From positions 1 to 46,853 of the forward strand of contig CANQSB010000026.1 in NCBI GenBank assembly GCA_947626435.1: DNA of 46,853 bases. Direction: 5' to 3'. The DNA is from an uncultured Lachnospiraceae bacterium. Lineage in GTDB: Bacteria > Bacillota > Clostridia > Lachnospirales > Lachnospiraceae. Both the position numbers and the translations under genes were made by a program. The first letter of the stretch is position 1. The number at the start of each line of letters is the position of its first letter. The notes under the pieces were generated by a model. That model worked only from the letters and a program-made list of their open reading frames with translations, did no database searches and had not been told where the DNA came from. Positions 1 to 46,853 of the stretch are shown one piece after another.

Positions 1-309
1 TGCGGACGCATAGATTTCTGCCCCCATGCCGGAAAATGTTCCTCCGGAAACTATGGGCGCACCGTCTATATAAAGAACCACGGCGACCTCCGCTTCCATC
101 CACGGATTCCAAGGGATTCCGAAGAATACAGGAAAATATACAGCGAACGGACAGCATGTGAACGTGTCAATGACCGCGTACTGAATGACTACTGCCTGCA
201 ATACCTGAAAATACGGGGCAGGGACCACTTTTCTTTTTGGACTATGCTCATAGGGATATGCATCCATTTGGATGCAAGGCATAAAGCTGCCCATCTCTAT
301 ACTGCTTAA
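1..309 (+). CDS. transposase, C-terminal part (cut by window edge)
   Basis: An open frame runs from the first base of the window to a TAA at 307-309, giving 102 residues with no start inside the window. It begins with a Cys-rich segment (CGRIDFCPHAGKC), then YIKNHGDLRFHPRIP and an ERVNDRVLNDYCL stretch, and ends HLDARHKAAHLYTA. The ERxNxRxxxxY type of motif near the end resembles the C-terminal catalytic region of DDE transposases of the IS1182/IS4-like group; that assignment is from memory of the family. The N-terminal part lies outside the window, so it cannot be said whether the copy is intact. No terminal inverted repeat of the element was recognised in the following 200 bases. Confidence 0.7.
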   Translation, partial: CGRIDFCPHAGKCSSGNYGRTVYIKNHGDLRFHPRIPRDSEEYRKIYSERTACERVNDRVLNDYCLQYLKIRGRDHFSFWTMLIGICIHLDARHKAAHLYTA

Positions 310-800
310 TTCTTAAAACGGGTAAAATATGACTTTTCAGTCTGTTAAAAAAGTATTTTTAGCAGGTTTAATTGTTATGTCCTTTTTTCTATCCACTATC
401 TTGAAATAACTCAAAAATAACCATTTTTTTATTCCATCTTTTCACAAACTTCACATCAATAAATGTTTTTCCGTTTTTTACTGACTTTCCGAGACTACAC
501 CAGTATGGCTCATTCCAATTATCGCTATACCAGCATAGCGATAATTGGAATAGTTATTCTAAAGATGTCAATGTCTATTAACATCTTGCTTATTCACACT
601 TTCCTGACTATATTTTATGATGTTTCTACCGCTTTTGCAATGAAAATTTTTTGGAATTTATATGTCAGACCGTAAAGCTTCCGCCGCTTATTAAAGAACA
701 TTGCAAAGGGCTAGCTACTTTATATAGCTATGTTTATCATCACTCTCATATATACCATATCCATAAAATGAATAGCACATTCTCAAATAAAAAATAGGCA
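310..800. other. gene-poor stretch with a perfect 17-bp palindrome
   Basis: No convincing gene is seen. The stretch is AT-rich and may hold the outer end of the transposon whose transposase ends at 309. The one clear structure is a perfect inverted repeat at 512-551, with arms at 512-528 and 535-551 and a 6-base loop. It has no T-tract on either side, so it does not look like an ordinary terminator. A 70-residue open frame across it (463-675) lacks a ribosome binding site and is dismissed. Confidence 0.5.
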
Positions 801-832
801 AAAAAAGAAAGCCCTACTATGAGCTTTCTTTC
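801..832 (-). terminator. intrinsic terminator of tRNA-Gly
   Basis: On the minus strand, AAAGAAAGC and GCTTTCTTT pair around a 10-base loop and are followed by further Ts. It lies 8 bases past the 3' end of the tRNA gene. Confidence 0.75.
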
Positions 833-839
833 CAACAAA

Positions 840-912
840 AGCGATAGACGGGGCTCGAACCCGCGGTCTCGACCTTGGCAAGGTCGCGCGTTACCAACTA
901 CGCCACTATCGC
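840..912 (-). tRNA. tRNA-Gly (anticodon GCC)
   Basis: Read on the minus strand this is a 73-base cloverleaf. The acceptor arms GCGATAG and CTATCGC pair perfectly, with T at the discriminator position. The D-arm contains GTAGTTGGTAAC, the anticodon loop is TTGCCAA (anticodon GCC, glycine), and the T-arm is GCGGGTTCGAGCCCCG-like. CCA is not encoded. It is a single tRNA gene with its own promoter at 948-976 and terminator at 801-832. Confidence 0.95.
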
Positions 913-914
913 AT

Positions 915-948
915 TATATCTTGTCCGCTTTCTTACGGACAAGATATA
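915..948. repeat. 13-bp palindrome between tRNA promoter and tRNA
   Basis: Perfect arms at 915-927 and 936-948 (TATATCTTGTCCG and its complement) around an 8-base loop. It starts at the last base of the -10 box and ends two bases before the tRNA 5' end. It could be an operator over the start site or a 5' leader stem trimmed by RNase P; the sequence does not decide. Confidence 0.7.
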
Positions 949-976
949 GTATACTTCAATGTTTTAGCTGTGTCAA
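948..976 (-). promoter_or_regulatory. sigma-A promoter of tRNA-Gly
   Basis: On the minus strand: TTGACA (976-971), 17-base spacer, TATACT (953-948). The expected transcription start falls about seven bases downstream, inside the 13-bp palindrome at 915-948 that separates promoter and tRNA. Confidence 0.85.
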
Positions 977-1027
977 CTATTATTTTTTATTATCCTTGCA
1001 TTATTTTTGCACATTTTCCGCCTTGAC

Positions 1028-1774
1028 TTATGCCTTCTTGTCTTCCTCTACAGGCACCACCTTTACAATGCCTTTCTTCCACAATATCCGCGCGCACAAA
1101 ATACTCAGTGGAATCATGACAAGCATAAGCCAGCTCGCCATTCCCGCGTTGGCGATATCGACAATGGTAAGCACAGACACGAGCAGCGCGGGCAAAGCTA
1201 CGGAAAGCAGACGGTTTTTAACATATGTTTTGCCGCTTCCTTTTCCAAAAAGGCTAAGCGCCATACAGCCAAACAACGCGGGCATTATATAATTTGCCGC
1301 CGTCGCCACATACTCATTATTCATCAGGGGCTGCAGCGGCACTATCAGCAAAAGTCCGACTGCCATGATGATAATCGTCACTATTGAAGATACGGCTGTA
1401 GCGATAAGCGCAATCGCGTCGCCTTCCGGCGTGCCCTGCTCAACCTTTGCAAGCTTCTGCGCATTGATTACGCATGGCATTTTCAAATTCATGAGATTGC
1501 CAGTGGCAAATGTGAGATAGCTGGACGAGCCCAAAATCGGCGTGTATCCGCCTACCTCGGCTATTCCTGTCGGAACCATGATAATCAAGATGGTAATCAG
1601 TCCCGGAACCATTGTCGAAACGCTGGGAAAGCATTTGTAAACAAGGCATGTAATGATAGGCACAAGCAGCATATAGACGATAAAAACCGAAAGCGTGATG
1701 CGCCCGAAACGATGCGCCCACTCTACAAAGGGGTCTAATTTTACATTTTCATTATTCTTATTTTTCTTAGCCAT
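1028..1774 (-). CDS. multi-pass membrane protein, partner of DUF5058 protein
   Basis: A 248-residue protein with a short charged N-terminus (MAKKNKNNENVK) followed by several hydrophobic segments, roughly at residues 27-50, 58-80, 120-147, 160-180 and 190-230. It ends in a charged tail (EEDKKA). The middle contains GIAEVGGYTPILGSSSYLTFATGNLMNLKMPC, rich in small residues as in transporter cores. It lies directly downstream of the DUF5058 gene on the same strand, and the two probably form a two-subunit integral membrane complex, perhaps a transporter; that role is inference. A good ribosome site (AGGAGGAAAAT) precedes the ATG. A palindromic repeat lies between the two genes. I do not recognise a named family with confidence. 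Confidence 0.75.
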   Translation of the reverse strand: MAKKNKNNENVKLDPFVEWAHRFGRITLSVFIVYMLLVPIITCLVYKCFPSVSTMVPGLITILIIMVPTGIAEVGGYTPILGSSSYLTFATGNLMNLKMPCVINAQKLAKVEQGTPEGDAIALIATAVSSIVTIIIMAVGLLLIVPLQPLMNNEYVATAANYIMPALFGCMALSLFGKGSGKTYVKNRLLSVALPALLVSVLTIVDIANAGMASWLMLVMIPLSILCARILWKKGIVKVVPVEEDKKA

Positions 1775-1798
1775 TTTTATTTTCCTCCTTACATTGCT

Positions 1799-1930
1799 AT
1801 ATGTGTTCTAAACCGTTCGAATTTAGTCAAAATATATAAAAACGCGGCTAGGCGCTGCGCGAGACGCCGCTTATTTTATATATTTTGCCTAAATTCTATG
1901 TTGTCGAATAAAATTTTGAAAACACCTAAT
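1799..1930 (-). repeat. palindromic repeat, copy A
   Basis: Copy of the family described under findings, in reverse orientation. It has the conserved arms AATTTAGTCAAAATATATA and TATATATTTTGCCTAAATT around a GC-rich core (GCGGCTAGGCGC...GACGCCGC), plus the outer ends TGTGTTCTAAACCGTTCG and CTATGTTGTCGAATA. It fills the gap between the DUF5058 gene and its downstream partner. The flank reads CACCTAATAC, as beyond copies C and H. Confidence 0.9.
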
Positions 1931-1935
1931 ACGAC

Positions 1936-2643
1936 TTATGACACCAGCGAAACCCACAAAACGCTTGAGCACATGGAAATTATCAGTGCCGCCGCCATGG
2001 TGAAGTTGCCAAGCCATGGCACTTTCTTGGACGCAATTCCGCAGAGAACTGTGACGACAAGGCTGGTGACGAGCGTCATCGTGGTCGGAATATCTGTAAA
2101 CAGCAGAATGGGGAGATAGACAGCAAACATTCCAAGGAAAAATACGCCCGACAAAATCTGTCCCCAATCGCTTGAGCCGCTCGCTTTCATCAAACCCGTA
2201 GAATATTTGCGTGCAACAAACACTACGGCAAGGGGCTCAATCATGACTCCAATCGTCATAACCATGATAATTGCCCCGAATATATCCGCATTTGATGTCA
2301 AAACCTCAGAAAGCGCAATCCCCATGCCGTCAGCCGTATACTGCGACGCCATGACTTCATAGGAAAGCGAGCCTATTACCGACAGCCTCCACCAAGGCCA
2401 CGCCGCCCCCAAGGACACGCTCAAAGTGACGAATCCCAAAAGCACGGCGATACTTGGCACGATGGCCGTAGTGATGCTTGCTTTCACTACATTTTTGATT
2501 GTTTCTTTGCTGATGCCAAGCTCCTGACAGCGTTTTGACGCGCGCAGAGCGCTGACTACCGCGATACAAACGACAAAGATAAGTCCGATAGCTATTAATA
2601 TGTACAGCAGCGGACTGTTTGCAACCACAGAACCTTGAACCAT
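1936..2643 (-). CDS. DUF5058 family membrane protein
   Basis: 235 residues from the chosen ATG. The longer frame starts at 2658, but its first codon sits inside the GGAGGG ribosome site that serves the ATG at 2643 (7-base spacing). The protein opens MVQGSVVANSPLLYILIAIGLIFV, then has RASKRCQELGISKETIKNVVKASITTAIVPSIAVLLGFVTLS and WPWWRLSVIGSLSYE. This matches the DUF5058 family of Firmicutes membrane proteins as I remember it. About six hydrophobic segments are visible. Function is unknown. It is co-directional with the membrane gene at 1028-1774, and the pairing suggests a transporter for a small organic substrate, which is inference only. Confidence 0.8.
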   Translation of the reverse strand: MVQGSVVANSPLLYILIAIGLIFVVCIAVVSALRASKRCQELGISKETIKNVVKASITTAIVPSIAVLLGFVTLSVSLGAAWPWWRLSVIGSLSYEVMASQYTADGMGIALSEVLTSNADIFGAIIMVMTIGVMIEPLAVVFVARKYSTGLMKASGSSDWGQILSGVFFLGMFAVYLPILLFTDIPTTMTLVTSLVVTVLCGIASKKVPWLGNFTMAAALIISMCSSVLWVSLVS

Positions 2644-2687
2644 ATTAAATCCCTCCATTTTCTATCATAATTGATAAATATAATTTT

Positions 2688-2730
2688 ATAAAAAAGCAAG
2701 GGTGTCCCCATTAGAAAACACCCTTGTTTC
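2688..2730 (-). terminator. intrinsic terminator after the GH3-like gene
   Basis: Minus strand: ACAAGGGTGT and ACACCCTTGC pair around a loop and are followed by TTTTTTATAAAA. It closes the glyA/GH3 transcription unit before the DUF5058 pair begins. Confidence 0.8.
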
Positions 2731-2773
2731 CCTCATTGTTACCGCCTGCCATTTGCAAGTGACAGGCAGATAT

Positions 2774-4102
2774 TCAGCTTTCTTCCAGCACATTTTTATA
2801 TTTCACGCGATATATCCTGTAAATTGATTCATGTATACGTTCAGTCGATATAGTGCCGTCCTGTACAGCCTGCAAAACACCCTCGTAAGCCTCCGCATAG
2901 TCCTGCGGCTCAAGAAGAATATCCGCTCCCGCCTGCACTGCCTGCACTGCCGCCTCTGCCGGGGTATATTTTGACGTGACTGCCTCATCATTCAGCCTGT
3001 CCGTCATCACTATGCCGTCATAGCCGAGGCTCCCTCTAAGTATATCGGTAATCATAGCCTCCGAAAGAGAGCTTGGCTTGTCCTCGCCTGTCGCTCCCTC
3101 CGCGCTGACATGTGACACCATTATGCAGTCAACGCCGTTTTGTATCGCCATACTGTACACAAGAAACTCACTGTTATTAAGCTCCTCTAATGACTTCGCT
3201 CCCGCCTTGTCCGATATGCCAGGGAATTTCTGCAGCACGGCGCTCACTCCGTTTTCCTGCATAGACTGAACCGCCGCATTTACAAGAGGCGCGGCAGTCG
3301 AAGCGTCCGAACTAAATGTCCGCCCCTGGAGCGAGGCATCGCCGTCCTCAGACACCACTTCCGCCACAGGCGCCAGATTCATATTCACGCCATAAGCTGA
3401 AAGTTTCTGCGCTATTGCGGAATACTCCTCATACACGCTGTCGCTGTCAGTAAGCTCTGAGGCATTTTTCCCCCCATCAACGCCATATAAATCTTGTGCT
3501 CCGCACTCCCTAGACACTGCCAAAAACAACGGAAACTCCGAAAAGCTCATCGTATTCGCAAGCATTTCCGAAAACTGTTCGTCCGACTGATAGCTCGCAG
3601 CACTGTAAACAAGCCCTCCCACAGGATTTTGAGTTATCGCGTTTTTGGTACTCTCTCCCGCCTGAATGACCTTGCTTACACCCGTAAGCGATTCAGGGGA
3701 AACCATAAACATTCCCGCAACCATCTGCTCTATGGACATCTCGTTTATAAGCGCCTCCACCAGCTCGTCAATAGGGTCTGCATCGCTCTCAGTATCAGTA
3801 TTTTCAGTCTGCGACTCTGTACTTTCTTGTGTCACAGCCGCGGATACTTCGGCACTTTCCTGCTCTGCCGCCGCGCTCGCGTTCGCCTCAGCCTCCTCGA
3901 TTGCCTCCGACACTTTTTCATTATAATTTCTAAAGTTTTTAACAGCGGCCTTTATGCCCAAATATCCGCCCATTATCACAAGCGCTATAATCACCACGGT
4001 AACGGCATAAGCCAGTATCTGGTTTCTTATACGCCTGCGCCGCCTTTTTAGCTTGTTTTCCAATTCGTCTCTCATAAATCTTCCCGTCGTCTGTTTTGCC
4101 AA
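2774..4102 (-). CDS. membrane-anchored GH3-fold (NagZ-like) protein, probably catalytically altered
   Basis: 442 residues. Residues 1-28 are strongly basic (KRRRRR), residues 29-51 form one membrane segment, and residues 60-110 are an Ala/Glu/Ser/Thr-rich linker. A glycoside hydrolase family 3 N-terminal barrel follows from about 112 to the end, so the enzyme part should face outside. GH3 landmarks are visible: MNLAPVAEV (241-249), QGRTFSSD (259-266), IVMTDRLND with the expected nucleophile Asp368, and AGADILL (391-397). The KHFPGHGD loop of NagZ-type beta-N-acetylhexosaminidases, however, reads QKFPGISD (291-298), so both usual histidines are missing. It may be inactive, carbohydrate-binding, or use a changed mechanism. 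The gene starts 23 bases after glyA ends and is probably co-transcribed with it. Confidence 0.8.
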   Translation of the reverse strand: MAKQTTGRFMRDELENKLKRRRRRIRNQILAYAVTVVIIALVIMGGYLGIKAAVKNFRNYNEKVSEAIEEAEANASAAAEQESAEVSAAVTQESTESQTENTDTESDADPIDELVEALINEMSIEQMVAGMFMVSPESLTGVSKVIQAGESTKNAITQNPVGGLVYSAASYQSDEQFSEMLANTMSFSEFPLFLAVSRECGAQDLYGVDGGKNASELTDSDSVYEEYSAIAQKLSAYGVNMNLAPVAEVVSEDGDASLQGRTFSSDASTAAPLVNAAVQSMQENGVSAVLQKFPGISDKAGAKSLEELNNSEFLVYSMAIQNGVDCIMVSHVSAEGATGEDKPSSLSEAMITDILRGSLGYDGIVMTDRLNDEAVTSKYTPAEAAVQAVQAGADILLEPQDYAEAYEGVLQAVQDGTISTERIHESIYRIYRVKYKNVLEES

Positions 4103-4125
4103 TTATTTTTTAGTGTTTAACAATC

Positions 4126-5364
4126 CTATATTAAAGGATACTTGTCCGTAAGCGTCTGCACAATCTCACGCGCCTGCGGTATAGCGCTCTCTTGTCCCTT
4201 TATCACCAGAGCGATTGCCTCCGCAATCTTGTCCATGTCGTCCTCTTTCATGCCACGGCTCGTCGCTGCAGGCGTACCAAGCCTGATGCCGCTTGTGACA
4301 AACGGCGACTTAGGGTCGTTGGGGATAGTGTTCTTATTGCAAGTAATATGCGCCTCGTCCAAAAGCTTCTCCACCGCCTTACCCGTAAGGTCATATGTAG
4401 TAAGGTCAACAAGCATCAGGTGGTTATCCGTACCGCCGGAAACAATCTTAATATCCCTGCTCATCAGCCCCTTGCAAAGCGCCTGCGCATTCTTTATAAT
4501 CTGCTGCTGATAAACCTTAAAGTCATCACCTAGCGCCTCCTTGAAACATACCGCCTTTGCCGCTATCACATGCATAAGCGGACCCCCCTGAATACCGGGG
4601 AAAATAGCCTTGTTAAAGTTGTACTTCTCCGCCGCCTCTTTGTTCGCAAGAATAAGCCCGCCTCTAGGACCCCTAAGCGTCTTGTGCGTAGTAGTAGTCA
4701 CCACATCCGCATAAGGTATAGGACTAGGATGAAGTCCCGCCGCCACAAGACCCGCAATATGCGCCATATCCACCATCAACACAGCGCCCACCTCATCGCA
4801 GACCTCTCTAAACCGCTTAAAATCAATAGTTCTCGCATACGCACTCGCGCCCGCAATAATCATCTTAGGCCTGCACTCAAGCGCAAGCTCCCTCATCCTG
4901 TCATAATCAAGAAAACCGTCATCATTCACACCATAAGGCACAACCTTAAAATACTTTCCCGACATATTTACAGGCGAACCATGCGTAAGATGCCCGCCAT
5001 GGTCGAGATTCATGCCCATAATAGTGTCGCCCGGCTGCAATACCGCAAACTGCACAGCCATATTCGCCTGCGCTCCCGAATGAGGCTGCACATTCGCATA
5101 ATCACATCCAAAAAGCTCTTTCGCGCGCTCAATCGCAAGATTTTCCACCACATCCACACACTCGCAGCCGCCATAATACCTCTTACCCGGATACCCCTCA
5201 GCATATTTGTTCGTAAGCGGACTACCCATAGCAGCCATCACAGCCTTGCTCACCCAGTTCTCAGACGCAATCAGCTCAATATGACTATTCTGCCTCTCCT
5301 GCTCCCCCACAATCGCATCCGCTATCTGCGGGTCTACATTTCTCACATCATCCAATGAATACAT
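4126..5364 (-). CDS. glyA: serine hydroxymethyltransferase
   Basis: 412 residues, the normal length for the enzyme that converts serine plus tetrahydrofolate to glycine plus 5,10-methylene-tetrahydrofolate, a cytosolic PLP enzyme and main source of one-carbon units. Diagnostic segments: [13 protein letters not shown] (residues 30-42), [15 protein letters not shown] (52-66), [14 protein letters not shown] (91-104), [13 protein letters not shown] (198-210) and the PLP-lysine motif [14 protein letters not shown] with Lys228. The start has GGAGG six bases upstream. A strong promoter at 5650-5678 and a long hairpin-forming leader precede it. The GH3-like gene follows closely. Confidence 0.98.
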
Positions 5365-5649
5365 ATCCTACCTCCATAAAATTTATTTTTAATAATTAGC
5401 TTCCCTTACTTTTTATCTCCATTACGCAGCACCAACACCATAGCCCGAGCAGGGGCATACATCCCCTGAAGACCCTTGGGAAGCGTCGGCACTTAGCGAG
5501 ACAAGCTGTAAAAGCGTAGCTCCTTTTACAGCGCCGCCGAGCTTAGTGTCCGCTACGCTTCCCACAGAGCGCAAGCGAGTCTGAAGGGGATGTGTGCCCC
5601 TGCTCGGGCGACCAGTTGCCACCACCACCACACACACAGTTTGTCTTAT
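5365..5649 (-). promoter_or_regulatory. structured leader upstream of glyA (about 167-base hairpin)
   Basis: From the promoter at 5650-5678 the glyA transcript would carry a leader of about 280 bases. Its centre, 5443-5609, folds as one long hairpin. The outer arms 5443-5467 and 5585-5609 match at 24 of 25 positions (GCCCGAGCAGGGGC and complement). Inner arms around 5479-5497 and 5543-5563 pair GGGAAGCGT and ACACTAAGC-type segments. A perfect terminal hairpin lies at 5505-5532 (GCTGTAAAAG / CTTTTACAGC). The start of the leader is a GTGTGTGTGG(TGG)n tract. It could be a riboswitch-like element, a stable small RNA or a mobile palindromic repeat. No known riboswitch consensus was recognised. Confidence 0.65.
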
Positions 5650-5678
5650 AGTATACTTGTTTTCCCCACCTTTTACAA
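5650..5678 (-). promoter_or_regulatory. promoter for the glyA leader
   Basis: Minus strand: TTGTAA (5678-5673), 17-base spacer, TATACT (5655-5650). It sits just past the glycosyltransferase stop, so glyA is probably transcribed independently. Confidence 0.75.
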
Positions 5679-5686
5679 CCCCAATC

Positions 5687-6712
5687 TCAATTAAAATGAA
5701 AAATACTCTGACAAATCTTATACCCATCCACAGTAATCTTCCTCCCCAGCTTCCCGGGCAAATTCATCGCATTCCCAAGTATCCCAGACCTAAGCCGCGC
5801 CCAAAGCCACTTATCCTTACCACGTATATACCCCCAAAGCTCTTTCTTCTTCTCAAGATTTTCCTCTCTCCCCGACCGAATAAGCAACACAGACGAAACC
5901 GTCGTAATTATATCAAGGTAATTAACCATATACCTTCTCACCTTGCCATTAGCGCATATCCTCGAAAACTCCGAAACATAATAGTCCACCATAAGCTCAT
6001 TCACCTTAATCTGCTGGTCTATCCTGCTTATCATGACCTCCTCATTCACAGACTGGTCAGCCCGCCCGATATAATAACGGTAAAAATTAACGTCAAGATA
6101 ATACATAGTCTTCACATAAGGCAGAGGATTGAACACAAAAATATTGTCAACATAAAAAGTATGCTCCGGCAGCTTAAGCCCGCACTCACGCAAAAGCTTT
6201 GTACGGTAAATCACAGAATGCATAAGTATATACTGCCCCACCATGAAATGCCGCACATCTTTCCATGTAAAAATCTTATCCTGCGGCAAGGCATGGTGAT
6301 ACTTCATAACCTTTTTGCGTTTTTCACCCTCTTTTTCATAGACAAAATTGCTTATGAACATATCCACGGATTTGCCGTCATCAAGCAGATTGCGCAGACA
6401 GTTCAAAATTTTCTCGTAAGCGCTCTGGCTCACCCAGTCGTCGCTGTCAACCACCTTGAAATAAAGCCCGTTCGCGTTCTCAATCCCCGCGTTTACGGCA
6501 GAGCCATGACCGCCGTTTTCCTTATCTATGACACGTACAATGCCCGGAAAGCGCTGCGCGTATTCCTCGGCAATATCAAGCGTGTTATCCGTCGAACCGT
6601 CATTGACAATGATAAGCTCCACGTCCTCACCGCCCACAAGCAGGGAATCTATACATCTTCTCATATATTCCGCGGAATTGTAGCATGGAATAGTCACAGT
6701 CAATAATTTCAT
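5687..6712 (-). CDS. family 2 glycosyltransferase
   Basis: 341 residues. The GT-A fold signature is clear: MKLLTVTIPCYNSAEYMRRCIDSLL at the start, the nucleotide-binding VNDGSTDNT (36-44), ENGGHGSAVNAGI, and the metal-binding VDSDDW (88-93). The second half (about residues 190-341) is less conserved and presumably binds the acceptor. No membrane segment is obvious, so it is probably a cytosolic or membrane-associated enzyme of cell-surface glycan synthesis. The ribosome site is GGGGG. The DUF1653 gene ends 23 bases upstream, on the same strand. Donor and acceptor cannot be told from sequence. Confidence 0.9.
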   Translation of the reverse strand: MKLLTVTIPCYNSAEYMRRCIDSLLVGGEDVELIIVNDGSTDNTLDIAEEYAQRFPGIVRVIDKENGGHGSAVNAGIENANGLYFKVVDSDDWVSQSAYEKILNCLRNLLDDGKSVDMFISNFVYEKEGEKRKKVMKYHHALPQDKIFTWKDVRHFMVGQYILMHSVIYRTKLLRECGLKLPEHTFYVDNIFVFNPLPYVKTMYYLDVNFYRYYIGRADQSVNEEVMISRIDQQIKVNELMVDYYVSEFSRICANGKVRRYMVNYLDIITTVSSVLLIRSGREENLEKKKELWGYIRGKDKWLWARLRSGILGNAMNLPGKLGRKITVDGYKICQSIFHFN

Positions 6713-6735
6713 ACAAAAAAATCCCCCATTATTTA

Positions 6736-7290
6736 TTATCTAAGCCTGTTGCACTCAAAGCGTTCCATCATAATCAGGCAGTTCCTTATCTCAGCGTACC
6801 TCTGCTCTATGTCGCCCGCCTTAACCTCAGTGTCAAGGCTCGCCGCCATGGTGTCTATCATATCGTCTGTCACTATCGGATGCATGGCGCTCAAAATTTC
6901 AAGCTTGCGTTCGTATGTGTCCGCGTCAAGAAACTCTATAAGCCGCGGATTGAGCTGAGAAATATCCTCCTGAACATCGTCCTGCTGCGCTTTCGTACCG
7001 GATATGTCAGATACCGCCGTTTCTTTCACGTCCTTTTCATCCGCTGCCTTTTCGCTCTTTACATTCTGAAGTTCAAAGCGGTATTTCTGTTTTTCATTTG
7101 GGTATTTATTTGTGTCAACTCTGCTCATAAACATATCGAGTGGACGCACATACACCTCGTAAGGCTCATGCAGCTGCTGGTATACCACCATGCGCTCCTT
7201 TGTCTCGGAATTTCTTGCCAGAGTGACTATCTGATAGTAATTGCCCTTAAAATGACGATATATTTCTTGTGGCTTAGGATACTCTCTCAT
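6736..7290 (-). CDS. DUF1653 domain protein with C-terminal extension
   Basis: 184 residues from the ATG at 7290. An ATG four codons upstream (7302) is only one or two bases from GGAGG, while the chosen ATG has GGAG at six bases. Residues 1-75 match the DUF1653 pattern (PKPQEIYRHFKGNYYQIVTLARNSET...YEVYVRPLDMFMSRVD). A Lys/Asp/Gln-rich linker follows (about 75-115), then a helical C-terminal region (NPRLIEFLDADTYERKLEILSAMHPIVTDDMIDTMAASL). Cytosolic, function unknown. It lies just upstream of the glycosyltransferase gene and the two may be co-transcribed. Confidence 0.8.
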   Translation of the reverse strand: MREYPKPQEIYRHFKGNYYQIVTLARNSETKERMVVYQQLHEPYEVYVRPLDMFMSRVDTNKYPNEKQKYRFELQNVKSEKAADEKDVKETAVSDISGTKAQQDDVQEDISQLNPRLIEFLDADTYERKLEILSAMHPIVTDDMIDTMAASLDTEVKAGDIEQRYAEIRNCLIMMERFECNRLR

Positions 7291-7396
7291 AAAAATCTCC
7301 ATTCCTCCGTCCTTGGCTGACGGTGCAAGCGATAATGAAAACGCCGCCTCATGCCTTTAGTCTGCCAACATATTAAAATAATATTATATTTACATA

Positions 7397-8455
7397 CTAG
7401 TAAAGCTTTGTCTTTATGCTCTCCACATCCTGCGCAAACTGCAGGGCCATCTCTCTGTCGATTTTGTAATCACGGAAAAGCTGTACAAGCGCGTCGTCCA
7501 TCGTTATCATACCCAGCTTGCGATTTGTCTGCATTACACTCATAAGCTGGTGCGTCTTTCCCTCTCGTATAAGGTTTCTGACCGCCGATGTAGTATGCAT
7601 GACTTCAAATGCCGCCACACGCCCTTTCCCGCCTATTATCGGGACAAGCTGCTGCGATATTACGGCTTCAAGCACGTTTGCAAGCTGCACTCTTATCTGC
7701 TGCTGCTGATGTGGGGGGAATACGTCTATTACACGGTCTACCGTACTTGCCGCGCCTATGGTATGGAGCGTAGAAAGCACAAGATGTCCCGTCTCTGCAG
7801 CCGTGATTGCCACACTTATCGTCTCAAAGTCACGCATCTCGCCCACAAGAATTACGTCAGGGTCTTCACGCAATGCCGCCCTCAACGCATTCGCATAGCT
7901 CATCGAGTCAAGACCTATTTCCCTTTGGTTTACCATTGAAAGTTTATGCTGGTGAAGATACTCTATCGGGTCTTCAAGCGTGATTACGTGCGCATCGCGG
8001 TTGTTGTTTATCTTATCTATTATAGCGGCAAGCGTCGTAGATTTGCCGCTTCCCGTGGGACCTGTAACCAGGATAAGCCCTCTCTTTTTCTGATACAGAT
8101 TTATGACCGACTCGGGCACTCCAAGCACCTCCGGAGACGGCACCACAGTGTCAACCAGACGAAATGACATCGCTACAGAGCCTCTCTGCTTGAAGATATT
8201 CACCCTGTACCTGCCCTCGCCCGCTATCGCAAATGACATGTCGACCTCACCGTTTTCCTCAAAGCGACTTTGCTGGTGCTCGTTCATTATGCCGTATGCC
8301 ATTTTTGACGTGTCTTCGGGCAGGAGCCTTTCGCCCTCCATTGTGATAAGTCTTCCGTTTACTCTCATCTTCGGTGGTATACCAACAGTGATATGTACGT
8401 CAGATGCTTTATTTCTCTTTGCCTCCGTTAATATCTCCTCTATTGTCTGTATCAT
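7397..8455 (-). CDS. pilT: type IV pilus retraction ATPase
   Basis: 352 residues, the usual PilT length. The N-terminal PAS-like part has KASDVHITVGIPPKMRVNG (16-34). The ATPase core has Walker A GPTGSGKST (132-140), the Asp box TLEDPIEYLH, Walker B DVILVGEMRD (200-209) and the His box STLHTIGAASTVDRVIDVFP. AIRNLIREGK-type helices (here AVRNLIREGK) are also present, as in retraction ATPases. In Clostridia PilT powers twitching or pilus disassembly at the inner face of the membrane. No other pilus genes are in the window. The start has GGAGGG at five bases. Confidence 0.93.
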   Translation of the reverse strand: MIQTIEEILTEAKRNKASDVHITVGIPPKMRVNGRLITMEGERLLPEDTSKMAYGIMNEHQQSRFEENGEVDMSFAIAGEGRYRVNIFKQRGSVAMSFRLVDTVVPSPEVLGVPESVINLYQKKRGLILVTGPTGSGKSTTLAAIIDKINNNRDAHVITLEDPIEYLHQHKLSMVNQREIGLDSMSYANALRAALREDPDVILVGEMRDFETISVAITAAETGHLVLSTLHTIGAASTVDRVIDVFPPHQQQQIRVQLANVLEAVISQQLVPIIGGKGRVAAFEVMHTTSAVRNLIREGKTHQLMSVMQTNRKLGMITMDDALVQLFRDYKIDREMALQFAQDVESIKTKLY

Positions 8456-8606
8456 CTCAACCCTCCATGCCGCCTGTCACGGCTCAAATAGTAATGAAAA
8501 GCTCTGCGCCTGCAAAACATACTATTTCATTTTAACACTCTATCTGGTTTTTAGCAAGAATTAAGATTTTTAAGTTTTTATCGTTTATATTTATGCGATT
8601 TTATTG

Positions 8607-8638
8607 TATAATTCAAGCATAATATTTTTTATCGGGAG
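8607..8638 (+). promoter_or_regulatory. -10 element and ribosome site of the GH28 gene
   Basis: TATAAT lies at 8607-8612 with only a weak -35 (TTTATA, 8584-8589) 17 bases upstream; GGGAG at 8634-8638 serves the ATG at 8647. The weak -35 would fit an activator-dependent promoter, as is common for catabolic genes. Confidence 0.5.
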
Positions 8639-8646
8639 AAATAGCC

Positions 8647-11175
8647 ATGTTTTGCAAATCGCAGATTTTAGAGGCCGCAGGCGCGTCTATACGCCCTGAA
8701 ATGCTTGAAAAAAAGACACATTTTTATATTACAGACTTCGGCGCGTCGCCTGACGCAAGCCCTGCCGCCAATACATACGCCATAAATGAGGCAATCAAAA
8801 AAGCGGCGGCGCTTATGGGCGGCACTGTCGTCATACCAAAGGGAAAGTTCACATTTTATACGATAAGGCTTAAAAGCAATGTCAATTTGTTTCTCGAAGA
8901 CGGCGCCGTCATCGCCGCGGCAAAGACTGACATACGCAGCTCATATGAAAAACAGATTGGCGAGGGCGGCAATTATGATGAGCCTGAAGTCAACCTGTAT
9001 GTCGGCCTGCAGGACCACGGTCACTCATATTTTGCCAACAGCCTGATTTACGGCGCGGACTTGGAAAACATAATGATTTACGGCAAAGGATTGATTACAG
9101 GCGGACGCTTTGACAAAGAGAGCGGAATACTCGAATATGTGCTGCAGGGCGGCGACCCTGCAGAGCCTTTATTCCGCGATAAAAACGGTCACAGGGGAGA
9201 GTGGTTTGGCAACAAGGCAATTGCGCTTGTGCGCTGCAAAAATATAGTGCTTTCCGATTTTTCCCTGACTATCGGAGGACATTTCGCCGTTATCGCCGAG
9301 GGCTGCGAAAATATGTACATCGAAAATGTACTGATAGACACCACCCGCGACGCGCTCGACATCGACTGCTGCCAGAATGTCACAGTAAAAAACACAGTCT
9401 GCAACTCGCTCACAGACGATGCCATCTGCCTAAAGTCGTCTTTTGGCGCGGGTAAATTTATGCCTGTAAAAAATGTGCTTATTGAGGACTGTACAGTAAG
9501 CGGCTACGACGCGGGCAGCGTCTATGCCAAAAAATATACACGCGACAAGCTTGTGGCACAAGACAGATGCGGCCCTACAGGGCGCGTGAAATTCGGCACA
9601 GAATCTACATGCGGCTATCATCAGGTTACGATACGGCGCGTTAAATTTGACCGTTCCCGCGGTTTTGCGCTCGAGGCCGTGGATTGCTCGTCGCTTACAG
9701 ACGTGATTTTTACGGACTGCGAACTTGACAATGTTTCAAGCTCGCCGATATTTATCAGGGCAGGCGAGCGGGCACGTTTTCCCGTCACAGGCAATTCAGA
9801 GAGTAATGCTTTTCCCTGTAAGAATGATGTGCGGATTGACAATCCAAACTGGGTGCTGCCGAAAAGTGACGCTTACCAGTCTTTCCCCGCCAAGCGCTAC
9901 GCGCCTCATTACAACCGCTCCAAAGAAGTAACTGTTGACGGACATGCCTATTTCAGCGTAGTGTCTCCGGACGCGCCTATATCCGGCAAGCTCAATGCCA
10001 ATGCGATAGGCAGCAACGAAATGGCGTCGGTAAAAAATATTTATATCGGAAATATACGGATTACAAACGCCGACCCCCGCTACCCCATTTTGCTTATGGG
10101 GCTCACAGACTCGCATATACAGAATGTTATCCTTGAAAATATCAATGTTGAGTACAGGGGCGGACTTGATATGGAGCACGCCATAGAACAAAGACAGCTA
10201 AACACAGAATGGAAATACTCGCAATTTCACGCCAAAACGAGAGTACAGAATATCCCATGGCTTGTAAATACCTTTTTCCTCAAAAATGAGGGACTTCTCC
10301 CACGCGCGGACTGGGACACCGAAAACAACTGCTGGCGCGATAATCCATACAATGTGCCCGAACTTCCCGACGTGTACCCCGAACCCAGCAACTGGGGCAT
10401 CTTGCCCGCATACGGCATTTTTGCAAAGCACGTCGATAACCTGACGCTCAAAAATATAAGCATTACATGCAAAGTTCCCGACAAGAGACATGTGTGCGTG
10501 TTTGATGACGCAAACGGAATTGACATCTTAAATATGGACGCATACTGCGCGGCAAATATCTCCCCGATTGCCGTAATCACAGACAATTTCCGCCGCCGCA
10601 CAAATATGGAAAACGTCCCCAATGAGCCCTATTTTACGACAAGCGTTGAAAACCTGAATATCAAAGGTTTATCGACATCATCGACACAGCCCGATGTAGC
10701 AAAAATTACAATAAACTGCCCCGCTCCCTCCACTCCGCCTGACAGCTTATACGGCTATCCGACCGTTCCCTGCGTAGAAACAGGCTACAGCTTTAAAACT
10801 CCCACAGACAAATATCCTCTGCCGCTCACAGTCCACAGACCTTTCATACAGCCGATAGAACCTGTCAAAGTTCAGGCAGGCGAGACAATTAAGCTTTCAC
10901 TCATTGTCAGAAATCCTGCGACTGACATATCCGACAAAGCGGACGACGGGATTGTGTACAATGAAATGACTATGCTCAACCCAAGCGTAAAGGGCGCTAA
11001 GGTTTCGCTTAATGTATACTGCGAAAATCTTCCTGAAAACGCCGTATTTGACGCAGACAAACGTATCTTTGAATGGCAGACAGCAGAAACGCAAAAAGGC
11101 ACTTACAATCTGATTTTTACAGCAGACGACGGCATAATACCAGAAAGCATAACAATAGAGACGACAGTTTTATAA
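8647..11175 (+). CDS. glycoside hydrolase family 28-like pectinase
   Basis: 842 residues with no signal peptide, so probably cytosolic and acting on imported oligosaccharides. It begins with the pectate-lyase-superfamily pattern YITDFGASPDASPAANTYAINEAIKKAAALMGGTVVIPKGKF (27-68). The beta-helix follows with GH28-like acidic motifs: DTTRDALDID (231-240, place of NTDGID) and NSLTDDAICLKS (253-264, place of the DD pair). A GYHQVTIRR stretch follows, where the classical GHG is not obvious. A beta-sandwich, Ig-like tail occupies about 745-842 (VQAGETIKLSLIV...FEWQTAETQKGTYNLIFTADDG). Likely substrates are galacturonan or rhamnogalacturonan oligomers, since the other side of the integrated element carries a GH106-like gene. 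Much longer than a minimal polygalacturonase. Confidence 0.8.
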   Translation: MFCKSQILEAAGASIRPEMLEKKTHFYITDFGASPDASPAANTYAINEAIKKAAALMGGTVVIPKGKFTFYTIRLKSNVNLFLEDGAVIAAAKTDIRSSYEKQIGEGGNYDEPEVNLYVGLQDHGHSYFANSLIYGADLENIMIYGKGLITGGRFDKESGILEYVLQGGDPAEPLFRDKNGHRGEWFGNKAIALVRCKNIVLSDFSLTIGGHFAVIAEGCENMYIENVLIDTTRDALDIDCCQNVTVKNTVCNSLTDDAICLKSSFGAGKFMPVKNVLIEDCTVSGYDAGSVYAKKYTRDKLVAQDRCGPTGRVKFGTESTCGYHQVTIRRVKFDRSRGFALEAVDCSSLTDVIFTDCELDNVSSSPIFIRAGERARFPVTGNSESNAFPCKNDVRIDNPNWVLPKSDAYQSFPAKRYAPHYNRSKEVTVDGHAYFSVVSPDAPISGKLNANAIGSNEMASVKNIYIGNIRITNADPRYPILLMGLTDSHIQNVILENINVEYRGGLDMEHAIEQRQLNTEWKYSQFHAKTRVQNIPWLVNTFFLKNEGLLPRADWDTENNCWRDNPYNVPELPDVYPEPSNWGILPAYGIFAKHVDNLTLKNISITCKVPDKRHVCVFDDANGIDILNMDAYCAANISPIAVITDNFRRRTNMENVPNEPYFTTSVENLNIKGLSTSSTQPDVAKITINCPAPSTPPDSLYGYPTVPCVETGYSFKTPTDKYPLPLTVHRPFIQPIEPVKVQAGETIKLSLIVRNPATDISDKADDGIVYNEMTMLNPSVKGAKVSLNVYCENLPENAVFDADKRIFEWQTAETQKGTYNLIFTADDGIIPESITIETTVL

Positions 11176-11307
11176 CCGCCTCCTCCTACCCTTATCATCA
11201 GCAATAGGCATTTGCGAAACTCTATTCTTTTGATTACTATTGGGTAAATTTCTGACGCCTGCACTTATCATCAGACATAGGCATTTACGAAACTCTATTC
11301 AACAACA
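11176..11307 (+). repeat. two left-end fragments of the palindromic repeat; left part of copy B
   Basis: After the GH28 stop, a stretch of about 37 bases (TTATCATCAG..ATAGGCATTT.CGAAACTCTATTC) occurs twice, at about 11190-11228 and 11263-11300. Both match the outer left end of the palindromic repeat family. The first is a solo end. The second continues AACAACA to 11307 and then changes abruptly, whereas the rest of that repeat resumes at 17256 (CATAGAATTTAGG). The integrative element therefore split this copy. Confidence 0.75.
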
Positions 11308-11370
11308 CATATCATTTCTTTTAAAAATTTTTCCTGTATTTATGCGGCTTTTCGGCTGTTTTTCGCTCTT

Positions 11371-11395
11371 AACCCCATTTTTTAACCCCATTTTT
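11371..11395 (+). repeat. direct repeats near left end, candidate integrase arm sites
   Basis: AACCCCATTTTT at 11371 and again at 11384, 13 bases apart. Similar ACCCCATTTC and AACCCCAACCCC motifs lie near the right end (17148-17184). Occurrence at both ends of an element with a tyrosine integrase suggests Int binding. Confidence 0.45.
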
Positions 11396-11404
11396 CAAAA
11401 TTGA

Positions 11405-11644
11405 TTACCAGTCTTTTATCATGTCTGTTTTCTTTGGCTTTTTTTCTTTTGCCACAGGAATTAAAGAGGGATTGTATTTTTCACAAAAAGCCCTAACTGT
11501 TTTCAAGTGATTGTATTTAGGTTGACTGTCAACTAATTCTTTAAACCACTTCTTATCACTAGGAGCATTTTGTGAAATATGGTTCACCATATCCTCAAAT
11601 GTTATTTTCTTAAATGGTACATTAAACTTTGCTTTATTTGCCAT
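11405..11644 (-). CDS. small hypothetical protein
   Basis: 79 residues, basic (about 18 Lys), starting MANKAKFNVPFKKITFEDMVNHISQNAP and ending KKPKKTDMIKDW. The ATG is preceded by an AGAGAGGGT-like site on the minus strand. The amphipathic middle (WFKELVDSQPKYNHLKTVRAFCEKYNPSLI) looks helical. It could be a small DNA-binding or accessory factor of the element, but no family was recognised. It is the leftmost gene of the integrative element. Confidence 0.6.
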   Translation of the reverse strand: MANKAKFNVPFKKITFEDMVNHISQNAPSDKKWFKELVDSQPKYNHLKTVRAFCEKYNPSLIPVAKEKKPKKTDMIKDW

Positions 11645-11728
11645 AAGCGGAAACCCTCTCTTTCTTTGTTAATTTCTATTGTTTTATATAAAATAACATA
11701 TTCTAAAAGTAAAATCAATAGATTTCTA

Positions 11729-11929
11729 TTAGTCCTTCATAAATTCTATAATATCGCATATATCACAATCAAGAATATTACATAATGTATTAAGAATACT
11801 TACTTTTACATTTTCATTCCGCTTTAACCTTGTAATTTGCGCTGGACTTATACCATATTCATTTATTAACTTGTATTGTGAAATGTCTTTCTCTCTCATT
11901 ACTCCCCATAGCTTATCAAATACTATCAT
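11729..11929 (-). CDS. small Xre-type helix-turn-helix regulator
   Basis: 66 residues, essentially only a Cro/CI-type DNA-binding domain: LWGVMREKDISQYKLINEYGISPAQITRLKRNENVKVSILNTLCNILDCDICDIIEFM. The helix-turn-helix is QYKLINEYGISPAQITRLKRNE. This is the YozG-like small regulator type common in mobile elements of Firmicutes. It diverges from the membrane-protein gene at 12047, and the region between holds AACCGCTA inverted repeats that are natural operator candidates. Start: GAGAGG a few bases upstream of the ATG. Confidence 0.9.
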   Translation of the reverse strand: MIVFDKLWGVMREKDISQYKLINEYGISPAQITRLKRNENVKVSILNTLCNILDCDICDIIEFMKD

Positions 11930-11965
11930 TTTATTATACCTCTCTTTCTGCTTTCTACTTGAATA

Positions 11966-12008
11966 ATAACCGCTAATGGTATATACTTGAATTACCGCTA
12001 GCGGTTAT
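11966..12008. promoter_or_regulatory. candidate operator: inverted AACCGCTA repeats
   Basis: ATAACCGCTA at 11966-11975 is perfectly repeated in inverted orientation at 11999-12008. A second half-site in the middle makes a local perfect palindrome ACCGCTAGCGGT at 11994-12005. The group lies between the divergent Xre gene and the membrane-protein gene, as expected for autoregulation. The same core recurs in the noncoding region 15275-15520. Confidence 0.55.
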
Positions 12009-12046
12009 GGTTATGCAAAGAGGATAGAAAAGAGAGGTTAAAAGGA

Positions 12047-12490
12047 ATGAAAAGGAAGTTTTTAAAAGTTTTAGGTTTTGCGGCAATAGCTTTTGTTATG
12101 GCTTGTTTAGTGCTTGTATTGTTTTTATATCTGTTAGATAAGGACAGTAAAGAATATATAAAGCAATTAGAGGAAAACAGCATGGAACAACAGCAAACTG
12201 TAGACAAAAGCTCTAGTAACTCTTATATCGGAAAATGGCAATATGACACAGGGAAAGGAAATATAATAACATTTACTTTTGAAAAAGGTGGTATAGGAAA
12301 ATATGAGCAATCAACAAAAGAGGGTAGCGCATGGGAATTTACATATGAGATAAAAGAAGATGTAATTGTATTAACAAGAAATGCAATAGGTACATCATTT
12401 ATTGCAAGCTATGAGTTAAATTGTGATGGTACAGAATTAAATTATGTTAGTGGAGATATGCCACAAGGAACATATAAAAAAATAGAATAA
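12047..12490 (+). CDS. small membrane-anchored protein of unknown function
   Basis: 147 residues. Residues 1-5 are basic and 8-30 form a single hydrophobic segment (LGFAAIAFVMACLVLVLFLYLL). A charged Gln/Ser stretch follows. A C-terminal domain of about 90 residues has a beta-rich pattern (YIGKWQYDTGKGNIITFTFEKGGIGKYEQSTKEG...YELNCDGTELNYVSGDMPQGTYKKIE), resembling small extracellular lipocalin-like domains of Firmicutes. There is no lipobox, so it is predicted to be membrane-tethered with the domain outside. It is the first rightward gene of the integrative element, followed by its own terminator. Function is not recognised; a surface or immunity role would be guesswork. Confidence 0.7.
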   Translation: MKRKFLKVLGFAAIAFVMACLVLVLFLYLLDKDSKEYIKQLEENSMEQQQTVDKSSSNSYIGKWQYDTGKGNIITFTFEKGGIGKYEQSTKEGSAWEFTYEIKEDVIVLTRNAIGTSFIASYELNCDGTELNYVSGDMPQGTYKKIE

Positions 12491-12511
12491 TAATAGACAA
12501 CAGGAAACAAT

Positions 12512-12545
12512 AAAGGCTATCTGTAAAAGGATAGCTTTTTCTTTG
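12512..12545 (+). terminator. intrinsic terminator
   Basis: GGCTATC and GATAGCT pair around TGTAAAAG and are followed by TTTTTCTTT. It separates the membrane-protein gene from the resolvase gene, which has its own promoter. Confidence 0.8.
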
Positions 12546-12678
12546 CGGTTTATATGTGTAGAGCGGAAAAGACTATAGTAAAATCAGAGTATACTTGAAT
12601 TTTACAATCGGAAACCGCCCAATGGGTGTAAAATCAAAGTCAGTTTTCTATTTATTTTACAAAATGTAAAGAAAGTAT

Positions 12679-12707
12679 TTGACTTTATTTTTACTTTATG
12701 ATATTAT
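12679..12707 (+). promoter_or_regulatory. sigma-A promoter of the resolvase gene
   Basis: TTGACT (12679-12684), 17-base spacer, TATTAT (12702-12707), 46 bases before the resolvase ATG; ribosome site AGAGAGG at 12738-12744. Confidence 0.75.
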
Positions 12708-12752
12708 ATATACATAAGAAATCAATAGAAAACATAAAGAGAGGTATATAAA

Positions 12753-13322
12753 ATGAAAATAGCTTATGTAAGAGTATCAACAGTAGAACAAAATGAACAA
12801 AGACAAGTAGTAGCTTTAGAAAAGCATGGAATAGAAAAATGGTATATAGAAAAAGTTAGTGGAAAAGATACTAATAGACCAAAATTAAAAGAAATGCTTG
12901 ATTTTGCTAGAGAGGGAGATACAATATATATACATGACTTTAGCAGACTTGCAAGAAGTACAAAAGATTTATTAGATATAGTTGAACAATTAAATAATAA
13001 AGGTATTCATCTAGTAAGCAATAAAGAGAATATAGACAGCAGTACACCAACAGGAAAGTTAATGCTTACTATGATAGGAGCAATAGCAGAATTTGAAAGG
13101 CAAAACTTGTTAGAGCGGCAAAAAGAGGGAATTGCCCTAGCAAAAGAACAAGGCAAGTTTAAAGGCGGTCAAGTGAAAAAGATTGATGATACAGTATTTA
13201 ATAATCTGCTAGAGCAATACCAAACAAGAGCAATCACTAAAAAAGAGTTTGCGGAAAAGCTGAAAGTTAGCAGACCGACACTAGATAAGCTATTAAAAGA
13301 AAAGGCGGAACAGGCGGTGTAA
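12753..13322 (+). CDS. serine recombinase (resolvase/invertase family)
   Basis: 189 residues, typical of small serine recombinases. The catalytic domain opens MKIAYVRVSTVEQNEQRQ with nucleophile Ser9. It contains the HDFSRLARSTKDLLDIV active-site helix (Arg residues) and IDSSTPTGKLMLTMIGAIAEFERQNLLERQKEGIALAKEQGKFKG, the long E-helix. A short C-terminal helix-turn-helix (ITKKEFAEKLKVSRPTLDKLLKE) should bind the site. It may resolve multimers or invert DNA. It coexists with a tyrosine integrase in the same element, so it is probably not the integrase. Own promoter at 12679-12707; a 52-residue gene follows 45 bases downstream. Confidence 0.95.
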   Translation: MKIAYVRVSTVEQNEQRQVVALEKHGIEKWYIEKVSGKDTNRPKLKEMLDFAREGDTIYIHDFSRLARSTKDLLDIVEQLNNKGIHLVSNKENIDSSTPTGKLMLTMIGAIAEFERQNLLERQKEGIALAKEQGKFKGGQVKKIDDTVFNNLLEQYQTRAITKKEFAEKLKVSRPTLDKLLKEKAEQAV

Positions 13323-13367
13323 TAGCCGCTTGACCGCCGCCAAAACCACAAAGGGAGTGATTTTAAT

Positions 13368-13526
13368 ATGCTGAATATGAGTATGGATAACAATATAAAT
13401 AGCTTGCCTTTTCTTTTGTATATGCAAGAGCAAGTGCAAAAAGAAAAAGAAAAGGATAGCGGAAACGAAAATCAAAATACTATTTGGAGAGCGGACAGCC
13501 CACCACTATCCCACAATCAAGATTAA
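13368..13526 (+). CDS. 52-residue protein of unknown function
   Basis: A short frame with a strong ribosome site (AAAGGGAGTG, about 7 bases before the ATG) directly after the resolvase gene and before a terminator, so probably translated from the same mRNA. The sequence opens MLNMSMDNNINSLPFLLYMQEQ, then has a Lys/Glu run (KEKEKDSGNENQN) and ends WRADSPPLSHNQD. It is hydrophilic with no membrane segment and no family recognised. Confidence 0.6.
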   Translation: MLNMSMDNNINSLPFLLYMQEQVQKEKEKDSGNENQNTIWRADSPPLSHNQD

Positions 13527-13558
13527 AAAAATATTTATCCCGAATTATACCGCCACCA

Positions 13559-13600
13559 TAAAAAGAGGTTGCTATATATTAACAAACTCTTTTTTTATTT
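13559..13600 (+). terminator. intrinsic terminator
   Basis: AAAAGAGGTT and AAC..CTCTTTT pair around an AT loop and are followed by TTTATTTG. It ends the resolvase transcription unit. Confidence 0.7.
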
Positions 13601-13699
13601 GTCCTATTCTGTTAAAAAATTTTGGACACTTTAGGAAAATTGCTTATAGCTGTTTTTTATATATCCATGAAGAACAAAAGAAAGGATATATAAAACGCT

Positions 13700-14269
13700 A
13701 TGGAACAGATAGGAACACCATATAAATACTATTATTATCTATGTGATGATAATAGAGTATATAATAGTTTAACAAAAAGGTATTTAAGGAAAAACAATAA
13801 TATGTTTACACTTGTTAATGAAGAAGATAAAAGAGTAAAAGCAACCCTTAAAGAATTATATTATAAAGTACATAGAAAAATATATTGTAATGATAATATA
13901 CAAGACTTGCAAGGTGAACAATGGAAAGAGATAGAAAACAGTGGTGGCAACTACTTTATTTCCAACATGGGAAGAATAAAGAGTTATAAGGGATATAACG
14001 CTAAAATATTATCACTTGCTACTGATAGAGGATATAAAAGGGTAAACATGGACTTTGGGACAGGAAAAACAAATTATTCAGTACATAAGCTTGTAGGACA
14101 ATATTTTCTCCCTCTGCCAACCAAACCTTTTTGTGAGATACACCATAAAGATTTTAATAGTTTAAACAATAAAGCGGATAATCTTGTATGGGTAACAAAA
14201 GAAGAACATAAGGAAATACATAGAGAACATGAACAAAATAAAAATATAAAGGAAACAGGAGATAAATAG
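13700..14269 (+). CDS. HNH endonuclease with NUMOD4 motif
   Basis: 189 residues. Residues 73-106 (GEQWKEIENSGGNYFISNMGRIKSYKGYNAKILSL) match the NUMOD4 DNA-binding motif of homing-type nucleases. The HNH core spans about 127-170: YSVHKLVGQYFLP, then EIHHKDFNSLNNKADNLVWVTKEEH with the His-His and Asn of the metal site. The N-terminal 65 residues (YKYYYYLCDDNRVYNSLTKRYLRK) are rich in Tyr and basic residues and may add DNA contacts. It is free-standing, with no intron or intein seen around it. Such genes spread as selfish genes or help element mobility. It is followed 2 bases later by the next gene, so they are co-translated. Confidence 0.9.
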   Translation: MEQIGTPYKYYYYLCDDNRVYNSLTKRYLRKNNNMFTLVNEEDKRVKATLKELYYKVHRKIYCNDNIQDLQGEQWKEIENSGGNYFISNMGRIKSYKGYNAKILSLATDRGYKRVNMDFGTGKTNYSVHKLVGQYFLPLPTKPFCEIHHKDFNSLNNKADNLVWVTKEEHKEIHREHEQNKNIKETGDK

Positions 14270-14271
14270 TT

Positions 14272-14652
14272 ATGGAGAGTAATCCTAATCAGCGCACAAT
14301 AACCACAAAGAAAGAGCCTTGCAATAAAGACAATTTATATACAAGCATAAATTTAAAAGCATTAAAAAAAGCTATGAATATATTAAAACCGACTACTTTT
14401 GAAATGTGGCTATATCTAGGAAAAAACCAAAACAATTATACTTTTGCATTATCTAAAGTAGATTGTTTATCATGGTGCAACTTTTCTGCTAGTACATATC
14501 AATCAGCTTTTAAAGAGTTGATAGAAACAGGGTATTTAGTACAATCAAAAAGCGGTAGTAATCATTATGATTTTTATGAATTGCCACAAGAGAAAGAAGA
14601 AGAAAAGCCTTTAATAACCATGCACAAGGCGGATAATAGCTTTAAATTTTAG
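14272..14652 (+). CDS. winged-helix-like protein, possible replication or regulatory protein
   Basis: 126 residues. The middle, INLKALKKAMNILKPTTFEMWLYLGKNQNNYTFALSKVDCLSWCNFSASTYQSAFKELIETGYLVQ, has the layout of a winged helix: helix, short turn, recognition helix after a Ser-rich turn (FSASTYQSAFKEL), then a wing. This pattern occurs in replication-initiation and regulatory proteins of Firmicutes plasmids and phages. The assignment is by pattern only. It begins 2 bases after the HNH gene stop and is followed by an AT-rich region with inverted repeats. Confidence 0.6.
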   Translation: MESNPNQRTITTKKEPCNKDNLYTSINLKALKKAMNILKPTTFEMWLYLGKNQNNYTFALSKVDCLSWCNFSASTYQSAFKELIETGYLVQSKSGSNHYDFYELPQEKEEEKPLITMHKADNSFKF

Positions 14653-14831
14653 GTGGTATAGTAAAATTTGATATAGGTATATTAAATTTTACTATATGTA
14701 TATTGATTTTTGTTAGATGGTATATCAATTTTTAGCAGAGAAATATTACATATACTATAACATAATACAAATAATAGTACAATTATAGACCACTTTTAAA
14801 GCAAAAAATATAATAGTAGGATCAATAAAAA
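14653..14831. repeat. AT-rich inverted repeats between winged-helix gene and next gene
   Basis: Two stem-forming sequences lie in tandem. TAGTAAAATTT (14667-14677) is perfectly repeated in inverted form (AAATTTTACTA) about 14 bases on. The next pair is TATATTGAT / ATATCAATTTTT around 14698-14732. They could be terminators, operators, or part of an origin; position after a possible replication gene favours a look at the last option. Confidence 0.5.
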
Positions 14832-15224
14832 ATGAATGTAACAGAAAGATATATAATGCAAACTGGAAAAGCAAATAAATATACTTTTATAGCAGATACT
14901 ACAGACCTATATAATAATTTTGTATCAGCACATAGAGATTTAAACTACCCATTAAGAAAAGAAGTAAAAAGGGATAGATATATATTAAACTCACAAGGAC
15001 TACAAAAGGATATAGAAAAAGTAGTTGATGAAGCATTACAGAAAGCGGCTACCCCTTTAATAGATTTAGTATCTACTGATATAGCCAATGAAGCATATAG
15101 TAAATTATATGATATTCATAATGGCATAAAGCGCACATCAAAAACAAATAGTTTAGGTAGTATGTTGGGGAAATTGTTAGGAAAGAGTATTGTAGAGGGG
15201 ATAACAGGACTATTAAAAGAATAA
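14832..15224 (+). CDS. hypothetical protein
   Basis: 130 residues. N-terminal MNVTERYIMQTGKANKYTFIADTTDLYNNFV, then basic helical segments (LRKEVKRDRYILNSQGLQKDIEKVVDEALQKAATPLIDLVSTDIANEAYSKLYDI). The Gly/Leu-rich end (LGSMLGKLLGKSIVEGITGLLKE) looks like an amphipathic helix. No family recognised. Codon usage is AT-rich like the rest of the element. No strong ribosome site is seen (AGTAGGATCAATAAAAA), but the frame is clean and follows the same direction as its neighbours. Confidence 0.55.
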   Translation: MNVTERYIMQTGKANKYTFIADTTDLYNNFVSAHRDLNYPLRKEVKRDRYILNSQGLQKDIEKVVDEALQKAATPLIDLVSTDIANEAYSKLYDIHNGIKRTSKTNSLGSMLGKLLGKSIVEGITGLLKE

Positions 15225-15606
15225 GCAGTTGCGGCGGTTTATGCTACCACAGACACAGGCACAGCCGCCTATAACCCTCTAGCCGCTTTATTTGCCCCAT
15301 AGAGCGTTTCTTTTGCTTTTGTGGTATAAAACACCCTAAAAGCATTTAAATCCGCCACAGGGCAAAATAGAGCGGTTAGAAAGCCTGCTGCCCCTACCGC
15401 CAAAAATACTGGCAAGAAACAGGATAAAAAGCCCTCTAACCGCTTTATCTGCCCTTTAGAGGGCTTTTAGTACTTTTGTGGTAAAATAAACCCTTAACCG
15501 CTTATAAGTCCTCTATGAGCCTTATAGAACCTTTATAGGCATATATAAGGGATAATATTTTAAATCATTCATTAAAAGACGAAACCGAAAATGGTCGCTT
15601 TTTGTT
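15225..15606. repeat. GC-rich noncoding region with four related repeats
   Basis: This gap is much richer in GC than the element around it and holds no gene. A unit of about 28 bases, CTCTARCCGCTTTAT.TGCCC..TAGAG, occurs at 15277-15304 and 15434-15461. A reversed copy lies at 15360-15380 and a worn copy at 15492-15519. CTTTTGTGGTA.AAAA..ACCCTA also occurs twice (15315 and 15473). A GGCGG/CCGCC stem lies at about 15233-15270. Candidates are an origin of replication or transfer, or a structured RNA. Confidence 0.65.
15427..15470. terminator. bidirectional terminator-like hairpin
   Basis: Perfect 13-bp arms at 15427-15439 and 15456-15468 (AAAAGCCCTCTAA and complement) around a 16-base loop, with A and T runs on both sides. 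It lies between the convergent unknown gene and integrase gene. Confidence 0.7.
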
Positions 15607-17121
15607 TTAATCAGTTTCTATAAATTCCATTGTATTACCATTTTCTTTTATATATAATTCTATTATCTTCTTGTCTTTTGTTCTGTAATAGTATTTCTTC
15701 TTACCCTCTAACATAGCCTTTTTAATTTGATTATGTATTCTATAAATTCTTGCCGCATACTTTTCCCTTTTGTTATTTCCGCTAATTCTACTTATTAACT
15801 TATTTTTCATTTCTTCTTCTGCTGTCCGCTCTGCTGTTTCATCAGGTTTATATATATCGCTGAATGTTCTTCTCATTCTGTCCGCTTTTTGTATTTCATT
15901 CAGTCTTGCATATATTTTATTTAACATCTTTGTGTCTTGATGTCCAAAATAATCTTTTATTTTTTCTTCTGAATAGCCTAATCCCTCTGGCGGTGGAAGC
16001 ACTAGAAATGTTGCGCAACTATGCCTAAACATTTGTAAGTCTGTATTTTCCATATTGCAATAATCCAATACTTTTTTTAACTCTCTTAATGTTTGGTCGC
16101 TTCTCATAAACCTATGCGGATTATTTTGGTCTATATTAGGAAATACAAAACATTCTTCTATTTCTTCTTTTGTAAGTCCATATTCATATCCAAAACTTTC
16201 CTTATAGTCAATCAATAACTCATAGTAAAAGTCAAATATAGGTATTGTTCTTATTGATATTGTGTTTTTAGTCCTATATTGCCCTTTCATTGTTCTTTCT
16301 AATGCACTTTCAACCTTTTCCATTTTACTAATTGCATTTTTTATAGATATTGTTCTTACTCCCTCTCTTAAATCAATAAATTTCCATTGCAGTCCAGTTA
16401 ATTCTTCTACTCTCATACCACTAAAGAATAATACAATGAAAAGAGTATAAAAATAAAAGTTTCTAAATACTCCTAATCCATATTCTTGTTTTATATAATA
16501 GCGTGTTATCTCCTGTATATCAAGAATAGATATTATATTTCTTTCCCCTTTTCTTTCTCTATTGTTTACTAATGAATTTTTTATCTTTGTCTTTCTTATC
16601 CCTATATCTAATGTTTCTTCTTGATATTCGTCTACATAATAGCCATTTTGACTTAACCATATATTAAACTTTATTAAATTCATTCTACAAAGCCTAACAT
16701 AACCGCCGCCCAATGTATCTTTACTGTTTATATGTGATAACCAACTTCTAAAAGTAAATACCGATATATCTTTTATTCTTGTTTCTTTAACAGTTTGCGG
16801 CATATGGTTATTATAGATTGCGCTTGCTGTTTGATATTCCTTTTTATTAGTATTGCTTGTTTCTTCATCTGATAATTTCTTTAAGTGTGCTATAAATTCC
16901 TCATAGGCTGTTATAAGTTTCTTATCTCTCCTTTGTGTAATATTATTTCTGTCCTCTTTCTCTTTTAATTCCTTTTGTTTCTTTGCTTCTTTCTCTGCCT
17001 TTTCTAAAGTATCAAACCACGCTGTTTCAGAATCGCGCTTCTTCCCCTCTCTCATAAAATAGTATCTTACTTTGTATTCCTTTTTTCCTGTCTTGGGGTT
17101 TGTTCTCTCTTTATATGCCAT
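15607..17121 (-). CDS. tyrosine site-specific integrase
   Basis: 504 residues from the ATG at 17121 (AGGAGG eight bases upstream; a GTG three codons earlier overlaps that site). The N-terminal 60 residues are an arm-binding-like domain (YKERTNPKTGKKEYKVRYYF...EKAEKEAKKQKE). A core-binding domain spans about 70-180. The catalytic domain has SGMRVEELTGLQW (Arg237), TKNTISIRTIPI (Lys285), QMFRHSCATFL (Arg366), YFGHQDTKMLNKIYARL (His394, nucleophile Tyr404). The usual His of HxxR is Gln here (QMFR). The gene sits at the right end reading inward, as in many integrative elements. It should insert and excise the 5.9-kb element. Confidence 0.95.
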   Translation of the reverse strand: MAYKERTNPKTGKKEYKVRYYFMREGKKRDSETAWFDTLEKAEKEAKKQKELKEKEDRNNITQRRDKKLITAYEEFIAHLKKLSDEETSNTNKKEYQTASAIYNNHMPQTVKETRIKDISVFTFRSWLSHINSKDTLGGGYVRLCRMNLIKFNIWLSQNGYYVDEYQEETLDIGIRKTKIKNSLVNNRERKGERNIISILDIQEITRYYIKQEYGLGVFRNFYFYTLFIVLFFSGMRVEELTGLQWKFIDLREGVRTISIKNAISKMEKVESALERTMKGQYRTKNTISIRTIPIFDFYYELLIDYKESFGYEYGLTKEEIEECFVFPNIDQNNPHRFMRSDQTLRELKKVLDYCNMENTDLQMFRHSCATFLVLPPPEGLGYSEEKIKDYFGHQDTKMLNKIYARLNEIQKADRMRRTFSDIYKPDETAERTAEEEMKNKLISRISGNNKREKYAARIYRIHNQIKKAMLEGKKKYYYRTKDKKIIELYIKENGNTMEFIETD

Positions 17122-17130
17122 TATAGCCAC

Positions 17131-17255
17131 CTCCTAAAGAGTATTATACCCCATTTCAACCACATATTTCAACCCCAACCCCAAAAATATTTTGGGGATA
17201 AAAATAGCGGAAAACCTCGATTTTACAGGCTTTCCGCTAAAAAATCTACTCAAAC
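17131..17255. other. right end of the integrative element
   Basis: Between the integrase start and the repeat boundary lie ACCCCATTTC and AACCCCAACCCC motifs (17148-17184), a palindrome CCCCAAAAATATTTTGGGG (17178-17196), and a stem formed by AGCGGAAA (about 17206) and TTTCCGCT (about 17232). These are candidate integrase sites and an int promoter or operator region. Confidence 0.5.
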
Positions 17256-17378
17256 CATAGAATTTAGGCAAAATATATAAAATAAGCGGCGTCTTGCAGC
17301 TTGCTGCACCTAGCCGCGTTTTTATATATTTTGACTAAATTCGGACGGCTTAGAACACATTTAGCAATTACCTATCAC
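17256..17378 (+). repeat. palindromic repeat, copy B (right part of a split copy)
   Basis: Begins at CATAGAATTTAGG, runs through AATAAGCGGCGTC, the TGCAGCTTGCTGCA core, CTAGCCGCG, TATATATTTTGACTAAATTC and the outer end CGGACGGCTTAGAACACATTT. Its left outer part is at 11263-11307, on the other side of the integrative element. Confidence 0.9.
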
Positions 17379-17399
17379 CAAAAAGCCCTTTGCAATCAC

Positions 17400-19613
17400 C
17401 TACTTATACAGCAACCCAAAATAAATATCCGCCCCCGCATATACATTCGCCATATTGCCAGTAAACCGCAAGCATATTTCATTATCTCCGCTACGCAGCT
17501 TTCCTCCAATATCAAAACAATGGTCATTCCAAAAACTGACCCCTACAAATTCACCATTGCACCAACACTCTGCCATTTCCTCCCCACGCACCTTAAAATA
17601 TCCCTCCGGTTCTACCTGCTCTGCATAGTAATGGTAAACATATTCCACCTGATTATCACCTTTTTTAACCAATACAAACAAATGCGTCCAGTCACCAAGG
17701 AACTTGCGCTGTTTTATCCTATTTTTCATCTCATCATAGTCCAAGCCTGCAACGATAAGCCTTGTTTCAAAGGGATTTAAGATAAGCCGCATTTTTTCGT
17801 CCGCCCTATGTACAGCGTCAAGACATTCATCACTCCACAAATCAATCATAGCGGCAGGCATGTCACAGGACGTCGGTAACTTCACATATGTAGAGAGCAA
17901 TTCATCTCCCTCATTTGACAACAGCCAGTATTCCGTTTTTTCTTTTTTCAGATGCGTCGCCCTTAACGCTGCCTGCAAATCAGGCTTGTCATTTGAGTCA
18001 AAGCACAAAACAGCATTAATACCTGCCTTGCCGTCCATGTCACATTTTTTGCTCAATTCAATAACATCTGTTACTGAGTTAAAAACCGTTACATCCCGCA
18101 GCGAATTAATCACGCTAAAATTATCACTTTTTTCCGCCACACCAATAAAATCCAATACTATCTCATAGCAGTATCCACCTATGCAAAATCCACCATTTTC
18201 CACATGCCCCCTATCCAAAAGCTGTATCGGAAGATAATTAAACTCTATCTGATTTTCATACAAAGGCATAACCTCGTCATACGGCACATTGTTGTTGTCA
18301 CAAAGCACAGCAATTCGCGCACCGTTTGCCGAATCAGTCATAAGAAAAGATATCCGCTTGATATAGTCCGAAAAATAATTGTAATATTTCCACCATATAT
18401 TATTCGGTCCCACATCAGGCGGCCTTTCCTCGCTTCTTTCCCCCTCCACACTGTAATAAAACGCATGCGGCACAAAAAGATTTACGCCGCGTATTCCCAG
18501 CCAATCAATATACCACTTCATATCCCCGCCTGTAAAATACCATGGAATATTGCCGCGACTGCACACACCAAAACATTCATTCATATTCCTGCGCCTATTC
18601 AAGTGCCTTGCTATATCAGCCGCAAGCTTTGCCTGCACGGACTCCATCCCTGTAATCCCGCCTTTTAGCGGTTCAATCCTGCGCATTATCAAATCCTGTC
18701 CCGGAATATGAAAATAAAGCTCCTCCTCCACGTCATCACTCTCGGCAGGATGCCCCATAAGCGCAATACCATGATTTTCGCACCACGCCGAAATTTGGGC
18801 ATAAAAACTCTCCCGCAAATGCTTTTTTACAAGCCTCCTGTAAATTTTTGTAGTCCTATTTTCCCCGCCCGTAAACAAAGCCTCAAGTTCCTCAAGCCGT
18901 CCGCCCTGCTCCTCTATCTCATTTTCCATGCCGTCCGCCCACTCGCGAAAATCCCCCGCATTCCTCCCCAAAGGACACGGCTCATCAGTGAAAAACGCAA
19001 TTACAGTATTGCCAAAATACTCCTTTAAATTTTCATAATACCTGTCATGCGTAAGGCTGATAAAAATCCTTACCGCCTCGGGATTAAGTATGTCAGCAGC
19101 AGGTGGAGCTCCCTTTTCGCCATCGTCCTCGCCAAAATGTATTCCCCTGATTGTACCGCGCGTAAAATCCTTTATAATATAACGGTTCCCCGAAAGCTTT
19201 ACCAAAACCTCGCCCTCGTCATTCTTCTCCCGCAGCGCAATTCCCTTTGCCGCAAAATCAGGATTTTTCTCCACAACCATTCCATGAGCCGAGCCCGACG
19301 GGTACATCCCCTCATCATATAAAACAATTTTCATCCCAAGCTCAGCCGCTGTTTTGACAATAAATCTCACAACCTTAAAATAATCACCTGACAAATACGG
19401 CAAATCTACAGGAAGACCAATTCGCGGATGCAATACAAGCCCGTTTACGCCTTTCTCCGAATAATCCCTAAGCTGCGCTCTTATTTTATCTTCATCAGGA
19501 GTATCATTGAAAAACCAAAACGGAATCGGCGAAAACTCATCATTTGCCGAAAACAACCTTTCCAAAAACGCCTCCTGTTCATTCATCTCCAAAGTTTCAA
19601 TTTCGCCTGCCAC
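17400..19613 (-). CDS. GH106-like glycoside hydrolase (alpha-L-rhamnosidase type)
   Basis: 737 residues, GTG start with GGAGGGG just upstream. The N-terminal barrel matches the pattern I know from GH106 and related hydrolases: PIPFWFFNDTPDEDKIRAQLRDYSEKGVNGLVLHPRIGLPVD (29-70), then AAELGMKIVLYDEGMYPSGSAHG (89-111), FFTDEPCPLG and GIALMGHPAESDDVEEE. A C-terminal beta-sandwich (about 640-737, ...VEPEGYFKVRGEEMAECWCNGEFVGVSFWND...ICLRFTGN) looks carbohydrate-binding. No signal peptide, so cytosolic. With the GH28-like gene it suggests breakdown of rhamnogalacturonan oligomers. Shorter than typical GH106 enzymes of Bacteroides, so the family number is a best guess. Confidence 0.7.
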   Translation of the reverse strand: MAGEIETLEMNEQEAFLERLFSANDEFSPIPFWFFNDTPDEDKIRAQLRDYSEKGVNGLVLHPRIGLPVDLPYLSGDYFKVVRFIVKTAAELGMKIVLYDEGMYPSGSAHGMVVEKNPDFAAKGIALREKNDEGEVLVKLSGNRYIIKDFTRGTIRGIHFGEDDGEKGAPPAADILNPEAVRIFISLTHDRYYENLKEYFGNTVIAFFTDEPCPLGRNAGDFREWADGMENEIEEQGGRLEELEALFTGGENRTTKIYRRLVKKHLRESFYAQISAWCENHGIALMGHPAESDDVEEELYFHIPGQDLIMRRIEPLKGGITGMESVQAKLAADIARHLNRRRNMNECFGVCSRGNIPWYFTGGDMKWYIDWLGIRGVNLFVPHAFYYSVEGERSEERPPDVGPNNIWWKYYNYFSDYIKRISFLMTDSANGARIAVLCDNNNVPYDEVMPLYENQIEFNYLPIQLLDRGHVENGGFCIGGYCYEIVLDFIGVAEKSDNFSVINSLRDVTVFNSVTDVIELSKKCDMDGKAGINAVLCFDSNDKPDLQAALRATHLKKEKTEYWLLSNEGDELLSTYVKLPTSCDMPAAMIDLWSDECLDAVHRADEKMRLILNPFETRLIVAGLDYDEMKNRIKQRKFLGDWTHLFVLVKKGDNQVEYVYHYYAEQVEPEGYFKVRGEEMAECWCNGEFVGVSFWNDHCFDIGGKLRSGDNEICLRFTGNMANVYAGADIYFGLLYK

Positions 19614-19639
19614 CTTTCCCCTCCTTATAATACATCAAA

Positions 19640-19791
19640 AATAACCACTTGCGAAACTTTATTCGACAACATAGAATTTAGGCAAAATATATAAAATAAG
19701 CGGCGTCTTGCAGCTTGCTGCACCTAGCCGCTTTTTTATATATTTTGACTAAATTCGGCCGGTTGAGAACACATTTCACAATCACCTAATA
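19640..19791 (+). repeat. palindromic repeat, copy C
   Basis: Complete copy: outer left TTGCGAAACTTTATTCGACAACATAG, arms AATTTAGGCAAAATATATA and TATATATTTTGACTAAATT, short loop type (TGCAGCTTGCTGCACCTAG), outer right CGGTTGAGAACACATTTCACAA followed by TCACCTAATAC. It lies between the upstream side of the GH106-like gene and the downstream side of htpG. Confidence 0.92.
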
Positions 19792-19857
19792 CAGCCAAAA
19801 GCCAAACGCCCCCACATTAAATCTGCAGGGAGATTTGGCTTTTTACATTACTTCCGA

Positions 19858-21990
19858 TTATTTCGTAAGCAGCATCATTATCTTATTACTCCTGCTCACA
19901 AACTTCGTCATAGCCTCCGGCTGCAACGGCGCCTGCTGCAGCAGCGCAAGGTCATAAAGCTGTTCGCAAATAAGGCTTACATTCTCACCATCCTGATGCT
20001 CAAGCACATACTCCACAAGCTGATTGTTTGCATTGAGGATAAGCGTCTCGCCCTCCTTGTTCATTCCAAAATCCATACCAGGCATAGAATACATCTTCAT
20101 CATATCCTGCATTCTGCGCGTCTCCTCAGAAACCGTTATCATTGAAGAAATATCCTTATTTTTGAGCTTCTCAACCTTGACAGTGATATTGTCTTTCTTT
20201 ATCGCTTTCTTAAAGAGCTTTGAAATCTCCTCACTCTTTTTCGCAAGCTCCTCCTCGACTTTCTTTGAGTTCTTTGTCTTGAAAGTATCCGTAAGGTCCG
20301 CGTCTATACGAGAGAACTTGATGCCCTCGTTCTTTGCCTCAAGCTGCGATACAAACGGCTGGTCTATCCTGTCGGGCAGGACTACGGCGTCCATCTTCGC
20401 TTTCTTGAACATATTTACATACTGGCTCTGCTGTACAAGGTCTGTAACATAGTAAATGATTTTCTTGTTTGTCTCCGCGTCCTCTGTCGGTATATCAACC
20501 GCCTCGTCCTCGTCCGCACTTTCGCCGCCGTCGCTTACTACCTCCGCCTCAATCTTCTCGCCTGTCTCGGCGTCCGTAGCCGCTGCCGTATTCTCGTCAT
20601 TCTCCTCCTTGTCATCAGGGTCAATCTTCTTTACATCAAGGCACTCGGGCAGCGTCATATACTTGCCGTCAAGGTTCTTAAACAGGATATAGTCAGTCAT
20701 CTTCTCGCAGAACTTGTCATCCTTTAAGCAGCCAAACTTGATGAACGGGCTGATGTCGTCCCAATATTTCTCGTAATTTTCCTTGTCCGTCTTGCACATG
20801 CCTGAAAGCTTGTCCGCTACTTTCTTTGTGATGTACTCGCTTATCTTTGTGACAAAGCCGTCATTTTGCAGCGCACTTCTTGACACGTTGAGCGGCAGGT
20901 CGGGACAATCGATTACGCCTTTAAGCAAAAGCAAAAACTCCGGTATAACCTCTTTAATATTGTCGGCGATAAATACCTGATTGTTGTAGAGCTTAATCGT
21001 GCCCTCGATTGACTCGTACTCCATATTAATCTTGGGGAAATACAGGATACCTTTCATATTAAATGGATAATCCATATTCAGATGTATCCAGAAAAGCGGC
21101 TCCTTGTAATCCATAAATACCTTGCGGTAAAAGTCGCGGTAATCGTCGTCCGTACACTCATTGGGGTGCTTCGTCCAAAGCGGGTTCACGTCGTTCAAAG
21201 GCACGGGGCGTTTTTTAATCTTAAGCTTTGTGACCTTTTCTTTCTTTGCCTCCTCGCCGTCCTTTGCAGGTATCTCTTTTTCTTCCTCAAGAGTTTCTAC
21301 CACTACGTCGTCGTCTTTCTTGTCGGCAGGGTCTATAGTCTCAAACTCCTCCGGCGCGTTTGCCTTTTCAAGGTAAATTTCATACGGCATAAATCCGCAG
21401 TATTTCTTTATAACCTCTCTTGCCTTGTACTCATTGCAGAACTCAAGGCAATCCTCATTGATAAAAAGCGTAATCTCCGTGCCGACTGCGTCCCTTGTGC
21501 CCTCTGTCATGGTAAATTCTGTACCACCGTCGCACTCCCAATGTACGGGTGTTGCATCCTTCTTATAGGAAAGCGTATCAATATGCACCTCGTCCGCTAC
21601 CATAAACGCCGAATAAAAGCCGAGTCCGAAGTGACCTATAATCTGGTCGTCGTTTGTCTTGTCCTTGTACTTCTCGATAAAGTCCGTCGCGCCCGAAAAC
21701 GCTATCTGGTTGATGTACTCCTCTACCTCGTCCGCCGTCATTCCAAGACCTGTATCTATGAATTTGAGCGTCTTCGCCTCGGGATTGGCAATTACATGGA
21801 TGTCTTTTTTAACTCCGTCGGGAAATTCATACTCGCCCATCATCTCGAGCTTTTTAAGCTTTGTGATAGCGTCGCACCCGTTTGAGATAAGCTCCCTGTA
21901 AAATATATCGTGGTCTGAATACAGCCACTTCTTGATAATGGGGAAAATATTTTCACTGTTGATTGACAAGCTGCCTTTCTTTTCTGACAT
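19858..21990 (-). CDS. htpG: Hsp90 chaperone HtpG with two acidic insertions
   Basis: 710 residues; typical bacterial HtpG has about 620-640. The ATPase domain is clear: IFYRELISNGCDAITKL (29-45), DTGLGMTADEV (79-89), QIAFSGATDFI and IGHFGLGFYSAFMVAD (118-133). Middle and C-terminal domains follow (PLNVSRSALQND, 366-377). Two charged stretches account for the extra length: 207-262 (Asp/Glu/Lys-rich, between N and middle domains, like the charged linker of eukaryotic Hsp90) and 457-508 (very acidic, in the middle domain). Promoter TTGACT-17-TAATAT at 22083-22111 with a perfect CIRCE just upstream, indicating HrcA heat-shock control. The start has AAAGGAAAGGAATG upstream. Confidence 0.97.
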   Translation of the reverse strand: MSEKKGSLSINSENIFPIIKKWLYSDHDIFYRELISNGCDAITKLKKLEMMGEYEFPDGVKKDIHVIANPEAKTLKFIDTGLGMTADEVEEYINQIAFSGATDFIEKYKDKTNDDQIIGHFGLGFYSAFMVADEVHIDTLSYKKDATPVHWECDGGTEFTMTEGTRDAVGTEITLFINEDCLEFCNEYKAREVIKKYCGFMPYEIYLEKANAPEEFETIDPADKKDDDVVVETLEEEKEIPAKDGEEAKKEKVTKLKIKKRPVPLNDVNPLWTKHPNECTDDDYRDFYRKVFMDYKEPLFWIHLNMDYPFNMKGILYFPKINMEYESIEGTIKLYNNQVFIADNIKEVIPEFLLLLKGVIDCPDLPLNVSRSALQNDGFVTKISEYITKKVADKLSGMCKTDKENYEKYWDDISPFIKFGCLKDDKFCEKMTDYILFKNLDGKYMTLPECLDVKKIDPDDKEENDENTAAATDAETGEKIEAEVVSDGGESADEDEAVDIPTEDAETNKKIIYYVTDLVQQSQYVNMFKKAKMDAVVLPDRIDQPFVSQLEAKNEGIKFSRIDADLTDTFKTKNSKKVEEELAKKSEEISKLFKKAIKKDNITVKVEKLKNKDISSMITVSEETRRMQDMMKMYSMPGMDFGMNKEGETLILNANNQLVEYVLEHQDGENVSLICEQLYDLALLQQAPLQPEAMTKFVSRSNKIMMLLTK

Positions 21991-22020
21991 AAAAATTCAC
22001 ATTCCTTTCCTTTTAGCTTT

Positions 22021-22056
22021 TATCAGGCATATGCGAAACGTTTCTAAGCCGTCCGT
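22021..22056 (-). repeat. worn fragment of the palindromic repeat
   Basis: ATCAGGCATATGCGAAACG is followed at once by TTTCTAAGCCGTCCG, the complement of the usual right outer end (CGGACGGCTTAGAA). The palindromic core is missing. It lies in the htpG 5' leader. Confidence 0.6.
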
Positions 22057-22082
22057 CGCGCCTTTTATTAATTTCATAGTAT

Positions 22083-22111
22083 ATATTAGTCCCCTATTTT
22101 ATAAAAGTCAA
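22083..22111 (-). promoter_or_regulatory. sigma-A promoter of htpG
   Basis: Minus strand: TTGACT (22111-22106), 17-base spacer, TAATAT (22088-22083). This predicts a 5' leader of roughly 85 bases before the htpG ATG. Confidence 0.8.
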
Positions 22112-22118
22112 GATAAAA

Positions 22119-22145
22119 TTAGCACTCAAACGTAATGAGTGCTAA
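22119..22145. promoter_or_regulatory. CIRCE operator (HrcA site)
   Basis: A perfect TTAGCACTC-N9-GAGTGCTAA, the binding site of the heat-shock repressor HrcA. It lies 7 bases upstream of the htpG -35 box, between that promoter and the stop of the foldase gene. CIRCE normally overlaps or follows the promoter, so either an undetected promoter lies upstream or HrcA acts here from an upstream position. Confidence 0.95.
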
Positions 22146-22170
22146 TAATTAATACTTTATTTATACAATT

Positions 22171-23265
22171 TTAATTATTTTCTTCTTCCTCGTCAAAATA
22201 TTTGTGGTATATCCCAAAAAAGCTGTCCGTCGTCACCTCGTCATCATCGATAAAGCTCACGCTCTCCCAAAGCTCCTCGTTGAAATTTTTTGTAAGCCCA
22301 TCGACAAAGCCCGAATACTCCTCGTTGAATACCTCCGTGCGCCGTTTCTCGATAATCTTAATCTTGTTGCGGTCGGTCTCATCTCGGTTAAAGGTGCTTA
22401 TACATTTTATGATGTGATATCCCTGAGATGTTTCCACTATGCCGCTTATCTCGTCTTTTCCCAGATTAAACGCTGCCTCCTCTATCGCGCTTTCCACATC
22501 GCCTTTTCCGAAAGAAACGGTCGGTGTGCTGTCGTCGCTGTACTCGGCTACAAGGCTTGTAAACTCGTCGCCGCTCTTGGCTCTCTCAAGCGCCTCCTGC
22601 GCGCGTTTGTACGCGTTCTCTTTCGCCGCCTCGGAATACGGTATCTGCTCGCCGTTTTCATTCATCGTATAAGTCTTGATGAAAATATGCTGCACGGTTA
22701 TCGTCCTTGCCTCGTCATCGCTGATTTCGGGATTTATGTCCGCGATTAAATGTCCGTACACTTTTCCGGCAAGCGCGTACTCCACATACATGTTTTTGAT
22801 AAGCTCCTCGTTTACATTAAGACGCTCGCATTCATGCTCGGACAGTGATGAAAAATACTCTGCCGCCGCCTGCTGCACCCTCTGTTGCTCGTCTGTAGAA
22901 AGTGTTATGTTGTACTTTGTGGCAAGCAGGTTCATAGCCTTTACTCTCGCTATACTTGCAAGCACCGTGTCTTTTATATTGTCCTCCAAGGTCTCGCCGT
23001 CGTATGAGGCGTTCCATATTTCCTTGCCGTATACGTTTTCATACCTGTTTTTTGTGTTCGTGAGGTATACCATCAGCTCCGCAAGCCTGCATGAAGATTT
23101 TTCAATGCGAAAAATCTCGTCATCATCAAAGCCTACGGTAAGCACCACTCTTGTTTTTGCGTCCTTTTCCTGTTTCATGCTTTCAATATATTGACAACCT
23201 GACAGAAGTATCGCGCATACTGCCGTCATAATTAAAACAGACATCACATTTTTTTTCACTGCCAT
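22171..23265 (-). CDS. PrsA/SurA-like peptidyl-prolyl isomerase lipoprotein
   Basis: 364 residues. A lipoprotein signal (MAVKKNVMSVLIMTAVCAILLSGC, lipobox LSGC with Cys24) predicts anchoring on the outer face of the membrane. An N-terminal helical chaperone region (about 40-180) is followed by a parvulin domain at about 190-295: TITVQHIFIKTY, GDEFTSLVAEYSDDST, FGKGDVESAIEEAAFNLGKDEISGIVETSQGYHIIKCI. These are the standard parvulin segments. An acidic tail (DEEEENN) ends the protein. Role: folding of secreted proteins after translocation. It has its own promoter at 23302-23330 and lies upstream of htpG. Confidence 0.93.
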   Translation of the reverse strand: MAVKKNVMSVLIMTAVCAILLSGCQYIESMKQEKDAKTRVVLTVGFDDDEIFRIEKSSCRLAELMVYLTNTKNRYENVYGKEIWNASYDGETLEDNIKDTVLASIARVKAMNLLATKYNITLSTDEQQRVQQAAAEYFSSLSEHECERLNVNEELIKNMYVEYALAGKVYGHLIADINPEISDDEARTITVQHIFIKTYTMNENGEQIPYSEAAKENAYKRAQEALERAKSGDEFTSLVAEYSDDSTPTVSFGKGDVESAIEEAAFNLGKDEISGIVETSQGYHIIKCISTFNRDETDRNKIKIIEKRRTEVFNEEYSGFVDGLTKNFNEELWESVSFIDDDEVTTDSFFGIYHKYFDEEEENN

Positions 23266-23301
23266 AAGACTATGCCTCCATATAATCAGCTTGCCATTGT
23301 T

Positions 23302-23330
23302 ATTCTACAAAAGATTAAGTAGCGTGTCAA
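23302..23330 (-). promoter_or_regulatory. sigma-A promoter of the PrsA-like gene
   Basis: Minus strand: TTGACA (23330-23325), 17-base spacer, TAGAAT (23307-23302). Confidence 0.85.
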
Positions 23331-23458
23331 TATTTTGTGGTCTACTCATTGCTTTGCCGCTTACTATTTTTTTATAAAAATGCGGTGGAATTATTAACCG
23401 GTATTTGTTATAATAAAACCCTAATCAATGACATATTTTGTTTATTGGGAGATTAACT

Positions 23459-24856
23459 ATGGTTTTCAGCAGCCTGACGTTTATTTTTATTTTTTTGCCC
23501 ATTTTTTTAATTTTATATTATATAGCCCCGCCGCAAAGACGGAATGCGCTGCTGTTTTTTGGGAGCCTGATATTTTACGCGCTGGGCGAGCCGGTATATT
23601 TATTTCTGATACTGCTTTCGCTTTTCGTCAATTATTTTCTCGGGAGGGTTGTGGCAGGACGACGTATAGTCCTTTTGGCAGCGCTGGCCTACAACTTTGG
23701 CGTACTGCTTTACTTTAAATACACGAACTTTTTTATAGAAAATATTAACTATGCACTCGCGGCATGCGGAATAAACTGGCATTTTTATCTGCTCGAGCTT
23801 GCGCTGCCGCTCGGCATAAGCTTTTATACGTTTCAGATTGTTTCCTATATAATAGACGTTTACCATCAAAAAACGGAGGCCGAAAAATCGATTATCAATC
23901 TCGGCGCGTATTTGTGCATGTTTCCGCAGCTTATCGCGGGGCCTATCGTGGTCTATTCAAATATCCGCGGCGCGCTGGCAAAACGTGACATTTCCGCAAG
24001 CAACCTTGACAACGGCTTAAAAACGTTTATTATAGGACTTGGCTACAAGGTCATTATCGCAAACCGCATCGGCACACTCTGGAACGAAGTGTGCACCATA
24101 GGCTTTGAAAGCATTTCGACGCCGCTCGCATGGCTTGGTGCGCTGGCGTATTCGATGCAGCTCTACTTTGATTTCTGCGGATATTCGCTTATGGCAATGG
24201 GACTTGGCGACATGCTCGGTTTCAAGATACCCGCAAACTTTAAGCACCCTTATATGGCAAGGAGCGTCACGGATTTCTGGCGCCGATGGCATATCACGCT
24301 CGGGACATGGTTTAAGGAATATGTATATATCCCGCTTGGCGGTAACAGAAAAGGAAAGCTTCGCACTGCGTTTAACCTGCTTGTCGTCTGGCTTTTGGTG
24401 GGCTTTTGGCATGGGGCAGCTTGGAACTTTATTTTGTGGGGGCTTTTCGTATTCGTACTGCAGATTATCGAGAAAAACCTGACGCTCAAATGGCTTACCG
24501 CCAAAAACTTCTTTTCGTGGGTATTTTCACATTTGTATATGTTTTTGTATATTTTGGTGAGCTGGACATTGTTTGCGATAAGCGATTTTCATGAGCTTGG
24601 CACGTATCTTGGCCGCATGTTTCCGTTTTTCGGGGTTGGCAGGGTTATAAATCCTTATGATTTTGCCAGTCTGCTTTCAGAATACGCGCCGCTGCTGATA
24701 ATAAGCATTATATTCGCCACGCATTATCCTGAGCGGATTTACAGGAATATATGCCACACGAAACTTGGAGTGGTACTCGCACTCGTGATTTTCTGGTGCT
24801 CCGTGTACTATCTCTCCATTGGCATGAACAATCCGTTTTTATACTTTAACTTTTAA
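23459..24856 (+). CDS. MBOAT family membrane O-acyltransferase (AlgI/DltB-like)
   Basis: 465 residues from the ATG at 23459, which has GGGAG seven bases upstream; an ATG seven codons earlier lacks a site. Many hydrophobic segments are present. MBOAT landmarks: PLGISFYTFQIVSYIIDVY, FPQLIAGPIV, DFWRRWHITLGTWFKEYVYIPLGGNR (His278), and VGFWHGAAWNFILWG with the invariant His318. Such proteins move acyl groups, usually acetyl, across the membrane onto exported polysaccharides. The next gene encodes an extracytoplasmic SGNH protein, the usual partner. Weak promoter: TATAAT at 23409-23414. Confidence 0.95.
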   Translation: MVFSSLTFIFIFLPIFLILYYIAPPQRRNALLFFGSLIFYALGEPVYLFLILLSLFVNYFLGRVVAGRRIVLLAALAYNFGVLLYFKYTNFFIENINYALAACGINWHFYLLELALPLGISFYTFQIVSYIIDVYHQKTEAEKSIINLGAYLCMFPQLIAGPIVVYSNIRGALAKRDISASNLDNGLKTFIIGLGYKVIIANRIGTLWNEVCTIGFESISTPLAWLGALAYSMQLYFDFCGYSLMAMGLGDMLGFKIPANFKHPYMARSVTDFWRRWHITLGTWFKEYVYIPLGGNRKGKLRTAFNLLVVWLLVGFWHGAAWNFILWGLFVFVLQIIEKNLTLKWLTAKNFFSWVFSHLYMFLYILVSWTLFAISDFHELGTYLGRMFPFFGVGRVINPYDFASLLSEYAPLLIISIIFATHYPERIYRNICHTKLGVVLALVIFWCSVYYLSIGMNNPFLYFNF

Positions 24857-24919
24857 CACCCGACAAATGGCATTACCACAAACTGTTTTATAGGCTCCGT
24901 TTTTTATATTTATAGACGT

Positions 24920-25078
24920 TTGCGAAACTCTATTCGACAACATAGAATTTAGTCAAAATATATAAAATAAGCGGCGTCTTGCAGCTTGCTGCACCGATGT
25001 ACTGTATCTGCGATACAGTACATTGACGCGATTTTTATATATTTTGACTAAATTCGGACGGCTTAGAACACATTCGTA
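24920..25078 (+). repeat. palindromic repeat, copy D
   Basis: Between the MBOAT and SGNH genes. Complete outer ends (TTTGCGAAACTCTATTCGACAACATAG and CGGACGGCTTAGAACACATT) and conserved arms. The loop carries the longer type, with a nested palindrome TGTACTGTATC-TGC-GATACAGTACA. Confidence 0.92.
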
Positions 25079-25105
25079 ATTATTAATAAAATAAGAGGGA
25101 TTTTA

Positions 25106-26077
25106 ATGAACAACAACAGCCAAAAACCATATACGCTGACAATCCTCATATTAGTGTCAGCGGCCTTATTTACCGCACTTGGTATTTACGCCGAGATAAG
25201 GCATTACGGAAAGAATACTTTTTCGATTGAAAACATACCCGTGGCAGTCGCCATGCAAGGTTTTCATGACGGACTATACATAAATGATTTCCATTTTTTT
25301 CAAAAATACAACACGGAAAGTCTGCTAAAGTCTGATTTGTCTGTTGCAAAATGCGGCGACATAATCCAAGCGGCGATTGAGCAGCCTGATATCTCATCAC
25401 AGCTAAGTGTTTCGTCGCGCGATTCGGCAATGACACTGCTTTCATCAATAGGCTCTGCCGCCGCCGAAGTTGTGGCAAACAGGACTTACGACTTTACGTC
25501 CGCCGCTGACGATTATTTTAACGACGCTTGTTTTATCGGCGACTCGCGCACAGTGGGAATACGGGATTACGCCGGAATTGAGGGTGCGACATTTTTGTGC
25601 AAATCATCCCTCACGATTTATGACTACGACAAGCCAAAAATCAGCTATGATGGCAAAACGACTTCTGTGAGAGAAGTGTTGAGTGAAAGGCAGTTTGGCA
25701 AGATTTATATAATGGTCGGCATAAACGAGTGCGGCACGGGCACGCCCGAAAGTTTCTGCGAGAACTACAAAAAGGTAGTCGATGATATACGAAACCTGCA
25801 GCCTGACGCGCTTATATTTATACAGGGAAACCTCTTTGTGACGGAAAGAAAGTCAAGAGAAAGCAGTTCATTCACAAACGACAATATTGCAAACAGAAAT
25901 AACGCGATATCAGCCCTTGCAGACAAAAAGAATATTTTTTATATAGACATAAACGAAAGCGAACTGTGCGAAGACAATGCGCTCGTCCCCGAATATACTT
26001 GGGACCAAGTGCATATCAAGGCGCAATACTATGAGATATGGAAAGACTTTTTGCTACAGCATGCGATAATAAAATAA
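25106..26077 (+). CDS. membrane-anchored SGNH hydrolase-fold protein
   Basis: 323 residues. Residues 9-28 form one membrane segment after a short basic N-terminus, so the bulk is outside. The SGNH fold appears at FIGDSRTVG (Ser147 in the GDS block), MVGINECG (Asn207) and YTWDQVHIKAQ (Asp300 and His303, the D-x-x-H pair). It follows the MBOAT gene on the same strand, a known arrangement for O-acetylation of exopolysaccharide or wall polymers, with the SGNH protein completing the transfer. The acceptor polymer is unknown. The ATG has AGAGGGA seven to nine bases upstream. A palindromic repeat separates it from the MBOAT gene. Confidence 0.9.
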   Translation: MNNNSQKPYTLTILILVSAALFTALGIYAEIRHYGKNTFSIENIPVAVAMQGFHDGLYINDFHFFQKYNTESLLKSDLSVAKCGDIIQAAIEQPDISSQLSVSSRDSAMTLLSSIGSAAAEVVANRTYDFTSAADDYFNDACFIGDSRTVGIRDYAGIEGATFLCKSSLTIYDYDKPKISYDGKTTSVREVLSERQFGKIYIMVGINECGTGTPESFCENYKKVVDDIRNLQPDALIFIQGNLFVTERKSRESSSFTNDNIANRNNAISALADKKNIFYIDINESELCEDNALVPEYTWDQVHIKAQYYEIWKDFLLQHAIIK

Positions 26078-26099
26078 CTTTCGTTATTTGCGGTCACAT

Positions 26100-27431
26100 T
26101 CATTTTGGGAAGATGATTGTGACCGTTGTTCCTTTATTTATGTCACTGTTCAGCTTGATTTCCGCGTCATGCAGCCTTGCGGCATGCTTTACTATGGAAA
26201 GTCCGAGTCCTGTGCCCCCAAGCTCCTTTGAGCGGCTTTTGTCCACTCTGTAAAAACGCTCAAAGACATGCTCCTGATGCTCCGGCGGTATGCCTATGCC
26301 TGTGTCCGCCACTACCAGCATCAAAAAGTCCATGTTATTTTTTACCGATACCGTAACCGTGCCGCCCGCGCGGTTGTATTTTATGGCGTTGTCGCAAAGG
26401 TTGTGTATTATGCTTTGCAGCAGGCGCGGTATCCCGTATATTACGGCGCTTTCGCCGGAAAGCGTAATTTCAACCTGCGCTTTCCGTGCAGCCTGATACA
26501 GTGCTTTTACTTCATCTGATGCCAATTCATATAAATCCACGTCCTCTCGTTTCATGCCCACAGCGCCCTCGTCAAGCTGCGACAGCCCGATAATATCCTC
26601 GACAAGCGCAATCATGCGCTGCGCCTCCGTGTTTATGCGCGCTATGAAGTCCGCTTTGTCTTCCTCCTTTACCATATTGTTTGACAAAAGCTCCGCGCAG
26701 CCTGCTATGGTGTGCAGCGGGGTTTTTAGCTCGTGTGAAACATTGGCTGTAAACTCCCTGCGCAGGCGTTCATTCTGCTTTAGCTCGTCATTCTGCTGCC
26801 TTATCTGGCGCTGCTGCGCGTCTATACGCCTCAAAAGCGGTGAAAGCTCGTCATAGCCTTCATTGCTGAGGGGGTCCTCAAGGTTCAGGCTATTAAGCGG
26901 CGCGACGATTTTTTTCGCAAGCCGCATGGCGAATATAAGTGCGAAAATGACTGCGCATATAAAAATAATGCTTATGGTATGCAGCATGCCTAAAAGCAGG
27001 GTGAGCAGCGTGTTCTGCAGGACTGAAAGCCTTATCACAGTGCCGTCCGGAAGCTTTTTGGCGTAGTAAAGCGAACGCTCCATAAGCGTCACTGAATAGC
27101 GCGAGCTTTCGCCTGTGCCTGTCGAAAGCGCTTCTTTTATTTCCTCGCGTTCAAGGTGGTTTTCCATTTCATCAGCGCTTGACTGATTGTCGTACAGCAC
27201 AGCGCCGTCTGTGTCGATCCATGTAATCCTGTATGTCTGCTCATTAAGCCCGTCAAAATACTTTAGCCCTTCGTCGGAAACGGCTTTGGCGGTAAGCTCC
27301 GTCTGCGTTCTAAGCTGCTCTTTTTGCACGCCCGAAAAGTAGTCATACAGCACGCCCATAAACAGCACGACTGACGCGAGGAATACACCCAGCGCTACAA
27401 AGCAGATTGAATGAAATATGCGTTTTGTCAT
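26100..27431 (-). CDS. phoR: phosphate-responsive sensor histidine kinase
   Basis: 443 residues. Membrane segments at about 7-29 and 141-168 flank an extracellular sensing region of about 110 residues. A HAMP-like linker, a coiled coil (about 195-222), and then the HisKA box FTANVSHELKTPLHTIAG with His233 follow. The ATPase domain has N-box NLCDNAIKYN, G1 VADTGIGIPPEHQ, F-box FERFYRVDKSRS and G2 GGTGLGLSIVKH. Its position after phoB and next to a complete pst-phoU operon identifies it as PhoR. A palindromic repeat lies between phoB and phoR. Confidence 0.92.
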   Translation of the reverse strand: MTKRIFHSICFVALGVFLASVVLFMGVLYDYFSGVQKEQLRTQTELTAKAVSDEGLKYFDGLNEQTYRITWIDTDGAVLYDNQSSADEMENHLEREEIKEALSTGTGESSRYSVTLMERSLYYAKKLPDGTVIRLSVLQNTLLTLLLGMLHTISIIFICAVIFALIFAMRLAKKIVAPLNSLNLEDPLSNEGYDELSPLLRRIDAQQRQIRQQNDELKQNERLRREFTANVSHELKTPLHTIAGCAELLSNNMVKEEDKADFIARINTEAQRMIALVEDIIGLSQLDEGAVGMKREDVDLYELASDEVKALYQAARKAQVEITLSGESAVIYGIPRLLQSIIHNLCDNAIKYNRAGGTVTVSVKNNMDFLMLVVADTGIGIPPEHQEHVFERFYRVDKSRSKELGGTGLGLSIVKHAARLHDAEIKLNSDINKGTTVTIIFPK

Positions 27432-27472
27432 AATGCGATGCCATTCTCCTTAATATTTCTTTTTTATGGTAA

Positions 27473-27632
27473 TTGTGAAATGTGTTCTAAACCGTCCGAA
27501 TTTAGGCAAAATATATAAAAATCGCGTCAATGTACTGTATCGCAGATACAGTACATATGTGCAGCAAGCTGCGAAACGCCGCTTATTTTATATATTTTGC
27601 CTAAATTCTATGTTATCGAATAAAACTTCGCA
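27473..27632 (-). repeat. palindromic repeat, copy E
   Basis: Reverse orientation, between phoB and phoR. Outer ends GTGAAATGTGTTCTAAACCGTCCG and CTATGTTATCGAATAAAACTTCGC, conserved arms, and the long loop type with nested TGTACTGTATC-GCA-GATACAGTACA. Confidence 0.92.
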
Positions 27633-27653
27633 TACACTTGCAATGTCTTGCTT

Positions 27654-28337
27654 TTAAACTTTATTAGTTCTCTTGCAAAATCTGTACCCTACACCGCGCA
27701 CAGTTTCGATATAATCGCCGTACTTGCCAAGTTTTGTGCGCAGCATGCCGATATGCACATCTACTGTCCTTGTTTCACCTATATAATCTGTGTCCCACAC
27801 GCTTTGCAAAAGTTGCTCGCGGGTAAAGACTAACCCTGTGTTTTCCATAAAAATTTTTAGCAGCTCATATTCCTTTAGGGTAAGCTGCACTTGCGCGCCG
27901 TCTACAGTGACCGTATGCCCGCCAGCATCAAGCTCCAAGCCGCCTATTCGCAGGATTTTAGCTGAACCGCCGTTTTTCGCTCGCCGCAGGACCGCACGCA
28001 CGCGCGACACCATTTCCATCATTCCAAAGGGCTTTGCAAGATAGTCGTCCGCGCCCAAGTCAAGCCCTATCACCTTGTCATATTCCGTACCTTTGGCTGT
28101 CGCCATAATTATCGGTATTTCGGCGGTAGCGGCGTTTTGGCGCAGACGCTTTAAAATCTCAATGCCGTCCTCGCCGGGCAGCATAATGTCAAGCATGATA
28201 AGCTCAGGCTTGCCGCCTTTAAGCGCCTCAAACAACTCGCTTCCACGAGTAAAGCCCTGCGCCTCAAAACCCGCTGAGCCTAAAGCGTAAATCATCAAAT
28301 CCCGTATTCCGCTGTCATCTTCTACGCAAAAAATCAT
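27654..28337 (-). CDS. phoB: phosphate regulon response regulator
   Basis: 227 residues from the ATG at 28337, which has AAGGAGG six bases upstream; the longer frame starts inside the leader. Receiver domain: MIFCVEDDSGIRDLM, phosphoacceptor LIMLDIMLPGEDG (Asp50), IIMATAKGTEYDKVIGLDLGADDYLAKPF. OmpR-type winged helix at about 130-225: LTLKEYELLKIFMENTGLVFTREQLLQSVWDTDYIGETRTVDVHIGMLRTKLG. Under low phosphate it should activate pstS and other Pho genes. It has its own promoter (28441-28469) separate from pst-phoU. Confidence 0.93.
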   Translation of the reverse strand: MIFCVEDDSGIRDLMIYALGSAGFEAQGFTRGSELFEALKGGKPELIMLDIMLPGEDGIEILKRLRQNAATAEIPIIMATAKGTEYDKVIGLDLGADDYLAKPFGMMEMVSRVRAVLRRAKNGGSAKILRIGGLELDAGGHTVTVDGAQVQLTLKEYELLKIFMENTGLVFTREQLLQSVWDTDYIGETRTVDVHIGMLRTKLGKYGDYIETVRGVGYRFCKRTNKV

Positions 28338-28382
28338 TGCAAACCTCCTTGCGGGCAATAATATCTATTATTAATTACAAAA

Positions 28383-28432
28383 ACCTTTCCGCAACATAGA
28401 ATTTAATCAACCTTTCACAAACAGCTAATCAA
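28383..28432 (+). repeat. collapsed fragment of the palindromic repeat
   Basis: CCGCAACATAGAATTTAATC is followed by CTTTCACAAACAGCTAAT, i.e. a left end joined to a right-end-like sequence without the core. It lies in the phoB 5' leader. Confidence 0.5.
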
Positions 28433-28440
28433 TATCTATC

Positions 28441-28469
28441 AATTATAACGCACCTATATTCATATTTCA
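28441..28469 (-). promoter_or_regulatory. sigma-A promoter of phoB
   Basis: Minus strand: TTGAAA (28469-28464), 17-base spacer, TATAAT (28446-28441). Confidence 0.8.
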
Positions 28470-28499
28470 ATAATCCGCTCAAACAGCAATCCAACTCAA

Positions 28500-28635
28500 A
28501 TATATTCATATATTCAGAAAAACGCCGCCTTTGCATTCAAATACATTCAGGAAAAATGCCACTCTTGCATTCAAATACATTCAGGAAAAACGCCACACTT
28601 GCATTCAAATACATTTAGGAAAAACGCCGCCCTTG
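28500..28635. repeat. tandem array of a 34-bp unit, four copies
   Basis: Three nearly identical contiguous units at 28534-28567, 28568-28601 and 28602-28635 (CATTCAAATACATTCAGG followed by AAAAACGCCRCMCTTG), plus a more diverged first unit at 28500-28533. There are no spacers, so it is not CRISPR. The last unit runs into a perfect hairpin at 28619-28643 (GAAAAACGC / GCGTTTTTC). A single unit with the same hairpin overlaps the porG stop at about 41845-41882. Confidence 0.85.
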
Positions 28636-28652
28636 CGTTTTTCTAAAAATTT

Positions 28653-28733
28653 AGAAACACTTAGGCTGCGTATTTTGCAGCCTTAGTGTTTCTTAATTTT
28701 TTTTTCTTAATTTTTTTTCTTAATTTTTTTTGC
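28653..28733. terminator. strong hairpin after phoU with triplicated T-tract
   Basis: Arms 28653-28669 and 28677-28693 pair over 17 positions with one mismatch (AGAAACACT.AGGCTGC). On the plus strand it is followed by TTCTTAATTTTTTTT three times with a period of about 14. The last copy forms the end of phoU (its Lys-Lys-Asn and stop). On the minus strand it ends the pst-phoU message before the phoB promoter. Confidence 0.7.
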
Positions 28734-29361
28734 CAGTAATCGAAAACAGCACCCATTCCGCGATGTTCGCCGCATGGTCGCCAATTCGTTCAAAATATTT
28801 GGCAATCATAAGCAAGTCAAGCGCATACTCTCCGTCCGACGGATTTTGCGCGATAACTCCGATAAGGCTTTTTCTCACGCTCCCGAAATAATTGTCCACG
28901 ACATCGTCCGACGCGATAACCTCCTCGGCAGCCGCCACGTCCTGCTTTACATAAGCATTCACGCTGTCTGTCACCATTTTTATCGCAGCAGTCGCCATCT
29001 CGCGGATTTGTATGCTTTCTTCTGGCACGCGCCCGCCAAGATATACTATAATTTCCGCTATATCCTCCGCCTGGTCGCCTATGCGCTCCATATCAGTCAC
29101 CATTTTAAGCGCCGCCGAAACCTGTCTCAAATCGCCCGCGACAGGCTGCTGCTGCAGTAAAAGCCTAAGACATATCGCCTCAATATTTCTCTCTTTTTCG
29201 TCAATCTCCCTGTCAAGCGCCGCCACCTCTGCCGTTTCCTCGCCACCGCCCTGAGAAAGCGCCGATGCTACAAGTTCTATCACCCTTTCGCAGAGTTCAC
29301 CCATTTCCATAAGTTCCTGTTTAAGCAATGCAAGCTGTTCATTAAATTTATCCCTCATCAT
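28720..29361 (-). CDS. phoU: phosphate transport regulator
   Basis: 213 residues, the normal length. Two helical-bundle repeats each have the PhoU metal motif: [51 protein letters not shown], and later [30 protein letters not shown], with the (E/D)xxxD clusters ERIGDQAED and ERIGDHAAN. It connects the Pst transporter with the PhoR kinase at the cytosolic membrane face. Its ATG overlaps the pstB stop by 4 bases (translational coupling). The last three codons and stop lie in a slippage-prone poly-A/T repeat. Confidence 0.96.
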
Positions 29362-30113
29362 CCAAACCTCCCCGTAATATAGTCCTCCGTCCGCTTGTCG
29401 GCAGGCTGCGAAAACAATCTCTCCGTATCGCCATACTCAATCAACTCACCCAGCAGGAAAAACGCCGTCCTGTCGGATATGCGCACAGCCTGCTGCATAT
29501 TGTGGGTAACTATGATTATCGTGTACTTTTCCTTTAGCTGCATCGCCAAGTCCTCTATTTTTGACGTGGAAATAGGGTCAAGTGCACTGGTAGGCTCATC
29601 CATCAGCAGCACGCGCGGCTTGACCGCAAGCGCCCTCGCAATGCAGAGCCTCTGCTGCTGCCCGCCCGAAAGTCCCAGCGCGTTCTTTTTCAGCCTGTCC
29701 TTTACCTCGTCCCATATTGCCGCGTCCCTAAGCGACCTTTCCACAATATCGTCAAGCTTTACGCGGCTCGTAATCCCATGTGTCCTCGGTCCATACGCTA
29801 TGTTGTCGTAAATGCTCATCGGAAACGGATTTGGCTTTTGGAACACCATTCCCACCTCTTTTCTGAGCATATTCACATCTACCGACGGAGCAAAAATATC
29901 CTCCCCGTTATAACAAATTTCACCTGTTATTTTTACCGACGGCACTAAATCATTCATTCTGTTAAGCGTCTTTAAAAATGTCGATTTCCCGCAGCCCGAC
30001 GGTCCTATCAGCGCTGTAATATTCTTCTCAGGAATAGACATATTTATATCTTTAAGCGCCTGAGCTTTTCCGTACCACAGGCACATATCCTTTACAGTGA
30101 TAATGTCACTCAT
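29358..30113 (-). CDS. pstB: phosphate ABC transporter ATP-binding protein
   Basis: 251 residues. Walker [10 protein letters not shown] (37-45), Q-loop [21 protein letters not shown] (typical PstB text), signature [16 protein letters not shown], Walker [15 protein letters not shown]-loop [14 protein letters not shown]. It energises high-affinity phosphate import with PstA and PstC. The stop overlaps the phoU start; a long palindromic repeat with a nested insert separates it from pstA. Confidence 0.98.
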
Positions 30114-30150
30114 AAGATTCTCCCTTCTGCAATTTTTTAATCAAGTGTTT

Positions 30151-30389
30151 ACCGCACTCTACTCAATAATGTAGAATTTAGGCAAAATATATAAAATAAG
30201 CAGCGTCTTGCAGCTTGCTGCACCTAGTGTGCTGTACCGTTGATATTTAGCATAATTCGAATACTTATAATAATGATAAGGTAAAGCTTTGTTCGTTTTT
30301 ATATCATGCTAAGTATGAACAGTACAGTACACTAGCTGCGTTTTTATATATTTTGACTAAATTCGGACGGCTTAGAACACATTTCGCAG
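30151..30389 (+). repeat. palindromic repeat, copy F, with nested palindromic insert
   Basis: Between pstA and pstB. Outer parts and arms as in other copies (AATAAGCAGCGTC, TGCAGCTTGCTGCA, GACTAAATTCGGACGG). The loop is enlarged by a second palindrome of about 112 bases: arms beginning CTAGTGTGCTGTAC and ending GTACAGTACACTAG match at about 26 of 30 positions around an AT-rich centre. It is the largest copy in the window. Confidence 0.9.
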
Positions 30390-30397
30390 CAGCTCTG

Positions 30398-31255
30398 TCA
30401 GCCATTCCTTTTCCTAAAATATTTCCCCACAACCACAGCCAACATATTTATCCCCAAAGTCAACACCATAAGTATCGCCGCTATCGCAAACGCAACCCCA
30501 AACTCCCCCTGCTCCTTCGCATACACATAAAGCGCTACCGTAAGCGTCGCCCCCGCGTTCCCAAGCCCGCCTATAAAGCCATTTAAGGCATGCGCAAACC
30601 CCGCCGTAAACAGCAGCGCCGCCGACTCGCCTAAAATCCTGCCCGAGCACAAAATACAGCCCGTCACAATCCCGTCCACGCACCCAGGGAGCACCACAGT
30701 GCGTATTACGCGCCATTTCCCCGCTCCAAGCCCAAACGCGCCCTCCCTGTAGCTTTGCGGCACAGTTTTAAGGCTCTCCTGCGTCGTCCGCATTATAGTA
30801 GGCAAATTCATCACCACAAGCGTAAGCGCTCCCGCAAGCAACGATGTTTTCATATTAAAGAACTCACAGAACACAAGCATTCCCACAAGTCCGTATATGA
30901 TTGACGGAATGCCCGAAAGCGTTTCCGCCGCGTACTCGATTGCAGCGACTACCTTTTTATTTTTTGCATACTCCGTTAGATACACAGCCGCGCCCGCTCC
31001 AAACGGTATCACAAGCACAAGCGACGCTATTATTATGTAAACCGTACTCAGTATATCAGGCAAAATCCCTATCTGCCCCGACAAGTAGCTTGGCTTGGTG
31101 GACAGCAGCGCCCATGAAATATTCGGTATGCCCTTAATCAGCACATAGCACACCATAAAAAGCACCAGCGCACACGTAATCACAGCACAGACCACCATCA
31201 GCACACGCATAACGCATATATATGCCCTTCTTTTAGCGGAAACCTGACCATTCAT
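30398..31255 (-). CDS. pstA: phosphate ABC transporter permease PstA
   Basis: 285 residues from the ATG at 31255, which has ACGGAGG nine bases upstream. The longer open frame (to 31324) runs into a palindromic repeat and is rejected. About six membrane segments. The cytoplasmic coupling loop reads MRTTQESLKTVPQSYREGAFGLGAGKWRVIRTVVLPGCVDGIVTGCILCSGRILGESAALLFTAG, typical of PstA. PstA-style YLSGQIGILPDILSTVYIIIASL and IPFGAGAAVYLTEYA near the start. Forms the channel with PstC. Confidence 0.97.
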   Translation of the reverse strand: MNGQVSAKRRAYICVMRVLMVVCAVITCALVLFMVCYVLIKGIPNISWALLSTKPSYLSGQIGILPDILSTVYIIIASLVLVIPFGAGAAVYLTEYAKNKKVVAAIEYAAETLSGIPSIIYGLVGMLVFCEFFNMKTSLLAGALTLVVMNLPTIMRTTQESLKTVPQSYREGAFGLGAGKWRVIRTVVLPGCVDGIVTGCILCSGRILGESAALLFTAGFAHALNGFIGGLGNAGATLTVALYVYAKEQGEFGVAFAIAAILMVLTLGINMLAVVVGKYFRKRNG

Positions 31256-31287
31256 TACACTAAACCTCCGTATAATTTTCGCAAACA

Positions 31288-31420
31288 TTTGCAAAACCCT
31301 TTTCATAACGTAGAATTTAGGCAAAATATATAAAATAAGCAGCGTCTTGCAGCTTGCTGCACCTAGCTGCGTTTTTATATATTTTGACTAAATTCGGACT
31401 CATTAGACTATCCTTCGCAA
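31288..31420 (+). repeat. palindromic repeat, copy G
   Basis: Between pstA and pstC. Left end TTGCAAAACCCTTTTCATAACGTAG, arms conserved, short loop type, right end CTAAATTCGGACTCATTAGA slightly diverged, followed by TTCGCAA. Confidence 0.9.
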
Positions 31421-31432
31421 ATATCTGCTTTC

Positions 31433-32305
31433 TTACCGTTTCTTCTTCAAGAAAAAATTCAACGCCGCATTTATCAGCATAATAAACAAAAACAATACCA
31501 ACGCGATAGAAAACAACGCCTCCCGCTGCAGACCGCTCGCATACGCCATCTCGCTTGCCACCGCCGTAGTCAGAAAGCGCACGCTCTGGAAAAGCGACGG
31601 CATATTCGGCGCATTGCCCGAAACCATCATTACCGCCATCGCCTCGCCTATCGCCCTACCCACGCCAAGCACCACAGCCGCCGCGATACCGCTTTTTGCC
31701 GCTGGCACAGACACCCTGAAATACGTTTCCACAGGCGTAGCTCCAAGCGCAAGCGAAGCGTCCTCATACTCCCTCGGCACAGCCTCCAGCGCCGTAACCG
31801 ACACGTTTATTATCGACGGCAAAATCATAATCGCAAGCACTATTATCGCCGCAAAGAGGCTTGAACCGTCGGGAATGTGGAAAAGCCTGCGTATATTCGG
31901 CACTAATACGAGCATGCCCACAAGCCCGTAAACTACAGAAGGAATGCCCGCCAGAAGGCTCACCGCGCCTGACACCACAGACCTTACCGCAGGCTTGGCA
32001 AGCTTTGCCAAATACACCGCCGTCAAAAAGCCTACAGGCACTCCAATCACTATAGCACCCGCCGTCCCGTATATGCTCGTCATAATAAACGGCAGAATCC
32101 CAAACGACGGCGGATTTGCCGTAGAGCGCCAAGTGTCACCGCACACAAAATTAACTATGCCTATCTTACGTATCGCGGGCAGCCCCGCGATAACCAGATA
32201 AACCGTAATCAGCAGGACACAGCCCACAGTGACTAATCCAAGCAGCAGAAATACGGCATGCATTACCGCCTCAAATATTTTTCCAAATGCATTTTTATTC
32301 TTCAT
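31433..32305 (-). CDS. pstC: phosphate ABC transporter permease PstC
   Basis: 290 residues. It begins KNKNAFGKIFEAVMHAVFLLLGLVTVGCVLLITVYLVIAGLPAI (first membrane segment). It has PPSFGILPFIMTSIYGTAGAIVIGVPVGFLTAVYLAK and the coupling loop NVSVTALEAVPREYEDASLALGATPVETYFRVSVPAAKSGIAAAVVLGVGRAIGEAMAVMMVSGN, diagnostic for PstC. GGAGGG lies six bases before the ATG. It pairs with PstA in the membrane. Confidence 0.97.
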   Translation of the reverse strand: MKNKNAFGKIFEAVMHAVFLLLGLVTVGCVLLITVYLVIAGLPAIRKIGIVNFVCGDTWRSTANPPSFGILPFIMTSIYGTAGAIVIGVPVGFLTAVYLAKLAKPAVRSVVSGAVSLLAGIPSVVYGLVGMLVLVPNIRRLFHIPDGSSLFAAIIVLAIMILPSIINVSVTALEAVPREYEDASLALGATPVETYFRVSVPAAKSGIAAAVVLGVGRAIGEAMAVMMVSGNAPNMPSLFQSVRFLTTAVASEMAYASGLQREALFSIALVLFLFIMLINAALNFFLKKKR

Positions 32306-32420
32306 TGCAATCCCTCCATGCTGCCATATTCAAACTAACTTCTATTTTTTTATTTTTTAATTTAATGGGTTATCAAATTGCCAAATTGCCTATTCGACCA
32401 TAATTACCCAAAGCAAATCT

Positions 32421-32478
32421 TAAAAAATGCTGCCCTGAGTTTCCCTAAGCACTAGGAAATTATCAATATGCAGCTTTT
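32421..32478 (-). terminator. attenuator-like hairpin between pstS and pstC
   Basis: Minus strand: GCTGC pairs with GCAGC at the base, with inner TTTCC / GGGAAA, followed by ATTTTTTAAG. It probably ends part of the pstS transcripts so that the binding protein is made in excess over the permease genes. Confidence 0.6.
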
Positions 32479-32484
32479 ATTGTT

Positions 32485-33312
32485 TTATTTTGCTGCCACA
32501 ACACCCGCGCTTGAAATAAGCTCCACAGCATCAGCCGACGTTGCAAAATCAAAGAACTTCTGGGCGGCTGCTGAAAGCTTTGTGTCATTTTTTGTGACAA
32601 GCACAAACGGACGCTGTATCACATATGAGCCGTCCTTTACCGTAGCCTCATTCGGCGCAACCCCTCCGACTGTCAAAGCCTTTATGCTGTCGCTTACCGC
32701 CGAAAGCGAAGCGTAACCGATTGCGTCAGGGTTTTGCGACACTGTAGTGATTACGTCACCTGTAGATGTAAGCTCCTGCCTGTACTGGCACTCGTCCTCC
32801 GTGCCTGTAATCGACTCAAAGCCATCTCTCGTGCCGCTGCCCGCCTCGCGCCCAATCAAGACTATCTGCGCGTCATTGCCGCCGACCTCGGACCAGTTTG
32901 TAATCTCGCCCTTGTAAATCTTTGCGATTGTGTCCAAGTCCAAATCATCCACAGCGTTTTCATTGTTTACTATCACAGCTATACCATCATAGGCAAGCAC
33001 AGTTTCCGTAAGCCCGCCCGCCTTTTCATCGTCCTTTAAGCTCCTGCTCGAAAGCCCTATGTCGCATCGTCCCTCCTGTACAGCCTGTATGCCCGAGCCT
33101 GAGCCTGTGGGGTTGTATGTAAATGTGATATTTTTGTTCTCCCCCATAAACGCCTCACCGAGCACGCCGATTACCTCCTCCATAGAGGTAGAGCCATCAG
33201 TTGATACAGTACCCGCCTCGCTCTTTGAGCAACCCGCAAGCATTGCAAAAGCCGCTGCCGCTACAGCCACCGTAAATACAAGTCCTTTCGTGTTTCCTGT
33301 TTTCATTTCCAT
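32485..33312 (-). CDS. pstS: phosphate-binding lipoprotein
   Basis: 275 residues. Lipoprotein signal with lipobox LAGC (Cys28), so anchored outside the membrane. Phosphate-binding segments: VSTDGSTSMEEV, YNPTGSGSGIQAV, DIGLSSRSL, and GREAGSGTRDGFESI. GEITNWSEVGG is a typical PstS string. First gene of the pst-phoU operon; GGAG four bases before the ATG (an in-frame ATG two codons later is also possible). TTTACA-type direct repeats upstream suggest PhoB control. Confidence 0.97.
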   Translation of the reverse strand: MEMKTGNTKGLVFTVAVAAAAFAMLAGCSKSEAGTVSTDGSTSMEEVIGVLGEAFMGENKNITFTYNPTGSGSGIQAVQEGRCDIGLSSRSLKDDEKAGGLTETVLAYDGIAVIVNNENAVDDLDLDTIAKIYKGEITNWSEVGGNDAQIVLIGREAGSGTRDGFESITGTEDECQYRQELTSTGDVITTVSQNPDAIGYASLSAVSDSIKALTVGGVAPNEATVKDGSYVIQRPFVLVTKNDTKLSAAAQKFFDFATSADAVELISSAGVVAAK

Positions 33313-33360
33313 AATTCTCCTTTTATTTGCTTTGTTTTTTATTTAGCCTTGCTGGCTATG

Positions 33361-33420
33361 GTTATATGATAAAATCTTTGTGTTAAATCTATTACCGCAG
33401 TATTGTAAAATCTATGTAAA
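33361..33420 (-). promoter_or_regulatory. candidate Pho box and promoter of pstS
   Basis: Minus strand: TTTACA at 33420 and 33409 (11-base period), then TTAACA at 33386, in phase by two turns, followed by TATAAC (33366-33361) as -10. Direct TTWACA-type repeats with 11-base spacing are the known PhoP/PhoB box layout in Gram-positives. Confidence 0.55.
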
Positions 33421-33433
33421 AAGGCACAAAAAA

Positions 33434-33466
33434 AGATGCCCGCTTATTTGCAGACACCTTTATAAA
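33434..33466 (-). terminator. intrinsic terminator after the rloB remnant
   Basis: Minus strand: GGTGTCTGC pairs with GCGGGCATC (with wobble pairs) around AAATAA, then TTTTTTT. It separates the RloA/rloB unit from pstS. Confidence 0.75.
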
Positions 33467-33505
33467 TTCCACATAGCTCAGCTCAGCAAATGAATAACTC
33501 TAAAT

Positions 33506-33897
33506 TTATTCATCGGCAAAATTCACTTTGTTCCTTATTTCCTCCACCAGCTGATAAACTGTTGTGCATGGACACATTTGAGATGGGATAGTTTTCCCAT
33601 CTCGTACACATTGTTCATATTTTTGTCGCGCTATTTGAAGTGCTTTTTTTTCATCTCCAGTTTTGAAGATTTTTTCATACATTACCGTATCTGACTTTGA
33701 ATATCTTTGACCTGTGTTTTTTTCAAAAACCTTTTCAAACTCACTGCAGCATACCCATGATTCCATAATAGTCGGCATCGAACCATAATAAGAATACAGC
33801 CAAATTTCAAAACTAGATAATACCCAAGTTCTGGAAGCTTAACAGGAGGACGCTGCTCTCTGGATTTACGATTCCCAGTCCTGTCTTTCCTTGCCAT
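33506..33897 (-). pseudogene. rloB remnant with internal deletion and frameshift
   Basis: The ATG at 33897 opens MARKDRTGNRKSREQRPPVKLPELGYYLV, the usual basic N-terminus of RloB proteins. The frame then loses sense (KFGCILIMVRC). In another frame, from about 33817, the text SSFEIWLYSYYGSMPTIMESWVCCSEFEKVFEKNTGQRYSKSDTVMYEKIF...CPCTTVYQLVEEIRNKV is the C-terminal third of RloB (compare the typical NPxFExWLLxH and NPCTTVYxLVEEI). The central TOPRIM-like part, well over 60 residues, is gone and the frames do not join. It follows the RloA-type gene with overlap, as expected for the pair. Confidence 0.75.
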
Positions 33898-33902
33898 ACC
33901 CG

Positions 33903-35165
33903 TCACTCTCCCTTAAAGATATCAATATTTTTCAACGTAGGAATCGCACCATACTTGCCTATCAGATAATTTTTTTCATAGCTCTCATCCTTCCTGATTC
34001 TGGCTCCGGACTCATCTATAAAATCTGCCAAAGAATACAATTTTGATATTCCCTGTTCGTCCTTTTCGGTAAACCATACCTCGTCCCGGCGTAAAAGCTG
34101 GTTAGACAACTGCCATGTATCATGTGTCGTAAAAATTAACTGTGCATGTTTTGTATTGATTTCCGGATTTAAGAAAGTAAGTAAAAAGTTTCGAACCAAT
34201 AACGGATGCAGGCGTGCATTCAGTTCATCAATAAAAAACACGCTTCCTTTTTCCAGGACATTCTGCAGTTCGGGATACAAAGCAAACATTTTCAGTGTTC
34301 CTGCCGACTCCATGTTCAGCGGAATCGCCGCAAATGTGTCCGAGTCAATTTTTTTATGCAATGAACTAATTTTATACCTTTCTTCTTTGCTGTCTGCATC
34401 ATGCGGAAGCTTTTCTATCTCAAAATCCTTAATATGTTCATCAAATGAGGAAAAATATTCTATTACTTTCCTTTGTACCCTGTCATCATCAACAAATCCC
34501 CTTGGTAGACGACGTGACAAAAAGAAATTAGTAAATGGATCTCCAAAGTCAGCAAATTCATTTGCCAAAAACCAATCACGGATGTCTTTACAATTATTTA
34601 CCTTTAATTTAGCACCAAGAGATACTATTAAAACCTGTTTTTCCAAAGCTATCTGTATATTATCCCTGCTGCTTTTGGGAATCCCGGATAAATCCAATAT
34701 ATTTTCCTCGATGGAACGATAAAAAACAGAAGAATATTTACGCGCAGTCTTCGCCTTAACATTTAGCCATTCCTCTGTTACCCCATGTCGGTCTAAACAA
34801 AAACCATAATTATATGTTTTTTGAGTCATATCTTTCGGAATGGTGAAATATACTTCAAAACTGGATTCCGAATCATTTGAAACATTGTCGAACAAAAACG
34901 GAGTAGGTCTGTATTCCTCAAACTTCTCTTCCTCGTCTCCATATTTAAAAGATTCAATCACATAATCCGCCATATATCCAAACGCATTATATATATTGGA
35001 TTTTCCACTCGCATTTGCCCCATATATAGCCGCCATAGGCAAAATCCTATCATTTCCTTCTGAAACTACTCTGTCAGAAAACTCTGTCATCTTTGTGGCA
35101 GATAAATCTAATGTTGCCTCATCCCTAAAAGATTTAAAATTTTTAAAGCTAAATTGTATAAGCAT
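33903..35165 (-). CDS. RloA-type AAA family ATPase
   Basis: 420 residues. An SMC/OLD-like ATPase: N-terminal FKNFKSFRDEATLDLSATKM, Walker A IYGANASGKSNIY (47-59). ABC-like second half has MESAGTLKMFALYPELQNVLEKGSVFFIDELNARLHPLLVRNFLLTF (signature-like region plus Walker B and D-loop) and AQLIFTTHDTWQLSNQLL (H-loop). With a RloB partner this forms the RloAB (AbiLi-like) anti-phage or restriction-associated pair. Here RloB is broken, so the system is probably inactive or RloA does something alone. Promoter TTGAAA-16-TATAAT at 35194-35221. Confidence 0.85.
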   Translation of the reverse strand: MLIQFSFKNFKSFRDEATLDLSATKMTEFSDRVVSEGNDRILPMAAIYGANASGKSNIYNAFGYMADYVIESFKYGDEEEKFEEYRPTPFLFDNVSNDSESSFEVYFTIPKDMTQKTYNYGFCLDRHGVTEEWLNVKAKTARKYSSVFYRSIEENILDLSGIPKSSRDNIQIALEKQVLIVSLGAKLKVNNCKDIRDWFLANEFADFGDPFTNFFLSRRLPRGFVDDDRVQRKVIEYFSSFDEHIKDFEIEKLPHDADSKEERYKISSLHKKIDSDTFAAIPLNMESAGTLKMFALYPELQNVLEKGSVFFIDELNARLHPLLVRNFLLTFLNPEINTKHAQLIFTTHDTWQLSNQLLRRDEVWFTEKDEQGISKLYSLADFIDESGARIRKDESYEKNYLIGKYGAIPTLKNIDIFKGE

Positions 35166-35193
35166 ATTTGCACCTCGTTTTTCTCTTATATAT

Positions 35194-35221
35194 ATTATAT
35201 CGGAGTATTTTTGTTTTTCAA
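35194..35221 (-). promoter_or_regulatory. sigma-A promoter of the RloA-type gene
   Basis: Minus strand: TTGAAA (35221-35216), 16-base spacer, TATAAT (35199-35194). Confidence 0.75.
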
Positions 35222-35311
35222 TATCTAAATTAGATTTTTTCTCACTTATATGTATTTTATTAGCAATTTTACTGGTACAATATGCAATCTATCCCTACTT
35301 TCTGACAAAAA

Positions 35312-35366
35312 GAAACCCTTGTAAAAATCCAAAGCTTTGAAAAAGCCTGAATTTTACAAGGGCTCT
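35312..35366 (-). terminator. intrinsic terminator of clpB
   Basis: Minus strand: CCCTTGTAAAA pairs with TTTTACAAGGG, with an inner AAAGCTTT-containing stem, followed by TTTCTTTTT. Confidence 0.8.
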
Positions 35367-35398
35367 CCCTTTTAAGTGCGGAAAGACAAAATCCATCA

Positions 35399-37993
35399 TT
35401 ATTTCCGCCGCGCCGTCAGCTCCTGCTTGCCAGCATCAAGCTCTATCAGTATGGTATCGCCCATCCTTACCTCCTCCGAAAGTATCAGCTTTGCGGCAAG
35501 CGTCTCTACATATTTCTGGATATAACGCTTGAGCGGCCTTGCACCATATACAGGGTCGTAACCGTTTTCCACGATAAAGCGCTGCGCCTGCTCGTCTATC
35601 TCTATGCTAAGCTCCCTATCGGCAAGCCTTGCATTAATGTCATTCAGTATAAGCTTGATAATGCCTCCGATATTGTCCTTTGTAAGCGGCTTAAACATTA
35701 TTATCTCGTCAAGGCGGTTCAAAAACTCAGGTCTGAAATGGTTCCGCAGCTCGCCCATGACCATATCATGCGCGGACTGTTCTATCTCGCCGTTAGTGTC
35801 TATACCCTCCAACAGATAATGCGCACCTATATTTGAAGTCATTATCAGTATCGTGTTTTTAAAGTCCACAGTGCGCCCCTGCGAATCCGTAATGCGCCCG
35901 TCGTCAAGCACCTGCAGAAGAATGTTGAACACATCAGGGTGAGCCTTCTCGACCTCGTCAAAAAGCACTACGCTGTAAGGCTTTCTGCGCACTGCCTCCG
36001 TAAGCTGCCCGCCCTCATCATATCCGACATATCCGGGAGGCGCTCCGATAAGCCTTGATACGGAATGTTTCTCCATATATTCGCTCATGTCAATGCGCAC
36101 CATATTTGTCTCGTCATCAAAGAGCGACGCCGCCAGCGCTTTGGCCAGTTCAGTCTTGCCCACGCCCGTAGGCCCTAAAAATAGGAACGAGCCAATCGGC
36201 TTTTCAGGATCTTTTATGCCCGCCTTTGAACGAATTATCGCCTCTGTCACCTTTGTGACACCTTCATTTTGTCCGATAACCCGCTTGTGCAGCTCCTCGT
36301 CAAGATGAAGCGTCTTGCTGCGCTCGCTCTCATTGAGCTTTGCCACAGGAATGCCAGTCCAGCGCGATATAATCTTTGCGATTTCCTCCTCAGAAACGCT
36401 CTCATGCACAAGCGACATTTCACGCGCGTTTACCTGCTGCTCCTCAGCTTCAAGCTGACGCCTAAGTTCAGGCAGCTTTCCGTAGCTTAATTCCGCTGCC
36501 TTTTCGAGATTGCCCTCGCGCTGCGCTATCTGTATCTGGTTGTTCAGCTCCTCTATGTCCTCCCTGAGCTTTGAAAGACGCTCAACACACGCCTTCTCAT
36601 TGTCCCACTGGGCTTTCCTGTTGGCAAACTCCTCCTTTTGCCCCGCAAGCTCAGCCTGCAGCGCTTCAAGCCTTTCCTGGCTCAAATGGTCCTCCTCTTT
36701 TTTGAGGGCGGCGACTTCTATCTCCATCTGCATAATGCGCCTCTGCAGCTCGTCGAGTTCGGCGGGAAGCGAATCAAGCTCCGTCTTTATCATCGCGCAC
36801 GCCTCGTCAACAAGGTCTATCGCCTTGTCGGGCAGAAATCTGTCCGAAATGTACCTGTTTGACAGCACCGCCGCACTCACAAGCGCGTTGTCCATTATCT
36901 TCACGCCATGAAATACCTCATAACGCTCCTTTAACCCTCTCAAAATGCTGATCGTATCCTCCACCGTCGGCTCGTCGACCATCACAGGCTGAAAACGCCG
37001 CTCCAAAGCAGGGTCCTTTTCAATATACTGTCTGTACTCGTCAAGCGTAGTCGCACCTATGCAGTGCAGCTCGCCTCTTGCGAGCATTGGCTTCAGCATA
37101 TTTCCCGCGTCCATCGCGCCTTCGCTCTTGCCCGCGCCGACTATAGTGTGCAGCTCATCTATGAAAAGTATGATCTGACCGTCGCTGTTTTTCACATCTT
37201 CCAGCACAGCCTTAAGACGCTCCTCAAACTCTCCGCGATACTTCGCTCCCGCCACAAGCGCGCCCATATCAAGCGAAAATACCTTCTTGTCTTTAAGCCC
37301 CTGCGGCACGTCGCCCCTCACGATACGCTGCGCAAGCCCTTCCACAACCGCCGTCTTACCGACGCCTGGCTCGCCTATCAGCACGGGATTATTCTTCGTC
37401 TTTCTGGAAAGTATGCGGATAATGTTCCTTATCTCATTGTCCCTGCCGATTACAGGATCAAGCTTCTGGTTTCGCGCTCTTTCCACCAAATCCTGCCCAT
37501 ACTTTTCAAGCGTGTCGTATGTCGCCTCCGGATTATCACTCGTAACACGCTGATTGCCCCTCACCTCGGAAAGCGCCTTCAAAAAACGCTCCCTAGTAAT
37601 ACCATATTCCCTGAAAATCTCCTTTATCTCCTTATTAGGATTTTGGAGCATTGCAAGGAAAAGATGCTCAACCGACACATACTCGTCACCCATGCGCTTC
37701 GCCTCATCCTCAGCGTTTATAAGCACTTTGTTGAGATACTGCCCAACATAAGGCTGTCCCCCCTGAACCTTCACCCTCTTTTCAAGCGCCTTTTGCACGC
37801 GCTCTAAAAAATATGAGCTGTTTATCTCCATTTTTTCCGTAAGTTTTAATATCAAACTGTCATCAATCGTAAGCAGAGCATAAAGCAAATGCTCCTGCTC
37901 AAGCTCCTGATTGCCATATTCCATAGCAATCTTCTCGCAGGCATTGACCGCCTCCATAGATTTCTGCGTAAATTTCTGTATGTTCATAGCCAT
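35399..37993 (-). CDS. clpB: protein disaggregase ClpB
   Basis: 864 residues, standard ClpB length. N-terminal Clp repeats (1-145); first ATPase Walker [14 protein letters not shown] (207-219); [16 protein letters not shown]; Walker [15 protein letters not shown]. The middle coiled coil (about 405-525, Glu/Leu-rich) distinguishes ClpB from other Clp ATPases. The second ATPase has [51 protein letters not shown]. It rescues aggregated proteins with DnaK, in the cytosol. Promoter TTGACA-16-TATAGT at 38254-38281, giving a 5' leader of about 250 bases that includes palindromic repeat H. Confidence 0.98.
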
Positions 37994-38009
37994 CCTCCTT
38001 TTATTTAAT

Positions 38010-38188
38010 ATACATTTGCTGCGAAACTCTATTCGACAACATAGAATTTAGGTAAAATATATAAAATAAGCGGCATCTTGCAGCTTGCTGCACATATGTA
38101 CTGTATCTGCGATACAGTACATTGACGCGCTTTTTATATATTTTGACTAAATTCGGACGGTTTAGAAAGCATTTCGCAACACCTAATA
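38010..38188 (+). repeat. palindromic repeat, copy H, in the clpB leader
   Basis: Complete outer ends (GCTGCGAAACTCTATTCGACAACATAG; CGGACGGTTTAGAAAGCATTTCGCAACACCTAATAC), conserved arms, long loop type with nested TGTACTGTATC-TGC-GATACAGTACA. Downstream of the predicted clpB promoter, so transcribed in the 5' leader. Confidence 0.92.
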
Positions 38189-38253
38189 CATATCCCTTAA
38201 TTTTAAAATCAAGAAAATTATAAAGTTGTCATTGTTTCATCTGTTCTATATCT

Positions 38254-38281
38254 ACTATAACATAGTTTTTCATAATGTCAA
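38254..38281 (-). promoter_or_regulatory. sigma-A promoter of clpB
   Basis: Minus strand: TTGACA (38281-38276), 16-base spacer, TATAGT (38259-38254). No CIRCE or clear CtsR site was seen next to it. Confidence 0.75.
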
Positions 38282-38385
38282 TTCAGTTTATATTATTATC
38301 ATTGTTTTTATTTTTAATTTACAATTCCCTTTACAGCTTGGCTTAACACATAATTATTGCCGCGCTCATAGAAAAAACATCAGAA

Positions 38386-38414
38386 TTGTGGAAAAATTTT
38401 ATAAAATTTATACA
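38386..38414 (+). promoter_or_regulatory. candidate promoter of the coiled-coil protein gene
   Basis: TTGTGG (38386-38391), 17-base spacer, TATACA (38409-38414), about 80 bases before the chosen ATG. Confidence 0.6.
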
Positions 38415-38493
38415 AATATTCTTTTTGGTCTATGGATTTTTGCCGATATATGTTAAAATAGATATATACATGTGTGAAAGATGGTGGAATCAA

Positions 38494-39081
38494 ATGACGG
38501 ATGTTGCCACAGCTTGTTTTTTCAAGAGATATTATCCCCATGTGATAAAATGGTGGTTAGTTACATATAATCCCGAGGTGTTCCGTATATGGCCCTCTCC
38601 CGAGGAAAAAGAAGAAGCCCTGCGCATTGAAGCTGAGGAAGAACGGCTCGCGCTTGAACAAAAGGAAGCCGAGGCTTCGGCAGCAGATATGGCGGCGGCA
38701 GATATGCCGATGGAGGACAGCTCCGCATATAACGCCACTACAGGCTCATATTCAGGACTGTATGGTCAGAAACCCGTAGATGCCGATACACAGGCTGCTC
38801 TCGATGCCATATTAAGCATATCAAGCAATCAAGGCAATGTTGATTCGCTGATATCCGGCGGCGTGCAAAATCTTGCACCCGTCCAAAGCGCCAGTAGCAG
38901 CTCAATACACAGCTCCTGTAATACCAAAGAGGTAATACTTCCGCCCGAGCATGACGAGATAATAAAAGAGGCAAACGCCATATATGAACGCCTCATGCGC
39001 GAGGCCGCGGAAGACGAAGCGAAAAAGCAGGCTGAGATTGAAGCCGCAAGACAGGAATTCGAGGCTTCTCTTACATCATAA
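38494..39081 (+). CDS. hypothetical coiled-coil protein
   Basis: 195 residues from the ATG at 38494 (GGTGG six bases upstream). An ATG at 38470 is possible but has no site, and the longer frame begins inside the promoter. It opens MTDVATACFFKRYYPHVIKWWLVTYNPEVFRIWPSPEEKEEALRIEAEEERLALEQKEAEASAADMAAADM: a Trp/Tyr-rich N-terminus and then a Glu/Ala-rich helix. A low-complexity Ser/Asn middle follows, then a second Glu/Ala/Lys coiled coil (EIIKEANAIYERLMREAAEDEAKKQAEIEAARQEFEAS). No membrane segment or known domain. Stands alone with its own promoter and terminator. Confidence 0.7.
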   Translation: MTDVATACFFKRYYPHVIKWWLVTYNPEVFRIWPSPEEKEEALRIEAEEERLALEQKEAEASAADMAAADMPMEDSSAYNATTGSYSGLYGQKPVDADTQAALDAILSISSNQGNVDSLISGGVQNLAPVQSASSSSIHSSCNTKEVILPPEHDEIIKEANAIYERLMREAAEDEAKKQAEIEAARQEFEASLTS

Positions 39082-39082
39082 T

Positions 39083-39131
39083 AAAACAGGTCTAAACCCT
39101 TCTCTAAGGTCCAGACCTGCTTTATTTTTTT
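39083..39131 (+). terminator. intrinsic terminator
   Basis: CAGGTCT (39087-39093) and AGACCTG (39113-39119) with inner pairing ACC..TT / AA.GGT, followed by CTTTATTTTTTT. It probably also works weakly for porB from the other side. Confidence 0.8.
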
Positions 39132-39207
39132 GTCCTTCAATTCAGACTAAACAGGCTTTCACATTTTCAAAGCAATGCATCCGACATCAACTCAAGCCGT
39201 ATATATC

Positions 39208-40155
39208 CTACTCACACCTGTTTCTGAGTTCCTCCCAACGCTTGTCAACCTCTGCCTGGAACAGCGATATAAGCTCCTCGTTCTCCTTTTTGAAAAGATG
39301 ATTGAAGCGCCTCTGAGGTCTTAAAAAGTCCTCTATTGGAAGTTTATTCTTTGGCTCATAATTGAGTACCCATTTGCCGTCAATCACCTCAAACATTGTC
39401 CAGTAGCAGGTATCTATCGCAAGCTTGCAAATATTCATCATCTCGCTCGGCTCATATCCCCAGCCCCTCGGACATGGCGACATTACATTTAGGAAAGCAG
39501 GGCCGGGCGTATAAATCGCTTTCTGCGCCTTTGTATACAAGTCCTTAAAATTTGCCGTAAATGTACTTTGCCCCACATACGGTACATGATGCTCCGCTAT
39601 GATGGCTGCCAAATCCTTACGCACCTGGACTTTCCCAGCCGAAACCTTTCCTGCGGGAGTCGTAGTGGTATCGGCATACTGCGGCGTGGCAGATGAACGC
39701 TGCGTACCGGTATTCATATACGCGCCGTTATCATAGCACACATACACCATGTCGTGACCGCGCTCCATCGCACCTGACAATGACTGAAAACCTATATCAT
39801 ATGTGCCACCGTCACCGCCAAAAGTAATAAACTTAAAGTTTTCCTTTATTTTGCCTTTTTTCTTAAGCACATTATAAGCGGTTTCAACGCCTGAAAGCGT
39901 CGCGCCCGCGTTTTCAAACGCATTGTGTATGTAACTGTCCTCATATGCCGTATAAGGATACATAAACGAGGAAACCTCAAGGCAGCCTGTCGCATTTCCT
40001 ATTACAGCCCTATCGCCCTCCTCCAATGCTCTTAACACAGTCCTCACAGTAACTGTACCGCCACATCCCGCGCACATCCTATGCCCGCCCGCAAGACGCT
40101 CAGGCTTACTCAAAACTTTCTTAAAATCATATGCTTTTTCCCAAACCTGTTCCAT
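39208..40155 (-). CDS. porB: pyruvate:ferredoxin oxidoreductase, beta subunit
   Basis: 315 residues from the ATG at 40155 (GGAGG five bases upstream; a GTG six codons earlier lies in the porA-porB gap). TPP-binding subunit: AGGHRMCAGCGGTVTVRTVL with cluster cysteines, GNATGCLEVSSFMYPYTAY, TFGGDGGTYDIGFQSLSGAMERGHDMVYVCYDNGAYMNTGTQRSSATP (the GDG...N TPP motif), and MSPCPRGWGYEP. Catalyses oxidative decarboxylation of pyruvate to acetyl-CoA with reduction of ferredoxin in anaerobes. Last gene of porG-porD-porA-porB. Confidence 0.93.
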   Translation of the reverse strand: MEQVWEKAYDFKKVLSKPERLAGGHRMCAGCGGTVTVRTVLRALEEGDRAVIGNATGCLEVSSFMYPYTAYEDSYIHNAFENAGATLSGVETAYNVLKKKGKIKENFKFITFGGDGGTYDIGFQSLSGAMERGHDMVYVCYDNGAYMNTGTQRSSATPQYADTTTTPAGKVSAGKVQVRKDLAAIIAEHHVPYVGQSTFTANFKDLYTKAQKAIYTPGPAFLNVMSPCPRGWGYEPSEMMNICKLAIDTCYWTMFEVIDGKWVLNYEPKNKLPIEDFLRPQRRFNHLFKKENEELISLFQAEVDKRWEELRNRCE

Positions 40156-40180
40156 ACTATCCTCCAATACCACTACGCTA

Positions 40181-41365
40181 CTATTGGCGCAAGCCTATAT
40201 AATCATACATTCCGATAGCCGTATGCGTCTCAGCCATCTTTTCAAGATTTTCATATACTCTTTCAAAATCAGAAACAGTGATATCCCTGCCGCCAAGTCC
40301 GTAGAAGTAATTTACGACCTCCGCCTTGGCATGCGCCTGATACATTGCCGCACGCACTTCCGCGCCAAGCGGTCCGCTCGTGCCTGCGAACATCTCGCTT
40401 CTGTCCATAATCGCCACAGCCTTTACATTGGCAAGGGCGCGGGCTATCTCCTCCTCCGGGAACGGCCTGAATACCCTTATTTTGATAAGACCGACCTTTT
40501 TTCCGGTGGTACTTCTTATATGCTCTATCGCCGCCTTACATGTACCTGCCGCAGAGCCTATGATTACTACCGCATACTCGGCATCTTCCATACGATATTC
40601 CTCAAAGAAACCGTATTTCCGCCCCGTCATTTTCTCGAATTTTTCCGCCACTTCAAGAATAACCTCGCGCGCATTCAGCATAGCCTCACGCTGTCCGCGC
40701 TTTGTTTCCATATAATAATTTGATACGGCATACGGTCCCACTGCAATGCGCTCGTCAGCATTTAAAAGATAATGCTCAGGTTCATACTCACCCACAAACG
40801 CCTTAACCTTATCATCTTCAATAAGCATAATGTTCTCCACGCCATGGCTTGTAATAAAGCCGTCCTGACATACCATCACAGGAAGATGCACATTTTTGTT
40901 TTCCGCAATCGGAAACGCCTGAATATAATTATCATACACCTCCTGATTTGACTCCGCATAAATCTGAATCCAACCGGAATCCCTCGCGCCCATACTGTCC
41001 GAATGATCCGCATTAATATTTATCGGTCCCGAAAGCGCCCTGTTTACAAGAGCCAGCACTATAGGCAGCCTGTTTGACGCCGCCACATAAAGCTCCTCCC
41101 ACATAAGCGCCATGCCGCATGATGAAGTCGCCGTCACAGCCCTCGCACCCGCTGCCGACGCCCCCACAGTCGCACTCATCGCACTATGTTCACTCTCCAC
41201 ATGTATAAATTCCGTATCTATCTCGCCGTTTGCTATGTAATTTGCCACATACTGCGGTATCTCCGTAGACGGCGTAATCGGAAATGCCGGCATCACATCC
41301 GGATTAATCTGCTTAATCGCATACGCCACAGCCTCATTTCCCGACAATCTCTCCCTAATGGCCAT
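40181..41365 (-). CDS. porA: pyruvate:ferredoxin oxidoreductase, alpha subunit
   Basis: 394 residues. Pyr and transketolase-C-type domains: RLSGNEAVAYAIKQINPDVMPAFPITPSTEIPQYVANY, EHSAMSATVGASAAGARAVTATSSCGMALMWEELYVAASNRLPIVLALVNRALSGPININADHSD, YGFFEEYRMEDAEYAVVIIGSAAGTCKAAI, and AVAIMDRSEMFAGTSGPLGAEV. This is the standard four-subunit archaeal/clostridial type. The substrate could be another 2-oxo acid; pyruvate is the best guess from gene order and residues. Confidence 0.93.
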   Translation of the reverse strand: MAIRERLSGNEAVAYAIKQINPDVMPAFPITPSTEIPQYVANYIANGEIDTEFIHVESEHSAMSATVGASAAGARAVTATSSCGMALMWEELYVAASNRLPIVLALVNRALSGPININADHSDSMGARDSGWIQIYAESNQEVYDNYIQAFPIAENKNVHLPVMVCQDGFITSHGVENIMLIEDDKVKAFVGEYEPEHYLLNADERIAVGPYAVSNYYMETKRGQREAMLNAREVILEVAEKFEKMTGRKYGFFEEYRMEDAEYAVVIIGSAAGTCKAAIEHIRSTTGKKVGLIKIRVFRPFPEEEIARALANVKAVAIMDRSEMFAGTSGPLGAEVRAAMYQAHAKAEVVNYFYGLGGRDITVSDFERVYENLEKMAETHTAIGMYDYIGLRQ

Positions 41366-41395
41366 CCTTACTTTCTCCTTTTTACAATAAACATT

Positions 41396-41481
41396 TATTT
41401 ACTTTATTCAACAACATAGAATTTAGAAAATCTTTTCTCAGAATGAAACTTAGATTTTCTTAGGCACCGTCTTTTAGTGCC
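41396..41481 (-). repeat. left-end repeat fragment and hairpin between porA and porD
   Basis: TTATTCAACAACATAGAATTTAG matches the left end of the palindromic repeat, then the text departs: AGAAAATCTTTTCTCAGA, TAGATTTTCT, and a GGCACC / GTGCC hairpin at about 41461-41483. The usual core is absent. It is inside the por operon and is probably transcribed. Confidence 0.55.
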
Positions 41482-41796
41482 TTAGAAAATCTTTTCATTC
41501 TTTCCCTCTCTCATATATATCGCCCCAAACGGACACACCTTCGCGCATATACCGCACCCCTTACAATGCATATAGTCAAAATCCATCCTCTCCCCTTTTC
41601 GCACAGGAATCGACGAATCAGGACATACAGGCGCACACAGCAAGCACTGCCTGCACTTTTCATCATCCCAAATCGGCGTCGAGGTCCTCCACTCACCCGT
41701 ACAAAAATCCCTCGAAGTCGCCGCCTCATATATCTTGTTCCCCTCCGTTATATCCGTCCAGGGACTCTTTTCATTTATCCTATCATGTATCGCCAT
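41482..41796 (-). CDS. porD: pyruvate:ferredoxin oxidoreductase, delta (2x4Fe-4S) subunit
   Basis: 104 residues. Two ferredoxin motifs: CRQCLLCAPVCPD and CKGCGICAKVCPF, each CxxCxxCxxxCP. The N-terminal NEKSPWTDITEGNKIYEAATSRDFCTGEWRTSTPIWD is typical of PorD. Passes electrons from the TPP subunit to external ferredoxin. GGAGG precedes the ATG. Second gene of the por operon. Confidence 0.95.
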   Translation of the reverse strand: MAIHDRINEKSPWTDITEGNKIYEAATSRDFCTGEWRTSTPIWDDEKCRQCLLCAPVCPDSSIPVRKGERMDFDYMHCKGCGICAKVCPFGAIYMREGKNEKIF

Positions 41797-41844
41797 ACTA
41801 ACCTCCCTAATTCTATTCCAACAAAACCAATAACCTCAACAATA

Positions 41845-41882
41845 CATAAATCATTCAAGAAAAACGCCGCCCCTGCGTTTTT
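41845..41882. repeat. single 34-bp-type unit and hairpin over the porG stop
   Basis: ATAAATCATTCAAG followed by AAAAACGCCGCCCCTGCG matches the 34-bp unit of the array at 28500-28635. It ends in the same hairpin (AAAAACGC / GCGTTTTT, 41860-41882). The repeat supplies the porG stop codon and its last residues. Confidence 0.65.
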
Positions 41883-42450
41883 TAATTGTATCAAACGCCA
41901 TCTTCAACGCCTGCATATTTCCGTCAATGACCTCCGGCTTTTTAGCAAATTTATGCTGAAAAGAACTTTCCATCTCCGACAAAAACTCCTCCTCCCCCAT
42001 AATGCCCGACACTGCTACAGTCGCGGCAAGCATAGGCGAATTGGGATAATTTTTGCCAAGCGTCTTCATCGAAATACTCTTTGCGTCCACAGTATAGACC
42101 GTTCCCTCGTATCCATTCAAATGGCGCATTATCTCCTCCTTTGTATGCTCCGTATTGACGATGACGGCGCCCTCCGTCTTTAATCCCTTTGTCACATCAA
42201 TACTGTCAAGCAAAGTCTCGTCAACCACAACCACATAATCAGGCTCATAGATATTTGAATGAACCGTTATCTCGTCCTCGCTTATGCGGTTGTATGCCGT
42301 AATCGGCGCTCCCATTCTTTCCGGTCCGTACTCCGGAAAGCCCTGCACATGCTTTCCCGTCTTAAACGCGACATCGGCAAGCAAAAGCGCCGCCGTCTTC
42401 GCGCCCTGCCCTCCGCGGCCATGCCATCTGATTTCGACTGTATTTTTCAT
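41851..42450 (-). CDS. porG: pyruvate:ferredoxin oxidoreductase, gamma subunit
   Basis: 199 residues. EIRWHGRGGQGAKTAALLLADVAFKTGKHVQGFPEYGPERMGAPITAYNRISEDEI is the classic PorG opening (GRGGQG). VVVVDETLLDS and TKGLKTEGAVIVNT follow. It binds CoA-side structures and completes the four-subunit enzyme. First gene of the operon, GGAGG before the ATG. Its C-terminal KKRRGGVFLE is encoded by a dispersed 34-bp repeat unit. Confidence 0.95.
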   Translation of the reverse strand: MKNTVEIRWHGRGGQGAKTAALLLADVAFKTGKHVQGFPEYGPERMGAPITAYNRISEDEITVHSNIYEPDYVVVVDETLLDSIDVTKGLKTEGAVIVNTEHTKEEIMRHLNGYEGTVYTVDAKSISMKTLGKNYPNSPMLAATVAVSGIMGEEEFLSEMESSFQHKFAKKPEVIDGNMQALKMAFDTIKKRRGGVFLE

Positions 42451-42462
42451 AATAGTCCTCCT

Positions 42463-43368
42463 CTATTTTAAAATGCTGACCCTAAACTCCACATCCGCCA
42501 CGCTCAATATGTCATTGTCCGCAAGCTCCATTATCTCATATGGCGGAATAAACTCGCCGTTTACAAATGTGTGGTTCGTACTGTCCAAATCCTGTACAAA
42601 ATATTTATTGTTGAGCTTTATTATATTGCAGTGGCGCCTGCTGACCGCCCTTGAAACAGTGTCCGGTATGCCGCCGCCTGCATCGCTTTCTTTTTTCCCG
42701 ATGACAAAATCGCCCTCGTCTATATTAAAAACAAGCTCGCCATCCCTGCTTACATACAAAAGCCTGAGCATGGCATTCGGCTCCGAAGCCTTTTTTTCGA
42801 CGAGCAAATCGGAAGTTCCCAAGCCAAGCTCGTTTATCTCATTGAGCGCATCGCTTATGCCAAGATGCCCTCCCGCAAACATCGACGCAATATCAGCTAC
42901 GCGCCGCGCCTTGTTTGCTGAAAGAAATGCCGCTATATGCTCTACGGTCTGTTCAAGCCGCCCGCCCCAGCTCAAGCTTTCGCCATAACGAAACTCCCCT
43001 GTTATGGGAAGCAGCGCAAGCATAGGCCGTCTGTTCTCCAAATCATAAAATATATGCTCGTACTCGTACCAGACGCATTCCTTCTTTAAAAAGCCGTTTT
43101 CCTCAACCTTTTCACAGACAAAAAACAATTCATAAAGCAAATCTATAATATCATTATCACTAAATTTGTCAAGTACTTCTGACAAATGTGCTATATTTGG
43201 CAATTCAAGGCTGAATATAAGCTCCTCGCCGCTGTCTTTGTGCTTTACCTCAAACGGCAGCATATTTGATATTTTTTCCTGCTCCAGAATTTTGCAGCTC
43301 ATCTCAAAACACAACGCAGGCTCCTGAAACAAAAAAGAGAGCTGCCTGTCATTTTCCCTAACTATCAT
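42463..43368 (-). CDS. DUF6382-FHA domain protein
   Basis: 301 residues from the ATG at 43368, which has GGAGG eight bases upstream and overlaps the stop of the previous gene; the longer frame starts inside that gene. Residues 1 to about 165 resemble DUF6382 (a kinase-like or EssB-like fold): PFEVKHKDSGEELIFSLELPNIAHLSEVLDKF...LLYELFFVCEKVEENGFL. A linker follows, then an FHA phosphothreonine-binding domain at about 213-300: FVIGKKES, VSRAVSRRHCNIIKLNNKYFVQDLDSTNHTFVNGEFI. It probably senses Ser/Thr phosphorylation. No kinase gene is in the window. Ends 13 bases before the porG start, but a separate function is likely. Confidence 0.8.
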   Translation of the reverse strand: MIVRENDRQLSFLFQEPALCFEMSCKILEQEKISNMLPFEVKHKDSGEELIFSLELPNIAHLSEVLDKFSDNDIIDLLYELFFVCEKVEENGFLKKECVWYEYEHIFYDLENRRPMLALLPITGEFRYGESLSWGGRLEQTVEHIAAFLSANKARRVADIASMFAGGHLGISDALNEINELGLGTSDLLVEKKASEPNAMLRLLYVSRDGELVFNIDEGDFVIGKKESDAGGGIPDTVSRAVSRRHCNIIKLNNKYFVQDLDSTNHTFVNGEFIPPYEIMELADNDILSVADVEFRVSILK

Positions 43369-43834
43369 TGCCGCTGCCTCCGTCCCCTTTTTTGTCAAAA
43401 ATCTTCACAGACGCAGAAACATTGTCAAATATATGGCTGACTTCATTGCCGCCGTTGTCCACGCCCTGCAAATTTATCACGAGCTCCCGTCCTTTCAGTC
43501 GTCCGAGCATAAAAACATTGTAAAGGCAATAGCCCGAAACATCCGTAGTATAACGCATTTCCCCATATGAACGCCCGTATATTTCGCGTCTGCTTATCTT
43601 ATTGCACTCAAAGCCTGCCATATTTGCGCTAAACCGCTTATAATACTCGCCCATGCGCAAATACAGCCGCTCGTCATTCAAAGCGTCGCTGCCCCTTGCG
43701 ACATTTATCGCCATCTTCCTGTCCTCGGAAAGCCAGTTGTAGCCTGACAAAAAACGCTCACGCTCCATTTTCAGAAAGGCAGGCACCATTATTTCCATTA
43801 TATTCTCATATATCATGTATTTTTTGTACAGCAC
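43358..43834 (-). CDS. hypothetical protein upstream of the DUF6382-FHA gene
   Basis: 158 residues, GTG start with AGGTG about seven bases upstream. The N-terminus MLYKKYMIYENIMEIMVPAFLKMERERFLSGYNWL is helical; the rest has mixed strands (REIYGRSYGEMRYTTDVSGYCLYNVFMLGRLKGRELVINLQGVDNGG). No signal peptide or membrane segment and no family recognised. Its stop overlaps the next gene by 11 bases, so the two are translationally coupled and presumably work together. Confidence 0.7.
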   Translation of the reverse strand: MLYKKYMIYENIMEIMVPAFLKMERERFLSGYNWLSEDRKMAINVARGSDALNDERLYLRMGEYYKRFSANMAGFECNKISRREIYGRSYGEMRYTTDVSGYCLYNVFMLGRLKGRELVINLQGVDNGGNEVSHIFDNVSASVKIFDKKGDGGSGNDS

Positions 43835-43860
43835 GCCGATTCACCTATGCCACCCTTTAA

Positions 43861-45360
43861 TCATATCTTTTGGTAAAGCCTGCCAAACATTCCCTGCTCC
43901 ACTATGCTCATGCTATGTGTGCGCCCGCAGTCCGCAATCAGATAGTCACCTATCTCGCCAAGCATATATTCGTCCGACTTTGGCGCAAACAGCTTGACGC
44001 CTCTTGTAAGCTGTTTCGCATACACCTTTGTTATCTTTTTGTTTGTGCAAAGCTTCATATAGTCTAAAAGGTCTATGTCATCAGCAGAATCTTTGACCTT
44101 TAACTTAGGCGCATACTCAAGCGTCTCACCATAGCTGTCGGAAAGTTTCCGGTACTCCGACTCAAATTCAGTCTTTGATGTCACCCTCACTCTGCTGTTC
44201 TCTCCCACCAAAATATAAACGCCCTCGTCTATCAAAAGCTCCATATCACCGCTGAGAGACCTCAAAACGCATTGCGCGCCGACCGGCAAAAGCGCCGCCG
44301 CCTCCACATAGCCGATATTGTTCTTCTTGCTCTCGTACATGTCCATGCCCGCTATATCAGGCTTACATTTTCCAAGGTCTATTATGTCATAGCTTTCAAA
44401 ATATTCATTCATTTTGTTGCCAAAGTACGCCTCGGAATGCAGCACCGGATAATACTGCTCATATTTTCTTTCACTCAGGAAACCGCCAGCGCGCTCCGCA
44501 TGTCCGCCGCCTGTGCCTATGTCCTGCGCAAGAAACTGCGCAAGCTCGTTTGCCCGCACTTCCCTGATGCAGCTCCTTACGGAATATTTGTATCCCTCCT
44601 GCGTATGATTAAACACTACACATGTGTAAATCTCATCCACCTGAATAATGAAATCGCTTATTATGCCAAGAAGATTGGGGTCACAAGGCTTTGTCTGGAT
44701 AATGGCATAGTGAAAATCGTTGTTATATATGTATTTTATAAGCGCTATACCCGCTATCTCCAGCTCTTCAAGCGTCAGGTTTGAGTTTTTCAAAAGGTGC
44801 AGCACCTTTTTGTCCGTCGCGACCGCCTCACGCATATCTCTGTCAAGCGGATAAAAAAGCTCCGTAAACTGGTTTGTGTCGCGGTAAAGCCCATAGTAAA
44901 GCGCCGTACCAAGCTTTTTATCGTCGTTTATCGGATAGTCCTCACTCACAAGAAGCTGCCACACCAGCGTAGCGCAGCTCCCCAGATTGGGATTTATTTC
45001 ATAGCCGACTAGTCCCGCTGTGGAAATTTCCCTTTCGTGATGGTCTATGACAGCCATATTTTCAGCGTTGAGTTTTTGCACATTTCCCGCGCCGTACTGG
45101 CAGTCTACCGTCAGCAGCACGCCTTCTATTTTTTCATCACGCGCCGCGCGGTATTTTATCGGAATATGGAGCTTCTCTATCATGAGCTTCAGGTCCGTCT
45201 TCTTTATGCGGTATCTGCCGCTGTATATGAGCGATACCTTTTTTCCCTTGCTTTTAAAATACCTGTAAAGAGCATAGCCCGATGCTATCGCATCCGCGTC
45301 GGGATTATCATGTGCCTGAATCGTAATGGATGTATAGATTTCTAAGTCTTTTAAGCGCAA
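43861..45360 (-). CDS. DHH family phosphoesterase with C-terminal extension
   Basis: 499 residues, TTG start with GGGGGG eight bases upstream. DHH motifs: ITIQAHDNPDADAIASGYALYRYF (12-35, metal-binding DxD), LLTVDCQYGAGN (87-98), MAVIDHHEREI (the DHH box), and GTGGGHAERAGGFLSER, the DHHA1 GGGH motif. NrnA-type nanoRNases and pAp phosphatases have about 310-340 residues. Here about 150 more follow (VEAAALLPVGAQCVLRSLSGDMELLIDEGVYILVGENSRVRVTSKTEFESEYR...), with an unrecognised domain. Likely cytosolic, acting on short RNAs or cyclic dinucleotide products. Upstream of the FHA pair, 26 bases away. Confidence 0.85.
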   Translation of the reverse strand: MRLKDLEIYTSITIQAHDNPDADAIASGYALYRYFKSKGKKVSLIYSGRYRIKKTDLKLMIEKLHIPIKYRAARDEKIEGVLLTVDCQYGAGNVQKLNAENMAVIDHHEREISTAGLVGYEINPNLGSCATLVWQLLVSEDYPINDDKKLGTALYYGLYRDTNQFTELFYPLDRDMREAVATDKKVLHLLKNSNLTLEELEIAGIALIKYIYNNDFHYAIIQTKPCDPNLLGIISDFIIQVDEIYTCVVFNHTQEGYKYSVRSCIREVRANELAQFLAQDIGTGGGHAERAGGFLSERKYEQYYPVLHSEAYFGNKMNEYFESYDIIDLGKCKPDIAGMDMYESKKNNIGYVEAAALLPVGAQCVLRSLSGDMELLIDEGVYILVGENSRVRVTSKTEFESEYRKLSDSYGETLEYAPKLKVKDSADDIDLLDYMKLCTNKKITKVYAKQLTRGVKLFAPKSDEYMLGEIGDYLIADCGRTHSMSIVEQGMFGRLYQKI

Positions 45361-45399
45361 CTTTGTTTCCCCCCATCGCCTTCCGACTTGTCACATACA

Positions 45400-45434
45400 A
45401 AACGCTGCCACAGCTTAGTGACAGCGTTTTTAAT
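45400..45434 (-). terminator. intrinsic terminator of guaB
   Basis: Minus strand: ACGCTGTCAC pairs with GTGGCAGCGT around TAAGCT, then TTTGTAT. Confidence 0.7.
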
Positions 45435-45437
45435 CAC

Positions 45438-46853
<1,416 letters not shown>

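Follow-up and report, generated by a model that had tools for sequence, protein, structure and literature searches.

Eight long palindromic repeats lie between the genes of a 46,853-nt stretch of DNA from an uncultured Lachnospiraceae bacterium (the window), and they raise the question of what these repeats are and how they spread. We propose that they are very probably members of a family of non-autonomous DNA transposons (MITEs), in which end-specific 15-bp terminal inverted repeats (TIRs) surround a long hairpin and which were spread by an IS1182-like DDE transposase with target-site duplications (TSDs) of about 10–11 bp. A dense MITE family of gut Lachnospiraceae is thereby paired with a probable transposase source.

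The repeat family in the window and beyond

All eight copies listed in a preliminary description of this DNA are present, in both orientations and with the arms and outer ends given there (Table 1), except that copy 2 has no left end of its own, a 5.9-kb segment lying between. The core GCAGCTTGCTGC, previously ascribed to every copy, is found in seven of the eight; copy 1 has GCGCAGCGCC. Their intergenic placement extends past the window: none of 96 full copies in 0.95 Mb of this genome has its midpoint inside an open reading frame of at least 300 nt, and such frames, as found by a simple ORF caller, make up 81% of that sequence. The expected long stable hairpin was recovered for copy 8, the one copy folded, whose RNA reaches −55.4 kcal/mol compared with −31.6 ± 3.8 kcal/mol for shuffled sequences. 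The density, too, is as high as it had seemed, eight copies in 47 kb being about five times the genome mean, given at least 118 hairpins of the family in this 3.7-Mb draft genome (G000).

Among the 38 genomes of the genus searched, three relatives carry at least 119, 85 and 50 hairpins, respectively, and the family was undetected in the other 34; at most 119 candidates were scored per genome, and several genomes are incomplete. A search of the genome with copy 3 gives E values of 2.6e-57 to 2.5e-29 for the 39 hits that follow it, a resemblance far beyond chance, and the outer ends do align past the arms. Copy 3 had no match among plasmid or phage records, nor did one right-arm pattern in viral contigs. 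The preliminary description had not recognised the family; an Rfam search of the window returned only a tRNA, with no repeat above its gathering score, and we found no report of the family in the open PMC literature.

Table 1. Elements and fragments of the family in the window, with the state of orthologous sites in the relatives G017 and G028
Feature	Position	Strand	Remarks
MITE copy 1	1793..1930	−	38-nt loop class; orthologous gap in G028 without element
Left-end-only fragment	11205..11227	+	Perfect TIR at its start
Copy 2 displaced left end (TIR side)	11278..11307	+	
MITE copy 2	17236..17377	+	43-nt loop class; 5.9-kb insert displaces left end to 11278–11307
MITE copy 3	19642..19791	+	43-nt loop class; orthologous site in G028 without copy
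MITE copy 4	24912..25089	+	71-nt loop class; short class in G017; G028 gap without element
MITE copy 5	27463..27642	−	71-nt loop class; short class in G017; also in G028
Left-end fragment, decayed	28375..28410	+	
MITE copy 6	30141..30395	+	151-nt loop with nested second element; 71-nt class in G017; not in G028
Nested second inverted-repeat element in copy 6 loop	30228..30331	+	CTAG flanks on both sides
MITE copy 7	31281..31429	+	One site, three loops: this genome, G017 and G028 all different
MITE copy 8	38012..38188	+	71-nt loop class; short class in G017; not in G028
Left-end fragment	about 41401..41426	+	96% over 26 nt

Terminal repeats, target duplications and empty sites

First, the ends are defined. 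The family model gave 169 hits, 155 of them full copies, and 77 of the 169 pass a filter for both ends, the others having decayed or unplaced ends. The two end-specific 15-bp TIRs are TAGGCRTTTGCGAAA and TAGGTAATTGCGAAA. From TIR to TIR, the 60 copies listed of these 77 span 141–255 bp. Members of the family are mostly 141–176 bp, with a maximum of about 255 bp, within the size range of MITEs (under about 500 bp), and at this length they would have no room for a transposase gene.

Second, the flanks are duplicated. In the 77 copies with both TIRs, the 10-bp flanks are identical at 46% of positions, where shuffled pairings give 34% (z 7.5), and the 11-bp flanks also exceed shuffles (z 6.6). A duplication of TA only was rejected in favour of 10–11 bp, the 2-bp flanks not being clearly above shuffles (z 1.7). 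Among the window copies no perfect duplication was seen, the duplications there having decayed.

Third, comparison of orthologous gaps with and without a copy, as the preliminary description had suggested, uncovered empty sites in the relative G028, including one clean filled/empty pair on contig C2 with CGATTGATAA on both sides. Six of the eight window copies are missing from the matching G028 gap (copy 2 being judged through its G017 orthologue), and all eight are present in G017.

A candidate autonomous partner

Starting from a DDE_Tnp_1 hit in genome G026, whose protein was searched across the genus, we located a likely autonomous partner: an insertion sequence (IS) of about 1.77 kb that encodes a 491-aa IS1182-like DDE transposase and has the same two ends as the MITEs. 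Three further genomes of the genus contain it. The copies in G029 (1,771 bp), in G002 (1,765 bp, with a perfect 11-bp TSD) and on contig C15 of G010 (1,092 bp after an internal deletion, with a repeat of 13 bp) show no mismatch to the TIR pattern; one on contig C1 of G010 (1,829 bp) has one TIR mismatch and a broken frame. Pieces of the IS, with its exact ends, lie at contig ends in two carriers, G017 and G026. The flank repeats of the IS, 11–14 bp, are slightly above the MITE optimum, and none was found in two of the four IS copies having both ends. The sequence shared by MITE and IS is confined to the terminal 15–16 bp.

The best NCBIfam match of the transposase is IS1182, yet at 71.3 bits against a family cut-off of 270, so we name the partner IS1182-like only; DUF772 exceeds its cut-off and DDE_Tnp_1 falls just under (19.6 versus 23). 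In this genome there are no matches to the IS, only distant transposases, which makes the spread here historical, or the IS lost or unassembled. Other candidates were discarded: none of five DDE_Tnp_1 hits in this genome has a pair of MITE-type ends, and TIR pairs 0.45–4 kb apart in the sequence examined seem to involve MITE ends or chance sites. Transposase_mut is absent in three genomes. The TIRs, the flank duplications, the empty sites and a transposase-bearing IS sharing both ends bear out the earlier suspicion of a MITE, and it is this IS that would have moved the copies.

Possible loop exchange and hairpin loss, and doublets

Orthologous loops often differ between genomes about 5% apart, while the surrounding arms barely change. 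Between this genome and its nearest relative, G017, 9 of the 18 orthologous pairs disagree in loop length class; at least two of the 18 are doubtful orthologues (C6 5208 and L008, with doublets or poor flank identity; both were scored as unchanged). Against G028, a clear difference in length is seen in only 3 of 15 pairs, with a difference in sequence in 2 more. Loop polarity is kept in all 149 loops tested, that is, in those of the 155 full copies with parsable arms and loop. Such loops may have been swapped by short-tract recombination or gene conversion among dispersed copies through their near-identical arms, and additional loop classes could have come from another small element inserting into a loop; relatives of the nested element are found outside MITE loops too.

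Hairpins are also absent from some sites. At two fixed sites, a full copy in one species corresponds to a 61-bp form without hairpin in another. Mini-elements measure 53–65 bp, and identical or near-identical 61-bp forms with good direct repeats occur at several loci. Such forms at first suggested independent jumps of the mini-elements, which may have occurred, but full copy and 61-bp form share a site at two loci, and deletion in place, or regain, accounts for them equally well. Hairpins would be lost when the sequence between short direct repeats at their base is deleted.

Some copies are paired. All 21 direct doublets, which include mutual orthologues and represent about 13 distinct sites, combine arm type A with type B. 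An extra direct pair on C12, with one copy under the length filter, is A + B by eye, and at L062 in G028 a full copy stands with an A fragment, as A + partial A. Hairpins persist in doublets with degenerate-looking TIRs.

Covariation and its causes

There is strong compensatory change in the internal hairpin. In an alignment of 91 of the 92 short-loop copies (one longer-loop copy was left out and loops above 46 nt were excluded), 27 pairs are formed, 96.7% of cells are paired and 13 pairs show two-sided change; the score was reached by none of 500 shuffles, although related copies can outscore such controls even when no structure is present. G–U cells outnumber A–C cells by 32 to 9, which suggests a folded + strand RNA, with the reservation that related copies repeat one event and the cells are not independent. 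Across the 18 orthologous pairs of this genome and G017, the arms are identical at 928 of 955 positions (97%) and the outer ends at 876 of 1,013 (86%), a contrast to which the method itself contributes, since an arm model was used to find the copies and their arms to parse them.

These data could mean that function resides in the hairpin, as a structured RNA or a bidirectional terminator selected at each site, with the ends serving only as its vehicle. We regard this as a tentative possibility, compatible with the MITE explanation, to which the compensatory changes, the conserved arms, the hairpins that outlast TIRs in doublets and the invariant loop polarity all lend weight. Against it stand the freely differing loops and the orthologous sites that have no hairpin, as well as the transcription context: the orientation of the genes flanking copies is near background, and a scan of positions 17000–32500, with six copies inside, did not flag the hairpins, finding 17 terminator-like sites where 15.5 were expected and 48 promoter-like sites where 29 were expected. 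A terminator role is thus without positional support.

The same compensatory change and arm conservation might instead arise by mutation, through gene conversion or through template switches from one palindrome arm to the other, with no selection on structure, which we consider somewhat doubtful, though again compatible with a MITE. Template switching can generate and maintain perfect hairpins, according to PMC8794818, and two-sided change, such as A–T to G–C or T–A to C–G (223 cells), greatly exceeds one-sided change (30 cells). But template switching should invert loops too, and none of 149 is inverted; moreover, arm variants peculiar to single loci persist, copy 5 being an example, which speaks against a general homogenisation. 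Covariation in a repeat hairpin is therefore not immediate proof of RNA function. For the MITE family proposed here, the hairpin may have been retained because a folded transcript, as a terminator-like or mRNA-processing structure, would be tolerated or useful between operons.

Other readings of the ends and hairpins

The in-place changes could be read more radically, with ends and arms as a fixed socket, the hairpin as a cassette that an active process, dependent on structure, would swap, remove or restore at its site, and the A + B tandems as a composite unit maintained as such. One conceivable agent would be the IS1182-like transposase working on the hairpin of the MITE, a relative of this enzyme being reported to replace stem-loops; we think this reading improbable. 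Still less probable is a mobile promoter, reading outward from the left end (TTGNCT, 18 nt, then TAGAGT or TAAAGT) into the next gene: one such site was flagged in copy 4 and two left-end fragments (28375 and 41401) sit directly upstream of − strand genes, but of 69 copies in co-directional gaps of this genome, 42 are oriented so as to drive the following gene, little over half. REP/REPIN-like palindromes spread by a RAYT (Y1 HUH) transposase, or by another structure-dependent single-strand process, would share the high copy number, intergenic position, palindromic form and paired copies, but are highly unlikely here, REPs not being known to have TIRs or TSDs, whereas this family has both, with distinct ends shared by an IS with a DDE transposase.

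The MITE family thus offers a natural system for the evolution of long hairpins, in which selection, template switching and exchange between dispersed copies can be set against one another.

Comparison with known systems

REP/BIME and ERIC elements resemble these MITEs as extragenic palindromic repeats in high copy, their sequences having been compared through the Rfam search of the window only. Correia elements duplicate TA, in contrast to the 10–11-bp TSD here, and the loop classes that vary at fixed sites here are a further difference from Correia/NEMIS. As described in PMC2229807, Correia/NEMIS of Neisseria are otherwise similar: numerous short elements with TIRs between genes, with TA termini, a long RNA hairpin and an internal part that some forms have and others lack; compared by description, their TIRs are 24 bp, those here 15 bp and end-specific.

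A transposase-bearing IS as source has a parallel in RUP of Streptococcus pneumoniae, for which PMC2229807 gives a proposed mobilisation by IS630-Spn1 and TIRs of 9 bp; the family described here has an IS1182-like DDE element as its likely partner. Within the IS1182 family, the best match of that partner at a score far below the cut-off, palindromes are, according to PMC5678879, the target of some members, and IS1272 reportedly takes the place of a stem-loop without a TSD. The flank repeats of 10–14 bp found here differ from IS1272, for which that text reports none.

Repeat family and distribution

The hairpin repeat is a transposable element and constitutes a new MITE family, for which a probable partner, an IS1182-like insertion sequence (IS), has been identified. 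The preliminary description had counted eight copies in the window, and we find eight full copies of one repeat there. Each copy runs from a left terminal inverted repeat (TIR), TAGGCRTTTGCGAAA, through about 15 nt to a left arm, TAGAATTTAGNCAAAATATATAAAA, and the loop, after which the second arm, TTTTTATATATTTTGACTAAATTC, is followed by about 20 nt and the right TIR, TTTCGCAATTACCTA. The family fits the account of MITEs in two reviews (PMC10969869, PMC2229807), and the literature searched yielded no report of this hairpin family.

A model search of the genome and its relatives, proposed earlier, places the repeat in four carriers among 38 genomes of the genus. Across the source assembly, a 3.7-Mb draft in 98 contigs with the window as contig C26, a sequence-only model gave 146 matches, some being one site counted on both strands. 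A structure model gave at least 118 hairpins in this genome and at least 119, 85 and 50 in the relatives G017, G028 and G026, respectively, with no match at E 1e-4 in the remaining 34 of the 38 genomes, some of them incomplete. The same four carriers emerged from blastn over 60 genomes, this one included. In the GTDB collection, the left-end pattern recovered records from the uncultured Lachnospiraceae assemblies Lapin-028 bin75 and Lapin-012 bin1.

Evidence for transposition

Several lines of evidence support mobility. First, in 77 copies with both TIRs, direct repeats in the flanks are best at 10 bp (46% identity, z = 7.5) and 11 bp (44%, z = 6.6), shuffled pairings giving 34%; a 2-bp duplication does not clearly stand out (z = 1.7). 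Duplications around the window's own copies are decayed. Second, the proposed comparison of filled and empty orthologous gaps revealed a target duplication: on contig C2 a copy lies between two CGATTGATAA repeats, and G028 has a single near-identical site there. Third, all eight window copies are present in G017, in DNA about 95% identical, and six of eight are missing from the matching gap in G028; for copy 2 this call relies on the G017 orthologue, and alignment is poor in the gaps of copies 1 and 4.

By midpoint, none of the 96 full copies examined in this genome falls within an ORF of at least 300 nt. Both neighbouring genes were called for 90 copies in this genome, of which 69 occupy co-directional gaps (42 in one orientation and 27 in the other), 13 convergent and 8 divergent gaps. 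The background, in which the gaps holding copies are counted too, is 297, 47 and 60 among 404 gaps longer than 100 bp. Gap orientation does not point strongly to a terminator role.

A probable partner IS

In G026, a DDE transposase gene runs off a contig end; an exact right-type TIR lies about 150 bases beyond its 3′ end. Relatives of the encoded protein, many of them distant, occur in 14 of 38 genomes, and the closest sit within IS elements bearing both MITE ends (listed in the table): TAGGTAATTGCGAAA resembles the MITE right end and the opposite end, TAGGCGTTTGCGAAA, the left. Plasmid relatives from Butyrivibrio proteoclasticus B316 and Roseburia sp. 831b (81% and 68% protein identity) each have one exact end and one with a single mismatch. 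On the B. proteoclasticus plasmid pCY360 (L315), two neighbouring IS ends enclose a 14-bp sequence that recurs at the far end; the PLSDB table lists no gene over the transposase.

Among the carriers, exact IS ends occur at two contig ends in G017 and on seven contig-end stretches in G026, six of which, by our reading of the flanks, form pairs that delimit insertions, the repeats measuring 11, 12 and 14 bp. G028 has weak remnants, and a search for the IS in this genome found nothing.

Hairpin structure and arm types

In 91 short-loop copies from the four genomes, 96.7% of cells in the 27-pair stem are paired, and 13 of the 27 pairs show two-sided changes. Stem covariation scores 0.248 versus 0.119 when shuffled (0 of 500 reach it) and at most 0.071 when slid, although the kinship of the copies and a structure drawn from the same sequences both favour high values. 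Template switching is likewise able to yield paired changes of this sort (PMC8794818), but none of 149 loops is inverted, which counts against it as the whole story. The arms fall into two types, A (AAAATATATAAAA) and B (GAAATATACAAAA); 96 full copies examined in this genome comprise 68 A, 23 B and 5 unclear.

The sequence examined holds 21 direct doublets of full copies, 5–27 bp apart, 11 of them in this genome; because several are orthologous, they represent about 13 distinct sites. Twenty pair A with B, in either order, by exact arm motifs, and the last does so by eye, its B arms having one extra change. A–A tandems may be unstable, or A–B may be a unit. Inverted neighbours were found twice, 122 and 170 bp apart.

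Interior exchange at orthologous sites

Eighteen copies of this genome were paired with G017 orthologues: identity is 97% in the arms (928/955) and 86% in the outer ends (876/1013), and 9 pairs differ in loop length class; the 200-bp flanks reach 84% and 80% by global alignment, some aligning badly. In the window, the loops of copies 4–8 differ from those in G017 and those of copies 1, 2 and 3 are the same. Against G028, 15 pairs were compared, many being doublets; three loops clearly differ in length and two more in sequence. The loop of copy 7 is different in each of three species, all of which share its unusual right end.

A 151-nt loop holds a second inverted-repeat element adjoining CTAG. 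This small element, beginning CTAGTGTRCTGYACC, occurs in the copy 6 loop and at two places outside such loops, and its ends appear to be resembled by the 27-nt palindrome of the 66–71-nt loop classes. Two sites are occupied by the full element in one species and, in another, by a 61-bp form consisting of the two ends only; the full copy at one of the two sites has a rearranged right flank. Other short forms measure 53–65 bp. In the literature consulted, we found no earlier description of loop exchange at fixed sites or of heterotypic doublets; of the mechanism of exchange and any hairpin function we can speak only by inference.

Other features of the window

MITE copy 2 is interrupted in its left end by a 5.9-kb segment, accompanied by an imperfect direct repeat (about 18 bp); G017 lacks the segment, and the sequences flanking it here are contiguous there.

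Features of the window, second-element sites and IS copies in same-genus genomes
Feature	Location	Length	Remarks
Transposase-fragment match	window 28–213		very start of contig; weak, 34% identity, E 1.9e-5
Inverted repeat	window 5443–5609	31 nt	105 nt between arms
Inserted segment	window 11308–17239	5.9 kb
Serine resolvase, in segment	window 12753–13322
NUMOD4/HNH protein, in segment	window 13700–14269
Tyrosine recombinase, in segment	window 15607–17130
Tandem repeat and adjoining dispersed repeat	window 28510–28735	34 nt (tandem unit)
Dispersed repeat, GGAAAAACGCCGCCCTTGCGTTTTT-like	window ~28607–28735		many matches in G028
Second inverted-repeat element, copy 6 loop	window 30228–30331
Second inverted-repeat element, outside such loops	L149, ~5262
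Second inverted-repeat element, outside such loops	L225, ~5809
IS	G029	1771 bp	491-aa transposase; no flanking repeat seen
IS	G002	1765 bp	11-bp target site duplication
IS	G010, contig C15	1092 bp	13-bp repeat
IS	G010, contig C1	1829 bp	one end mismatch, broken frame; no flanking repeat seen

Comparison with the IS1182 family

The partner IS resembles the IS1182 family. Its transposase has a DUF772 domain above the cut-off, and IS1182 is the nearest model, with a score far below the family cut-off. Some members of the family are said to target palindromes (PMC5678879). IS1272, a member of the family, is described in the same paper as replacing stem-loops without duplication; because duplications are present here, that mode is not demonstrated for this element.
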